Shown one piece after another: positions 1 through 64,000 of a stretch of 64,000 nucleotides of DNA (the stretch's first letter is position 1; every line of letters starts with the position of its first letter). The notes below the pieces were generated by a model. The model saw only the letters and a list, made by a program, of their open reading frames with translations. It was not told the origin of the DNA and ran no database searches. Location of the stretch: positions 31,050,948 through 31,114,947 of the forward strand of contig OX638370.1 in assembly GCA_951812925.1 (NCBI GenBank), in the 5' to 3' direction. The stretch is from Calliopum simillimum (taxonomy: Eukaryota; Arthropoda; Insecta; Diptera; Lauxaniidae). The translations under genes and the position numbers were made by a program.

Positions 1-349
1 AAAATTCTGGAGTTTAAAAATTATAAATTTCTTTCGGGGATATAGATAATATTCGCATCCCAAAATCGATCGCGGTCGAAGAAACAATTTTTACTTTAAA
101 GCAAGGCATCTAACAAGGCATAAATTGCTTAGAATTGTCCTAAGAATACATGTGAGTTTTTTCAGAATTTTTTGAGATACTTTATAGTTTTTCAAGAATT
201 AATAAAATAGGGAGCTTTCAGCTGCTAAGCTCACGTTCGTTAGCAAAATGCTAGGTTTACTCAAACTAAGGCAAAGTATGAGTTTTTTCGGAATTTTTGG
301 AAATTATTTTTAATTATGCCTAGAGTAGAATGGCACCTCTACCAAGAAA
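1..349. other. AT-rich non-coding flank
   Basis: I see no gene, terminal repeat or known element here. It is AT-rich sequence that leads into the 7-bp tandem array. In a fly genome this is ordinary intron or intergenic DNA. Confidence 0.6.
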
Positions 350-1130
350 TGGTCTATGGTCTATGGTCTTTGGTGTTTGGTCTTTGATCTTTGATATTTG
401 ATCTTTGGTCTATGGTCTATGGTCTATGGTCAATGGTCTGTGGTCTATGGTCTATGGTCTATGGTCTATGGTCTATGGTCTATGGTCTATGGTCTATCGT
501 CTATGGTCTTTGGTGTTTGGTGTTTGGTCTTTGGCCTTTGGCCTTTGGCCTTTGATCTTTGATCTTTGGTCTATGGTCTATGGTCTATGGTCTATGGTCT
601 ATGGTCTATGGTCTATGGTCTATGGTCTATGGTCTATGGTCTATGGTCTATGGTCTATGGTCTATGGTCTATGGTCTATGGTCTATGATCTATGGTCTAT
701 GGTCTATGGTCTATGGTCTATGGTCTATGGTCTATGGTCTATGGTCTATGGTCTATGGTCTATGGTCTATGGTCTATGGTCTATGGTCTATGGTCTATGG
801 TCTATGGTCTATGGTCTATGGTCTATGGTCTATGGTCTATGGTCTATGGTCTATGGTCTATGGTCTATGGTCTATGGTCTATGGTCTATGGTCTTTGGTC
901 TTTGGTCTATGGTCTATGGTCTATGGTCAATGGTCAATGGTCAATGGTCAATGGTCAATGGTCAATGGTCAATGGTCAATGGTCAATGGTCAATGGTCAA
1001 TGGTCAATGGTCAATGGTCAATGGTCAATGGTCAATGGTCAATGGTCAATGGTCAATGGTCAATGGTCAATGGTCAAAGGTCAATGGTCCATGGTCTATG
1101 GTCTATGGCCTATGGTCTGTGGTCTATAAC
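350..1130. repeat. 7-bp tandem repeat (GGTCTAT)n then (GGTCAAT)n
   Basis: A long 7-bp tandem array. The first part (about 404-925) is almost pure GGTCTAT. It switches sharply near 926 to about 21 units of GGTCAAT, then returns briefly to GGTCTAT near 1090. The left edge (350-570) is more diverged, with GGTCTTT, GGTGTTT and GATCTTT units. Because the unit is 7 bp and has no stop in any phase, all three forward frames stay open and read as a repeated GLWSMVY heptapeptide. These are array artefacts and not genes. The domain-wise homogenisation suggests local unit amplification. Confidence 0.97.
1071..1083 (+). promoter_or_regulatory. Perfect DR1 nuclear-receptor-type site inside the 7-bp array
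   Basis: The sequence TGGTCAAAGGTCA is a direct repeat of nuclear-receptor half-sites spaced by one base. This is the classic site type of HNF4, COUP-TF/Svp and RXR/Usp receptors. It lies at the right end of the GGTCAAT domain, whose every unit also forms a weaker TGGTCA-A-TGGTCA direct repeat. The motif is seen directly; binding is inference and may be chance within a simple repeat. Confidence 0.35.
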
Positions 1131-2907
1131 CTCGTCAAAAGGTTCGCAAAAGAGCATATGTCTAGTCCAAAGTTCATTCCATTTATTTATTATTCAAATT
1201 TGACTGAATAAAATATTAAATAAACATAATTTATTCCTTTTTAAATAATTAATTAAACATTTTTTTCACACGTTTATTAAAGCAGTAACCACATAATTTT
1301 AAATAAAAAAAAAAAGGCCGGATTTATTTGGACAAATACGGCGCTAATTGTATTTCCGATTTCCAAAAAAAAAAAGTAACAAAATTATTTTACTTCATAC
1401 ACAGAACCACAACAAAAACTAAAAAAGCCAAACATATTTTAGTACTGCATATACATAACCACTGACCAACAACTAATGGAACCTTTTATAACAAATACAC
1501 ATCATATCCAATCCCCTATACATACTTAGTTTTGTATTTACATGTATTTTTCTTTTCACTACAACTAAAAAAAAAAACGCAATAAAAGTTCTTCTACATC
1601 CGTTCAATTAACCGGATATAACGATTTAATTCATTTGTGGTTTTAAACCTCCCTAAAAAAAATACCACAATATGAAAATGTAAATAAAATTTTTGTGGAT
1701 TTATTATGAGATAAATTAATTTCAATAGAGAACACAAAATTTTCAATTGCAAGAGAAATTGCACACAGTTTTTGCTACCAAAATGATAGTGGGATTTTGG
1801 ATAATAAGCCAAACAAATACCATACCATAGCATAGCAAAAATATATGTAGTTGAAAAGAAAACCACAAAAAGTTGTAAAATCCTACAAAAACAACTGGAG
1901 ATGAAACTTCTATGACAGTATACTTTGTATTTGAAAACACAATTATTGCATATAAGTCATGCAATCATTTTTAAGAGTAACGATAATTTTTAATGTTTGC
2001 GAATTATAATATTTGTGCACAGTAAATTTTTGAAACTGTGCTGTGTTTTATAAATCAATTTTGCTTCAAATTTGCCCACAATCACTAGCTTCATTTTGAG
2101 TCACTTAAATGGTTTATATGAATTTTTTAAAAATAAATATAAGTGTTTTTCTACGACCAAATTTTTTTGTGCACAACGCAGTGAACTTTGTTTATTGCAT
2201 TTATCAACATTTCTCTCTTGTCTGGGTATTAAAACAGTAATTAAAGAAATTTGTATTTTTTTTTAAATACTGCAAGCAACTATAAATTTATAAGAATGTT
2301 TCTGTACCCAATAATATTATTAAAATTTGGAAAAAAAATTTCCTAATCGAACTGTGCTCTCAAGTTGTTCTTCAAATTATAAGCTCTGATGAGATACCAC
2401 GGTAGGGTTTAAATAAATTTAAACTCAAGGTTCTTGCATTTTTTTGTCCTTTGTGGATCCTAGTTCTCTAGTACGTACATAATAGCCCTGTAATATTTTG
2501 AAATCAACGGCAATGTATTTGTTCTGAAAAACAGTTTTTAACGACCTAATTTTTTTGTGCACAGCCTTTTAGACCAGTTACAACTTTTTTCTTATCTTTA
2601 GGGAAATTCCCGAGTAAATGTACATGTTTTGTAGACAGAAAATGTTTAAACTGTTAGCAAATAAGAAAAATTCTTGTTTGTTTATTAACTGTTTCGGTGT
2701 ACTAATGAAAGAGGCACCATGTATTGTAAATGGAAATTGATTAATTTATTTGAACTTATTTAAGAATGATTTATCCTTTTGTCCGAATCTCGAAGAAATT
2801 TACATTTATTTAGATGGGAAACTTCAAAGAATCCAACTTCTTCTAACACATGAAATTTATTGAAGATGATATTTGATTTCGATCAGCGATTTTCAAATTT
2901 CAAAATA
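1131..2907. other. AT-rich non-coding stretch
   Basis: No supported gene. The open frames here (such as 1594-1866 minus and 2072-2266 plus) are short, low-complexity and lack homology I recognise. There are many A/T homopolymer runs. I identify no terminal repeats. Confidence 0.6.
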
Positions 2908-3081
2908 CGTAGGCTGCTATATATATGTCTGGCCTAGGCAACACTAATTTCAATAGCTAAAATCTGGCAACACCATAATAAAGTTTCACATTTTTTAGCA
3001 TAAACGTACTCAGAACGTTTTGACGTACGACCGTCATTTGTGTTGTTTACAGTGACTTGAAAAATTCAATTTGGCAAAAAA

Positions 3082-3455
3082 ATGGAATTAACTCATGAAC
3101 ATTTTCGTGCGATCATTTTTCTCAACTTTCGACGTGGATTATCACGACAAGAGTGCATCGATGAACTTAAATCTTTGTATGGCGATGAAGCACCATCCTA
3201 TGTAAAACTGAATTCAATCGTGGCCGACGCTCGCTTAAAGACGAATTCCGTGAAGGTCGTCCAAAAACTGCCGTTGTGCCAGAGAACATTGATGCCGTGC
3301 GTGAACTGATAATGCAAGATCGTCATGTGACATACCGTGAGATAGAGGTATCCTTGGGCATTAGCTCCACTTCAATACATTCGATTTTGCATGAACACTT
3401 AGTTGTAAAAAACGTTTGTTCTCGTTGGAAACCCCATAATTTATCAATCGCTTAA
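3082..3455 (+). pseudogene. Mariner transposase, N-terminal fragment (broken)
   Basis: The reading frame starts MELTHEHFRAI at 3082 and matches the helix-turn-helix (HTH_48-type) N-terminus of mariner transposases, with RRGLSRQECIDELKSLYGDEAPSY clearly recognisable across the first ~45 codons. After PSY the frame is disturbed: a deletion removes the middle of the WFNEF...RRSLKDEFREGRP block, leaving a short 75-codon ORF. Downstream codons in another frame still read like the second helix-turn-helix (a HVTYREIEVSLGISSTSIHSIL-type segment around 3325-3390). The DD34D catalytic domain is missing because of the element's internal deletion. It cannot encode a working transposase. The sibling at 33870-34160 on the other strand keeps the WFNEFNRGRRSLKDEFREG block. 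Confidence 0.9.
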
Positions 3456-3459
3456 ATTA

Positions 3460-4034
3460 CACAGGCCCACAAAAAAAAAAGTACCATGCGCGAAAGATCA
3501 GACCACCTGAACTTTATGTTCTCGGGGTCGCTGAATCCGAATATGGTGTCAGAATAGCGAAGTTGGTTCGCGTATTTTCAGAAATCAGCAATTACCTTGA
3601 AAATTTAAGATATTTTTCAGCATTATTTCTGATTTCTGAAAAAACGCGAACCAACTCAGCTATTCTGGCAGCATATTCGGATTCAGCGACCCCGGAAACA
3701 TAAAGTTCAGGTGGTCTGATCGTTCGCGCAGCGATTTTTTTTTTTTGGTTCAGTGCACAGACCAAAAAAAAAATTGCCTTGCGCGAAAGGTCAGACCACC
3801 TGAACTTTATGTTTTTGCTGAATCCGAAGATGGTGCCAGATTAGCGAAGTTGGTTCTCGTTTTTTCAGAAACCAGCAAAAATCAGTAATTTTCAGCATTA
3901 TTGTTGATTTCTGAAAAAACGCGAACGAACTTCGCTATTCTGGCACCATATTCGGATTCAGCAACCCCCAAAAACATAAAGTTCAGGTGGTCTGATCTTT
4001 CGCGCAGGGTACTTTTTTTTTTTGTGGGCCTGTG
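3460..4034. mobile_element. Tandem dimer of foldback elements, CACAGGCC family, inserted in mariner
   Basis: Two palindromic units abut exactly: 3460-3755 (CACAGGCCC to GGTTCAGTG) and 3756-4034 (CACAGACC to GGGCCTGTG). Each unit has arms of about 130 bp with a short loop. They share inner text such as GATCAGACCACCTGAACTTT and GCTGAATCCGAATATGG. The outer junctions are TTA on the left and CAA on the right. The empty site in the mariner sibling (minus strand near 33800-33815) reads ...AAGTTATCAATGG, so the insertion fits a 3-bp TTA target duplication whose right copy has mutated. No ORF is present. Confidence 0.88.
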
Positions 4035-4469
4035 CAATCAATGGAAAAATTAATTTTCTTAACTATTGTAAACAAAACAAATAGCAATTGTACATCAAAA
4101 CGTTCTGAGTACGTTTATGCTAAAAAATGTCAAACTTTGTTATGGTGTTGCCAGATTTTAGCTATTGCCATTAGTGTTGCCTAGGCCAGAAACATATAAA
4201 GCAGCCCACGTATTAAATTAACGATTGCTGTTGGATTCTCTAACTAAGATCGAATTTCAATTAGAGCTGTGTAACCTACCATTCGCCCTTTTCCACGAGG
4301 TCAGTGATGAAAGGTTTTGTTTTCGCCCGGAAACGCCTCTATACTGAACAGCTCTATCTTACATAATGAAAAGCTTTTTAGCTTTGTTCTGAAGGTTGAA
4401 ACAAATCGTTGTGCCTTTAAATATGTAAATTACTCCAATAAATGAGGTATTCCCGAAAATAAAATTTAA

Positions 4470-4794
4470 TCCTATCGACCCGAAAAAATACTGTGGGGTA
4501 CAAAATATTTGTGATAGGTTAATCATAGAAACTTAATTTAAGTAAAATGTTTGACAGTCTCTTATTTCAAATTTTCACCGCCAGAGGCGCTTCCGGTCTA
4601 TATTCCCAACAAATGTTTTTGATTTGAATTTTTGGGACATAATGTCCTTGGAGTGGTTATAAGAAAAAACAGTAGTTACTAAAAATTGCATTATTTTTAT
4701 TAATTCATTCAACTTAAATGACGTTAGTAACCGAGATATGTAAGTATTTATTAAAAAATTTTTGGGATATATTATCCCAACCGGTTCGAAAGGG
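4470..4794. mobile_element. piggyBac-like MITE with TTAA target site (copy 1)
   Basis: A 325-bp element bounded by TTAA on both sides (4466-4469 and 4795-4798). Termini are inverted: left TCCTATCGACCCG, right (complement) CCCTTTCGAACCGG. A copy in the opposite orientation lies at 59186-59493, also TTAA-flanked, sharing text such as TCACCGCCAGAGGCGCTTCC and ACCTATCACAAATATT. TTAA duplication with CCC-starting termini is the hallmark of piggyBac transposons. No transposase is present, so this is a non-autonomous derivative. Confidence 0.8.
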
Positions 4795-4798
4795 TTAA

Positions 4799-5331
4799 GA
4801 GTTTTTCCTGATTCCGATTGAAATTCATTTCAGAACAGGGCTGATTGTGATTTTTTTATATCAGCTTAGATTTGCTCTTCTGAAAAATTATGAACACATG
4901 CGATAGCAGCTTTTGCCATCTGAACATAAAGTTAATTGTGCGTTGGAAAAAACGCTTATGTTGAAATCATCTCTTTTGACAGTACATTATCTAATTATTT
5001 AACTATATATTTTGAATTGGAAAAATAGCTTATGAAGTTTTGTCTACAGCAAATTATAAGAAGACTATAGATTATATTCCATATGAGATTGTACGTCTTA
5101 ATGAGATAAGTCAAAGCGCAACCATCAATAATTTATTATACAATATTATTCAAGTTTTGTACAAGGATACTTTTAAATATGAAGATCGTACAGGTGTTCT
5201 TAATTCAGTTTTTGGTTAATTCGACTTAAGAGCAGTTTTTTTTTTCTTTTTGCCGCAGATATAGAAAATGTTGCAGAGAATTGAAGTTACTAGCTAGTTA
5301 TTGTGCACGATAGAAGGGTTTTGTGTAGAAC
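4799..5331. other. AT-rich non-coding stretch
   Basis: I see no gene and no element boundaries. The sequence is AT-rich with scattered short open frames only. Confidence 0.55.
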
Positions 5332-5523
5332 AAATGCTTGGATTAATTTTAAAAACAAAAAGTATTTATAAAAAACAATGCCAAAAAAGTATTAATTTTT
5401 AACTATTTTGGAATAAATTTTAAACTTTTTTGGAAAAGTCGGAATTTAATACCAAAAAAGTTTAAAATCAATACTAAAGAGAATCAAAAGTAAGAAAAGA
5501 AAACTACCATTTTTCAGTGTGTA
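5332..5523 (-). mobile_element. MITE-A copy 1 (TA-flanked, CACAGT termini)
   Basis: Reverse-complement copy of a roughly 220-245 bp repeat found at least six times in the window. Diagnostic text includes the complements of AAATTTATTCCAAAAAAGTA, TTTTTTGGCATTGTTCTATA and GATTCCCTTTAGTATTGAT. The right end here (ccatttttcagtgtgta) corresponds to the left terminus of plus-strand copies. The left end is diverged. Confidence 0.8.
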
Positions 5524-7280
5524 GTATGTTTTTTCAGCACTTCTAGAATTTTTTTCAGCATTTTTTCAATATTTTCGTTATATTCTTTTAACCTTTTCTA
5601 ACAATTTTCGAAATTTTCGCTACGTGTCTAATTTCACCCTTAAAAGCGTTTTTCGTTTAAAGCTTTCTTAGAAAAGTTGGAATTGTTAATAAATTAGACT
5701 AACGCTTAAGTCTAGCAGAGTTGACTTGAAAACGAAAAATAATTTGGAAATTAAAGATAACAATCTGGATATTGCAATATAAATTTTTTGAGTAAACTAA
5801 ACTGGAATCATGTGCAAAAATTCCAGCATGTTGTGGAAAAGTGTTGATTGTGGTTAAATGAAATTTTATAAATGATTCAGTAGAAATAAATGTAATTAAA
5901 ATCAGCAGCAACATCATTACGGACTGGTGTAAAAAGCAACATTTATGAAATAACAATAGCAACAACAACAACAACAGTAGCAATAACAACCAAATTTCTT
6001 TACAAACTGAAGTTTTCATTCATCAGAATTCACCCATATGTTTGTGTTCCGTGCGAGTACGTGTTTTTCAAGTTAATTAAAAACTGTTGGTGTTTGTTGT
6101 TGTTGTAGTTGCTGTTGCTCTACTGTTGATGTTGCTGCTTTAGTTGCTGAAAATTCAGCTGCTGCTGTCAACAGTACCAGCAGAGTTTACATTTTAAAAA
6201 CATTTCTAATGATGAAAACAACAACAACGACAATAAAAATACCAAAAATAAAAAGGCACGAGCATCTTCTTTTGCTGCTGCAACAACAACATTTTTGTTG
6301 CTCACACACAATTGGGCAACTCTTCTTGCAACACCAACATTTTTATTTTTTGTTGCTGTTGTTAACTTGTTACGATATTTGACGTAGATAAATGTTTGCT
6401 TCTTCTCTTTTTTTCTTTGTTTTTGTTGCTTTTATTTTAAAGTTTTATTTTTAATTTCGTGGGTACGCGCATACTGACATAAGATACTTGTTTCAGAGAT
6501 AAAAAAGGTACATACGTTATTTTATATCTGAATGAATGAATCTCAGTCGTTGGTGGCAGCAAAGCGTTGTGTTGTTTAAATATTTTACTTTTTTTTCACA
6601 AGTTTAGTGTTTAGTGTTGTTGTTACTGGCGTTAATGATAATGATGTTTGCATGTTGATAATGTTGCTGTTTGTCGATGATTGCATTCTGTTGCTGCTTA
6701 TCATTACGTACATATATCAGGCATTGTAGTGCGTCATCTCATTTAAATGATGACAAAATATTTGCTCATGCATAGCATTGATACGACAAGTTAGTATGTC
6801 ATTCATCTTGATCTGTGTATCAAACTTCAAGATTTAATTCCATTGTTTGATTTGTCATTGAGTTTAATTAATTATTTTAATTTTATTAGAGTCCAATGTT
6901 GAGTTTAATGCAAATAATAGTGCAAGCAAATTTTGGGAGTTAAAGATGCTTTAAATCTTTTGATTAAAGTTTTTTCTATATAATGGTGGAAAGGTCATAT
7001 TTTGCCCTTTAAGGTCTATTGTTTATGATATTTACCCTTTATTGCTGGAAAACTTGAAAGTACTAACAAATATCTTTCAAACGATTTATGTACTTATACC
7101 TAGATAAATCGGTGACATAGTACTATAACTCATTGGTATATCACTGATATACCATCATTGCAACATCTACTATAGAATGTTTTTGCCTGAAATTTTTCGA
7201 AATTTGCAGTTGGGTTCTCAGATATTTATAAAAATTTGCAGAGCTGTTCTACATACTCAGTATAGAGATCGCTTAATTTA
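5524..7280. other. Non-coding DNA with CAA/CTG-rich tracts
   Basis: From about 5936 to 6370 there are clusters of CAACAA, CAGCAG and TTGTTG/TTGCTG trinucleotides, typical of fly introns and regulatory DNA. The 106-codon minus-strand frame over 5699-6019 is a leucine run made by CAA repeats and has no other coding character. I recognise no gene or element boundary. Segment 6590-6720 is rich in GTTGTT and ATGATG. Confidence 0.55.
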
Positions 7281-7524
7281 CACACATTAAAAAATGATAG
7301 ATTACTTTTCTTACTTTTAATTCCCTTTAGTATTGATTTAAAACTTTTTTGTTATTAAATTCCGATTTTTTACCAAAATAGTTTGAAATTTATTCCAAAA
7401 AAGTATGAAATTTATTCCAAAAAAGTATGAAATTTATTCAATAGTTTAAAATTTATATTTTTTGGCATTGTTCTATATAAACACTTTTTGATCTTAAAAT
7501 TAAACTAAAATTTTTACTGTGTAG
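7281..7524 (+). mobile_element. MITE-A copy 2
   Basis: Near full-length plus-strand copy beginning CACACATTAAAAAATGATAG and ending TTTTTACTGTGTAG. The termini are imperfect inverted repeats of about 20 bp. The AAATTTATTCCAAAAAAGTA block is present twice in tandem. TA dinucleotides lie at both edges in better copies, fitting a Tc1/mariner-mobilised MITE. No coding potential. Confidence 0.85.
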
Positions 7525-7869
7525 TTTTGCGGGAAAATTTTTTTTTACAAGTTATGGGCATGGAGCTTCAGAGTGTCTAAATAGTGATTTTCTCAAAATA
7601 ATAATTTTTTTTTAAAATTTTTTTTTTTTATAGAAAGGTGGATGAAAAACAAACGTTTTTCAAAAGATTTGGTCTGCGCTAAATGCTTGTGAGAGCCGCA
7701 CAAATTTTTTTTCTGAAAAGTCACGTGACAATTTTTTCAATTTTATTTTGTGCTTTGAGTAACACCCACTAATTGGCCAAAAAACAAAAATTCAAAGTAG
7801 GAGAGTATTACTTCCATTGCTTAGAAAATACAAGGTGTACAAAAAAACCAATATTTCCCATATAAATTA
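7525..7869. other. Non-coding spacer
   Basis: I see nothing beyond AT-rich sequence with T-runs between the MITE and the foldback element. Confidence 0.5.
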
Positions 7870-8763
7870 CACAGGTTTACAAAAACAAAAAAATTTCATG
7901 GCGTTTTGACCGGACTATGTGTTTCCTAGGGACTTTGCCGTCCTGAATCCGAATCCCGGGTCCGTTTTTTCCCAGAACGTCTGAGAAAAAATATTTCAAG
8001 GTCATATGGAGGTCATGTGTCATTTAGTGATAAATTTGCTAAAATTCTGAAACTAATTTTTTATCATTTAATTCTTAGTCTTTAAAAATAATATGTGATC
8101 AAAAAAGGGTATTTCGGATCTACTTTCGGAGACATAGCCATCGGAAGATCCGGATATATCTTCTATGAAAACCGCTATAAGTTGGGAACCCCTGAATGGA
8201 TTTGTAAAATATTGGTGTCATATGAAAGGTATTTTGACAGCCTTTAAAAATGTTCTTGGCATATTTTCAATTGGATTCATAGTTTTCGAGATATCAGCTT
8301 ATTTGAAATTTTGTGAAATTTTTCAATTACTACAACAAATAAATCAACAACACCAGCAACAACAACAAAAACAACAACAACAATAAAATACCTTTCATAT
8401 GACACCAATATTTTCCAAATTCATTTAGGAGTTCCCAACTTATAGCGGTTTTCATAGAAGATATATATTCTGATCTTCCGATGGCTATATCTCCGAAACT
8501 AGGTCCGAGACACCCTTTTTGCTCACATATTCTTCTTAAGACCTAAAAGCTCAATGTTTAAAAATTAGTTTTAGAATTTTAGCGAATTTATCACTAAACG
8601 ACACATGAGCCCCATTTTGATCTCCATATGACCTTGAAATCTTTTTTCTCAGACGTTCTGGAAAAAAGCGGACCCGGGATTCGGGTTCAGGATGTCAAAG
8701 TCCCTAGGAAACACATAGTCTGATCAAATCGGCATGATATTTTTTTTTTTTTGTAAACCTGTG
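7870..8763. mobile_element. Foldback element, CACAGGTTT termini, TTA target duplication
   Basis: Starts CACAGGTTTAC (7870) and ends GTAAACCTGTG (8763). Flanks are TTA on both sides, a 3-bp target duplication. The arms are about 370-400 bp and diverged by scattered substitutions: left GGACTTTGCCGTCCTGAATC pairs with right GGGTTCAGGATGTCAAAGTC. The loop (about 8240-8386) holds a CAACAACAGCAACAA tract that creates a false glutamine-rich ORF on the plus strand. Inner text CTGAATCCGAATCCCGGGTC matches the phrase shared by other foldbacks. No transposase. A related arm-like fragment lies near 38755-38890. Confidence 0.88.
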
Positions 8764-9239
8764 TTATTAGTGGAGTCAATAAAGCCTTTTAGATGGAAGT
8801 CTTCAAGAACAGCTCCGATTTTGATGATTTTTTTTATTTAAATTTTATTTTTTTTATTAAAAATCAGAAACATTTTGGAGCGCGGTCGGAATTATATACT
8901 TAATTTTTTAAGCAATATTTAAAAAAGTTATGTTTTCATAAAAAAAAAATTTGAAAAAAATACAACAAATAAAAATCAAAATAGTCATTTTATTTGTATT
9001 TGGCAATTCTAAAATTAAATCTGGCATTAGAATTGCTGTATCTTATATGGTTTCTGAGATATCTTCTCTTTTAATAGGGTCTAAAGTTGTGTCTATAAAA
9101 ACTGTTGTAATTTTTTTCTCAAGAACGGCTCAAGCGATTTTAATGAAACTTTGGAAAATTATACGCATTAGCATATAGTATACTAAAGAATGGAGTAGAC
9201 CTTGACTTACTATATACTTATGAAGAGGCGTGACACCGC
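8764..9239. other. AT-rich non-coding stretch
   Basis: No gene supported. Part of 8990-9080 (AATTCTAAAATTAAATCTGG, then a TTGCTGTATCTTATATGGTT segment) is a weak echo of the foldback phrase seen near 15560-15600, so it may be a decayed foldback arm. Confidence 0.45.
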
Positions 9240-9603
9240 CCCAAACTTTTAATTTCTGAAACTATTTGAGACATATAGATGAAACTTAGTACGTATATAG
9301 GAGGTACAGGTGCAATTTTTTCTGTGCCATCCGAAGGTCATCCGAAGGCTTGATAGGAACGAAAACGGAGAATTCTCGAATGATAGTTTTTTGGGACACC
9401 CAAAGTTTTCCGAAGGCCACCCGATGGCATGGTAGAAAGAAAACATCTATTCCGGACAATCAACAAGTTTGAATTGATAGTTTTCTGTATCACACGAAGG
9501 TTCCTGCTGGTTATCCGAAGGCTTGATAATCAAAACCAAGAAAATTTAGGTATACTAGGGAAGGCAATATTTATTGCGGACTATCAACAAGCTTCAATTA
9601 AAA
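9240..9603. repeat. Degenerate direct repeats of about 130 bp (CCGAAGGC / ACATCTAT modules)
   Basis: Three related modules carry TCCGAAGGCTTGAT-, GTTTTTTGGGACACCC- and CGGACWATCAACAAG-like text around 9310-9400, 9400-9480 and 9490-9600. A further module with the same words lies at 12305-12455. This suggests one larger, now split, repetitive element spanning about 9.2-12.6 kb. Confidence 0.6.
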
Positions 9604-9728
9604 AGTACTGTCCCAGAAATTTGATACTTTTATTCCTTAAGATAATGATTTACCTGAAAATCGTGCAGGTCGAAATATGGGTGCTATTTTTTCTATATAA
9701 CATGACTATTAAAAAAAATATATAACAC

Positions 9729-10680
9729 TTGGTAAACAAACTTCAAACGATAAAGATGTCTAGCAATCAAGAAAAAAAGCGCGAACTCATTTTGTACACT
9801 TACCTGCAAAAACCAGAATTAAAATATTCAGCCATAGCTAAAAAAACAGGTACATCAAAAATCACTGTCCAAAGGGTTATTTCGAATTATAGAAAAGGTC
9901 AACTTATTACGCGGGAAAAGGGTTCAGGTAGAAAAGCCAGTATAGACCCACAGTTGGTGTAAAAGGTGAAGCGCCTTTTTAAGCAGAATCCCAACACTTC
10001 AGAACGAGATATGACTGCCAGAGCAGGAACCTCAAAATCTTCTATAAACAGACTAAAGAAAAAACTTAAGCTAAAGACCTACAGAGTTCAGAAAGTACCA
10101 GACCGTTCCGATGAAAAGCAGTTAGAGGCTCAAAAGCGAGCTCGAAAGTTATATGTCGGTTACCTGACAAAATTTGACTGCTGCATAATGGGCGATGAAA
10201 CATACGTTTAGGCAGATTTTAAACAGCTACCAAGACACGAATTTTATACCTGTTCGGAGAAGGGGCAGGTACAGAGCAAAATTAAAGAGAAGAAAATTTA
10301 AAAATTGCCCAAGCATTATATGGTTTAGCAGGCTATATGCACTTGCGGTCTGAGAAGCAGTTTTTTTTTGTAACACAGGGCACAATTAACTTGAAAATTT
10401 ATATTGATGAATGTCTTGAAAAACGTCTTTTGCCATTTATTCGTGAGCACGGGGGTACTGTAATGTTCTGGCCTGATTTAGCAACCTCTCACTACGCTAG
10501 AGCCATCATAGAATGGTACAATAGCAATAATGTAAATTTTGTTCCCAAAAATGCGAATCCACCTAACTGCCCAGAGCTTCTACCTAATGAAATCAGATCT
10601 TCGGAGGAGTAAAAGTACTGCAAAAAATTTAAAAGATTTCAAAAATAAATGGTGAAGGTCGTAAGGTACTGTCGACGAAA
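9729..10680 (+). pseudogene. DD37E Tc1-like transposase, degenerate
   Basis: This reads as a Tc1/mariner-superfamily transposase of the DD37E type. The N-terminal part (9729-9959) has the helix-turn-helix words YSAIAKKTGTSKITVQRVIS and then GSGRKASID. A second helix-turn-helix region follows (GTSKSSINRLKKK). The first catalytic Asp is in MGDETYV (codon 10194-10196), the second in FWPDLA (10475-10477), and the Glu in PELLPNE (10589-10591). There are 37 residues between the last two, hence DD37E. In-frame stops occur at 9960-9962 (TAA) and 10209-10211 (TAG), with a further stop near 10300 and at least one frameshift before 10337. The C-terminus decays after 10612, though a NLMQGV-like tail is still hinted at around 10690. 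It is dead. I could not fix the terminal repeats. Confidence 0.9.
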
Positions 10681-10700
10681 CAACTGTACAAAACTTAATG

Positions 10701-11095
10701 CAGGGTGTTTAGAAAAAAGTTAAATATCTATATTATATAAATTGCTTATATGAAAACCCTATGTAACGATTTGGTGCAAAATATACCGAACCGATTTTAA
10801 TAATTTTTTTTTTAAAACGTTCTACGGTTAAAAAGGAACGGGAATGTATACTTATTTTTTTGGTTTTTATAATATAAACCTTTTTTTTTTTAGTATGAAG
10901 TTGTTGAAAAAAAAAATTCAATGCTTCGTAAAAATGATCGTTTGCATTTCAGTCGCTATAGCTTGCTGCGCCATGAGTTATGTGCTGTTGTTGTCTTTTC
11001 CGTCTCTTTCATTTATTGTTTTTTTTTTTTATTCTTGATGTTGTGTTGTTGATGAGAGCAAAAATGAGAGTGATTTCGTCAGTGATGCCAACTCA
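10701..11095. other. AT-rich non-coding stretch
   Basis: Right flank of the dead DD37E element. Only low-complexity short frames (F/K-rich) occur. I found no clear inverted terminus. Confidence 0.5.
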
Positions 11096-11099
11096 ATAT

Positions 11100-12010
11100 A
11101 TTCAATATTTTTGGACTTTTAACTATGTTTTACATGTTTTTCAATATTTTTCAATTCTCTTTGACTTTTTTCGATATTTTGGATGTTTTTCGAAACACTT
11201 GGACTTTGACCGATTTCTTCCATGTACATATTTCACTATTTTTCGAAACTTTTGATTTTGTTTCGATATGTTGGATGTTTTGTTTTTAGACTTTCACCGA
11301 TTTCTTCAATGTGTTTCAATATTTTCAAAACTTTTGGGCTTTTACCGATATATAGGATGTTTTTCGATTTCTTTTTTGTAATTTTACCGATATTTTGGAT
11401 GTTTTTCAATAAACTTAGACTTTTGCCGATTTCTTCTATGTGTTTCAATATTTTTCAAAACTTTCGAACTTTTACCGATATATAGGATATTTTTCGACAT
11501 TTTTGGAATTTTTTGCGATATTTTGGGTGTTTTTCTATAAACTTGGACTTTACCAATTTCTTAGTTGTGTTTCAATATTTTCCGAAACTTTTGGACCCTT
11601 TTCGATACATTGAATATTTTTCGATATATGTATGTATTTGAACTTTCACCGATTTCTTCAATGTTTTCCAATAATTTTGGGCTTTTACCGATATGTAGGA
11701 TGTTTTTCGACATTTTTGGGCCTTTACCGATATTTTAAATGTTTTTCAATATTTTTCGAAACTTTTGGACTTTTACCTATATTTTGGATGTTTTCGTTAT
11801 ATTTGGACTTTTACCTATACTTTAGATGTTCTTCTATACTTTTTGACTTTTGCCGATATTTTAAATGTTTTTCGATACATTTGGGCTTTTACCGATTTCT
11901 TCGGTGTATTTCGATACTTTTGGACATTTACCGATATTTTGGACATTTTTCCATAAACTTGGACTCTTACCGATTTCTTCAATGTATATTTTAATATTTT
12001 GCCATACTTT
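11100..12010. repeat. 39-bp minisatellite (CTTTTACCGATATTTTGGA type)
   Basis: About 23 degenerate units of 39 bp with the core ACTTTTACCGATATTTTGG and GATGTTTTTCGA. Since 39 is divisible by three, open frames appear that read as 13-residue repeats (for example FYRYFKCFSIHLD types). Their amino-acid periodicity is explained by the DNA array, and there is no start context or homology, so I do not call a gene. Confidence 0.92.
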
Positions 12011-12116
12011 TGGAATTTTGCCGATAAAATAAATATATCGGAGCATCTGTTTGTGGCACATTGTTTTAAAAAATAAAAAAGTTTTCGTAATTAGCTTTTT
12101 AGTGCCTGGCTTTTTA

Positions 12117-12150
12117 TGAAAACCCGTGCAACGCCGGGTAAAACAGCTAG
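12117..12150 (+). mobile_element. Helitron-type 3' terminus
   Basis: ACCCG TGCAACGC CGGGT forms a short hairpin followed by AAAACAG and CTAG, with T just downstream. A hairpin a few bases before CTRR inserted before T is the canonical Helitron 3' end. The Helitron body would lie upstream and may include the 39-bp minisatellite. No Rep/helicase gene is visible and the 5' TC end was not found. Confidence 0.6.
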
Positions 12151-12880
12151 TTTTTATATAAAATAAATATTTATTAATAAAGTAAGGTTATTTATGTTCG
12201 TTATACGACTCATTAATAAATAAAAAACAAAATTTAATTAAAAAATTCATTACGTATTTTTTTATTGATGAAAAACAAAGTATCAAATTTTTCTGCGGCA
12301 GTCCTTAGTTTTTTGGAATAGCCGAAGGTTCCTGATGGCCTCCCGAAAGCTTCGTAGTCAAAACGAAGAATATCTAGATTTACCAGAGAGAAAACATCTA
12401 TGTCGGACTATCAACAAGAGTTAATTGACGGTTTCCTGGGACACCCCAGCTTAGCTATTGAGAGTTTTGAGATGGTTTAAAATGAAATTAACTTTCCCAT
12501 GATACATTAATTTTTATTGGTGGTGTGGCAGAGGCGTAAATTGATGTTTTTATCTATATCTTCAAAGGTATTGGGAATGAAAAAACAGAACAAACACGCT
12601 TAGCGAAGCGGGCTAGGAAGGCTGGTTTTCAATAAATTTCAATTTCTATTTATTGAGTGTATATGTTAAATGCAATCAAAAAACTATTGCTGCGGCCACA
12701 TTAAATGCACTGTTAAAGCAAAAATTTCCTAAACCACGTCACAACTCATTAACTTGAATCACCAACGTTAATTTTTATTAAATGTGATTAATTGCAAATG
12801 TTTTTTTCTTACACATTACATAATCATATAGTACGATTATAAAGTGTATAAATCAGATTCCTCAAATTGTATGTACATGA
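12151..12880. other. Non-coding DNA with a repeat module and a second possible Helitron end
   Basis: Module 12305-12455 repeats the CCGAAGG / ACATCTATGTCGGACTATCA words of 9310-9600. At 12596-12617 the sequence ACGCTTAGCGAAGCGGGCTAG holds a small hairpin followed by CTAG, a weaker Helitron-like end. The remainder is AT-rich with no gene. Confidence 0.45.
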
Positions 12881-13300
12881 AAAGATCGTATCCTCCCGCT
12901 GTGCACCGCCATGCTGTGTTGCTGCACACATCATATCACATCACAACTAAACAACATCACATCATTTCGAATTGACCGCAAACATGGCGGCACATGTGCT
13001 GACTCCAGAGGCGGCCGCGTTGGCGGTGTTGACTCTGTTTCGTCTTGGAATCTACTGGCATATTTTCTTTCTTTTTTTTTGCATTTTCTATTTTCAAGCC
13101 AAGTTAATTTGTACCAAAACCAAAGCGGTTGCGGTGAGTTCGCTTTATTTTCTCTGATTTTTTGCTTTACGGAAAATTTGCAATTTGCTGCTACTTGTGA
13201 AGGTTTTTTTTTGTTCGCTGATATCAAGAAAAAACAACGAAATTTAAAATCACGTTTCTATCAACACACACACAACGCAATAAATTAGACGGTGTCTAAT
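12880..13300. other. GC-richer island, candidate promoter or 5'UTR exon
   Basis: A segment markedly richer in GC and CpG than the surroundings (CCTCCCGCTGTGCACCGCC; GAGGCGGCCGCGTTGGCGG). It contains AACATGGCGGC, a YY1/Pho-like core. On the plus strand GCGGTTGCG|GTGAGT (13134) is a fair splice donor. Overlapping open frames exist on both strands (12911-13288 plus; 13227-12931 minus) but show no domain I recognise. The simplest reading is a regulatory island or untranslated first exon; coding is unsupported. Confidence 0.35.
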
Positions 13301-13496
13301 TTAACTTGTGATTGCTAATGTTACTTGGTAGTACCCGGGTACCTGGTTTAGTTATTGCCGCTATTGTAGTTCTTGGCAAATTGTTTGTATTAACATTGTT
13401 GTTGTTGCTAAGATTTTTTATGCCTGTACCGCATTTCGAATCGTGTGTATGTTTACTTACGTTAGAAACACAACAGAAAAAGCGGTAAACAAACTG

Positions 13497-13511
13497 TAGC
13501 GCCCCCTAGTG
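13497..13511 (-). promoter_or_regulatory. CTCF-like insulator motif
   Basis: The plus strand reads TAGCGCCCCCTAGTG; its complement CACTAGGGGGCGCTA matches the conserved CTCF core (AGGGGGCGC) well. It sits beside the GC-rich island and just before the 26-bp satellite. A boundary role is inference. Confidence 0.45.
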
Positions 13512-13930
13512 CGCGCTATATGCAATTAGAGTGTTATTTGCTTATTGTTGTGTGGTCGCGTTTTTTCTCTTTCGTTTTTGCGTACTACTTGTACTTGTTA
13601 TCGATTGTAATTGTAGGAAGTTATTATGGGGAATTTTTGTTTATTAAAGCTTCGTTACTCTAATTTGAGCTCTTTAACTTTCTCAGGTTTATTAAGTCAT
13701 CAAGTCTTTGGAATAAAGAGATGCACATTATCTTCGTAAGAGCAAACTGAGGTACCTCAAATGCCACATATTTACAACTTGAGTCAACGCCTTAACTGTA
13801 CAACATATTAACTATCTACAAAATTAGTTATATAAGTATGTATGTAGGGGAAACTGGGACAGATGGCACTTGTTTAGGTGAGCATATTTTGCGACCTACT
13901 TACCAAACATTATCGAAATAGCTTTATAGA
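13512..13930. other. Non-coding spacer
   Basis: AT-rich DNA between the CTCF-like site and the satellite. I see no gene or repeat boundary. Confidence 0.5.
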
Positions 13931-13934
13931 GATC

Positions 13935-15322
13935 TAACGGGTTGTGACAAAAAGGTCGAAAAATGTGACGCCCAAAAAATGTTTCAAAAGTATTACAAAA
14001 TGCGACGCCAAAAATGTGTCACAAAATGTGACGGCAAGAAAATGTGTTTCAAAATGTGACGGCAAAAAAAGAATTTCAAAATGTGACGCCAAAAAAGTGT
14101 CACAAAATGTGACGGTAAAAAAGTGTTTCAAAAAGTGACGACAAAAAAGTGTTTCAAAATATGACGGCAAAAAAGTATATCAAAATGTGACGACAAAAAA
14201 GTGTTTCAAAATTTGACTCCAAAAAAATTTCTCAAGATGTGACGTGAAAAAAGTGTCGCAAAAAGTGACGCCAAAAAAGTGTTTCAAAATGTGACGACAA
14301 TGAAGTGTTTCAAAATCTGAAGACCAAAAAGTGTCTCAAAATGTTGCGCCATAAAAAGTGTCAAAATGTGACGCCAAAAAATTTGTATTAAAATATGACG
14401 GCAAAACAGTGTTTCAATATGTGAGACCAAAAAGTGACTCAAAATGTGACGCCAAACGGTGTCTCAAAAATTCGACGCCAAAAAAATCCTTCAGAATGAA
14501 ATGACAAAAAGTGCTCCTACTGTATATGTGACGCCAAAAAAAATTTCTCAAAATGTGACGCCAAAAAAAGTGTCGGCAAAAAAGTGTTTCAAAATGTGAA
14601 GGCGAAAAAGTGTTTCAAAATCTGAAGACCAAAAAGTGTCTCAAAATGTGACGCCAAAAAAAGAATTTCAAAATGTGACGTCAAAAAAGTGTCAAAAAAT
14701 GTGACGGTAAAAAAGTGTTCCAAAATCTGAAGACCAAAAAGTGTCTCAAAATTTGACGCGAAAAAAGTTTTTCAAAAAGTGACGTAAAAAAAGTGTCTCA
14801 AAATGTGATGAAAAAAAGTGTCACAAAATGTGACGCCAAAAAAATGTGTTTCAAATTGTGACGGCAAAAACTTGTTTGACCCCGAAAAATAGTCTCAAAA
14901 TGTGATGGCAGAAAGGTGTCTCAAAAAGTGACGCCAAAAAAGTGTTTCAAATTGTGACGGCGAAAAAGTATATCAAAATGTGACGACAATAAAGTGTTTC
15001 AAAATCTGAAGACCCAAAAGTGTCTCAAAATGTGACGACAATAAAGTGTTTCAAAAACTGAAGACCAAAAAGTGTCTCAAAATGTGACGCCAAAAAAAGT
15101 GTCTCAAAAAGTGACGCAAAAAAAGTGTCTCAAAATGTGATGAAAAAAAGTGTCTCAAAATGTGACGCCAAAAAAATGTGTTTCATAATGTGACGGCAAA
15201 AACTTGTTTAAAAATTTGACCCCAAAAAATCGCCTCAAAATGTGACGCCAAAAAGGTGTCTCAAAAATTCAACGTCAAAAAATGCCTCAGAATGAAATGA
15301 CAAAAAAGTGCTCCTACTGTAA
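13935..15322. repeat. 26-bp minisatellite (AAAATGTGACGCCAAAAAAG) with higher-order repeat
   Basis: About 50 degenerate units of roughly 26 bp: AAAATGTGACGCCAAAAAAG followed by TGTCTC or TGTTTC. Longer-range order exists. A distinctive variant run ending AGTGCTCCTACTGTA occurs at about 14465-14525 and again at 15260-15322, about 795 bp apart, so blocks of units were duplicated together. Open frames here (13944-14138 plus; 13934-14170 minus) are repeat artefacts. Confidence 0.95.
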
Positions 15323-16288
15323 ACACGGCGCTCTTAAACAGTCGATAGGTTTTTTGGCTATGTGGAGAAAATCTGTGAATGGGGTTTCATGTGTATTAGT
15401 TTAGTGGTCTGAAAAATGCAAACCCCGAAACCGTAGCTGATCATCCCCGCGAAATATCGCAAAAATACATATCCCATATAAAAAAAAAAAAAAAAATCGA
15501 AAAAAAACGCAACAAACATATATAAAAATAGTTATATTTAATGTGTTTTGCTGAATGCTGAATCCAAATCCGGCCTTAGAATTGCTGTATCTTATACGGT
15601 TTTTGAGAAATCCAAGCCTAAACAAGGAAAAAAAGCTGACGCTATGTTTTATTGTTGTGTTTTGGAGCTATATAACAGGACGTATATCCGTAAATTCTGA
15701 TGCAGAAATGGAAAACTCTAATCAATCTTATAAACCTAATTCAAATAATGTCGAAATCTTTATTTTTCTCGGAGATATCCTAACCTAAAAAGTTAAAAAA
15801 GTGCAAAAAACGTGTTTTGTCATTATTTCAGTCTACGATATTTCGGTGAAAAATTAAGCTATTGATATAATTTAAATGTGATTTTAAAGAAAAAGATTGG
15901 ATCTTTTAGATAATGTATCGAATTCTGCGTATGAATGTTCTATATTCTAGTTATATAGCTTAAAAATATAGCAAAAACGGTATTTTTTCCTTGTTTAGGC
16001 TAAGATATCTCAAAAACCGTATGAGATATAGCAATTTTAAGGCCGGATTCAGATTTAGCATTGCAAAATACATTAAATATAACTATTTTTATATTTGTTT
16101 GTTGCGTTTTTTTTCCGATTTTTTTTTTTTTTATATGGGATATGTATTTTTGCGATATTTCGCGGGGATGATCAGCTACGATTTCGCGGTTTGCATTTTT
16201 CAGACCACTAAACTAATACAAATGAAACCCCATTCACAGATTTTCTCCACATAGCCAAAAAACCTACCGACGGTTTAAGAGCACCGTG
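15323..16288. mobile_element. Foldback element inserted in the 26-bp satellite
   Basis: Arms of about 400 bp or more begin ACACGGCGCTCTTAAAC and end GTTTAAGAGCACCGTG. Matching inner text includes GGCTATGTGGAGAAAATCTG and GCTGATCATCCCC. The arms differ by scattered substitutions. The satellite resumes right after the element (16289). The same satellite variant without insertion occurs at 14515-14530 (CTACTGTATATGTGACGCC), giving the empty site and placing the insertion at a TA/TAW target. Inner text GCTGAATCCAAATCCGGCC links it to the other foldbacks. Confidence 0.88.
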
Positions 16289-16345
16289 TAAATGTGAAGC
16301 CAAAAAAAATTTCACAAAATGTGTCGCCAGAGAAGTTTCACTTCA
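16289..16345. repeat. Remainder of the 26-bp satellite
   Basis: Two further units (AATGTGAAGCCAAAAAAAAT, AAAATGTGTCGCCAGAGAAG) continue the array on the far side of the foldback, after which the array ends. Confidence 0.85.
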
Positions 16346-17190
16346 AACCAGATCAAAAAACTTTTTTTGTTGACTCTTTGGATCACTTCTTGAGACAGAC
16401 ATTTAAAGAGTAATGTACATAAAAATTTTACTGATTGATCAGAGGGAAAACTTGAGACAAAACTAAGTACTGTATAAAAAGTCGACAGAGATGAATACAT
16501 TGCAAATTATACGACCAATTTTGGGTATGAAAAATAGTGATTGTGATAACTTTTCCACTAGGTTTGTTGTCGATTTTTTTATCTAAAGAACTACAAGTCC
16601 TTGAGCAAATCTGGTCTTGCCAGTTTGGAGATCTCACCGAGAACAATATCCGGAACTACTTACATTACTCATTGTCACAATAAATGACCGATACCAGGTA
16701 TTGCCATACGAGCAAAGGATCTAAACTTAAGGTTTTATTTGTGATGATTTTTTGATGCTTCGAAATTAGATTTGCTTTATTGGAATACGATAAATGCTGT
16801 TCGTTTTTTTCACGTTAACATAAACAATTTCAATGAAATATTTTTTTATGGTAAGAACTTACATAAGAACGAGTATGCGGTTATTGCAATTATTTCTATG
16901 TACAGAATTCATAATAAAATTAAATGTTTTTTTGTGTTTTGTACAAAATCAGTATAATGTTTACAAATCAATTTGAAATGATTTAATTTACACGTTCAAT
17001 TATTACTCAGAAGCAATGCAATATTTATATGATTCTCGACGAGAATATTTTTGTACATATGGTAAATGCATTAAATACAATTTTCATACTGAAATTAATA
17101 AACATTTTCTAAAATGTGTTAGTGAATATATTCACAGCTGTTTATGGAGATGTTGCAAGAATATGCACTAAATCAAAAGAAAATACAAAA
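16346..17190. other. Likely intron sequence
   Basis: AT-rich, no element boundaries or coding character. Its right end is the donor side of the minus-strand exon at 17197, so this is probably the start of that gene's next intron. Confidence 0.55.
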
Positions 17191-17196
17191 ACTTAC

Positions 17197-17367
17197 CTTT
17201 GGTAATGAGGCCAAAACTTGCTGTTTTACATCCCAAACCAAACGTTCGGATGGAAATTGTAAACATTTGTAGACATTTAACTCTGGCACATGTATACGCA
17301 CCAGCAGCCAGCCATCGCGTGGCTCCGGTGGCGGTTCGTCATCAAACCCCGGCGTATTGTTATCCAT
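17197..17367 (-). CDS. Prosap: First coding exon, probably Shank/Prosap (partial)
   Basis: A 57-residue coding exon begins with ATG at 17367 (MDNNTPGF) and ends with LASLPK exactly at AAG|GTAAGT (17197|17196), a strong splice donor with the exon ending on a codon boundary. The acidic/proline-rich start (DDEPPPEPRDG) is followed by WLLVRIHVPELNVYKCLQFP and WDVKQQVL. This resembles the opening strand-helix of the ubiquitin-like SPN domain at the N-terminus of Shank scaffold proteins, where the VRIxVPELxxxKCL and VWxxKQxVL pattern occurs. Shank proteins organise postsynaptic and junctional complexes under the membrane. The rest of the SPN, ankyrin, PDZ and SAM domains would lie on exons beyond the window on the minus strand. 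The exon is clearly better coding sequence than anything else here. The Shank assignment is from memory of the family; other FERM/RA-like proteins are possible. Confidence 0.7.
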
Positions 17368-17589
17368 ACTCGCGGGGTTTTGTTTGACTTTTGGTGTTGG
17401 TGGATGATACGTCGTAATTTTGAATGCTGCTTTTTAAAACACGGGGGGCGAAGAAATTAAGTACAGCGTGAAGAAGTAAAAAGTTTGTTCGGAGTAAATT
17501 TCTTCAAGTGTTTGTTGCCCCTTTATTGACTGCGAGCTTGTTTATGCGAGGAGTTTTTTCTTTAGAATAATTTCGTTTTTTCTCGAAAT

Positions 17590-17775
17590 TTATTTCATTG
17601 CAACAGCATCAGTACAAACAAATTGCTTCAATTCATTTGTTGTAGCGGAGGTGTTTAATGCAATTTGGTCTGTTAATTTTTGCTCCAGTTTTTGTTCTAA
17701 TTTTTGTTGTTGCTGCTGTTCCAATTTTTGCTGCTGATGACGTCGTCGATATTGTTCATGAAGTTGGGCGCACAT
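17590..17775 (-). CDS. 61-codon upstream ORF in the 5' part of the same exon
   Basis: From ATG at 17775 to TAA at 17592-17590 this reads MCAQLHEQYRRRHQQQKLEQ and continues with Q/K/L/E heptad-like repeats, then ends FVCTDAVAMK. It lies 222 nt upstream of, and in the same phase as, the main ATG at 17367, separated by an in-frame stop. It would sit in the 5'UTR. It could be a regulatory uORF, a small coiled-coil peptide or chance. The glutamine-rich middle comes from CAG/CAA runs common in fly UTRs. Confidence 0.4.
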   Translation of the reverse strand: MCAQLHEQYRRRHQQQKLEQQQQQKLEQKLEQKLTDQIALNTSATTNELKQFVCTDAVAMK

Positions 17776-17800
17776 TTTATTTGAAATTTTCAAGCGACTG

Positions 17801-18680
17801 TAATTAAATAGAAAAGAGTGGGAAATTTTAATTAAAACAATTTAATTAATTTTGATTATTTTGATTAGGCAAATATGTTGAATTTATTGGAAATTGATTT
17901 AAGTTAAATAAAGTGCAAACTTTTTGTCAGTAATTCACATGGTAATCCAAGCCAATAGGTGTCTGATTGAAGAATAGGGTTCACTTCGAGGCATAGTCAA
18001 AAATAAATCCCATGAACATTGTGCCAAAATCTTTTAAAATTCTAACAACCTTTTGGGTCACATTTTCAATATTGTAACTAGTCAATGTTTTTTCACTTAA
18101 CTATGAAAGACAAGGCATGATATTGGACATATTCTTCAGTACAGTAAACTCGAGAGCCAGGCTACAGTTTTAAGTAATTCAGTCTACCATCTTAGCATAC
18201 CAACTAGTAATGTTTATAAAATAAGTACTACATTCTTTTTTCGCATGCAAATACTACATTCATTCATAAATAAATTACTATGTAGTAAATTTTCTATAAC
18301 CTCAAAACCCCGATTGTGCATTTCATTCAACTGATATGTCATTAACTCGAAAACTAATTGAACTACACTAGACAAATGGCAATAGCAAGAAGAATAAATA
18401 CAATTTTCTGAAATAATTGCTATAAAAAAATAACAATATTTCGGTTTTAAACCACTGAATGACAAGCACCGAGAATTGCTGCGTGCTTTGGTACCATTCA
18501 CATGTCACTAATACAAAGTGTGGCTTTACGCATACAATTGTGCAATGGCTGGCAATTATTAAATTGCATACGCCATAATGTTGCTCAGTTAAAAAAAAAA
18601 TGTATTATAAATGTTTTTTCAGGTAATTTCACGATTAAGGTCTGAAAGTTTCTTTCTGAAAGTGTGTGGAATATATGAAC
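17801..18680. other. Likely intron sequence
   Basis: AT-rich with no recognisable gene or element. A segment near 18480-18580 (TTTGGTACCATTCACATG, TGTGGCTTTACGCATAC) is less AT-biased, but I cannot assign it. Confidence 0.5.
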
Positions 18681-19022
18681 ATATGAACATGAACATGAAA
18701 ATGAACATGATCATGAACATGAACATGAACATGAACATGAACATGAACATGAACATGAACATGAACATGAACATGAACATGAACATGAACATGAACATGA
18801 ACATGAACATGAACACGAACATGAACATGAACATGAACATGAACATGAACATGAACATGAACATGAACATGAACATGAACATGAACATGAACATGAACAT
18901 GAACATGAACATGAACATGAACATGAACATGAACATGAACATGCACATGCACATGCACATGCACATGAACATAAGCATGAGCATGAGCATGAGCATAAAC
19001 ATGAACATGAACATGAACATTT
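18681..19022. repeat. Hexamer microsatellite (AACATG)n with AGCATG/CACATG variants
   Basis: About 56 units of AACATG, nearly pure from 18710 to 18940, then four CACATG units, a few GAGCAT units and final AACATG units. Because 6 is divisible by 3, all frames are open on both strands (Met-Asn, Phe-Met, His-Val and Ser-Cys dipeptides). None is a gene. Confidence 0.97.
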
Positions 19023-19860
19023 TACACAAAACTTGCACATCATACTATCAAACACTATAAAAATAATGTTGCTGACACATGAAATTGTGCTATTATTGCA
19101 CTTGTTCCATGTTGTAAGTATATTTTTTAATTATTCTCATTCCACTTTGATGTTGTTGTTATTGTTGCGGTTTTAGTTTACTCTTAATTACAACAACTTT
19201 GAACCACTGCGCTCATATCTCGTTTTAAGTTCAACTAAACACACTCGCTCACACCACAACGCATTGACAGTTGATTTAATTAAAAATGTTTACACTCTAC
19301 CCGTAATTGTTACAATTGTTATCGGAACTTGTTATAAAGTGGGTTTAGGTTTCAATTGTTTTTGTACTTTTTAGTAGTAAAATGCGGTAGAAGTGTCATA
19401 AACCAAAGAAAAAAAGGTATTACACCTTACGATAGTTTAAGCTTTGGCTTTGGTTCAGTTATTTAAAAAGAAGTATATTTTTGATTTCGATATCCTCAAT
19501 GAAGTCGGAGAGCGGGCGATATTTCTGATTTAAAACAGACCAAAGTTCATTGACCTAGATATATCATCAGTCAGAGATTATATGTGATCCGGTAAATAGT
19601 CTTTTATAATTCGAAAATGTCAGATAATGCCGTAATCGATATCTTTTCAAAAGATCCATTATTTATGATAGTACAAGTTCAAGTCATAGTCGGAAAGAAA
19701 CAGAAAAGTTAAATCCAGACTTCTTGGGCTGAAATTATGATGTCTCTTGAGAAGGAATAGACTAAAAGTTAGAATAACTACATATAATGGTAAAATTGGG
19801 CTAGCCTGCAATGCGCCCCAAAATGACACAGCATTAAAAATCTAGATGACATTTTGAAGT
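19023..19860. other. Non-coding stretch
   Basis: No gene. Region 19130-19290 has mixed-composition text (AACTCGCTCACACC, GTTGTTGTTATTGTTGCGG) that could be regulatory. Nothing specific can be supported. Confidence 0.45.
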
Positions 19861-19864
19861 AAAA

Positions 19865-20375
19865 TGCGAAGAGATTAATAGTAAAGGGTATTCCATTAAG
19901 ACGTGTGGTACTTTGATCTTGAATAAAACGCAAACGGTTTGGAATTTTTCCAAATATTTTATTTCGTTCGAAATTTCCCACAATAGGATTATGTGTGGAA
20001 AAATATTTCGCGGATATGTTCACCGCGACTATATCGTAGATTTCTCACTCTTTCGGCAATATTTTCGATGACATTTTGCAGTATGGCCTCCGGAATGGCC
20101 CGTATCACCGATTTAATATTGCTTTTCAAGTCTGTAATCGTTTCGTATCATTCATAAAGACTTTATCCTTCGTATAGTTCCACAGATAAAAGTCTAACGG
20201 CGGCAAATCGCATGATCTGGGCGGCCAATTCACATCACCGCGACGAGAAATTACACGGTTCGGGAATTTTGCGACACAAAAAGTTCGAATTGGGGCGTTG
20301 TGTGTGGTGTAGCGCCGTCCTGTTGAAACCACATGTCGTCCATACCCTGACCTTCAACCTCCGGCACAAAATACA
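19865..20375 (-). pseudogene. Mariner-superfamily transposase C-terminal remnant
   Basis: On the minus strand the catalytic words MWFQQDGATPHT (second Asp near 20318) and NWPPRSCDLPPLDFYLW (third Asp) are readable. These are typical of the widespread insect DDE transposases whose annotated relatives carry SRFGDVNWPPRSCDLTPLD. Between them the frame changes at least once. Further C-terminal codons (AILQNVIENIAERVR and SRGEHIREIFFH types) continue to about 19985 after a stop at 20126. The N-terminus and the first catalytic Asp are absent. Terminal repeats were not found. It is a dead fragment, unrelated in detail to the mariner at 2908. Confidence 0.85.
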
Positions 20376-20469
20376 CTCTAAAAAAATTGTTTACCACAAG
20401 TAATATAGATTGAATGACTTTAAAACTTGCGGCAAATAATAATAATCTTTTGAATCAAACACTTTAATT

Positions 20470-20585
20470 GTTCGATATTAAAAAAAAAAGTTATCGAATG
20501 ACCGCTCCAGGGTTCGAACCTAGGAACTTCCGACTGAAACTTATCCTCTACCACGCTGACGAATGTTATAAACGGTATACAATTT
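20470..20585 (-). ncRNA. tRNA-like Pol III unit (SINE head or tRNA pseudogene)
   Basis: The minus strand contains an A-box-like GTGGTAGAGGATAAG and a perfect B box GGTTCGAACCC, with a pairable T arm (CTAGG TTCGAAC CCTGG). A run of T follows about 30 nt later, as in a Pol III terminator. The 5' and 3' acceptor halves do not pair, so it is not an intact tRNA. Most likely it is the head of a tRNA-derived SINE. Confidence 0.55.
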
Positions 20586-20599
20586 GTATACACAATTTG

Positions 20600-21119
20600 A
20601 TATTCGAATGCTTCGTTGTGTATCAAATTAAACAAAAGTAAATAAATTAAAAAAAAAGAAAATAGAGAAGCGATCCAAAAAAATGTAAAATAAAAAAAAA
20701 ATATCCGCGTCACGATGAAAATGACACAAAATGTGGCGGACAAGGGTCGATATTGTAGTACCACACCTATTATTGGAACACCCTCTAGATTGAAATTTTT
20801 GACAAATGTTTTTGATTAGGGATGTTACAGAGGTGATTTTACCGGCAGCGAAGTCGGAACCGAATATATTAAATTTTGATTTTTCGGAGTCGCAACCGCA
20901 GTTGGAGATACAAGCGAGATACAAGATATGGGAACTTTCAATGCCTTTCCTACCTTTTCAACAATTCAGCGGCATAGAAATATAAACGATATCGTGGCTA
21001 CGAGAGCGAATATAAGGAATTCCCTGAAATAAAATTTTATTCTTGCTTTCAGTGCTTCTTTTTTTTTAATACTTCAACGGTCATCCGTAGCATCCCTACT
21101 CTCGAAGCTTTTACTTCAT
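20600..21119. other. Non-coding stretch
   Basis: No gene or element boundary recognised. The sequence is AT-rich with one less biased piece at 20820-20960. Confidence 0.45.
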
Positions 21120-21528
21120 ATTAGGAATTTGATTATATTATAATCGCCCAGTGGTCGAAATTCGACCAAAAATGTATCAAATAATTTTGGTGCTTTTTGG
21201 AAGCTTTAAGTACTTTTTTTTTAAATTTGGTACAAAATAGAAAGTCTCATATCTCATCACTGGCATAATTCGAGCGAAATATAAACAAAACAAAAACCAT
21301 GAAGTCAGTGCTATGCTCTTTGTCTTTTTCTTAGTGCTTTATCCTTTATTCAGCTATGTGTGACATTGTATATTGTTGTTGTTGTTAATATTGAAAAATT
21401 TGTATTAAGTTTTACCCGGTTTCAAATCAAAATATTAACACAATTTTAATGTTGTGCACATCTAGACATAATTACATTCCTAATAGTGTATAATTTAAAG
21501 TCGTACTCCATTTCAAACATAGTAAAAA
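21120..21528 (+). repeat. Interspersed repeat R1, copy 1
   Basis: About 410 bp closely similar to 36060-36470, starting near ATCGCCCAGTGGTCGAAATT and ending AAACATAGTAAAAAA. Shared text includes AACAAAAACCATGAAGTCAG and TTGTGCACATCTAGACA-type words. The class is unknown: no terminal repeats or ORF. A DINE-like element joins directly at its right end. Confidence 0.8.
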
Positions 21529-22372
21529 ACTAGTAAGGGTGTAAATTTTGGCCTGGCCAAAAAATAAATACCCTACACTGCAGTATTTTGAAAAGTTTGC
21601 TTATATGGGAGGTGCCACGCCCTCTTGTCCGAGTACACCCAGTTTTTGTTCAGAGCTTGCATTTATAGTTTTTAGTGTCAGAGTGAAATTTAGTAGGATT
21701 ATCTCAAAAAACTCTTTCAGTATAGCATTTTGAATCTTTTGCTTATATGGGAGGTGCCACGCCCCTTGTCTGATTTCACCCAATTTTTGCTGAGAGCTTT
21801 CATTTATAATTCTTAGTGTCTGAGTCAAATTTGGTTCGAATATCTTAAAAAACGCTTTCAGTATAGCGTTTTGAAGCTTTTGCTTATATGGGAGGTGCCA
21901 CGCCCTCTTGTTCGAATTCGCTCAAATTTTTATCAGAGCTTGCGCTTACAATTCGTAGTACTTATATGTATTGTGGTTGCATTGTCGTGAAAAATACTCC
22001 TAAAATTGCATTTTGAATATAATTTTTGTATGGGCGGTAGGCGTGTCCGTTGACCGATTTTGCTCATTTTCAATCCCCCGAGCTAACTTTGACGACGGAG
22101 GCAGTGTACCAAATTTCATTGAATTATCTTGCTCAGTTTTCCCAAAAAGTGTATTTCAACACACAGCCAGCCACCCAGCCAGCCAGCCACCCAGCCAGCC
22201 AGCCAGCCAGCAAGCCAACCAGCCAGCCAGACAGACGGACATGGCTATATCGACTCAGGAGGTGACGCTGATCAAGAATATATATACTTTTCTATACCTG
22301 CCACGCCTCCTTCTCTGCTTTACAAACGGAAGGACAAAGTGAATATACCCTGGGTGTAGAGTATAAAGATGG
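21529..22372 (-). mobile_element. DINE-1/Helentron-like element, copy 1
   Basis: On the minus strand the element ends with the hairpin TTTTGGCC-A-GGCCAAAA-like sequence, ACACCCTTACTAG and T, i.e. a Helitron-type 3' hairpin plus CTAG. Its 5' half has ATATATTCTTGATCAGCGTC and GAGTCGATATAGCCATGTCC followed by a GTCTGTCTGGCTGGC tract, as in DINE-1/INE-1 elements of flies. Two to three internal repeats of AAGCAAAAGCTTCAAAAYGC / GGGCGTGGCACCTCCCATAT lie near the 3' end. No protein is encoded. The (CAGC)n tract creates false plus-strand ORFs of Gln-Pro-Ala-Ser repeats. Confidence 0.75.
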
Positions 22373-23955
22373 ACAAGTTTTTGTCTTGCGCATAATATAT
22401 AGATTACAAAAAATCAGAGATGAGAAGGCCTATGTCATCGAGAAATTCTTTCTTGTAAAATGGCAGAGGCGTGGAATTAAAAAATCCATTAAGGTACAGG
22501 CCGGAATATGCCATTAACGAGAGCACCCAAAATAACAAAGAAAATAGGTGGTGGAAAGACAATAAAATGATGTAACAAAATATAAAAAAAATTATCAAAT
22601 TTGCATAAATTGAATGATGACAATAATTGCAATTTAAATAACAAAATCAACCGAGTCAACGATAACTAAAGCAAATTGTCATAATAGACATTTACATATA
22701 ACAATAACAAAAGCAGAATTACAATCAAATGTGTTTGCTCTCAAAACTTATTGTAATTTAAAAAACAAAATGTGATTCAAACTATTGTAACTTTTGTGCA
22801 TTTAAGTGCAAAATAAATTTGCAACGCTGCAATTTTATTTAAATTTTATTCCCAAGCAAAATTTCAACACCCAAAAGAACTGTGCATATTGCAGCATAAA
22901 TGTCAAATTTGACATTTATATCAATTTGCAGATTGTTTTTTCTGAAAGCCGCTTAATTTTTTTGACACTTTCTCACTGTCAGTATTTTAACAAATTTAAT
23001 TTGCCAAAGTACATACTCTGGTATGGAAATGCAACAATTCACAATTGTAGCGATTTCCGGTTGTGAAAGTGTGATGAGGGTGACATGAATTTGTGTATAC
23101 GAGTCGTCTCATAGAGATTTATTGCTGTCAAAATTTTAAGCCACATCAAAATTGAGCGTCGTTTTCCTCAGTGTATCTCTTTTTATCTTGCTTATTGTTT
23201 TGATTGCTAGATAAATATATACACATATGTATGTAGATATGTATGTGGCTATGTATATAATTTTCCCACAAGCTTTACCAATTCTTTATTTGTATCTATT
23301 GTTGTTGTGAGCATATTTTTGACATTGAAATAAATACCTAGGGGTGAGCTTTTAAGTAGCTCAGTCTCAGTATGTTTTTGTTACTACTGTTTCATTCAAC
23401 TGAACTGACAGTGCGCTGTCAGTTTGACAGTCACATAAAAGTTGAGCTTAATTGTGTTTATATTTTTGTTTGCTAGATGGCATGTCTTTTACTTAATATC
23501 TTGCCATATCCAGGGTGTGAGATGGCAGACTGCGCCACTTCTTTGTTTTCTATTCAAAGAAAGCATTTACCTACATAAAATATTTTATCATCATTTGTTG
23601 CTTTACTGATTTTGCTATGAAGTTGGTGTTAGATTTAAGCGAACGCACACATTTTTATAATTTGTCTACATTTGTCTAAAAAGATTTGAAGAACTTAGAA
23701 ATTTTTGGGAAATATAATGTTTGCCCAACTGTAACTTGACTCTAAAAAGTAAACTGCCATCAAATGTCCATATTTGTTTATATTTTTGTTTGTTTATACA
23801 AGTCGGATTTAAAAAATAGAAAAAAAAAATTGTTGACTTGAATAATTTTGCAAAAAATTAAACTGCAAAAGTTGAACCAACAAAGAAAAAAAAAAATTAA
23901 AATTTTGGACAATTATGGACATTTGGTGAATAATTCTGAATTATGAATCCGGCGA
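22373..23955. other. Non-coding DNA between two inverted DINE-like copies
   Basis: No gene supported. It contains CATGTATGTAGATATGTATG simple repeats near 23222-23260 and TGACAGTGCGCTGTCAGTTTG, an imperfect inverted repeat, near 23406. The rest is AT-rich and unassigned. Confidence 0.5.
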
Positions 23956-23956
23956 A

Positions 23957-24099
23957 CATCTTTTTTTTATACCATACACCCAGGGTATATTACTTTGTCC
24001 TTCCGTTGTAACGAAGGAGGCGTGGCAGATATAGAAAAGTATATATATTCTTGATCAGCGTCACCTCCTGAGTCGATATAGCCATGTCCGTCTGTCTGT

Positions 24100-24159
<60 letters not shown>

Positions 24160-24801
24160 TTGGCTGGCTGTGTGTGGAAATACACTTTTTGGGAAAACTG
24201 AGCAAGATAATTCAATGAATGCACAGTCTTCGTCGTCAAAGTTAACTCGGGGGATTTAAAATGAGCGAAATCGGTCAACGGACACGCCTACCGCCCATAC
24301 AAAAAATATATTCAAAATGGAATTTTAGGAGTATTTTTCACGAAAATGACATCAAAATACACACAAATACTACGAATTGTAAGCGCAAGTTCTAAAAAAA
24401 ACAAGGCGAATTTGGATAAGAGGGCGTGGCACCTCCCATATAAGCAAAAGCTTCAAAACGCTATACTGAAAACTTTTTTTTGAGATAATCGAACCAAATT
24501 TGACTCAGATACTAAAAATTATAAATGAAAGATCTCAACAAGAATTGTGTGAATTCAGACAATGGGGCGTGGCACCTCCCATATAAGCAAAAGTTTCAAA
24601 ATGCTATACTGAAAGAGTTTTTTGAGATAATCCAACTAAATTTCACTCAAATACTAAAGACTATAAATGCACCCTCTAAGCTTAAACTAGACGAACTCGG
24701 ACAAGAGGGCGTGGCACCTACTTTATAAGCAAAAGCTTCAAAATACTGCAGTGTAGGGTATTTATTTTTTGGCCAGGCCAAAAGTTACACCCTTACTAGT
24801 T
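23957..24801 (+). mobile_element. DINE-1/Helentron-like element, copy 2
   Basis: Plus-strand copy in inverted orientation to 21529-22372. It begins near CATCTTTTTTTTATACCATA and contains TTGATCAGCGTCACCTCCTG, GTCGATATAGCCATGTCCG, GTCTGTCTGTCTGGCTGGCT microsatellite, internal GGGCGTGGCACCTCCCATAT repeats at 24424, 24566 and (variant) 24710, the hairpin TTTTTGGCCAGGCCAAAA, and ACACCCTTACTAG before T. This is the most complete copy. Confidence 0.78.
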
Positions 24802-26181
24802 AATATTTAATAAACTAAATCTTGACAAGTGAAAATATAGATATGTACTAAACGGAGAATGTTGAAATGTTGCACAAAACTAAGAAGAATGATTAAACGG
24901 AGAATGACAAAATGTTGCAAAAACAGTAATATCACAATGAAAACAACAATTTTTTTTTTTTAAGTTGACTGGTGGATAGCCCCTCTAATTGTTTATATAT
25001 TTAACTATATAAAGATAAAATAATATGTTTAGTAATATAAAAAAAGTTACGCGGAGATAATCTAAAATGAGGGACCGACTTCTATGTATTTCAATTCTAT
25101 ATAAAAATTTTTTCGAATAGTTAACACAGAAAAAAAGTAGCTGAAATATTTATACAAACAATGTCGTAAGTATAAGTTTTTTCTTAGAAAATAACATGTA
25201 ACGTTGGGAAAATTGAGTTGCACTAAGCAGCGGTTAGGCCCAGGAGGGAGAATGAGTTTTGAACACTTTTTATTTTATAATTTTAAAGTAAAATAACAAA
25301 AATTATTTTTTATTTAAGTTCTTCTTATAGAAGCTCTGGTTAACAATCTGTATTTAATAGTTAAAATATCAAATTTTAAATTTAAATATGGTTTTGAGCC
25401 ACTGGACGTTGACTGACACATTTTTTGGAGAATCGCCGATATATATTATTGTCTATTGCCGTTTGAAATATAGTTTTTATCTTGACAAAAAATGGAAAAT
25501 CGAAAAACAATTATGAATAAGCAATTCAATGCGGAATCATTATGAAGTCTTATCGATGCTTCTTACGAAAAATAGAATGGTTCATTTGTCTTGGTTATAT
25601 TAGGATGTCGTTGATTCTTGCTTTAAAAATTAAACATTTCACCCCGTTTTTAATGAAAACTAAGGTGTTTCATTGTAGATATATTACAAAGAGTTTTTCC
25701 AGATTTTATGTCGAAAAGTAAGATATCGTACCATTTTTTGAAGAAGACCATGACATTTCGATCAAGTATTTTTCAACTATGAAACATCCTTCTTTTTGCT
25801 CAAAAGAACGAAAGGCCACATTTTTTGTTAAAAAATATATACATTATATACTGTTTTTCGTCAGAAGCATCGAGAAACATTAAAATTTTTGAAGAAATTT
25901 TCAAACGCCCCACTTTTCGCCAATTTCTTCGTATGTTGTTTCTTCTTCATTAGACCTCGAACTTAACAGTCGATGTGTTATGTTATCTTAATCACAACTT
26001 TTGAATTAAACTTGGAAAAACTAAAATAAAAGCGTGAACGTACAGACAAGTTAACAAAATATGGATGGACAAATTAATGCAATAAAAGTTTTAGATTTTC
26101 GCAAATAGTATCTACGTTATTTTAAGAAATTCGTTTTTTGATGAACTAAAAGTGGATGAAAGCTTGAACAAACTATAATAA
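24802..26181. other. Non-coding stretch with a weak inverted repeat
   Basis: No gene. TCGATGCTTCTTACGAAAAA (25552) pairs imperfectly with TTTTTCGTCAGAAGCATCGA (25855), so a decayed foldback of about 330 bp may lie here. Other sequence is AT-rich. Confidence 0.4.
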
Positions 26182-26847
26182 CACAGGCCTACAAAATTTG
26201 GCAAAGTTATTTTACCAGAAACCAGACTATACTTTTCCGATGTATTTTGACGTGCTGAATCCAAATCCGGGGTCAGAATTGCTCTATTGGCTCAGGTTTC
26301 CGAGATATCCTAACCTGAAAGTGCTAAAAACACTGTTTTGGCCTATATTTACGCTTATATATCATCGCCTATCGATTTTTACTCCAAAACCTGTATACAT
26401 CATCTTAAAGTATGACCCTTAATCTTTTAAATGCCATTGAGTTTGCTCAAATATCTTTTTTTTTTTTCACTGAGAAATGCCACTTTGAAAAACTCATGGG
26501 TTTGTGGAAAGAGTTGTTTGTTCACATACATAAATTCATAAAGTGTAAATTTTTCAAAGTGGCATATCTCAGTGAAAAAAAAAAAGATATTTGAGCAAAC
26601 TCAACGGCATTTAAAAGATTAAGGGTCATACTTTAAGATGATGTATACAGGTTTTGGAGTAAAAATCGATAGGCGATGATATATAAGCGTAAATATAGGC
26701 CAAAACAGCGTTTTTAGCACTTTCAGGTTAAGATATCTCGGAAACCTGAGCCAATAGAGCAATTCTGACCCTGGATTTGGATTCAGCACGTCAAAATACA
26801 TCGGAAAAGTATAGTCTGGTTTCTGGTAAAATTTTTGTAGGCCTGTG
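26182..26847. mobile_element. Young foldback element with nearly identical arms, TAA target duplication
   Basis: Begins CACAGGCCTACAAAA (26182) and ends TTTTGTAGGCCTGTG (26847). Flanks are TAA on both sides. The arms (about 290 bp) are almost identical, so both strands carry the same 60-codon frame (FDVLNPNPGSELLYWLRFPR type). The loop near 26500-26530 is short. Because the frame is present only as a mirror image and matches phrases in non-coding foldbacks, I regard it as DNA-level conservation and not a gene. The small arm divergence indicates recent insertion or arm homogenisation. Confidence 0.92.
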
Positions 26848-28841
26848 TAATTGACGAACATTTTCCTGTGCCTAAGGAAAAGTGAATATTTTAGAAGCTT
26901 GCCATTCTGTATCTAAGGGAAGTTAAATTTCCAAGCATAAATAAACAAATTATTCTACTTCAGAGCTCATGAGCTTTTCCAATCATTCCATAAATACATA
27001 CTATACTCGTATATTGCTTTGTACACATTTAATGTCAAATAAAGCATAAAAAGCTTGTACTTACATGACATAGCAAAATCTCCCCTAAATATTTTAGTTT
27101 ACTATGAAATTTTCACAATTTAGGCTGAATTTACTTAAGGGTGCTATATAGCGTAACACATAAAAAGGTTTTAATTTGATTAAAAAAAAAAAAAAAAAAT
27201 GTAACAACTTTTGCCGGATATCCGCGTATTAAGCTCCAATGACCTTTGCTGCCATGTGAAAATATCAACAAAAATTACCCATGCAAACATTTCAATAGAT
27301 TTTATCTTCCCATCAAAAGGCTTTTTTGTGTAGGTACCAAATTTTCTCCAAAATTCTTCTGACAAAAGTATGCCAATTAAAATGTTAAAATTTTTATTTA
27401 TTGCAGCAAACATTTTTTTTTATAATTTTGTAAAAAAAAGAACCTGGCCTGATTTATGAGTTCTTTTCACCTTGACTTGCGTAATTATGATAAGAAAAGT
27501 AGACACTTCAAAACATTACCCAGACGAGGTCAAGGCCAGTCAGCATAAAATATTTACACGTAATTTCATTGATTTGCCAACTTTAAATTAAACAAATTCA
27601 ACATGAAAATAAATAAATAAAAAGTCCAAATTGCTCTTTTTTTGTATTTATCACAACATACACCACAACTTTGAAAACTTTCAGTCATTTGACGTTGAAC
27701 AGCTTGAATGTTGCAGCTTATCACTGAGATAATGAAAAACGTGCAAGAAAGTAAGGTTGTTCCATATGGCTTAGATAAGCAATATTCGTTTTTAATTTTT
27801 TATTTTTATTTCTTTTTTTTTGAGTTTCAAATGATTTGCTTGCTAGTAATATTGAAAACTATAAGAATACTATTAGTTATCTGCAAGTTTGGTAATATTT
27901 TCTGTGATACAGTCAAACTTCAATTGCTTGAGGTTCTATAAGTTTAATCAAAAAAAGTTTTGGTAATGGAGAATCGAGTTGTCGAAGTTATTATTCACAA
28001 TAAGAACTTAACTAGTTAGTCTTAATGAACTTGGGGACGTTTCGGAAGGCCATCATATTTCCATAAAACAATTTTATTTGAAAACTTTTGAACGTGGATT
28101 GGATTTATATATTTTCTATGAAGCAAAGCGAAAACTATGCCCATACTATACATTTATATTAATTAATGATTTATGAAATGGCCAAAGTCCGTTCAAGATA
28201 ATTTTAATTAAAAAAATTATGAGCCCGAAATTGACAATTTTATTGTATCCGAAAAATAAAATCTTATCATTTATTTCATTAGCTGAATGCTACAATATAT
28301 CGGGAGTAAATTTATTGATATCTTTATAAATTTATTTCGCGGTTTTCCCTGTCAATACTTAGTTACTTCTACAATATGATCATAAATAGTAAATTAATGC
28401 TTTTATTTTTTATTTATTTTATTTTATTATCTAAGGAAATAAATATCATTTGTTGATTAAAAATATTCTTGATAGGAATAAATTTATTTTATCTTTCTAT
28501 TAAACTTTTCTTACTATCGGTCGTTCGGAAAAAAATAAATTCAAGGGAATACGGATTTTTGATATATTTTTTGTCAAATAATTTTGAGAATAAAAAAACT
28601 CAAGAATGAAGTTTTGTATTTTAGACATTACAAAAGATTAATAATAATATCTTGCACAGACTATAGGTTTAAAGATCGATTGCTTGTTGAAGATTCTTCC
28701 AATATTAAATGGCTTTACAGTTATTTTAACCTTGGATAATTTTGTTTGTCGATTCGAACACTATTGCTCTTTATTTTGCTCACTACTTTTTTTCATTCTA
28801 ACACGGAGCAAAATCTGCGACATGTTTTTTACTCCAAGGTT
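26848..28841. other. Non-coding stretch
   Basis: AT-rich throughout. I see no reading frame with coding character and no element boundary. Homopolymer tracts occur at 27181-27200 and 27810-27820. Confidence 0.5.
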
Positions 28842-29055
28842 CGATTTTGTATGAACACTTAGTTGTAAAAAAAACTTGCTCTCGTTAAATACCCCATAAT
28901 CGCTCAAAAAAATGCTCACCAAATTGATTTTTTTAACTCACTGTAAACAAAACAAATAGCACTTGTACATAAAAACGTTGTGAGTACGTTTATGCTAAAA
29001 AATGTCAGAGTTTATTATGGTGCTGCCAGATTTTAACTATTGACATTACTGTTGC
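28842..29055 (+). mobile_element. Mariner 3' fragment
   Basis: Plus-strand remnant of the same mariner family as 2908-4210: TTCGATTTTGTATGAACACT, CCCCATAATCGCTCAAAAAA, ACTGTAAACAAAACAAATAG, GTTGTGAGTACGTTTATGC and GGTGCTGCCAGATTTTAAC. It keeps the CGCTCAAAAAAATG coding continuation that the two deleted copies lack, so it descends from a longer parent, but it has lost the middle and the outermost terminus. Confidence 0.8.
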
Positions 29056-29399
29056 TAGTTCCCCAAATAAAAATTATATATTTTTAATTCTAAATGTAGT
29101 AAAAATTATATTATCTAATACTTTGTTGGGAATCACTTTTAGTTCGTATTGGTCGAATCGACTAACATTATCTTTAAAGTATAAGGGATATGCATAATCA
29201 TTCAGGGTTAAAGAGATCTTTGCTTCTCAAGTATTTTGCTTAGCATATATTTGTTGAGAATCTGGGTAAAATATGAAACGAATTAAAATCAGGGTCAATT
29301 TTTTGTGTTATAGTATTTCCTTGTAGGTTTGCAGATGAAACAATTTCTATTTTTCGATACTATTGACATTATTGTTTGAAGTAAAATATAAAATTGAAC

Positions 29400-29945
29400 A
29401 AAGGGGCGCTGCACCCCCATACAAAAAAAACACCTCAATAGCTATATTTCTGCACTTGTAGAAGTTATTGTTACAAGGCATTGTACACAAGAGTATATCA
29501 CGTTCACCAAACGTCTCACAGAAATTGTGGGAAATTGAAGAAGGGGACGTTGTACCCCCTTACAAAAAAAATTGCTATATCTCTACACTTGTTGCAGTTA
29601 CTATTACAGAAGTAAACTGCGTTCATCAAACGCCTTGCGAAAATTGGAGGAATCTGAACAAGGGGGCGTTGCACCCCCCTTTTAAAAAATCGTATCAATT
29701 GCTATAGCTTTGCACCTGTATCAGAACACTTTATATTGAGAACGTGTATTTTATTTACAAAATACTATACGAATAGAGAGAGAGTTAAAATTTGGGGGCT
29801 TTGCACCCCTACACAAAAATACTTAAAACACTCTATTTATGTACTTTTATCATTATAACATTTGATACATGGAGGTAAGTGATATCTTCAAGCAACATGG
29901 GAAAATTTAAAAGAGGGGGCGCTACACCTCCCCCCCACACACAAA
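29400..29945. repeat. Tandem repeat of about 120-140 bp with GGGGCGTTGCACCCC hairpins
   Basis: Five units are marked by a self-complementary block: near 29402, 29542, 29662, 29793 and 29913 (for example GGGGGCGTTGCACCCCCC). Between them lie related words (ACAAAAAAAA, ATAGCTATATTTCTGCACTTGTA, CGTTCACCAAACGTCTC). The hairpin block is more conserved than the spacer. Small frames over this region (29468-29707) are artefacts. Confidence 0.8.
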
Positions 29946-30206
29946 AAAAATTTGTAATATTTTAAAATCTGGTACAATTTTCATAGACATTTTTAGCGAG
30001 AAAGTGCCAGGATTTAAACCTCACGTGTCATCAACAAAAAACTACATATGTATTTTCTTAAAATGTCAATTTCTACACGATGCGGAGTGGTGCTCATAGC
30101 TTTTGAGTCTAATATACAACAAAAATATAAATTTCGAAAGCAGAACAAAATGGCAATTCTGTCTTAATTGTTTGTGGCAACACTATGGCAGATAAATTAG
30201 GAGTGA

Positions 30207-30783
30207 TTTTTCAAAAGGGCGTAAAACCACTTCCAACCTCGAACAAACCTAAGAATGCCATCGCCGTTACCATGCTAAAATGCATCCTCCAGTTCAAAAT
30301 TCATCACATAAAATGCATTTTTCCAAGGTAAAATCGTGATCAAAAGTCGCATTTCAGAACAAAAGGGCTTATTTCCATATAATTTCATAGAAATTTTTAG
30401 AGTTTGGTACTAAAAGACGTATTTCGAATAGTGACCAAAAAAACTTTTAATATTTTTTATATGCCCCAGGCTATATAGGTGCTTACCTACCATGCCTATA
30501 GACATCAAAAAAAGCTTCCAAATGGTGAAATAAGAGTGATTTCGAAACAAAAGGGCTTATTTTCGAACGTTTCAGAGCAAAAGGGCTTATTTCCAAATGT
30601 TTTTTACTTTTTGCAATTACTACAAATATGTTACAACAAAAATGTTAAGGGGATTAGAATCTTTGGTCAACTCGCTATAACACTGGAGACATTAAAAAAA
30701 AATAAGTTATTGTAAACAGCCCATAAAAGTTTTTTCTCATTACTGAAAATTTGTTTAAAATGGTTTTACGCCCTTTTGAAAAA
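30207..30783. mobile_element. MITE with perfect 23-bp inverted termini (CAAAAGGGCGTAAAACCA)
   Basis: The 23 bp at 30207-30229 is perfectly inverted at 30761-30783. Internally CAAAAGGGCTTATTT-like words recur at about 30359, 30548 and 30580, resembling the terminus and suggesting subterminal transposase-binding repeats. The 577-bp element has no significant ORF. I could not assign the superfamily. Confidence 0.75.
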
Positions 30784-30808
30784 TAAATCCTCAAATATAA
30801 ACAGTATT

Positions 30809-30914
30809 GGGGTTATCGTGAATCAATATTACCAGGAAATTTTTCTCAAACTGCGATGGAGAATGAACGGCAGTGGAAGAAAAATTCCCCAGGAATATTT
30901 ATTCACGATAACCC
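30809..30914. mobile_element. Hairpin MITE-B, copy 1
   Basis: GGGGTTATCGTGAATCAATA at the left pairs with TATTTATTCACGATAACCCC at the right around a CTGCGATGGAGAATG-like loop. Related hairpins lie at 47437-47542 and 50460-50539. The size (~106 bp) and full-length pairing fit a miniature inverted-repeat element. Confidence 0.8.
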
Positions 30915-31105
30915 CCTATATGTTTTTGGAAAGCTTGTATGTACATCGTGTCAATTTTGTTTTTTTTTTCTTCATTTTATTTCATGGAAAAATTACCACA
31001 AAATTTACTGAAGTTGAAGCGCTTTCCGGAACTAACATTTTTTTCGATGTGTTCAATTTGAGATTTATTCAAATCAAATTATGGTATTACTACAAACTAT
31101 TTTTT

Positions 31106-31293
31106 CCCAGTGTGCCAGACGGTTCAAATCTTCGCTTTTTTACCCGTTACGGATCCGTTACTGATCCGTTTGCGGGAGAAATTCCAAAAAAAAAACGATT
31201 GGCTTTTTTTTTGGGAATTTCTCCCGCCAACGGATCAGTAACGGATCCGTAACGGATAAAAAAGCGGAGATTTGAACCGTCTGGCACACTGGG
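31106..31293. mobile_element. Near-perfect foldback MITE, CCCAGTGTGCCAGACGG termini
   Basis: A 188-bp palindrome from CCCAGTGTGCCAGACGGTTC to its complement, with arms of about 90 bp containing GTTACGGATCCGTTACTGAT. Arms are almost identical. A partial, rearranged relative lies at 35844-35945. The long frame over 30776-31252 is produced by reading through this and neighbouring repeats. Confidence 0.85.
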
Positions 31294-32651
31294 TTATTAC
31301 GACAAATCACTTGTTACAATTCACAAGTCAGTGACATTTCTATCACATCATAAACTTAATTTCTCTTTGCTGCAATTTTGCCTCTAATTGCAGTTTCACT
31401 TCATAGGAAACAAGACATATGTCATAAAATTTAACTTCCACAAATGTCTTGTGTTATGTTAGTGATATTATGTTTTCTTTTGTTGCATCTATTAATTTTA
31501 TTGCTGTTGCTGCTGTTATGAATTTAAATTACTTTACAGCAAATAGAATTTCTCATTTATCATTGCATTATGTACCAAAATATTGCTCTTGATTTATTTG
31601 TTTCACTTAAATTGATTTGTTAAAAGATTTTATCTTTGTAATCTTAATTACAATGTGCTTGCATTACTGATTGTTTCAATTTAATTTTGAAAATTTGCTG
31701 TCAAGTGTTTATTTGTATGTTATGTGTACACAAAACATATGTATCTGATAATCTTATGAAATTCATGAAGATAGTATTATCATTACTGGCTGCAAGGTTG
31801 TGATAATTGCGATTATGCTTTTTAAATAAGTGACAGAAAAAAGAAAAATTTAGACGCATACAAATTTAAGTCTTCGTTCAAAGAAAATGATTTTGCTGTT
31901 ATGACAAAAACATAAAACTAAGATAGAGAAAAAAAAAGTTAAATTTTTGATGCCATAAAATTTGAAAAAATATTGATTGAACTTTTGTTAAAATAATCAA
32001 TTATATTACTTATAAAATATAAGCGAACTTGCATGTTACATGTCATTAGGTTGTAGTCAAAAAGTTGTTTCCAAATCAATTAAATCCCATTAATCCATGT
32101 GATTTAATTGACGTCATGATTGACATATTGTAACCACACGTAAATTACACTCTGTATAGAACCAATTAACGAAATTACAAACAAAAAAAAAAAAAACATG
32201 AAATAACAACAAAATAGAAACACGGTAGCGTAATTGCTAAAAATAGTATAAAATAGTAATATCAAATGAAAAAAAAAATAAAAAATTAACTGCATTCAGT
32301 AAATTTTTTAGTGAAACACATGTACGCTATCATGATTGTCTGACACACCCACTCACGCTTAGCGCTGGAAATCTCTCAAGGAAGATTCTAACGATAGAAT
32401 AAATAAAAAAGATACATATGTTCATAAATCTATAAAATAGTTTTTGTGCCACTTAGCACCTTGCCATATGCTACATTTGCATATCAAGATGTTGTGACAC
32501 ATTGTTTTCATTAAGTAATTTCGATTGAGTTAAACGAAATAAGGAATTCAGTGTTTACATTAATTGCAGTTAAGTACTTTTTTTTCAATATTCCTTTTAT
32601 TGAATTTTTATACAAACATTAGTACGTACATTAGGGTGGGTCCAAAATAAA
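31294..32651. other. Non-coding stretch
   Basis: AT-rich, no gene or element recognised. Confidence 0.5.
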
Positions 32652-33138
32652 ACTAGTAAGGGTGTAACCTTTGACCAGGCCAAACATAAAATACCTTAAA
32701 CTGCAGTATTTTGAAAATTTTGCTGGTATGAGAGGTTCGTCTAGTTTTGGCTCAGAGCGTGCATTTATTGTCTTTAGTATTTGAGTGAAATGTAGTTGGA
32801 TTGTCTTAAAAAACTCGTTCAGTATAGCATTTTGAAACTTTTACTTATATGGGAGGTGCCACGCCCTCTTGTCCGAATTTGCGAATTTTTTCTCAGAGCT
32901 TGCGCTTACAATTCGTAGTATTTATGTGTACTTTGATTGCATTGTCGTGAAAAATACTCCTAACGTTGCATTTTGAATATATTTTTTGTATGGGCGGTAG
33001 GCGTGTCCGTTGACGGATTTCGCTCATTTTCAATCCCACGAGCCAACTTTGACGACGGAGGCAGTGTACCAAATTTCATTGAATTATCTCGCTCAGTTTT
33101 CCCAAAGAATGTATTTCCACGCACACCCAGCCAGTGGT
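32652..33138 (-). mobile_element. DINE-1/Helentron-like element, copy 3 (truncated)
   Basis: Minus-strand copy starting at its 3' CTAG end (ACTAGTAAGGGTGTAACC at 32652) with the hairpin TTTGACCAGGCCAAA (one arm mutated), GGGAGGTGCCACGCCCTCTT and TATGGGCGGTAGGCGTGTCC. It stops inside the CCAGCCAG microsatellite near 33135, so the 5' block is missing. Confidence 0.75.
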
Positions 33139-33342
33139 ATAAAACACATTTTAATATTAATAATATAATGAAAAAAGCATTTTAAATAAAATAGTGCAAA
33201 CATTACCTACCTCAAAGAAAAATGTTTCCAAGGTTTTCGCCATCACTCAAATTTTTTAAAGTTCTTCAATTAAGTTATTCGGTATTTTTTCTGTCTTTTC
33301 TTGTCCTCTAAGATTTTACGACGTTTTCAACTTTTTCTTTTT

Positions 33343-33461
33343 CCTGAAAACGTGTAAAAGTCTCGAAAACCTCGTAAACTCGTAAATGTTGTCAAAATCA
33401 ATACGAAATCTGACAGTTTAACGAGTTTACGAGGTTTTCGAGGCTTTGACATGTTTTCAGG
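33343..33461. mobile_element. Short hairpin element (CCTGAAAACGTG arms)
   Basis: CCTGAAAACGTGTAAAAGTC and TCGAAAACCTCGTAAACTCG on the left pair with CGAGTTTACGAGGTTTTCGA and ATGTTTTCAGG on the right, around a loop of about 35 nt. It is 119 bp and single-copy in this window. It could be a MITE or a hairpin RNA precursor. Confidence 0.65.
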
Positions 33462-33630
33462 AATCCCCTCATTAAACGTATTCTTTCTCAAAATTTTTCG
33501 ATTTAATACTTTTTGATTTTTTAAACAAAATTCGAATTCTTCAAAATTTTTTTGACATTTTTTTAAAATTTTTTTGATCTTATCTAACTATTTTCACCAT
33601 TTATTTACTTTTAAATGTTCCAACCTTTTA

Positions 33631-34344
33631 CGTAGGCTTCTATATGTATGTCTAGCCTAGAAAACACTAATGTCAATAGCTAAAATCTGGCAACACCATA
33701 ATAAAGTCTGACTTTTTTAGCATAAACGTACTCACAACGTTTTGATGTGCAAGTGCTATTTGTTTTGTTTACAGTGAGTTAAGAAAATCAATTTTTCCAT
33801 TGATAACTTAAGCGATTGATAAATTATAACGTTTTTTACAACTAAGTGTTTATGCAAAATCGAATGTATTCAAGTGGAACTAATGTGAAAAGATGCTTCT
33901 ATCTCACAATATGTCACGTGACGTTCTTGCATTATCGGTTCATGCACTGCATCGATGTTTTCTGGCACAACAACTGATTTTGGACGACCTTCACGGAATT
34001 CGTCTTTGAGCGAGCGTCGGCCACGATTGAATTCATTAAACCAGTTTTTCATAGTGCTATAGGATGGTGCTTCATCGCCATACAAAGATTTAAGTTCAGC
34101 ACTCTTGTCGTGATAATCCACGTCGGAAGTTGTGAAAAATGATCGCACGAAAATGTTCACGAGTTAATTCCATTTTTTTGCCAAATTGATTATTTCAAGT
34201 CACTGTAAACAACTCAAATGATGGTCGTACGTCAAAACGTTCTGAGTACGTTTATGCTAAAAAATGACAAACTTTATGGTGTTGCCTGATATTAGCTATT
34301 GACATTAGTGTTGCCTAGGCCAGAAATATATATAGCAGCCTACG
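33631..34344 (-). mobile_element. Internally deleted mariner, empty-site sibling
   Basis: TIR-bounded element (CGTAGGCTTC at 33631; GCAGCCTACG at 34335-34344) with TA on both sides. On the minus strand it holds the mariner N-terminal transposase region and then jumps at CCATAATTTATCAATCGC|TTAAG to the 3' untranslated end, as does 2908-4210. It lacks the foldback insertion and so preserves the target (TTAAGTTATCAATGG on the minus strand). Confidence 0.88.
33870..34160 (-). pseudogene. Mariner transposase N-terminal fragment
   Basis: On the minus strand the frame includes ELKSLYGDEAPSYSTMKNWF, NEFNRGRRSLKDEFREGRP, VVPENIDAV and HVTYCEIEASFHISST, covering both helix-turn-helix subdomains and the linker of a mariner transposase. 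The start is frameshifted: the family start (MELT) is on another frame near 34172. A stop follows ISST. The DD34D catalytic core is deleted. Non-functional. Confidence 0.9.
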
Positions 34345-35843
34345 TAATAGGTATCTTCGAAATTCATTTGGAGACTATTTCGCATTTTTTCTAATGAGTT
34401 CATGCAGCAAAAAGATAAGTAGGGAACTTCCCTCTTATATCAAGTATGGCGCACACAGATGCAGATTAAGGAGGAGTGCTTAATATTTTTATTGAAAGTC
34501 CTAGTCTTTATTTTCAAAACCTTTTTGAACTTATCGATATAATTTTTTTTTTTTTCGAAATACACCTTAGAATATGTTATTTCAATATAATTCGAAAATG
34601 TTGACTATTACTTTCAATAACCACATCAAGTTTGCAAAAATAACATAAGATCCGTGTTTTATTCACTTTTATGTTAGGATTTCTTAAAGGTCAGACCCAT
34701 CTCCTGAAGGAGAGCATTTAGGGTATTCCGGGTTTTCAATCTAAGTACATATTACATACTTAGTTTTTTTTGCATATCAAAAAAAATCAATTTCTGAAAT
34801 TTTGATTCCAAAAATTACCAGCTATGATTTAGGAAATACAGCGTTTTCTTTGTGAAAGGCTTTATAAAAATACTGATACACAATAAACCTCTACATTTTG
34901 GGTTAATAATAAGTTGCTTCCTGCACGGTGTGCGGTGATAAACGATACAATGAATTTTGCGGTGCACCAGTGCAGACCTCTGGTAGATACTATTATATTA
35001 ACATATAACCATATGACACAAATATTGATGATGACAATGGTGTGACTTTGTATCGCAACTACTAAGCTAACAAACTTTTTGAAAATCTGCTAAAATATGT
35101 AAGAAGTATAAGGTAACAAAATTATTCCAAAGAGAGATGATACTCTCCTTATACTAACTACATGTATTCAAAGTTCAAAGCCAGTAAAAGTACATATACT
35201 CGTTGCAGTAAGTACATGTTACTTTGAAATAATTGTGAATAAATACATTTTACATATTCTTCTTCAAATATGCATTTATGATTTTGTATTTAAAATGCAC
35301 AGAATATTCATATATGACATCGAATGAATAAATTATGCGCTGTCATGTTGTGATTGAACTCGTAGAGTATTTCGCACCGCATCTTCAACTGTATACATTA
35401 CAATTTGAATCTACAACTTTAACAGCAATTGTATTTGCAACTGTACATAGCACTCATAGTTAACACAAAATGTTTTTGTAGATACGAGTAAATGTTAAAT
35501 TCAAATGAATAATTAAACTTTTTTTTATGAATAACTACGGATAGCTTGTCATTTTGAACATCTGAGTTATGTGACAAATATCTTGATTGCATTTCAATTC
35601 AGTTGATAATACATTTCTATATAAATATTGTAATAGTCATTAGAATTAAATATTGTGTAATTGAAAAATTTCAGATTTCTACGAAATAGAGAAACCAATG
35701 TATGCCGGATGTGACTAAGAGAATATTATAAGAGAAAGAGAGAAGACACAGATAATTGCCTCAAATCTAAAAGCGTTATGGAAAATATTAAAAAAAAGGG
35801 AAATAATTAAAATGAAAAAATAAAAATAATTAAAAAAAAGAAT
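34345..35843. other. Non-coding stretch
   Basis: AT-rich, no gene or element recognised. Confidence 0.5.
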
Positions 35844-35945
35844 CCCAGTGTGCCAAACGGTTCATATCTCCGCTTTTTTATCCGTTACGGATCCGTTACG
35901 TAACGGTTCATATCTCCGCTTTTTTTATCCGTTATGGATCAGTTA
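35844..35945. mobile_element. Partial CCCAGTGTGCC foldback MITE
   Basis: CCCAGTGTGCCAAACGGTTC and CGTTACGGATCCGTTACG match one arm of 31106-31293. The words GGTTCATATCTCCGC and TTTTTTATCCGTTA are then repeated directly, so the piece is an arm with an internal tandem duplication. Confidence 0.7.
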
Positions 35946-36059
35946 AAATAAAAAACAAATTTTTTTTTTTGTTGAATTATAACTGATTTTAAATTTGACA
36001 AATTTTTTCTGTATCTGACTTAGATTTATAATGATGAGTTTTAGCAGACTTTGAACTTT

Positions 36060-36470
36060 ACTGATTCCGATATTAAATAAAATAGAATCGCCTAGTGGTC
36101 AAAATTTTACCACAAATGTATTAAATAATTTTGGTATTTTTTGGACAGTTTTAGTACTTTTTTTACAAAAAAGAAAAGCTCATTTACCATCCCTTGTACA
36201 ATGACAAATGTGAAACGAAAAGAAAACAAAAAACATGAAGTCAGCGTCAGTCAGCTTTTTGCCTTTCTCTTTGTGCTGTATCCTCTTTTCAGCTCTGTGT
36301 GACCGAGTATTTTGCTGTTGTTAATATTGAAAAATTTGGAAATAATTTTACCTGGCTTAGTGTCAAAATATTAACATAATTTTTACTTTGTGCACATCTA
36401 CACACAAATACCTTCCTTATGGTGTATAATTCAAAGTCGTGCTCTATTTCTAATATAGTAAAAAAGGTAG
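36060..36470 (+). repeat. Interspersed repeat R1, copy 2
   Basis: Counterpart of 21120-21528 in the same orientation, diverged by substitutions and small indels, ending CTAATATAGTAAAAAAGG. No DINE-like element is attached here. Confidence 0.8.
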
Positions 36471-38477
36471 GACAAATATTTGTCTTGCTTATTAATACTT
36501 AAATAGATTTGTATCTGATTGCATTTCAAAGTGAAAGAGCTTGGCTCTAACTGCGAACTTGATTCTTACACAGTCTTTAATTTGGCTTAACCTTTCCCTC
36601 TATTTGACTTCGATTTTCTTTAACTTTGAATAACAAATTTAAAACTAGAATGAAATATTTAGACTTATACTGATTTTAACTGTATTCGCTTTCGAATGTG
36701 GCTTGACTAAATTTAATTCTTCTATATTTTTCTTATGTATTTCGAATCAATTTTCACTATTTTCATTTACAATGAGTATTCAAACTATAAATGACTTTGA
36801 CTATAACTGGCCATATAACAAGATTCTGGCTAAATCATCTTCAATATCGGCTGCGATTTAATTTGAATGATGCTGCTCCTTATTATAAAGAATAATCTTA
36901 GAATTTGGGTAACTCCAAATTAAATTTTGAATTGAAAAAAAAAAAAAAAAAAATTTAAAAAAACTCCAACAACTTTTAGAAAGTTTAAACACTTTTTGGA
37001 ATCCCAAAAATAATCTAATGAGGAAAATCTAGCAAGCTAATGATGAAAAATAAAACTACGCCCAAAATAAACTTCATACGGATCCAATAAAAAGTAAAAA
37101 CACGTACGAAAATAAACTTCATTTAAATTAAATCAACGTTTTTGTTGCAACAACAATTCTTGTTAGAGTTGTTGTCAACAGCGAACGTGCACGGGTAACT
37201 AAGTGACAGTGGCGTAATACGCCAAAAGTTTTGGAAGGGTAAATTTTATAAAAGTTTGTATTTTATGAAAGAATATTTTCATTAGGGAAGGCAAAACTAA
37301 ATATTAATTAACAATGCGCTAAATTGCTTGAAGGGTCCATCACACAAATATAGCCCCCTTTAATGGTTGCACAAAAAAACCAGGCAACACTTTCTACAGT
37401 AGGTATATTAATTCACCAATAGAGTTCCTACTCGGATTCACACACGATTTCGATTTCAATATAAATATACTCAAATACGCATTGATAAAGAGTAAGGTTA
37501 AATGTAAGCAGACAATAAAACAGCGTCGGTTCTTCTTCTTCTGTTTTCAATAGAAACATGGTGGTGATGTTTGTGGTTAATTTTGATTTTTTTTTCCATT
37601 TTAACTACATATTTATGCTATTTTAGCCATAATAACAACAAAAGCGTATATAATTTCATATAAGAAAAACAAAAATCGAAAGAGAAGTTTGAAAAAAATA
37701 GAAAAACAAAGTTAACAATAACAATAAATTTTTCTGGTCACGTTCGTTTTCAATCAAGTGGCATCATTGGCAGTCAACAGAGACATAAGAAGAAGAAGAA
37801 GAAACGAAACCAAAACTACATTGCTGATGGGGGCAAAAAATTCAAAAAACACGAAGAAGAAGAAAATAAAGTTTGCACCGATTCTAAAGAACTTCTTTAC
37901 AAAAATGTGTGTAGACAATACATGAGTTTGTACTCGTATCTTTTCAGCACATGCAATTCATGTGTAGGAAAAGCTTTCAAGGTGACAACAAGGACATTAC
38001 GACCATGCACTCTATGAGAAATGAGCATAGGTGGGCGCAAGTTCTTCTGCATGTTCAACGAGAGCGCATTTGAGAGTAACGAGTGATATTTGCGTATACG
38101 TAAGTATTTAAATGTGATCGTACAACAACGGTACAGTTATACTTCAGCAGCAAGGACTTTAGTATTACTACGTGGAAAAAAAAAAAAAATTTGCGTGCGT
38201 GTTGGTACCCACCGTTGGATATGGGCAATTAAACTGAACAGAAGAAAATCAAACGAAATCTAGAACTGGAACAGACAAAATTTTATTTTGTGAATGCGGT
38301 TAGCATTTCCGATATTCTAGCATCAAATACATAACGCCCAGAAAAAAAAAAAACTCGAAAGAGTGCTATCTTTGCCGTAACCATAAATTAAATATCCTAC
38401 ATAGACCTTAGTATCCAAGACATCTAGAGCGTGCCGGTCGGGGTGACTTCCTTACCCCTACCCCCAGCATACGATAA
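36471..38477. other. Non-coding stretch
   Basis: No gene recognised. AGAAGAAGAAGAAGAAACG near 37790 and poly-A tracts are simple sequence. Region 37880-38170 is somewhat less AT-biased. Confidence 0.45.
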
Positions 38478-38985
38478 CACAGGCACAAAAAAAAGTCAAG
38501 ACCCAGAGGGTTCACTCTCAAGCTCCACGTATTTTGTGGCTCTGAGGGCCCGAATATCCCATTAAAAAATAACATAAAACGATTGGTTTTCACGCTAGCG
38601 TCCCCTTAATACCCCCCTTCGCGGTTATAATTTTACTTTTTTAAAAAATTGGAAATTTGTGCGGCTAAAGTCAAGCGTTGCTCCCAGAACCCAATTTGGT
38701 TTAAACCAAGCTTTTCTTGTTAAAGTTATAATTCTTACAAAAAATGTTTTTTCAAAAATTGTCATATGACACCAATATTTTTAATATCCATCAAGGGACT
38801 CAGAACTTATACTTGTTTTCATAAAAGCTACATCCCGATCTTCCGATTGCTACATCTCCGAAACCAGATCTGAGCGACACTTTTTGTTTTTGCTGTTGTT
38901 GTTGTAATTAATTTTTAAAGCCATATTTTGGCAAAAAAAAAAAATTTGGCTTTGGGAGCAACGCTTGACTTGTTCCATTTGTGCA
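38478..38985. mobile_element. Decayed foldback with CACAGGCACAAAA end
   Basis: A CACAGGCACAAAAAAAAGTC terminus (38478, preceded by TAA) is followed by an inverted pair GTCAAGCGTTGCTCCCA (38670-38686) / TGGGAGCAACGCTTGAC (38953-38969). The span between (38755-38890) matches an arm of the foldback at 8390-8520 (TCATATGACACCAATATTTT; GATCTTCCGATTGCTACATC). Only part of the palindrome remains. Confidence 0.6.
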
Positions 38986-39570
38986 TATGTTTAAGTTTTT
39001 AGATGCCCTGTAACGGAAAATTATGACTAAAAATAGTTTTTTGCATTTCATCAACCCTGAGTACCCCCTTATAGCCCCCAAGAGGGGTTGAAATGATACA
39101 TTTTATAAAAATTGACAAACGATGAATGCTTTTAGATGTTTTTTTAGCTGGAGCCGAAAATGACAATAAAAAATAATTTCAGCAGCATAGTTACCCCCTT
39201 AGCGTCCCCTTGCAAGGGGGTAAAAGTTCCACATCTTATAAAAATTTAAGATGTATGTCAATTTCTAGGTTTTTTGGTGCTCATAATCCGAATTTGACGT
39301 TACAAAATGATTTCAAACACCCAGTCACCACCTAGCAAATCTTTATTTGTATACCTGTGAAATGGGTGCTCCTACTTGGTTTATTTGAAACCAATTAAAA
39401 TTTTATTTTACAAATTGAAAGGCTCCTTATATGGCGATATCGGTTTGGGCGTAAACAAGCATAAATTCACAACAGACCTTTTTCAATAAAATTTTCGGAT
39501 TTTGCTGATATTGAAATAAGCCCGTAACGTAATCACCTTAACAGAACTAACTAAACAAACCTACATAGAT
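38986..39570. other. Non-coding stretch with CCCCTTA-type direct repeats
   Basis: Words such as TACCCCCTTATAGCCCCC (39061) and TTACCCCCTTAGCGTCCCC (39193), and a relative near 38600, recur, each followed by a TTATAAAAATT-like stretch. It looks like a decayed tandem repeat; no gene. Confidence 0.45.
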
Positions 39571-40966
39571 TAGTACAGTCATTTGGTAGTTTTACCTGGA
39601 AAGTTTTGCGGGATTTCTGCAAATGAGCTATTTTATAGATTTCGATGTGCTCTTTCAGAATTTCAACTTTGCTACCTCGAATCGTGTTCGCTCGCGCCGC
39701 CATATTGGAAAAATGGCGTCCAAAATCAGTTTTTTTCAAATATCTCTTTAACGGTCACATTTATAGAAAAATATTGTGGCGCAATATTGTAGCTTATAAA
39801 ATTTTCTATAAAAATGACCTATCAATTGTTTTCGTACGACTTATAACTTAGGAGATATCCTAATTTAAAATTTGAAAAAAATTAGTAAATTGTGCATGCC
39901 GCTTATGAATAGGCACATTGATGTGTTGAGCTTAAAATTACGATAACTCATGAACGATGAGTCACACGTTTAAAATAAAAAATTGTTAATTATGGGGAAT
40001 TACTTGCACTACAATTTACATATAAAGTTTTTTTTCAGATGAGCTATGATTCGGGAGATATTTTTTAAACAAACCTAAAATTTAGAAAAAAGCCGTTTTT
40101 TCAAAATGGCTCCAAAACGGTTCGTCCTAGAAAAAAAAATTTTTCACGCATTTTGTAGGACGTTTAATTTCCTATAAAGATTTTTTCGAAGTGTTTTTTC
40201 GTCAGACTTACCCTTCATGAGATATCTCGACTTGAAAATCACTCAAAACTGAACTTTGTACTGCGGATAGTACAATGTTCAATTTTGAATGATTTTCAAG
40301 ACGCGATATCTCATAAACGGTAAGTCGGACGAAAAAACAGTTCGGAGAGACCCTTATAGGGAATTGAACTTTCTATAAAATGCGACAAAATGTTTTTTTC
40401 TAAAACTTACCGTTTTGGAGATTTTTTGAAAAAACGGTTTTTTTCAAAACTTCAGGTTTGTTATAAAAATATCTCCTAAACTATAAGTCATCTGAAAAAA
40501 AATCTTATTTGGATTATAGTGCAAGTAATTCCCTATAATTAGATATTTTTACTTTAAACGTGTGGCTCACCGTTCATGAGATATCGTAATTTTAAACGCA
40601 ACACATCAATGTGCCTATTCATAAGCAGCATGCACAATTTACTATTTTTTTTCAAATTTTAAATTAGGATATCTCCTAAGTTATAAGTCGTACGAAAACA
40701 ATTGAAAGGTCATTTCTATAGAAAAATTTATTAGCTACAATATTGCGCCACAATATTTTTCTATAAATGTGACCGTTAAAGAGATATTTGAAAAAAATTT
40801 ATTTTGGACGCCATTTTTCCAATATGGCGGCGCGAGCGAACACGATTCGAGGTAGCAAAGTTGAAATTCTGAAAGAGCACATCGAAATCTATAAAATAGC
40901 TCATTTGCAGAAATCCCGCAAAACTTTCCAGGTAACATCATTTTATTCTCCCAAATGATTGTACTA
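39571..40966. mobile_element. Large foldback element (TAGTACARTCATTTGG termini)
   Basis: A 1.4-kb palindrome with arms of about 690 bp: TAGTACAGTCATTTGG at the left and CCAAATGATTGTACTA at the right. GAT directly flanks both ends, a possible 3-bp target duplication. Inner text includes TCGCGCCGCCATATTGGAAA and GGAGATATC phrases. Arm identity is high, giving the same open frame on both strands (SANELFYRFRCALSEFQLCY type), which I treat as mirror-image non-coding DNA. No transposase. Confidence 0.9.
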
Positions 40967-42119
40967 GATGGCTTTCGAAAAAAATTTATTTTTCTACTAA
41001 AAGTCACAAAATAAAATTTTCCTATTGGTCATCAATTTCTTATATACAAACGAATGTATACAATGAATACAAACAAAAAAGTATGTACCTATACAAGAAT
41101 TTGTATTGAATTTGTTTTCCTTTTTTGTGCTATAGAATTTCTATGCTTTGTAATAATCCATAGAGCCATAGAAAAATATATTCTATATAGTATATACTTG
41201 TATAGGAATAAAAAGGATGGTGAATAGGAAGAAAATATAAAAAAAAAATAAATAAAATTAGTTTCTTTAGCAATTCGTACGTTGAAAACACAATGATCCC
41301 AGCTGGATTTAAGTTACCAGTAGATAGATGTTCAGTATATGTAGTTTAGTTCGCAGTTTAACGCGCTTTTATGGCATACATTTGTATAAATATCCCATGG
41401 GTCAACTTTTGGCCAACAAAATTGCAGAAAATTATGCAATGTAATGAATAGTTGAAATGTTATTTAATAGGTTGAGGCATATTGGGCAAAATTAGAGCAT
41501 TGGTTAAAATTGTAAATTGTAACTATTGTACTTTTGTATAAATTTTAAATATCAAAAATAAGGCATTTATTTTATATTTAAGGAAGTGAGTTTCAACCAG
41601 AGATAAATTACGTTATCAAACAACTTTTAGAAGCAAAAAAAAAAATAAACTTTTTATTTTATTTAGTGCACATAACACAAAACCTTAATCCCACATAAAA
41701 TTAAGTGCTAATTTTGCTAAACAAATTAATCAGCTAACTAACTGGTTTTTGAGTAAGTATCCAAAGCATGCATAGTTCATTCATATGTATATATTTCACT
41801 GTAAAAACCGCACAAAATAACATCAGACATCAGTATAATAACAAATAATCCGGCTTCCGTCTAAAAATAAAATGGTTGCAACATTTGCAAAAGTCCTTGA
41901 AACTTTGACCAGCATTTGCATCATAAAATAAGAGTTCACATTTTATAACCAAACATTTTAACATAAGTACATACCTGCTTTATTATTATCGGTGATGAGC
42001 AAATTTTGCACATGAGCAAAGTTAATCTTTGAATCTGAAATTAGAGAGAGAGAAAAAAAAGTTTTATTTATAAAAGTTAAATCATTAAAAAAAATAATAA
42101 ATTTTTTATTAAGGACCGA
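40967..42119. other. Non-coding stretch
   Basis: AT-rich, no gene or element recognised. Confidence 0.5.
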
Positions 42120-43275
42120 AAAATCACTTTAAAGTCAACAAAATGTTGCTGAAACAAACATTATTATTAAAAAAATCATCTAGAAGCCTTAAAATGTTGC
42201 TGAAATATTAATGTTACAAAAATCGCCTCAAAGTCAACAAAATGTTGCAGAAACACTAAAATTACAAAAGACGCCTTAAAATTAACAAAATGTTGTTGAA
42301 ACATTAGAATTACGCAAATCGCGTTAAAATTAATAAAATGTTGCAGAAACATTAATATTAAAAAAATCGAATTAAGTTCAACAAAATGTTGCTGAAACGA
42401 AAAATTACAGAAATTGCCATTAATATAACGAAAATCAGCAAAATGTTGCAGAATTATAAAAATTACAAAATCAACAAAATAAAAATAAATAAAATAAAAA
42501 AGAAAAAATATATTCAAGTCAAAAAAATGTTGCAGAAACATTAATAATACAAAAATTTGTCTTGAAGTCAACAAATTATTTTTGAAGCATTAAATTTACA
42601 CAAATCGAGCTTAAATCAACGAAATGTTGCAGAAACATTAAAAATACTGAAATCACCTCAAGTTCAACAAAATTTTGCTGAAACGATTAATTAAAGAAAT
42701 CGCATTAAAGTCAACAAAATATTGATGAAGCATTAAAATTACACAAATCGAGTTAAAATCAACAAATTTTTGCTTATAAAAAATTCACCTTAAAATCTAT
42801 AAAATGTTGCAGAAACATAAATGGCATAAAAAGTCGCCTTAAAGTCAACATAACGTTGCTGAAGCAACTCAAATAGAAAAAAAACCCCTTAAAGTCAACA
42901 AAATGTTGCAGAAACATCAAAATAAAATACTGAAATCGCCTCCAGTTTAACAAAATTTTGCTGAAAAGTAATTAAAGAAATCGCCTTCAAGTCAACAAAT
43001 TATTTTTGAAGCATTAAAGTTATAACAAAATCATCTTAAAATCTTCAAAATGTTGCAGAAACATAAATGATACAAAAAGTCGCCTTAACGTCAACATAGC
43101 GTTGCTGAAACTACTCAAATAGAAAAAAACGCCTTAAAGTCAACAAAATGTTGCAGAAACATTAATATTACAAAAATTGCATTTTAGAGAACAAATGTAG
43201 CGGAATCCACCAAAATAATCAACTTAAAATCAACAAAATGATGCAGAACCATTGAAAACAATGAAAATAAATTTA
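42120..43275. repeat. 48-bp minisatellite (ACAAAATGTTGCAGAAACAT)
   Basis: About two dozen degenerate units of roughly 48 bp, with core TCAACAAAATGTTGCAGAAAC followed by an AATTACAAAAATCGCCTTAA-like part. The minus-strand frame at 42176-42574 reads as a 16-residue repeat (FVILMFLQHFVDF type) created by the array. Confidence 0.92.
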
Positions 43276-43309
43276 AGGTTTTTAGAATATTGCTGAATAT
43301 TATTCAATA

Positions 43310-44015
43310 CACATATGGGGAAATCTCAGCAAATGTGACTTTCGGTATGAACAGGTCTCGGTTCGCCGAGTAAGCACCCGTTGCATTTCCCACCCGTTCT
43401 AACATGTCTGAGATACTTATTGGATATTACTTAATACAAAAACATGCTTTATTTTTTTTTTTCCCCCGAAATTCGAGCAAAGTCCACAAATTTTGAGTGT
43501 GAATTGAAAAAAACCGCTTCCGTTATTGAGCTATAACTTTTGAGCGGATAATTTGGAGCTGTCAGGATCTTTAATATGGGTGTTTGAACGTAAGAAAAAT
43601 AGCATCTAGTTGATGTGCCTCTGGTAAAACGCTAGATACGGATCTCTCAAGTTGTGTGACTGATTTTTACGCGAAATCTGGTAATTTTCGGTTTCTAACA
43701 TGTTTCTCTGGAGGCAATTGTTTTTTTTTGACAATATTTCCCATGAAATATTTTTTCTTAATGTTATGACTAAAAGATCTGGCCAGGTAGAAGGGTGCGC
43801 CACCTCCGGTTTGGTGGTAATACACTTAAGAAGATACTCAAATGGCGTAATTGCGTCTAAAAAATGGTATTTTGAGGGACACAACAACCCGGCGGCACAA
43901 AACAGTCTCAAACCTTGCGTGATCATTGGATCTAGGGCCAATTAATATGTAAAAAATCGACCTTCAGTACAAACTTGAACAAAGGCTGGTATATGGGGAA
44001 ATCTCAACAAATGTG
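43310..44015. repeat. Unit bounded by direct repeats TATGGGGAAATCTCA
   Basis: TATGGGGAAATCTCAGCAAA at 43315 and TATGGGGAAATCTCAACAAA at 43991 bound about 675 bp of less AT-rich DNA. Frames at 43606-43941 (minus, 111 codons) and 43700-43945 (plus) overlap on opposite strands and match nothing I know. It could be a tandem duplication edge, a solo-LTR-like remnant or a decayed gene fragment. A further frame at 44013-44267 (plus, 84 codons) follows directly and is equally unassigned. Confidence 0.4.
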
Positions 44016-44279
44016 AATTTTTCGAAAAAAAAAAAAACAAGTTATTTTTCAAACATTTGGTACCCTACTTTGGACAGCGATTTATCAATTTTAGATATAT
44101 TAGAAGTATTTTTCTACAAACAATTGCTTCCTTTGAGAAAGTCTGATTCGTTAAATTCAGTGCATGACCCTCGAAAAATTATTTTTGAATATATTGGGGG
44201 AGGCGATCGAAAAAAGTTCGGCAAAACCAAATTAAAATGCTGGCGTTATCAGTCGATAAAGAAATAATTGAAATGATTT

Positions 44280-45040
44280 TCGTTTGAGAAAAAATAGCAT
44301 CCGAACATTGTTTTTCTTTAAAAAAAGCAACAAAATCTCCGTGTTATAAGCAGATTAACAATTAAAGCATTAAAAAAATCAGAACAAAAAGTGTCCAATT
44401 ATGGTTTTATAGAAAGAGATTCGGTGGAGCCACTATAAGACCAAAATATGCCATTATCGGCATTGTTTCATAAATGCGGATTTTTATTCACACAAATAAA
44501 TCTCAGCTTATTCTTTCTGTGAGGCATAAAATTCTTCGATCTGTTCTGCTTGGGAATCACTCCATATTGATGACTAACATAATTTTATTGCAAAAATAAA
44601 CTTTACGGCAAAGTACAAATTTCATGGCAATAATAATTAATTAAGTGGCTTGACTTTATAAATAGTTTTCACAGAAAAATGATTTTGAATATAAAATACC
44701 ACAATTTGCAAGCGTTGTTCCGACTCAATTTTATGCATAATGAAATTAACATCCAAACCGAATACAAATCAGGTGTTTAGTAGCCGTCAAATTGCCAATT
44801 CGGAAACTCCCTTAAATAATTCATTATATTTGGTCTGAGCAAATATTAAAAATATCAATATAAAAAATCTAAATTTAATGAAATATTTCAAAAATTACAA
44901 GCAATTTACAAGCGATTTCGTCTGTAACATTGGAAGTTCATTGGGAAAGTTTTCTGTGTATAATTATTCAATATATTTTTTCTTTTAAAGAATCAGCTCA
45001 TGAAATCAGAATTCAATAATGGTCTTATACATACATATAG
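44280..45040. other. Non-coding stretch
   Basis: AT-rich, no gene or element recognised. Confidence 0.5.
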
Positions 45041-45202
45041 ACACTAAAAAATTGATTCCATTTAGTATTGATTTTTTCCATAAAAGTTTGAAATTTACTC
45101 CAAAAAAGTATGAAATTTATTCCAAAATAGTTTAAGATTAATACATTTTTTGACATTGTTCTGTATAAATATTTACTTTTTAGTTTTAAAATTTACTGTG
45201 TA
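45041..45202 (+). mobile_element. MITE-A copy 3 (internally deleted)
   Basis: Begins ACACTAAAAAATTGATTCC and ends AAATTTACTGTGTA, with the ACTCCAAAAAAGTATGAAAT core. It is shorter than copy 2 because the block around the second TTAAATTCCGATTTT is missing. Confidence 0.8.
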
Positions 45203-45229
45203 TATGTGACCGTCCAGCGGAAAAGGTAA

Positions 45230-45689
45230 CTAATCTTCACGAAATAAAAGAAACCGTTTTTATGCATTTTCTAAAAAACCATACAATTTTGAATAAAATG
45301 ACACCCCGATCACTGGAAAGTTCCAATAATTGACTGAGTTATGGCATTTTGAAATCGTATAATGAAAAGATTATAAGATTTCATGATGTCATCTTAGTGT
45401 AGCCATAACTTTTGAAGGAAAAATCGTAGACGACCACTCGCCACTTTTTTGGAAAGGAGAATATCAAAATATTCTGGTGCACTTTACGGAATAGAGCAGA
45501 AAAAATCCTTGCGTCCTGGAACTCAATTTGAAATAGAGCAAAAACGTCGTTTTTTGCATTTTTAGATTAGGATACCGCAAAATCTTGACGATGTAGAGGA
45601 ATTCTGTGGCCAGTTTTGGACTCAGCACAACGAAATCTTTTGGTTTTTTAAAGTAAAAAATATTCACGTTCCAGGTCTGTACGCACATC
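45230..45689. mobile_element. Half of a decayed foldback
   Basis: The minus-strand text at 45464-45688 reads like the arm of 26182-26847 at the word level (LSPKLATEFLYIVKILRYPN against LNPNPGSELLYWLRFPRYPN), and phrases like GCCATAACTTTTGAAGG occur. The matching second arm is not adjacent, so only one arm survives. Confidence 0.5.
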
Positions 45690-47235
45690 AGTTAAAGTGG
45701 TGCAAAACTGTCAACACACGGCGTGCTTGAACCAAGTTTAAATAAAAGTTTCTTGCATATGAGTTTTTTGACTGTATTATGTTACGTAATAACTTCACGA
45801 ATCAAATGATCCCAAAATTAAAAAAATCGAATGGGCCCTTTTTGAAATAAGGAGCCTTAAGCAATAACTATAAAAAGTTAATACAACACAAAATTAAAAA
45901 TATTTGTAACATTTTGCAAACCATTTTTTCTAAACTAATTTGAGGTCGCTGAACACGAAAAACGCATTTATTTTTTTTTTTCCTTGGGGTTGTTCCCAAG
46001 TTATTCGATAATTTTTAATTTCGAGGTTATAGCTTCATATACATCAACATATTTCTATGACGCCAAGTCCGATCAATTTTATTTTTCCACGCTTACAAAG
46101 AGTGATTAACGGCGCTTCTAACAAGTATACCAATAATTATGCTCCAAACAAAATTGACTAAGTTAAAGCAGGAAAAAGCTTGATATTTCAAAAATTTTTT
46201 AAATTTTTCACATCACCTTCAAATGAAACACTTTGTTTTTGGCACATATTTTTTTTTAAGTAATTATTTTTAGAAATGTGATTTAATGGCGCATATAATT
46301 GCAAATATTTTAAGACTATGTTGGGCAAAATCGAATGAAATTTCCAAAAGATATTAAGGTTTTAGTGCAATAGAGAAATTTCGATTTCTTTCAAAAATTA
46401 ATATTTTTGAAACAATCCGCAATGTTCTTCTACAGAAAATGATTAGAAGTTACTTAAATCATCTTTAAAGTGTTCAATAAGTGTAGGGTGTCCTATTTGG
46501 AGGCTGAAAAATTGGATCTGTTGACTCAGGTCGAACATTTCGAAAATTCTCACATCTTCCTTATTGCACTAAAGCCTTTATATCTTTTGGAAATTTCATT
46601 CGATTTTGCTCAACATAGGCTTAAAATATTTGCAATTATATGCGCCATTAAATCACATTTCTAAAAATAATTTAATAATAATTACTATGACTTGGCGTCA
46701 TAGAAATATATTGATGTATATGAAGCTATAACCTCGAAATTAAAAATGATCGAATAACTTGGGAACGACCCCAAGGAAAAAAAAAATAAATGCGTTTTTC
46801 GTGTTCAGCGACCTCAAATTAGTTTAGAAAAAATGGTTTGCAAAATGTTACAAATATTTTTAATTTTGTGTTGTATTAACTTTTTATAGTTATTGCTTAA
46901 GGCTCCTTATTTCAAAAAGGGCCCATTCGATTTTTTTAATTTTGGGATCATTTGATTCGTGAAGTTATTACGTAACATAATTCAGTCAAAAAACTCATAT
47001 GCAAGAAACTTTTATTTAAACTTGGTTCAAGTACGCCGTGAACATGTTTTCGAAACAGTTTTTTGTTCATTATTTTTTTATGGTGTAAAGTTCGGTAAAA
47101 TTGTTCACATATTTGAATAGAGGAAAAGTTGAGCTTCCTTTTGGTTCATATTTCTTGTTGGCCATGTAATCAGAACGGACGCTTTAGCAGTACTTAGTCG
47201 AAAATAGCAAACATGTTGACAGTTTTGCTACTTAC
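45690..47235. mobile_element. Large foldback element with arm indels
   Basis: Arms pair from CAAAACTGTCAACACACGGC (45703) to ATGTTGACAGTTTTGC (47213), including GCTTGAACCAAGTTTAAATA with TATTTAAACTTGGTTCAAG-like sequence and AACCTCGAAATTAAAAATGA. The left arm has about 190 bp (46080-46255) missing from the right; the right arm has about 170 bp (47042-47212) missing from the left. The central loop is near 46390-46550. No gene. The frame at 46470-46664 is part of an arm. Confidence 0.82.
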
Positions 47236-47436
47236 TGTGTGTCTAAATCAACGAATTGGCTCGCCTTCTTTGTAAGTATGTTTGGAGATACTGGGTTGTG
47301 TTCCCTTGGAGTCTCAAGAGGAATAATTTTCTTCAACAATCCAATCTGATGTGGAATTATGTCGATTCATGTACATGTATGGTTTCCCGGATAATTTAGC
47401 CCTTGTACAATAAGAACAGGTTTTGGGAAAATATTG

Positions 47437-47542
47437 GAGGTTTTCGTGAATATTAATTCACGGTCAATTTTTCGCAGACTGCAATAGAGGATGTACTGCA
47501 TTCTGAGAAAATTTCCTCGAGAATATTTATTCATGATAACTC
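47437..47542. mobile_element. Hairpin MITE-B, copy 2
   Basis: GAGGTTTTCGTGAATATTAA pairs imperfectly with TATTTATTCATGATAACTC around GACTGCAATAGAGGATG-like sequence, homologous to 30809-30914. It is the most diverged of the three. Confidence 0.75.
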
Positions 47543-49199
47543 TTATTGTCTCGTATATGTGGACCAACAATTGCAACCTACAGTATTCTCCAACATTTTA
47601 TGGCAAGTAATTAGCTTTCAACGAAATTAAAGAAATCAAAATTTTAGCTAACTCATAAAAGCCAATGCCACCAACTTAACAAAAGCGGTAATAAAAAGTA
47701 AACACCTGTTAACATGAAAACCAGTTTCATTGCAATAAAATTAACTATTTGCGTTAATAAAAATCACTTTTTTAATAACAAACATTTTATAAAAAACACT
47801 TTAGTCATAATACAAACGATTAACCGAAACGAAGCAAACGTTTGGATTAAGTCACTCATCCCACGCTTTTGCACCATTTTAGTAAATTAAGATCCCATTC
47901 AAAAGTAAATCGATTTAACATATGCATCTAAATCCCAACCATTTAATGTGTAGACTTTATTTACAATAATTTTTTACAATGTTGACTAAAATAAAGTTTA
48001 TTGCTTTTATTTTTTTTTTTCAGCATAGGTATAACAAATGTATTTTTCTTACAATTTTCTTAAATGCTTTCAGACACAATTTATATATAGGAAATGTCTT
48101 GTCATATGTATAATGAGCCGCTTAATAATGAATTCAGTTTATTTGTTAACTATGCGCGTATGCCACAGCTGTTGTCTGCGCTTAAATTGACGTTAACCCA
48201 GTTAATACTGTTTGTTACAATTTGTTTTAACGGTTTTAACATAGCAGTGCTATTGGGGCTTATTTTTACGTTACTTCTCACGCCTTTTTTAAACCATTTA
48301 ACCATCTAAGTTCGGGTTTTACCTATAAATAATTTTTACCTAAAATAATCGTTATTATTGAATTTTAATTTTTATGGTTTAAAATAACCATTATTTTCGA
48401 TTTATATGTTTTTTGAGCAAATTATAAATTAATTTTTTAATTTTTTTTTTTTGGCCAAAAATAGATACTTCTACAATTTGAGGACAATAACTATTGTTTT
48501 TGATCTCTAACTTTTAAAAACGAAGTTTTTTTGATTTATTCCACATGCTACAGATAACATAAAATATTTTCATTGTAACAATGGGTTAAAATACCTTTCA
48601 AATTATCACTACAAAAGCTTGCAGCTATAACACTAAAAAGTATTACAGCATTAACATTAAGACGATCATTCATTGACGTACCGTGCATACATACTCGTAA
48701 GTGCTAACGTCTTTTGTGGAACGGGAGTAACTTAACATAAAACGTTTGTTAAGGACCCACCCACTTTATGTGCATAAATTTTCAGCTCCTCTCGCAGATG
48801 CTGTTAGCTTTGCCTGATAAGTTAACATGATTGATTGATTGATTAACTTTCAAGTAAAAGTTGAGAAAATTTGTGCATTTTATTGCTTTTGCGTCTTTTC
48901 TTGGCCAAGTTAATCGATTGACTGCAATTTGCCAATGGCTGCACAGAGAAAATTACATATTTGATTACATTATGGTATATGTATATATTAAAATTTGATA
49001 ATAATTAAGGAATGATTAATGATATATGCATTTAACATGATATTTGAGCCAATTATTGCATCATTTATTGGTTAATATGTTAATTATATCATGGTTGAAA
49101 CAAATATTTCTTTGTCGCAAACTTTCAATTTTCAATCATATCATATTCATCAAATCATATACATGGCGGAAACATAAAAGTTTATCGATTTCGTTGGTA
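47543..49199. other. Non-coding stretch
   Basis: A 71-codon plus-strand frame at 48094-48309 starts with a fair ATG and has a hydrophobic tail (ICFNGFNIAVLLGLIFTLLL), but codon use is AT-driven and I recognise no family. The rest is AT-rich and unassigned. Confidence 0.45.
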
Positions 49200-50056
49200 G
49201 GGGAGATGTGTACCTTGGTCCGCTTTTCAGTTTTTTCAAGGTGTAAGATTTTCTAACAAAGTTTCTTTAGTTTTTTGGTTAAGTTACATTTCTATGACGT
49301 GACTATTGAGTAGAAATATTACTTTTTCCGTTCCGATCTCAAACGGTCCATGGTACACCATGCAAGTGTACCACGGACAATCAAAAATAAAAGAGAACAC
49401 ATTTTATATAGGTTATAAATTATGAAAGAACCATTTATTATATAATCAAAAGTAAGATTTTTTTCAATAAAAATAAAAAATTAATCATAAAAAAAAATTA
49501 TATGTAACACAAAAAAATCTATTTAGAAAAAAACAATTAATTAAGCAAACACTGGTTGTAAATAAATACAAAAACCACGTAAATATTAACAATAATAACA
49601 ATATTATTGAATAGAAAGGCGATTATGGCTTTCTGGTTTCCCGTCTACAAAGGTTCGCTGGCCAATAAGCATAGGTCCAAGGTACACACAGACAGCAGGT
49701 TTTAAAAACTGTCAACTTCCATAACATATATTAATGAAAATACATCTAAAACACACTTAAAGCGTAAAACAATAACTAAACTACCTTCCTAATGTTGTAA
49801 AACTTAAACATTTCAAGTAAGTTTCTCGCAAAACGTTTCGAAGTTTTCTCCAAAAATTTATTTTTACACACCAAAAACACTTTTACCGTCACTTTGTACA
49901 CACGCATACAGCTTGACGGCCTGAAGACTACTAATATCAGTCAGCGGTATGATTGGAAAATTCCATAGAAGAACATTATGGTACACGTGCAGTTGTTGAG
50001 TGGCAAACGACACTTGGACCGAGGTACACTCGGACCAAGGTACACACATCTCCCCC
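49200..50056. mobile_element. MITE with 23-bp inverted termini and repeated GGTACAC motifs
   Basis: GGGGAGATGTGTACCTTGG at 49200 is inverted at 50031-50056. Words of the type GGTCCAAGGTACAC or their complement recur inside: 49347-49385 (both orientations), 49668-49690, 49978-49990 and 50015-50045. Multiple subterminal copies of a terminal word are typical of transposase-binding sites. No ORF of note. Superfamily unknown. Confidence 0.78.
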
Positions 50057-50459
50057 ATGCTGAGACATAATTTTATGTTCGAAAGGGTTGTGATACCCAG
50101 GTTTTACTTGAATCAGTTAAATCTACAAAGTCTCTTAAAACAAAAATCATGCTTGGCCCAATTGACAAACGTGATTTCCGTCTAATTACAGGTATATTAA
50201 TATTTACCAAAATTTGTTGATTTACACAGTGCCACAAATTGAGGAGAAACCAATCAGAATTTGGACACTGATTTTGAATGTGGCAACAGTTTTCTCCTAT
50301 CAGGTCTGAGATCCGAGTTATCTTTGATTTAAAGTGAAGGGAATGCTTCTTTCAGACATAAGGCGTACATTCAGTAAATAGTGTAGTTCACGTTTGTTTA
50401 CGGCATCGAATTGGGTCCATTGAAATAAAAGTAATCAAAATCCATGTAAAGCACCACAT

Positions 50460-50539
50460 TGGGGGTTACCGGGGAATTTTCTAAAACTGCAATGCAGTAT
50501 GAGAAAATTCCCCGGGAATCTTGATTCACGATAACCCCC
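50460..50539. mobile_element. Hairpin MITE-B, copy 3
   Basis: GGGGGTTACCGGGGAATTTT (left) and AAAATTCCCCGGGAATCTTG / ATTCACGATAACCCCC (right). The left arm has lost about 19 bp relative to 30809-30914, so only about 80 bp remain. Confidence 0.78.
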
Positions 50540-50608
50540 ATTAAATTTGTACGGATCTGACATACTTTTACTTCAATGAATGATACCTCAGAAAGTAATG
50601 ATCTACCC

Positions 50609-50829
50609 ACTAAAATATGATAGTTTACTTTTCTTAATTTTGATTCCCTGTAGTATTGATTTTAAACTTTTTTGATATTAAATTCCGATTTTTTTCCAAA
50701 AAAATTTCAATTTATTCCAAAAAAGTATGAAATTTATTCCAAAATAGTTTAAAATTAATACTTTTTTTTGGCATTGTTCTATATAAATACTTTTTGGTTT
50801 CAAAATTAAACTACAATTTTTACTGTGTA
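50609..50829 (+). mobile_element. MITE-A copy 4
   Basis: Near-complete copy from CACTAAAATATGATAGTTTA to ATTTTTACTGTGTA, nested in the foldback at 50225-51073. Confidence 0.85.
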
Positions 50830-51073
50830 ATTGAAAAAGGCATAGTTTAAGGAGGAAGCTTAGGGCTAATCAATGCCGTTGGCAATAGTGAACTAAACTA
50901 CTTCTTGGGTGTACGCCATATGCCTGAAAATAGCTTTTTCATCACTTTAAATCACGGATAACTCGGATCTAAGTCTTGATAGAAAAAAACAGTTTCCAGA
51001 TTCGGAATCAGCGACCCTGAATTAGTCAAATAAAGCTTTTGAAATCAAATTCAGATTTTTATGTTGCACAGTG

Positions 51074-51857
51074 TAATAAATAAATATTTATTTGAAAGAA
51101 GCATATCCTTTTTTCAATGAGAAGATTTTTTTAATTTGCTTTTTTAAATGCTGTCAATTTTGTGTTCAATGCTTACTGTACTGCTGCAGCTTGTTTGCAT
51201 ACTTTCACAATTACAGCAGTTTACTTTCAAATGATTGCTAAACGAATTGTCTTTTTCTTTTTTAAAACATAGGAAAATTTTTTGTTTTACGTTTAACTAC
51301 CGTTAGAAGGTGCAATGTGTTAATTAACAGTAGCTTCAGTTGCCATACATTTCATGCAAACAAAAAACTGTGTCATGTGTTAAGACTGAGAGTCGAAAAA
51401 GAAATGTATGAAAAGCAATGAATCAAGTCTTTCCATGCAAATTCAAATTAGATTTTTAGTGAAATACCTACTCAAAAATCCATTTGAAAGAATTTAAATG
51501 ACTTATGACTTTAATATTTTAGAAGACGTTAAAATTGTTAATGCCTCTAAAGTTTTTAGAGCTTTCTAGTTTTTACAGCATTCTTGTTTTTAAGTCTTAA
51601 ACCTTAAAAGCCTTTAAACTCTGACATGGACGGAAAAAATAATAAGTAAAATTTACCAGAAGCGGGCTGTAAAATTGCAAACGACAGATTTAGGTGTTTT
51701 TGTGAATCAGTTCAGGAAACATAAGAAAGCAGCGTATCGATTTTTATAATACATTTTTTCTATAAAATTTTATTGAACGGTATGACAAATATTGTTTTTT
51801 CTTTGATAATTTGATTGAAAGACATTGTAAAACAAATAGAGTTTCAGTTAACTTTAT
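51074..51857. other. Non-coding stretch
   Basis: AT-rich, no gene or element recognised. Confidence 0.5.
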
Positions 51858-51861
51858 TGAA

Positions 51862-51960
51862 TGATCGCAGTGGTGCTGATGGCTAATGCGCGTATCTATC
51901 ACACCGTTCGTGTCTATCGCAAGACAGGTTCAAATCTCTCCAATGCTATGAATTTTTTTT
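51862..51960 (+). ncRNA. tRNA-like Pol III unit (SINE head)
   Basis: A-box-like TGGCTAATGCGCG (51878) and B box GGTTCAAATCT (51927) are spaced about as in tRNAs, with a pairable anticodon-like arm CACACCGTTCGTGTC. A T-run follows at 51953. The arms do not make a full cloverleaf. A 60-codon frame here is fortuitous. Confidence 0.5.
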
Positions 51961-52499
51961 TAATTTCAATTGTTTGTTTTTCTTTTTGTTGCTCTTTTTT
52001 CAAATATAATTTAAAAAAAAAAATAAATTGTATTTATGTTTAATAACACCGTCCGACACGATTTTGCACAAATAAAAAAACCAATATATTCTGAAAATAT
52101 TGCTAAAAATAAGTTATAGTTACGTGCCTTCCCTATTGTCTGGACCAGGTCGAATTTTTTTTTAATTTTAGTTTGAAATTTTCTATACATGTGTTGAGTC
52201 GACACACTAAACTGTACAATTCTCACATCTCAGGTATATCATGTCTTCTAAAGGCTTATAGACAATGTATAGGGGAGCATTTTTGTAGGAAACTTTTACC
52301 CCCTACATCCCCCACAAATGGGTAATTTTTGACTATTTCTCAAAAAGGTACAAAAATTACTCCTAAAAATTACTCCACAGAAATATTTGCTATAAAATTT
52401 CATTAATAGTTGCCACACACTAAAAGGTCGAAAATTCATCGCGAAGGCCAAAAAATCGTCAACATCAAAAAAGACTTGACAAATTTTATGTTAAATAAA

Positions 52500-52800
52500 T
52501 TTTTTAAATGAAATTTTCTGTAGAATATTTTGTGCAATATTTTAACCCATTGTAAGTTTTTTTTTTTTTAAAAAAAAAGGGGTCAAATAGACCCACAAAA
52601 ACAGGATGTAATGGGTTAATGTGTTTTGAAAACAGTTTCTTATTTGATTTTGTTATGACCTTGAGACAACTTTTATCCAAAAAGTAGTTTTAAAGTTTTG
52701 CAGTGGGGTGAAATTTAGAAAATACATTTCTTGTACGTATTTTAGCTAAAATAACAATATATCACGCCTGTCCTATGGGTGATTTGAATAAAATTTTCGA
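52500..52800 (+). repeat. Interspersed repeat R2 with TTAACCCAT...ATGGGTTAA core, copy 1
   Basis: The core (52542-52619) is TTAACCCATTGTAAG ... GGATGTAATGGGTTAA around GGGGTCAAATAGACCCAC. The flanks (TAGAATATTTTGTGCA before; TTTTATCCAAAAAGTAGTTT after) match 63630-63850, so the repeat is larger than the core. The core looks like a 75-bp TTAA-flanked mini-palindrome. Confidence 0.7.
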
Positions 52801-53257
52801 GCACCCCATTTTTTTTACGGAATTCTGTTAAACATCGTATTTCAACATGTTTTCAATGAAAAATTTCAAAATCCTTAGAGCACTTCGGAAATGATCGGCT
52901 AACGAACGATTTCCATGTTGCTTTAGCCGAAGCAAATAAGGATAATTCTGAAATATAGTTCCAAATGAATTTTTTTTCCGGAATCGTATTCATTAATGCA
53001 TAAAAACTAACGTGTGAAAAGTATATAGCAAAATCGTAGGCCCAAAAAAAGTTATTCAAGGTCAAAAGTTGCGAAAATAATTAAAAAAAATAAAAAATTA
53101 TTTCGCTTACGGCTGCAATTACGAATAAATAATGGTCGACAGTTATTTACTGAGTCAACAGTTGTTTAGCCTCAATGATTTACTATGTACGAAAAACCTT
53201 CATCAATTTTTTTTCTATTACTCATTGTTTAGGAGGTTAGTCAATTTAAAAAGTTTT

Positions 53258-54100
53258 AAAACTTCGCGATATTTATATGTTGTACTATTTAAATTGAGAT
53301 AACTCTCGAACGACTAATCGGACAAAAAAAGTAACTTACTTGTTTGTAGAAAATTATATTTCCTACAAACTATTCTCAGCACTTTTTTTCGTACGACCTA
53401 TGGCTTAGGAGATATTTTTCACAAACCGTTCAAATTTTGAAAAACTATTTTTTTAAGGAAATCTCTGGAGCTGTTTTCGCTAGATAAAAAGGAACGGGAT
53501 CTATTTTATTAAAATTTTCATGATCTACAAATAATATTTGATACATATATACGAAATAATTATCCTAAAATTTTTTAGTCGAAAAAAAAGAAAAAAAAAA
53601 TTGGCAAAAACGTTAAAATTGCGAACATTCACGTCTTCAAAATTAATAAAAACTAATAAAAGATTCATAAAAACTAGACCAAAATTCATCATACTTCTTT
53701 CAAAGAAATTTTTTATTCAAAACTTAAAGAATTCACTCAAAACTCGCCATTTTTATTTTTTTTTTTTTTAAGTAAAAAAATTTTGCGATAATTATTCCGT
53801 ATTTATTTATCAAATATTATTTGTAGATCATGTAAATTTTAATAAAATAGATCCCGTTCCTTTTTATCGAGCGAAAACAGCTCCAGAGATTTCCTTAAAA
53901 AACTAGTTTTTCAAAATTTGAACGGTTTGTGAAAAATATCTCCTAAACTATAAGTCGTACGAAAAAAAGGACTGAGAATGGGTTATAGGAAATATAATTT
54001 TCTACAAACAAGTATGTCTTTACTTTTTTGTCTGAGTAGTCGTTCGAGAGATATCTCAATTTAAAAAGTACAACATATAAATATCGCAAAGTTTTAAAAC
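53258..54100. mobile_element. Nested foldback in the left arm
   Basis: TTAAAACTTCGCGATATTTA at the left pairs with TAAATATCGCAAAGTTTTAA at the right. Arms of about 370 bp include TAGATAAAAAGGAACGGGAT and its complement, GGAGATATTTTTCACAAACC and GTCGTTCGAGAGATATCTCA. The loop (about 53570-53790) carries a K/F-rich chance ORF. Confidence 0.85.
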
Positions 54101-54604
54101 TGAGTCAAATTTTTTCAACTGAGCCATCTAAAACGGACTTTTCGAAATGTAAATTTTTTTTCTCCTTATCGGGCACGTTTAAGGATCAGAAATTTTTTGG
54201 CGCTTAAATTTTTCCAAAATTTTAATTTTTCTATGTGCTGCGTACAGTAGAACTTTCTTGAGTTGTTTTCTTTCTTTGTTTCTTTCTTTGCTATTGCTCA
54301 GTAAATACTTAATGGAATTGAAAAATTTTTTTCTCAGTATATCCGTAAATGATACGCGCACAAAATTTAATGGCGTCAAAATTTTTTAATTTTTTTTACT
54401 AATCAAAAATGCATTTTGAAATATGCAACTGCAAGATAACTGAACTTCTCATATGCTTTGAAAACAAAAACAACAAGGATATGATAGGGCAAACATTCAT
54501 ATACTTATCTACAAAAAAAAAATTTTTGTGCAAACCATTACTGACAATGTTATGAATATTTGTTTAATGGCGCGCAAAATTTTTTATATAGAAAATGATA
54601 TCTG

Positions 54605-55266
54605 AGTGCAACAAATTGAGAGAAAACAATTTCTAATGAGATCTCTATAATTGTATTAGTTAACTTATGGTCGTTGAATCCGAATTTGGCACCCAATTTT
54701 CTCCATCAGGAATATGATCCGTGCTGTCTTTGATTTAGAATTCAAAAAACGCTATTTTTAAACATATGGTGCAGATCCAGGAGGTAGTTTATTTGACTTT
54801 TGTCAACGTTAACGGATAGCCATTATCTTCCTTATTATATCTTACCTTTTAACTTTTCCAATAAGATCATTACTTTCTGAGATATCATTCTATGAAAAAG
54901 AGTTATTTGACTGTATACAAATTGATTTTATTTAATGTATGTAAAGGATTAAATACAGTCAAGATAATTTTACTTCAATGAATGATATCTCGAAAAGTAA
55001 TGATCTGATTGGAAAAGTTAAAAGGTAAGATATAATAAGGAACATAATGGCTATCCGTTAACGTTGACAAAAGTCAAATAAACTACCTCCTGGATCTGCA
55101 CCATATGTTTAAAAATAGCGCTTTTTGAATTTTAAAGCAAAGACAGCACGGATCATATACCCGATGGAGAAAATCGGGTGCTAAATTCGGATTCAGCGAC
55201 CATAAATTACCCAAAACCATTATAGAGATCTCATTAAAAATTGTTTTCTCTCAGTTTGCTGCACTG
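54605..55266. mobile_element. Nested foldback at the centre, GTGCAACAAATTGAG family
   Basis: AGTGCAACAAATTGAGAGAA at the left and TTCTCTCAGTTTGCTGCACT at the right. Inner words GGTCGTTGAATCCGAATTTG and CCAGGAGGTAGTTTATTTGA pair across. The terminus matches that of 50225-51073, so they are one family. It sits in the middle of the larger palindrome. Confidence 0.85.
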
Positions 55267-56309
55267 AGATATCATATTCTATATAAAAAATGTCTGCGCG
55301 CCATTAAACAAATATTCATAGCATTGTCATAAATGGTTTGCACAAAAATTTTTTTTTTGTAGATAAGTGTATGAATGTTCGCCCTATCATATCCTTGTTG
55401 TTTTTGTTTTCAAAGCATATGAGAAGTTCAGTTATCATGCAGTTGCATATTTCAAAATGCATTTTTGATTAGTAAAAAAAATTAAAAAATTTTGACGCCA
55501 TTAAATTTTATGCGCGTATCATTTACGGATATACTGAGAAAAAAATTTTTCAATTCCATTAAGTATTCACTGAGCAATAGCAAAGAAAGAAACAAAGAAA
55601 GAAAACAACTCACGAAAGTTCTACTGTACGCAGCACATAGAAAAATTAAAATTTTGGAAAATTTTAAACGCCAAAAAATTTCTGATCCTTAAACGTGCCC
55701 GATAAGGAGAAAAAAAATGTACATTTCGAAAAGTCCGTTTTAGATGGCTCAGTTGAAAAAATTTTACTCAACTTTTAAATTGACATACCTCTTAAGCGAA
55801 GAGTAATAGAAAAAAAAATTTATGAGAGTTTTTCGTAGTAAATAATTGAGGCTAAACAACCGTAAGCGAAATAATTGAAAAAAAGTTTATTTTCGCAATT
55901 TTTGACCTTGTTAAATTTTTTTAGCCCTACGATTTTGCAATGTACTTTTCACACGTTAGTTTTTATGCATTAGTGAATACTATTCCGGAAAAAAAAAATT
56001 CATTTGGAACTATTTTTCAGAATTATCCTTAGTTGCTTCGGCTAAAGCAACATGGAAATCGTTCGTTAGCCGATTCGCTCCAAATGAAAACCAATTTTAT
56101 GAAAAACCTCGGCTTGATGCAGTTTTTATTTTAATAAGATTTTAAAAATACTCGGAATGAAGAGTGTTTTTCACCGATACTGAAACAGCAGTATGCCTAC
56201 TGCGACAGCAATATATGACTCCTAATATATCAATTAACTAACAATTATAATCTGTGCTGGGAAGGTTATACTTTTTTAAAACCAGCCATCAAAATTTGCC
56301 ACCAATTAA

Positions 56310-56890
56310 ACTGTGTAACTCGAAATTTTTATTGAGTTCGCGATTGCTATTACTTGAAATTAGTCGCCGGTTATTTTGAATCTGACAACGTTTTCCTCTA
56401 TCATCTCTGGGCTCCGAGTAATACTTGCTTTTAAGTGCAGAAAACACTTTTTCAGGAACAAGGCAGAAATCCAGAAAATAGTATTAATCACTTTTGTTAA
56501 TAGCATTGGATATCGGAAGCCTTCTACTATTTAAACATTACATTTAAACTTTTGAAAACGGGTCCTTACTTTCATAGTTATTATTGATTGAAGTACAGGT
56601 ATCCAATTCCATACATAGGACTAAAATATATTTGTGGAAGCAAGATTATTTTACTTCAATTGATGGTAACTTGGAAAGTATGAGTAAAATTGGGAAAGTT
56701 TAAAGATACAGTTTTATGAAGCTATCCGAGGCCATAAGCAAAAGTGAAATAATTTTTTCTGGTTGTATGCTATATGCACGAAAACAACGTTTTCTGCACA
56801 TCAAGGCAAAAAGATAGCTCGGAACCCAGACCCGACAGAAAAAAATTATAGCCTAATTTGGTATCAAAGAGCGCAAATTACACAAAAAAA
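56310..56890. mobile_element. Old foldback of the CACAGTGCCACAAATT family
   Basis: Diverged arms pair at GTGCAGAAAACACTTTTTCA / GAAAACAACGTTTTCTGCAC and ATAGCATTGGATATCGG / CTATCCGAGGCCATAAGC. The centre (TTACTTCAATTGATGGTAAC) matches the centre of 54605-55266. Arm identity is clearly lower, so this is an older insertion. Confidence 0.7.
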
Positions 56891-57549
56891 AAAAATGGTT
56901 GAGATTTCATTCAAAATGTTTTCGTATCAATTGAATTTTTATAATTGTTTTTCGTGGACTTTACTTTGAAGTTTTTAGAAAACCTGATGCTTCGTACCAT
57001 ACAATGAGTTCCAGTTCGTATACACTGTATTTCTAGATTCTTTTAAGCCTTCACTCTTATTGCTGAACCAACTTATCTACTGTTATATTTTTTGTTTATC
57101 TGCTAAAAGATTGAATTTCTTTAACTTTTATCAATTGACACTGCAGGTTGCCATAGCAGTAAAGGCGAATAAAACAGAAAAAACCAAATTGACTAAGAAA
57201 TTGTTAGCGAAAAAAAAACTTTCTTCATCGTAAGATTTCAATTTAAAATTGAAATAATTCTATAAGTCGAGTAAAGGAAAAAAAACTTTATATTGAGATC
57301 AAAAGATTGTCAGGTGGTATTCACGCTTTGGCAGTGAAAAGTAATTTTTGCGCTTACTTTACTTCACAACTACGCTCTTGGAGTTTTCTTTGAGCTTAAA
57401 GTTAGCAATGATTTCTTATTTTTTTTCTATTCCTTTTTATTTCTTTTGAACGCTATTTGAACCACAATTGAAAGCGTCGTTCATTTCGAATGGCGCTACA
57501 GGAAGACATTTTTTTCTTCATATTTTTTTTTTTTTTTTCATCAAATCTA
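56891..57549. other. Non-coding stretch
   Basis: AT-rich, no gene or element recognised. It ends in a T-rich tract (57525-57540) that could serve as a polypyrimidine tract. Confidence 0.45.
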
Positions 57550-57850
57550 AACTTTGAACCTACAGGTCGAAGAAACGTAAATAGTAAATAGCAGCGCGCA
57601 GCACTATCGCAACGTGCCGTGTGTTGATGGCTGCCTGCCGCACGTCGCTAACTGCCAACAGCACACGGTGGTAGAAGTGGAAGTAGCGTCGTTCGTTCAT
57701 TGCACTTGCAGCAAAAGCAATTGCTCTTGGCAACCCTAGCACACAGGGAAGTTCACAAATAAATAGAAAAAAAATAGAGCAACAAATGATTTTAAAAGAA
57801 AATGTAATGAACGGGAAAAAGAAAAGCAAAAAAAAAAGGAGCAACGGTAG
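57550..57850. other. GC-richer island, candidate 5'UTR exon or promoter
   Basis: GCAGCGCGCAGCACTATCGC and CTGCCTGCCGCACGTCGC stand out from the AT-rich surroundings. On the minus strand ACCT|GTAGGT (donor at 57563) would close an exon in the same direction as the Shank-like exon; on the plus strand a T-tract plus CTACAG could be an acceptor (57564). The 94-codon minus frame here is hydrophobic then basic, with no known domain. An untranslated first exon of the minus-strand gene is a plausible but unproven reading. Confidence 0.3.
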
Positions 57851-58150
57851 CGCTGCAGCGCAAACAAAAAGGAATTTTTAGGTAAAAAGGAAAATTTTAA
57901 TGAAATTTTCCAGTTCGCAAATTGAATATGGCAAAGCTTTTCGGAGATAAAAGTTGCTACTCCTGTTACATTGAATTTATTTCCTTTTGCGATGCAATGC
58001 AGAAGGTGTCATTCTGTAATCTGTCAGTTGCTCTTTACAAAATGTTTTATTTAAATTAAATTAATGAAGTTACAAATTTAATAATATGTGTATATTGTGG
58101 AATTTTCCTCCGCAGCTGTAAAATGAATCTATCTTCATTCATCTATTCAT
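57851..58150. other. Non-coding spacer
   Basis: No gene or repeat recognised. Confidence 0.45.
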
Positions 58151-58154
58151 CTTA

Positions 58155-58440
58155 CTAGTACGCAAGTACGATTTCTATGAAAATTGGTGAAAAGTTAGTA
58201 TTCGACACACATATTACTGTGGTAAAATGATTTTCCGAAATTCTGAAAATTTTCAAGATGGCGGCCATAGGAAGTCCGATCCAACCTTTGAATACTCCCA
58301 TATTTGAAAATTTATAGCTCCTCGGCTTTTTAACCGATTTTAATGAAATTTTCAGGGTTTCTGTAGAAAAGTATGAACTTTTGAAAAAAAAGAAAGAATA
58401 ATTACAATACAAAAAAAAAAAATTTATTTTTGGTCAAAAA
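58155..58440. mobile_element. Single foldback arm remnant
   Basis: TTTCAAGATGGCGGCCATAG and TTTATAGCTCCTCGGC phrases resemble foldback arms elsewhere (compare CGCCATATTGGAAAAATGGC at 39695). No inverted partner is visible, so this is a tentative remnant. Confidence 0.35.
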
Positions 58441-58679
58441 AAACCTTTTTCTTTTCCAAAGTTATTTCGGGGCTTGGAGCACCCCTTTTACTTTATTTTT
58501 TAAATATTTTTATTTCAAAGTAAATTTTATTGCAAATATTTTCCAGCCCTCAAAATTGTAGTATGTTTTACGGTTATCAAATTATGACTTTTTGAAGTTG
58601 TATAATGTTGAGTTTATCATGAGTCGTTTATGCGCTACCATATAGGGCTGCCACCGTCCGGACGGTTTTTTTTTTCAGT

Positions 58680-58915
58680 GAATCTTACTGAAATTTTTCA
58701 TAGAATTTTTTTGTGGAATATTTCAATCCATTATAACCAAGTTTTTCGATAAAGGGGTCAAAAAGACCCATAAAAACGAGATATAATGGGTTAAGATGTT
58801 CTAAAAAATTGTTCCTTGTTTGATTTCATGTTAACCTCCTAGAACATATTAACCCATTATATCCCGTTTTTATGGGTCTTTTTGACTCCTTTATCCAAAA
58901 AAACTTGTATTTGCA
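58680..58915. repeat. Inverted pair of repeat R2 cores
   Basis: CCATTATAACCAAGTTTTTC ... GAGATATAATGGGTTAA (58728-58794) is mirrored by TTAACCCATTATATCCCG ... AAAAACTTGTATTTG (58849-58910). Both contain GGGTC / GACCC inner pairing. The arms flank about 50 bp. Confidence 0.7.
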
Positions 58916-58929
58916 GTTCGAAAAAAAAA

Positions 58930-59148
58930 GACTAAGCGAAGTCGGACAAGAGGGCGTGGCAACTCCAATATGAGCAAAAGTTTCTAAATCTTTGCTGAAT
59001 GCGTTTTTTGAGATAATCCAACCAAATTTCACGCAGACACTAAGGAACAGTAAGCAAAAACTAGGTAAACTCAGAGAAGAGGGTGTGACACATCTCATAT
59101 GTTGGGTATATTATTTTTTGGCCAGGCCAAAGGTAACACCCTTACTAG
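58930..59148 (+). mobile_element. DINE-1/Helentron-like 3' fragment, copy 4
   Basis: GTCGGACAAGAGGGCGTGGC, a second AGAGAAGAGGGTGTGACAC repeat, the hairpin TTTTTGGCCAGGCCAAA and AACACCCTTACTAG before G. It is a 5'-truncated copy. Confidence 0.75.
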
Positions 59149-59185
59149 GTTTTTTTGCTATTTCCATTGTTCACAAATGAATTAA

Positions 59186-59493
59186 CCTATTCGAACCGGT
59201 TGCGACAATATATCCCAAAATTTTTTGAATAAATACATAACGTCACTTAAATTGAATGAATTAATAAAAATTAATGCAATATTTAGTAACCACTCTTTTT
59301 TCTTATAACCATTCCAAGGAAATTATATTCTAAAAATTCAAATCAAAAACATCTGTTAGGAATACAGACAGGAAGCGCCTCTGGCGGTGAAAATTTGAAT
59401 TTAGAGATGGTCAAACATTTTACTTATATTAAGTTTCTAAGGTTAACCTATCACAAATATTGTGTACCCACAGTTTTTTTCGGGTCGAAAGGG
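59186..59493. mobile_element. piggyBac-like MITE (copy 2)
   Basis: TTAA at 59182-59185 and 59494-59497 bound a 308-bp element with termini CCTATTCGAACCGG and (complement) CCCTTTCGACCCG. It is in reverse orientation relative to 4470-4794. No coding capacity. Confidence 0.8.
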
Positions 59494-59497
59494 TTAA

Positions 59498-60591
59498 ATA
59501 AGGAATATTCATGAAAACGAACAATTTTCTTCAATTCAAAGCTGTTTTGCACAACTGCCCAAAAACGCGTCTTTAGCGCCAACAAGCATTACTTCTCAAT
59601 TTTTTTGAATTTCAACCGAATCATTCAGCTAGAAGTAGTGTTTTGAGATGTACTAGCGTTTCTATATACTGAGATGTTAAAAAAAATTTAATTTCATGGG
59701 AAGATTTTTATCCTAGAAACCGACATTTCGCACAACTCCCCACTTCTCGCTACTAAACTCATATATAGGAATTAGATGAAAAGATAATGGCTGCTGGTTT
59801 ATGGAGTTAAAGATTTCAAACATCACTTCTAAATCCATCATCTTCTGTGATAAATCCTCGGTAAAATGACAACACTACCGAAATTACACATTCCTTTGCC
59901 AACTACAAGTCCATACACTTTCATTTCACACTCCCACACAGCTCAAACACCATTCACCCACCCACTATTAAATCATTCATTGTCTGTCGGGCTGTTTATT
60001 AAAAATTTTTACAGTATTTTTTTTTTTTTTTTGACGACGTTAAGGCAGCGTTATTTGAGCGGCCAAAGAAAAAAAGCCCCAAAATTTATTAAATACATTT
60101 ACGAGCCATTTGTCTGTTTGTCCATTATTATATTCTTTAGGTTTTAGCTTCCTTTTGGTATGCCGCACGTTAAGCTTTGAGATATCTTTTTTCCAATAGA
60201 GGTTTAACTTAACACCTTATATACTAGAGGGGAGTGATGCTGAGGGATGCGCAGCATAAGGCGGAAATTTCAAAATAAAATTTGTGCACACAGAGTTTGT
60301 TCAGCAAAAAAATTTCACACCAACACAGCGAATATAATAATGATTTCGTAATGCAAAGGATTTAATTTATAGGTTTCTGAGGATTACAATTTTCAGGGGT
60401 TAATTGAAAGCATTCAAAATTTATTTTGCCATGAAAATGTTGTGTAATTAAATATTAATTGCATAAGCATTGATTACGACGACGACGACGTACAATATAA
60501 ATTGCTGATATTTGTCTACAAGACAAAAGGATTACCAGCATGCAGACTTTGATGTTGTGAAGAAATTAAAAAAAAAAACAAAAAGAGTTTA
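59498..60591. other. Non-coding stretch
   Basis: No gene supported. A 93-codon plus-strand frame at 59866-60147 is Thr/Ser/Pro/His-rich and has no family I recognise. A CGACGACGACGACG run lies at 60478. Confidence 0.45.
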
Positions 60592-61165
60592 AGTTTTTCA
60601 TCGATGAAAATTCAATGAAACGTAGGAAATAATACCAAAACAAATTCAAAGCTAGAATATTTACTGAAGGAGTACACACTAAAAAATTATTGATAACTAT
60701 TCATACTTTTGATTCCCTTTAGTATAGACTTTGAACTTTTTTGGCATTAAATTCCGATTTTTTCCAAAAAAGTTTCAAATTTATTCCAAAAAAGTATGAA
60801 ATTTATTCCAAAATAGTTTGAAATTTTAAACTTTTTTGGTATTAAATTCCGATTTTTAGTTTTACATCAATGAAAATTTGATGAAACGTATAGAATAATA
60901 CCAAAATAAAGTCAAAGCTAGAATATTTACTGAAGAAGTACACTCTGAAAAAATGATAGTTTACTTTTCATACTTTTGATTCCCTTTAGTATTGATTTTG
61001 AACTTTTTTGGTATTAAATTCCGATTTTTTCCAAAAAAGTTAAAAATTTATTCCAAAAAAGTATGAAATTTATTTCAAAATAGTCTAAAATTAATATTTT
61101 TTTTGGCATTGTTTTATATAAATACTTTTTGGTTTTAAAATCAAATTAAAATTTTCACAGTGTAG
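60592..61165 (+). repeat. Tandem duplication of a host segment plus MITE-A (copies 5 and 6)
   Basis: Segment 60592-60857 (TCATCGATGAAAATTCAATG ... AAAGCTAGAATATTTACTGA, then a 3'-truncated MITE-A) is followed directly by 60858-61165 (same host words, then full MITE-A ending CACAGTGTA). The full copy at 60942-61162 is flanked by TA on both sides. The duplication therefore happened after MITE insertion. Confidence 0.82.
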
Positions 61166-61169
61166 GTGT

Positions 61170-61870
61170 AATTTTTGAAGTTCAAAGAAGTTGTACTTTC
61201 CGAAATAGAAATATTTCAATGTGGTACTGTTAGCACAACTAGTTTCAAAGTAAAATTATATTCAAAAATATAAGTTGCTTAGTTCTCGAAGTAGAGCAGT
61301 TGATTTCAAAGTAGAAAAAAAGTTTCTAGTATAAATACTATAGATTTCAAGTTGAAAGAAGTTCTCGAAATAGAAGTTCTAAGCTTTTCAAGTAAGTACA
61401 TATCAAAAGTCAAGTAGTTCTTGAAGTGGAAACATTTGTCCAATAAATATGCTCTTCGAGAAGTACTTCACGAATGTAATATTCGGAGATGAAGTATTTT
61501 GGAGTAGAAAACATGAAGTTCGCAAAGTGGTAGTTCTTTTCATGGTAAATAATTCTCGAAGTAGAACAAATTTTCAAAGTTGAAGTACTTTTAGAAATGT
61601 ATTTATCGTATGAAATTTTAGAGATGGAGTTTTTCAGTGTAAAAAACATGAAATTCCCAAAGTACTAGTACTTTTTGTAGTAAGAGTTATAGGTGTGGAA
61701 TAATTTCCCGAAACAGAAATAATTTTCCAAGTAGGAAGTATTCGTTCCCTAAATAGAAGTAATTCTAACATTAAAAGAAGGAAGTTCCCGAAGTCAAAGT
61801 TCTTCCTGCAGTAGTTTTCAGATTAAAAACCTAAATAAACTAAATTTATTTGTCGAAGTGAAAAAATTTC
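61170..61870. repeat. Degenerate simple-sequence array (AGTTCTCGAAGTAGAA words)
   Basis: Words such as AGTTCTCGAAGTAGA, TTTTCAAAGTTGAAGTA and AGTTCGCAAAGTGGTAGTTC recur every 20-45 bp across about 700 bp. Units are too diverged to give one period. It reads as an old minisatellite. Confidence 0.6.
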
Positions 61871-63120
61871 TTGATGATATTTCCATTTGAGCAGCAAGTT
61901 GATTACCTATCTCAAGAACTTTCTCATGAACATTTAAATCCTTTGTTAAAGTAGCTTATTATTGTAACAATTTCAGCATTACATCGCCTTAAGTAAGAAC
62001 TCAGCGTTGATTCTGCAAAATTACTGCAATTGTCTGTGTGTGCTGCTCGCAAATTTCTACTCTGGAAAATTCAATTCAAATTATCAACTGCTATTGAGTT
62101 CGAAGCATAAATACTCATTTGCTTTCATTAAATAATTTTTTAATTTTCTTTTTATTCTCATTCACGTGCGCTAATTACAGCGCTGCAGTGTTCATCACAA
62201 ACACAATCGTGTCATTAATCCAACTTCAAATCAACATCATATGTGACGTGACGTGACGTGCTGCGTGCTGCAGAGTCATCAGCAGCAGCAGCAAGAAGTG
62301 TTACCAACATTTTTCTAAAGTTTTTGTTCTTACGAGAATTTAGCACAATGATAAGATGAAATGGTGGCAATGCAGCAGAAAAAATATGATGGGGAAAAAC
62401 TAAAGAAAGTTTTTTGCAACGCGTGATGCTTTTCATCTTACAAAATGCAGCATTTTTTCTTCACAATGTAGCCAACTAATGAATGATTGTAGTAGGAAAT
62501 TAGCTGAAATTCTCTTCGCACAAAGAAGAAAATTCTATATTTCCAAATAGTTTTAGTGAAACACAAACTTAATATCTTTCAAATTAAAAAGAAAAGGGAA
62601 CTAAGACCATAAGAAATTATTAAAATTAATTTGCTTAGCTTTGAGTCAGGATGCATAATAAATTGTCTACTACCGCTATTGCTTTATAACTGACTTTCAG
62701 CACTTACTAGAGTAATGGTATCGTTCGCACTTATACCTTGGAAGATTCTTAGCATTTTATGCCTTATAAACTTTTTTCGTGAGATGCCTTGCTTTTGAGT
62801 TAAAAATGCGTTCTGAGTGTTTCCTTCAAAGATTTAAGTGAGCGACCTCCCAAAACAGCTTTTATTTTCAGAAGGTTATAACCTTTACTACGGTCGTTAC
62901 ATTTTTATGTTCTTGGCATCATTTGATAGGGAAAAATTTCTTCAAGAAAACTTGATGTGCAGATTGCTCTTGAAGGCTTTTAATTTCAAGATGTTGGCCT
63001 TTAAAAAAAGTGTACTGAAAAATCACTAAACTTGATTTAAAAATTCTTTTGATTTTAAAATCAGCGTAAATTTCTGAAGAGAATGTGATATTTCCCACGA
63101 AAATCCTAAAGAAAAAATAT
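61871..63120. other. Non-coding stretch with a TGACGTG cluster
   Basis: At 62242-62260 the words TGACGTG repeat three times in overlap (GTGACGTGACGTGACGTG), followed by CAGCAGCAGCAGCAAG (62280-62295). This is a possible bZIP/CREB-like cluster. No gene is supported. Confidence 0.45.
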
Positions 63121-63124
63121 TTTT

Positions 63125-63420
63125 ACATTTTTATCATTGAAACGCACCTTTGAATTTTTCCGATTAAACCATTACTTTCAGAGATACCATCCTTTGAAGG
63201 AAAGGTTTCGGAACTACATTTAAAAGACTAAACTAAATTTCTATGAAGTTGCAAAACTTTTACGTCGATGGATGTTATCTTGAAAAGTATTGATCAAAAG
63301 GAAAAAGTTCAAAGATGAGGCTTAAAAAGGAAGACTATGACTATCCGATGCTCTTGGTAACAGTCCTGGATATGGCCATTTCCTAAGTGACAAACGTGAC
63401 TGTCCCTACACATTTAAAGT
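63125..63420. mobile_element. Decayed foldback remnant
   Basis: CATTACTTTCAGAGATACCATC and GATGTTATCTTGAAAAGTATTGATC pair imperfectly, and both match the centre of 54605-55266 and 56310-56890. Outer ends cannot be placed. Confidence 0.5.
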
Positions 63421-63629
63421 GCAAAATAAGTGTTGAACGTGTCATCTTTTCCATTAATCGGGTAATGATTTGCATATTTTTAAGTTTTTTAGTAAGGTTG
63501 ATTTAAGCCCAATTCAGTTTGGGGAGGAAAAAAATATTCTACGCTGTTCTGGTGACAATTGTGATATTTGTTAAACTGACGACTGCAACATTTTATTATT
63601 CTTAAGTTTTAAGAGTTTCTTGCTTTTGA

Positions 63630-63850
63630 TGACCACTAGTGAAATTTTACGTAGAATATTTTTGCAGAACACTTTAACCCAATATAACCAAGTCTTTTTG
63701 AAAAAGGTGTCAAAAACATCATAAAACAGGATATAATGGGTTAACGTGTTCTAGGAAAATGTTCCTCGTATGATTTTATTATAATCTTGGGATGGAAAAA
63801 TTTATCCAAAATGTAGTTTTAGAATTTTACAGTATACATAGAATGAAATT
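63630..63850 (+). repeat. Interspersed repeat R2, copy near window end
   Basis: The TTAACCCAATATAACC ... GGATATAATGGGTTAA core (63674-63744) and flanks (GTAGAATATTTTTGCAGAAC; ATTTATCCAAAATGTAGTTT) match 52500-52720. Confidence 0.7.
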
Positions 63851-64000
63851 TCAAAAAAAACGTTACTTTTGAGCCAAAACTGACGAACGTGACCAACTTT
63901 AAATAGCTTTTAAGTTTATTTTTTGCAATAGATTTATTTTTTATTTTTGGTTTATTTACACTTAGTTTTTGAAACACTTGCTGCTTGGTTTGCACTTGAT
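63851..64000. other. Window end, non-coding
   Basis: AT-rich sequence with no feature I can support. Confidence 0.5.

What the first reader, a model, noticed from the sequence alone, without database searches (positions are those of the whole stretch)
3460..56890. A superfamily of long foldback elements fills about a sixth of the window
About ten long inverted-repeat units (3460-4034, 7870-8763, 15323-16288, 26182-26847, 38478-38985, 39571-40966, 45690-47235, 50225-51073, 52893-56075, 56310-56890) have arms of 130 to over 1000 bp and no transposase. At least three share CACAGG termini and two share CACAGTG/GTGCAACAAATTGAG termini. Such a density of kilobase palindromes in one fly locus is unusual and could be an undescribed, still active family mobilised in trans.
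Basis: partly seen in the sequence, partly recalled or inferred. Interest (0 to 1): 0.8.

Follow-up and report, generated by a model that had tools for sequence, protein, structure and literature searches.

The report
Layered palindromic transposons in a fly
The long palindromes in this fly DNA are copies of several different high-copy, gene-less jumping elements; some carry an older palindromic element at their centre, which suggests that such palindromes can grow outward and acquire new ends.

Summary
The palindromes are real (28 inverted-repeat hits; 0 in 20 simulated controls; 17.4% of the window). The density is not local: four arbitrary 10-kb stretches of the same 690-Mb genome average 14%. 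The six arms searched are all dispersed repeats. Copies of four families carry target-site duplications, so they are non-autonomous cut-and-paste transposons. They are not one family: ends and duplications are CACAGG/CACAGTG with TTA or TAA; GAGTC with 4 bp; CACGGTG with 4 bp; TAGTACA with 3 bp.

There is deeper kinship. A ~138-bp module, in inward-facing pairs, is shared by five units and weakly by two more. In two families with other ends (15324-16288 and 54102-55769) a relative of the CACAGG/CACAGTG foldback occupies the centre. In 2 of 65 copies examined, both from the other two families, flanking DNA is duplicated in inverted orientation around the element (about 220 bp and 1.07 kb per side). 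My best explanation is outward growth: a foldback triggers inverted duplication of its flank, and a transposon end in that flank becomes a ready-made inverted pair for another transposase. Growth and end-switching are inferred. No parent or autonomous partner was found.

The parts
3456..4038 (.). Foldback with CACAGGCCC ends (TTA left, CAA right); each half is itself an 82-84% palindrome; lies between mariner remnants
   Evidence: copies not searched in genome
7870..8763 (.). Foldback with CACAGGTTTAC ends, TTA on both sides; weak core-module pair
   Evidence: copies not searched in genome
15324..16288 (.). Foldback with CACGGTGCTCTTAAAC-type ends, 4-bp duplication TAAA; inner 15541-16073 homologous to the 26182 unit
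26182..26847 (.). Foldback with CACAGGCC ends, duplication TAA; core module in both arms
38478..38985 (.). Weak inverted repeat with a CACAGG start; part of it is 77-79% like the 7870-8763 unit
   Evidence: copies not searched in genome
39571..40966 (.). Foldback with TAGTACA ends, duplication GAT; each half contains an older inner palindrome (59-65%)
45717..47040 (.). Foldback, 367-bp outer arms at 97%; family not searched in the genome (requests not answered)
50225..51073 (.). Foldback with CACAGTG ends, TTA left and TAA right; core module in both arms; old, diverged family
52894..56074 (.). Older foldback (52894-54101, resuming after the insertion below at about 55774), broken by that insertion; shared sequence extends left to at least 52844; right end truncated at 56074
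54102..55769 (.). Foldback with GAGTCAAATTTTTTCAACTGAG ends, duplication AACT; 25 distinct full-length copies examined, this one included
54603..55267 (.). 665-bp relative of the CACAGTG foldback at the centre of the GAGTC element (491-bp arms on each side in the family majority sequence)
56310..56890 (.). Degraded foldback of the CACAGTG/core group (about 60-73% to the 50225 and 54603 units)
   Evidence: copies not searched in genome

Best explanation
The units are non-autonomous DNA transposons (long-arm foldback MITEs) of several families, cut and pasted in trans by transposases encoded elsewhere. One group (CACAGG/CACAGTG ends, TTA/TAA duplication, shared 138-bp inverted module) is Harbinger-like. 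Some larger families carry a relative of that group at their centre because palindromes grow outward: a foldback, exposed as single strand or broken, folds on itself and the flank is copied in inverted orientation; the old foldback then sits at the dyad of a longer palindrome, and any transposon end present in the copied flank now exists as a perfect inverted pair that a different transposase can mobilise. Shown: dispersal, ends, duplications, shared module, central position, two copies with inverted flank duplications. Inferred: fold-back copying as the process, and recruitment of new ends.
For: Dispersal: first-look candidates 305, 4688, 1198, 1832, 1577 and 1091 for six arms (40 scored each). 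Duplications: GAGTC family 4 bp in 24 of 25 (shuffled mean 10.5, max 14); TAGTACA 3 bp in 12 of 15 (2.2, max 7); CACAGG TTA/TAA in 6 of 6 (3.0, max 6, so weak as a count); CACGG 4 bp in 9 of 12 (0.87, max 5). Module: an HMM from the CACAGTG-type and GAGTC-centre rows alone finds both arms of the CACAGG unit at 3e-10 and 4e-10, with 0 hits in 20 simulated windows; the 15541-16073 and 26240-26801 interiors align at 60%, E 1e-23. Centre: 491, 665 and 491 bp, outer arms 490 of 491 identical in the family majority sequence. Inverted flanks: L045, 218/226 bp, 93.6%, AAA left and TTT right; L073, about 1.07 kb per side, 98.3%, TTA left and TAA right; 2 of 65 copies, from families of which 19 and 10 copies were examined. 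Older inner palindromes inside the halves of 3456-4038 and 39571-40966.
Against: No copy of the GAGTC arm without the central foldback was found: the exclusion pattern gave one chance match, a weak test because its 18-mer occurs in only 14 of 50 arms. None of the 36 copies of the two layered families has inverted flanks. Central position in the GAGTC family follows from near-perfect arm symmetry, which later arm-to-arm conversion could also have restored. In the CACGG family, arm identity falls at about 260-320 bp, not at the inferred edge of the inner element near 190. The inner element's own ends are altered in the GAGTC family and unrecognisable in the CACGG family. At L073 a third CACAGG-type arm abuts the left edge of the large palindrome, so recombination between copies could have contributed. 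The halves of the 7865, 15323, 26177, 54101 and 56310 units show no inner palindrome, so repeated cycles are not general. The CACAGTG-only HMM did not find the 15324, 7870 or 3456 units, and its rows came from an alignment made with all five building units. No autonomous partner was found.
Confidence: 0.5

Rival explanations
1. Insertion into the centre: CACAG-type foldbacks preferentially insert at the dyad or loop of existing palindromic transposons.
For: Central position in the GAGTC family; the outer arms alone would form a complete palindromic transposon.
Against: Insertion makes direct duplications, but the flanks are inverted in L045 (AAA/TTT), L073 (TTA/TAA) and the GAGTC family centre (GATAT left, ATATC right; conversion could have altered this last one). 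An untargeted insertion would rarely hit the dyad.
Confidence: 0.17
2. Terminal-repeat extension from within, as described for Galileo: interior or inserted sequence in one arm is copied to the other by conversion or gap repair, enlarging the arms.
For: Reported for Galileo, including TE insertions that became part of both repeats (PMC4168063, section 10). In the CACGG family and the GAGTC centre the arms are more alike towards the ends, consistent with conversion.
Against: Does not explain inverted duplication of DNA outside the element ends in L045 and L073.
Confidence: 0.23
3. Separate elements only: each family arose independently, and the shared module is ancient homology among Harbinger-like elements whose ends drifted, with no growth step.
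For: Module identity is low (about 60-73%) between units.
Against: Duplication length differs (3 versus 4 bp), which drift of ends alone does not explain; the GAGTC family contains a CACAGTG-type end sequence 491 bp inside.
Confidence: 0.08
4. Assembly or palindromic-read artefact.
For: Palindromes can be misassembled (general knowledge).
Against: Many distinct dispersed copies with duplications; arms within copies differ, for instance by up to 20% in the CACGG interior; flank arms in L045 and L073 differ by substitutions and indels. No reads were available.
Confidence: 0.02

Closest known systems
PIF/Harbinger (PHIS) non-autonomous elements
   Same: TTA/TAA duplications, as stated for PIF/Harbinger in PMC4482050 (passages); DDE_Tnp_4 genes abundant in this genome.
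   Different: Ends CACAGG/CACAGTG; the one inspected Harbinger element with clear ends has GGGCCAG; arms reach to the centre, whereas about 93% of PIF/Harbinger repeats are under 60 bp (same passages).
Sola2
   Same: AT-rich 4-bp duplications such as ATAT and ATTT (reported for amoebozoan Sola2 elements in PMC3627910, passages); GAG start (GRG for Sola2 is recalled).
   Different: Foldback with no transposase; no Sola2 transposase was sought.
Chapaev (CMC)
   Same: 4-bp duplication and CAC start of the CACGGTG family (both Chapaev traits recalled). Two 'Chapaenov' elements are reported in Calliphora vicina (PMC3630058 section 11).
   Different: Palindromic, carries a Harbinger-like centre; no transposase was sought.
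Foldback and Galileo (P superfamily)
   Same: Very long terminal inverted repeats with changing structure.
   Different: Galileo duplicates 7 bp (PMC4168063 passages); here 3 or 4 bp. The Galileo extensions described there involve the element's own repeats and inserted TEs; here flanking DNA is duplicated outward in two copies.
Calliphora vicina 'Unknown 6'
   Same: Repeat of 488 bp, positions 1-465 palindromic (PMC3630058 section 19).

Membership tests
Non-autonomous TIR transposon (MITE-like) | Many dispersed copies with fixed ends | tested here: met
   dispersal for six arms; fixed ends in four families and the CACAGTG group; true ends of the 52894 unit not reached
Non-autonomous TIR transposon (MITE-like) | Target-site duplications of constant length | tested here: met
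   four families
PIF/Harbinger (CACAGG/CACAGTG group) | TTA/TAA duplication | tested here: met
   6 of 6 CACAGG copies with clear ends; L079 TAA/TAA; window 50225 unit TTA/TAA, one mismatch; 3456 unit TTA/CAA
PIF/Harbinger (CACAGG/CACAGTG group) | Autonomous partner with same ends and DDE_Tnp_4 gene | tested here: inconclusive
   150 scored matches; 2 loci inspected, neither with these ends
Sola2 (GAGTC family) | AT-rich 4-bp duplication | tested here: met
   24 of 25
Sola2 (GAGTC family) | Partner with Sola2 transposase | not tested
   no model or query at hand
Chapaev (CACGGTG family) | 4-bp duplication | tested here: met
   9 of 12
Chapaev (CACGGTG family) | Partner with Chapaev transposase | not tested
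   not sought
Foldback/Galileo (P superfamily) | 7- to 9-bp duplication | tested here: not met
   3 or 4 bp in four families; 7 bp for Galileo from PMC4168063, longer values recalled

The most novel reading that the evidence does not exclude
Foldback elements in this genome are a self-renewing engine: each can nucleate an inverted duplication of its flank, sit at the dyad of the longer palindrome, and by capturing any transposon end in that flank found a new mobile family driven by an unrelated transposase. Repeated cycles would make layered palindromes, older towards the centre, and could account for much of the roughly one seventh of sampled sequence that is palindromic.
Probability: 0.35. 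Interest if true: 0.75.

Novelty: new variant of a known kind. Interest (0 to 1): 0.5.

Why it matters
How gene-less transposon families arise, and why so many are palindromic, is an old question. Layered foldbacks with different ends, beside copies whose flanks are inverted, give a testable route by which one transposon system hands cargo to another. A genome with this many long palindromes is also a natural test bed for hairpin-driven rearrangement.

Tried and rejected
One family or locus-specific cluster: rejected. Chance palindromes: rejected (0 hits in 20 simulated windows). Assembly artefact: judged very unlikely for the families tested. Coding content: no stop-to-stop frame of 110 codons lies in a listed unit; of 77 frames of at least 75 codons ten were scanned against Pfam, giving mariner/Tc1-type helix-turn-helix remnants and weak sub-threshold matches. 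Rfam and tRNA scans of the window were empty. Parent of the GAGTC arm: one pattern match, 18 bp only, chance. Harbinger partner: L099 gave no convincing ends; L100 has TTA and GGGCCAGTTTTT. A first thought that 53252-54101 was nested in the centre of the 52894-56074 unit was dropped: copies L102 and L103 show one continuous palindrome. A first reading of the CACAGG ends without duplication was corrected once TTA/TAA was seen. Searches for the arm at 45717-46083 and for variant GAGTC ends did not complete; the units at 3456, 7870, 38478 and 56310 were not searched in the genome.

Papers: PMC3630058 (outline, sections 11 and 19, passages), PMC4168063 (section 10, passages), PMC3627910 and PMC4482050 (passages); all others from search listings only. 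I did not find centre-nested foldbacks with switched ends, or outward growth of this kind, in the listings; most subscription papers are not in that library.
Full report
OBSERVATION. A gapped comparison of the window with itself gives 28 close inverted-repeat hits at E<=1e-8; 20 Markov-simulated windows give none. Eight of the ten listed units are confirmed at that cut, one at lower stringency (56310-56890) and one only weakly (38478-38985). Palindromes span 17.4% of the window. Four arbitrary 10-kb stretches of the same genome average 14.2% by the same criterion, two having none and two having 36% and 21%, so high palindrome content belongs to the genome. The sample is small.

MOBILITY. The window lies in a 690-Mb assembly of 334 contigs. 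Six arms were searched, and all six are dispersed: first-look candidates were 305 (GAGTC unit), 4688 (TAGTACA), 1198 (CACAGG), 1832 (CACAGTG), 1577 (CACGG) and 1091 (52894 unit), of which 40 each were scored; these candidate numbers are not verified copy numbers. Among 25 distinct full-length GAGTC copies pairwise identity is 91.8-99.9%, median 94.6%; among 12 CACGG copies 92.0-96.8%, median 94.4%.

ENDS AND DUPLICATIONS. With ends fixed by motif and flanks shuffled between copies as control: GAGTC, 4 bp in 24 of 25; TAGTACA, 3 bp in 12 of 15; CACAGG, TTA/TAA in 6 of 6; CACGG, 4 bp in 9 of 12; each count includes the window copy. Of 30, 30, 12 and 13 loci given, five TAGTACA and five CACAGG loci were set aside for unclear ends; others lacked an end or repeated the same copy. 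Of those set aside, L066 and L069 read TAA/TAA and TTA/TTA by eye, and L063 TTA/TAA. L079 of the CACAGTG group reads TAA on both sides; single ends of L080, L081, L082 and L011 adjoin TTA; L083 and L084 do not fit. The CACAGG control is weak because the target itself is nearly fixed (shuffled mean 3.0, max 6). So at least four end/duplication types coexist, and the units are not one superfamily mobilised by one enzyme.

SHARED MODULE. Pairwise comparison with a permissive scoring links interiors across end types: 50225, 54603-55267 and 56310 units (about 60-73%), and 15541-16073 with 26240-26801 (60%, E 1e-23). A profile of about 138 columns finds the module in inward-facing pairs in these units, and weakly at 3456 and 7870; the five units used for building match by construction. 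Built only from CACAGTG-type and GAGTC-centre rows it still finds both arms of the CACAGG unit (3e-10, 4e-10) but not the 15324, 7870 or 3456 units; built only from CACAGG/CACGG rows it finds the 3456 and 7870 units and, weakly, 56310, 55112-55198 and 50927-51036. Neither version hits 20 simulated windows at E 0.01; the rows came from one joint alignment. Further pairs occur beside other elements in L039, L055 and L010. By the coordinates the module lies about 30-56 bp from the ends in the CACAGG/CACAGTG units (at the very end on the degraded right side of 56310), but about 200 bp (CACGG) and 540 bp (GAGTC) inside the other two.

LAYERING. In the GAGTC family majority sequence the central 665 bp begin and end with a CACAGTG-type end sequence (TGAGTGCAACAAATTGAG; elsewhere CACTGTGCAACAAATTGAG after TTA, L082) and are flanked by 491 bp on each side, 490 of 491 identical as inverted repeats. 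Equal offsets follow from that symmetry; the point is that nothing of the outer arms lies unpaired around the inner element. In the CACGG family the interior is a relative of the CACAGG foldback whose own ends are no longer recognisable; arms of the majority sequence are 97-100% alike over the outer 240 bp, 90% at 241-280 and 42-78% further in, the fall lying some 70-100 bp inside the inferred edge.

GROWTH. Two of 65 distinct copies of four families (25 GAGTC, 19 TAGTACA, 10 CACAGG, 11 CACGG) have inverted-symmetric flanks. L045 (TAGTACA family): 218/226 bp on each side, 93.6% with indels, AAA left and TTT right. L073 (CACAGG family, the wider stretch of L063): about 1.07 kb per side, 98.3%, TTA left and TAA right. 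Direct duplications from insertion are here replaced by inverted ones, as expected if the flank was copied across a folded element. A third CACAGG-type arm adjoins the left edge of the L073 palindrome, so ectopic recombination is a possible contributor. Each half of 3456-4038 is itself a palindrome (82-84%; no simulated control run for this unit), and the halves of 39571-40966 contain an older palindrome (59-65%, E 1e-16 and 1e-25; 5 of 40 simulated halves gave any hit at E 1e-3), so doubling seems to have occurred more than once in these two. The halves of the 7865, 15323, 26177, 54101 and 56310 units show no such inner palindrome, and the ones in the 45717, 50225 and 52894 units are shorter.

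MECHANISM. The cut-and-paste origin in trans is well supported. Fold-back copying of flanks and capture of a new end are inferred. That inverted repeats can fold and cause rearrangements is general knowledge; PMC10164571, on this, was seen only as a search listing. Galileo is reported to extend its repeats by tandem repeats, by recruiting internal sequence and through TE insertions (PMC4168063 section 10); outward growth with a change of duplication length would differ from that.

THE 52894-56074 UNIT. Of five other copies fetched, L102 and L103 run through the site where 54102-55769 is inserted in the window, and none of the five contains that insert within the stretch fetched, so the GAGTC element is a later insertion with duplication AACT. 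Shared sequence extends at least 50 bp to the left of the listed start in all five, and the window copy is cut short on the right.

PARTNERS. Harbinger-type transposase genes are common (150 scored of 734 candidates, many with open frames of 340-430 codons, several sets with identical scores). Two were inspected: L100 has TTA and GGGCCAGTTTTT ends, L099 no convincing ends. Neither carries CACAG ends. Sola2 and Chapaev transposases were not sought.

VERDICT. Ordinary in part (high-copy foldback MITE families), but the layering with different ends and the flank-inverted copies are unusual and testable.

Noticed in passing
   Followed up: no
window 2904-4214 and 33623-34352: Mariner (Mos1-type HTH_48) remnants with inverted ends; the 3456-4038 foldback sits inside the first.
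   Followed up: partly
window 9726-10609: What looks like a broken Tc1-like transposase: 9726-9959 matches HTH_23; the later pieces gave no transposase match in Pfam.
   Followed up: partly
L077 1445-4900: In an arbitrary stretch: inverted arms of 1,286 bp at 97.7% with an 885-bp spacer, longer arms than any found in the window.
   Followed up: no
window 5343-5523, 7279-7526, 45052-45193, 50603-50832, 60588-61165: Dispersed repeat with a 22-bp unit (ATTTATTCCAAAAAAGTNTGAA), inside or beside several palindromes.
   Followed up: no
window 45531-45636 and 8975-9073: Single, unpaired copies of the 138-bp module outside the listed palindromes.
   Followed up: no
window 45932-45976 and 46781-46826: Very weak inward-facing module pair inside the 45717-47040 unit (E 0.008 and 0.006), hinting that this unit may belong to the same group.
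   Followed up: no
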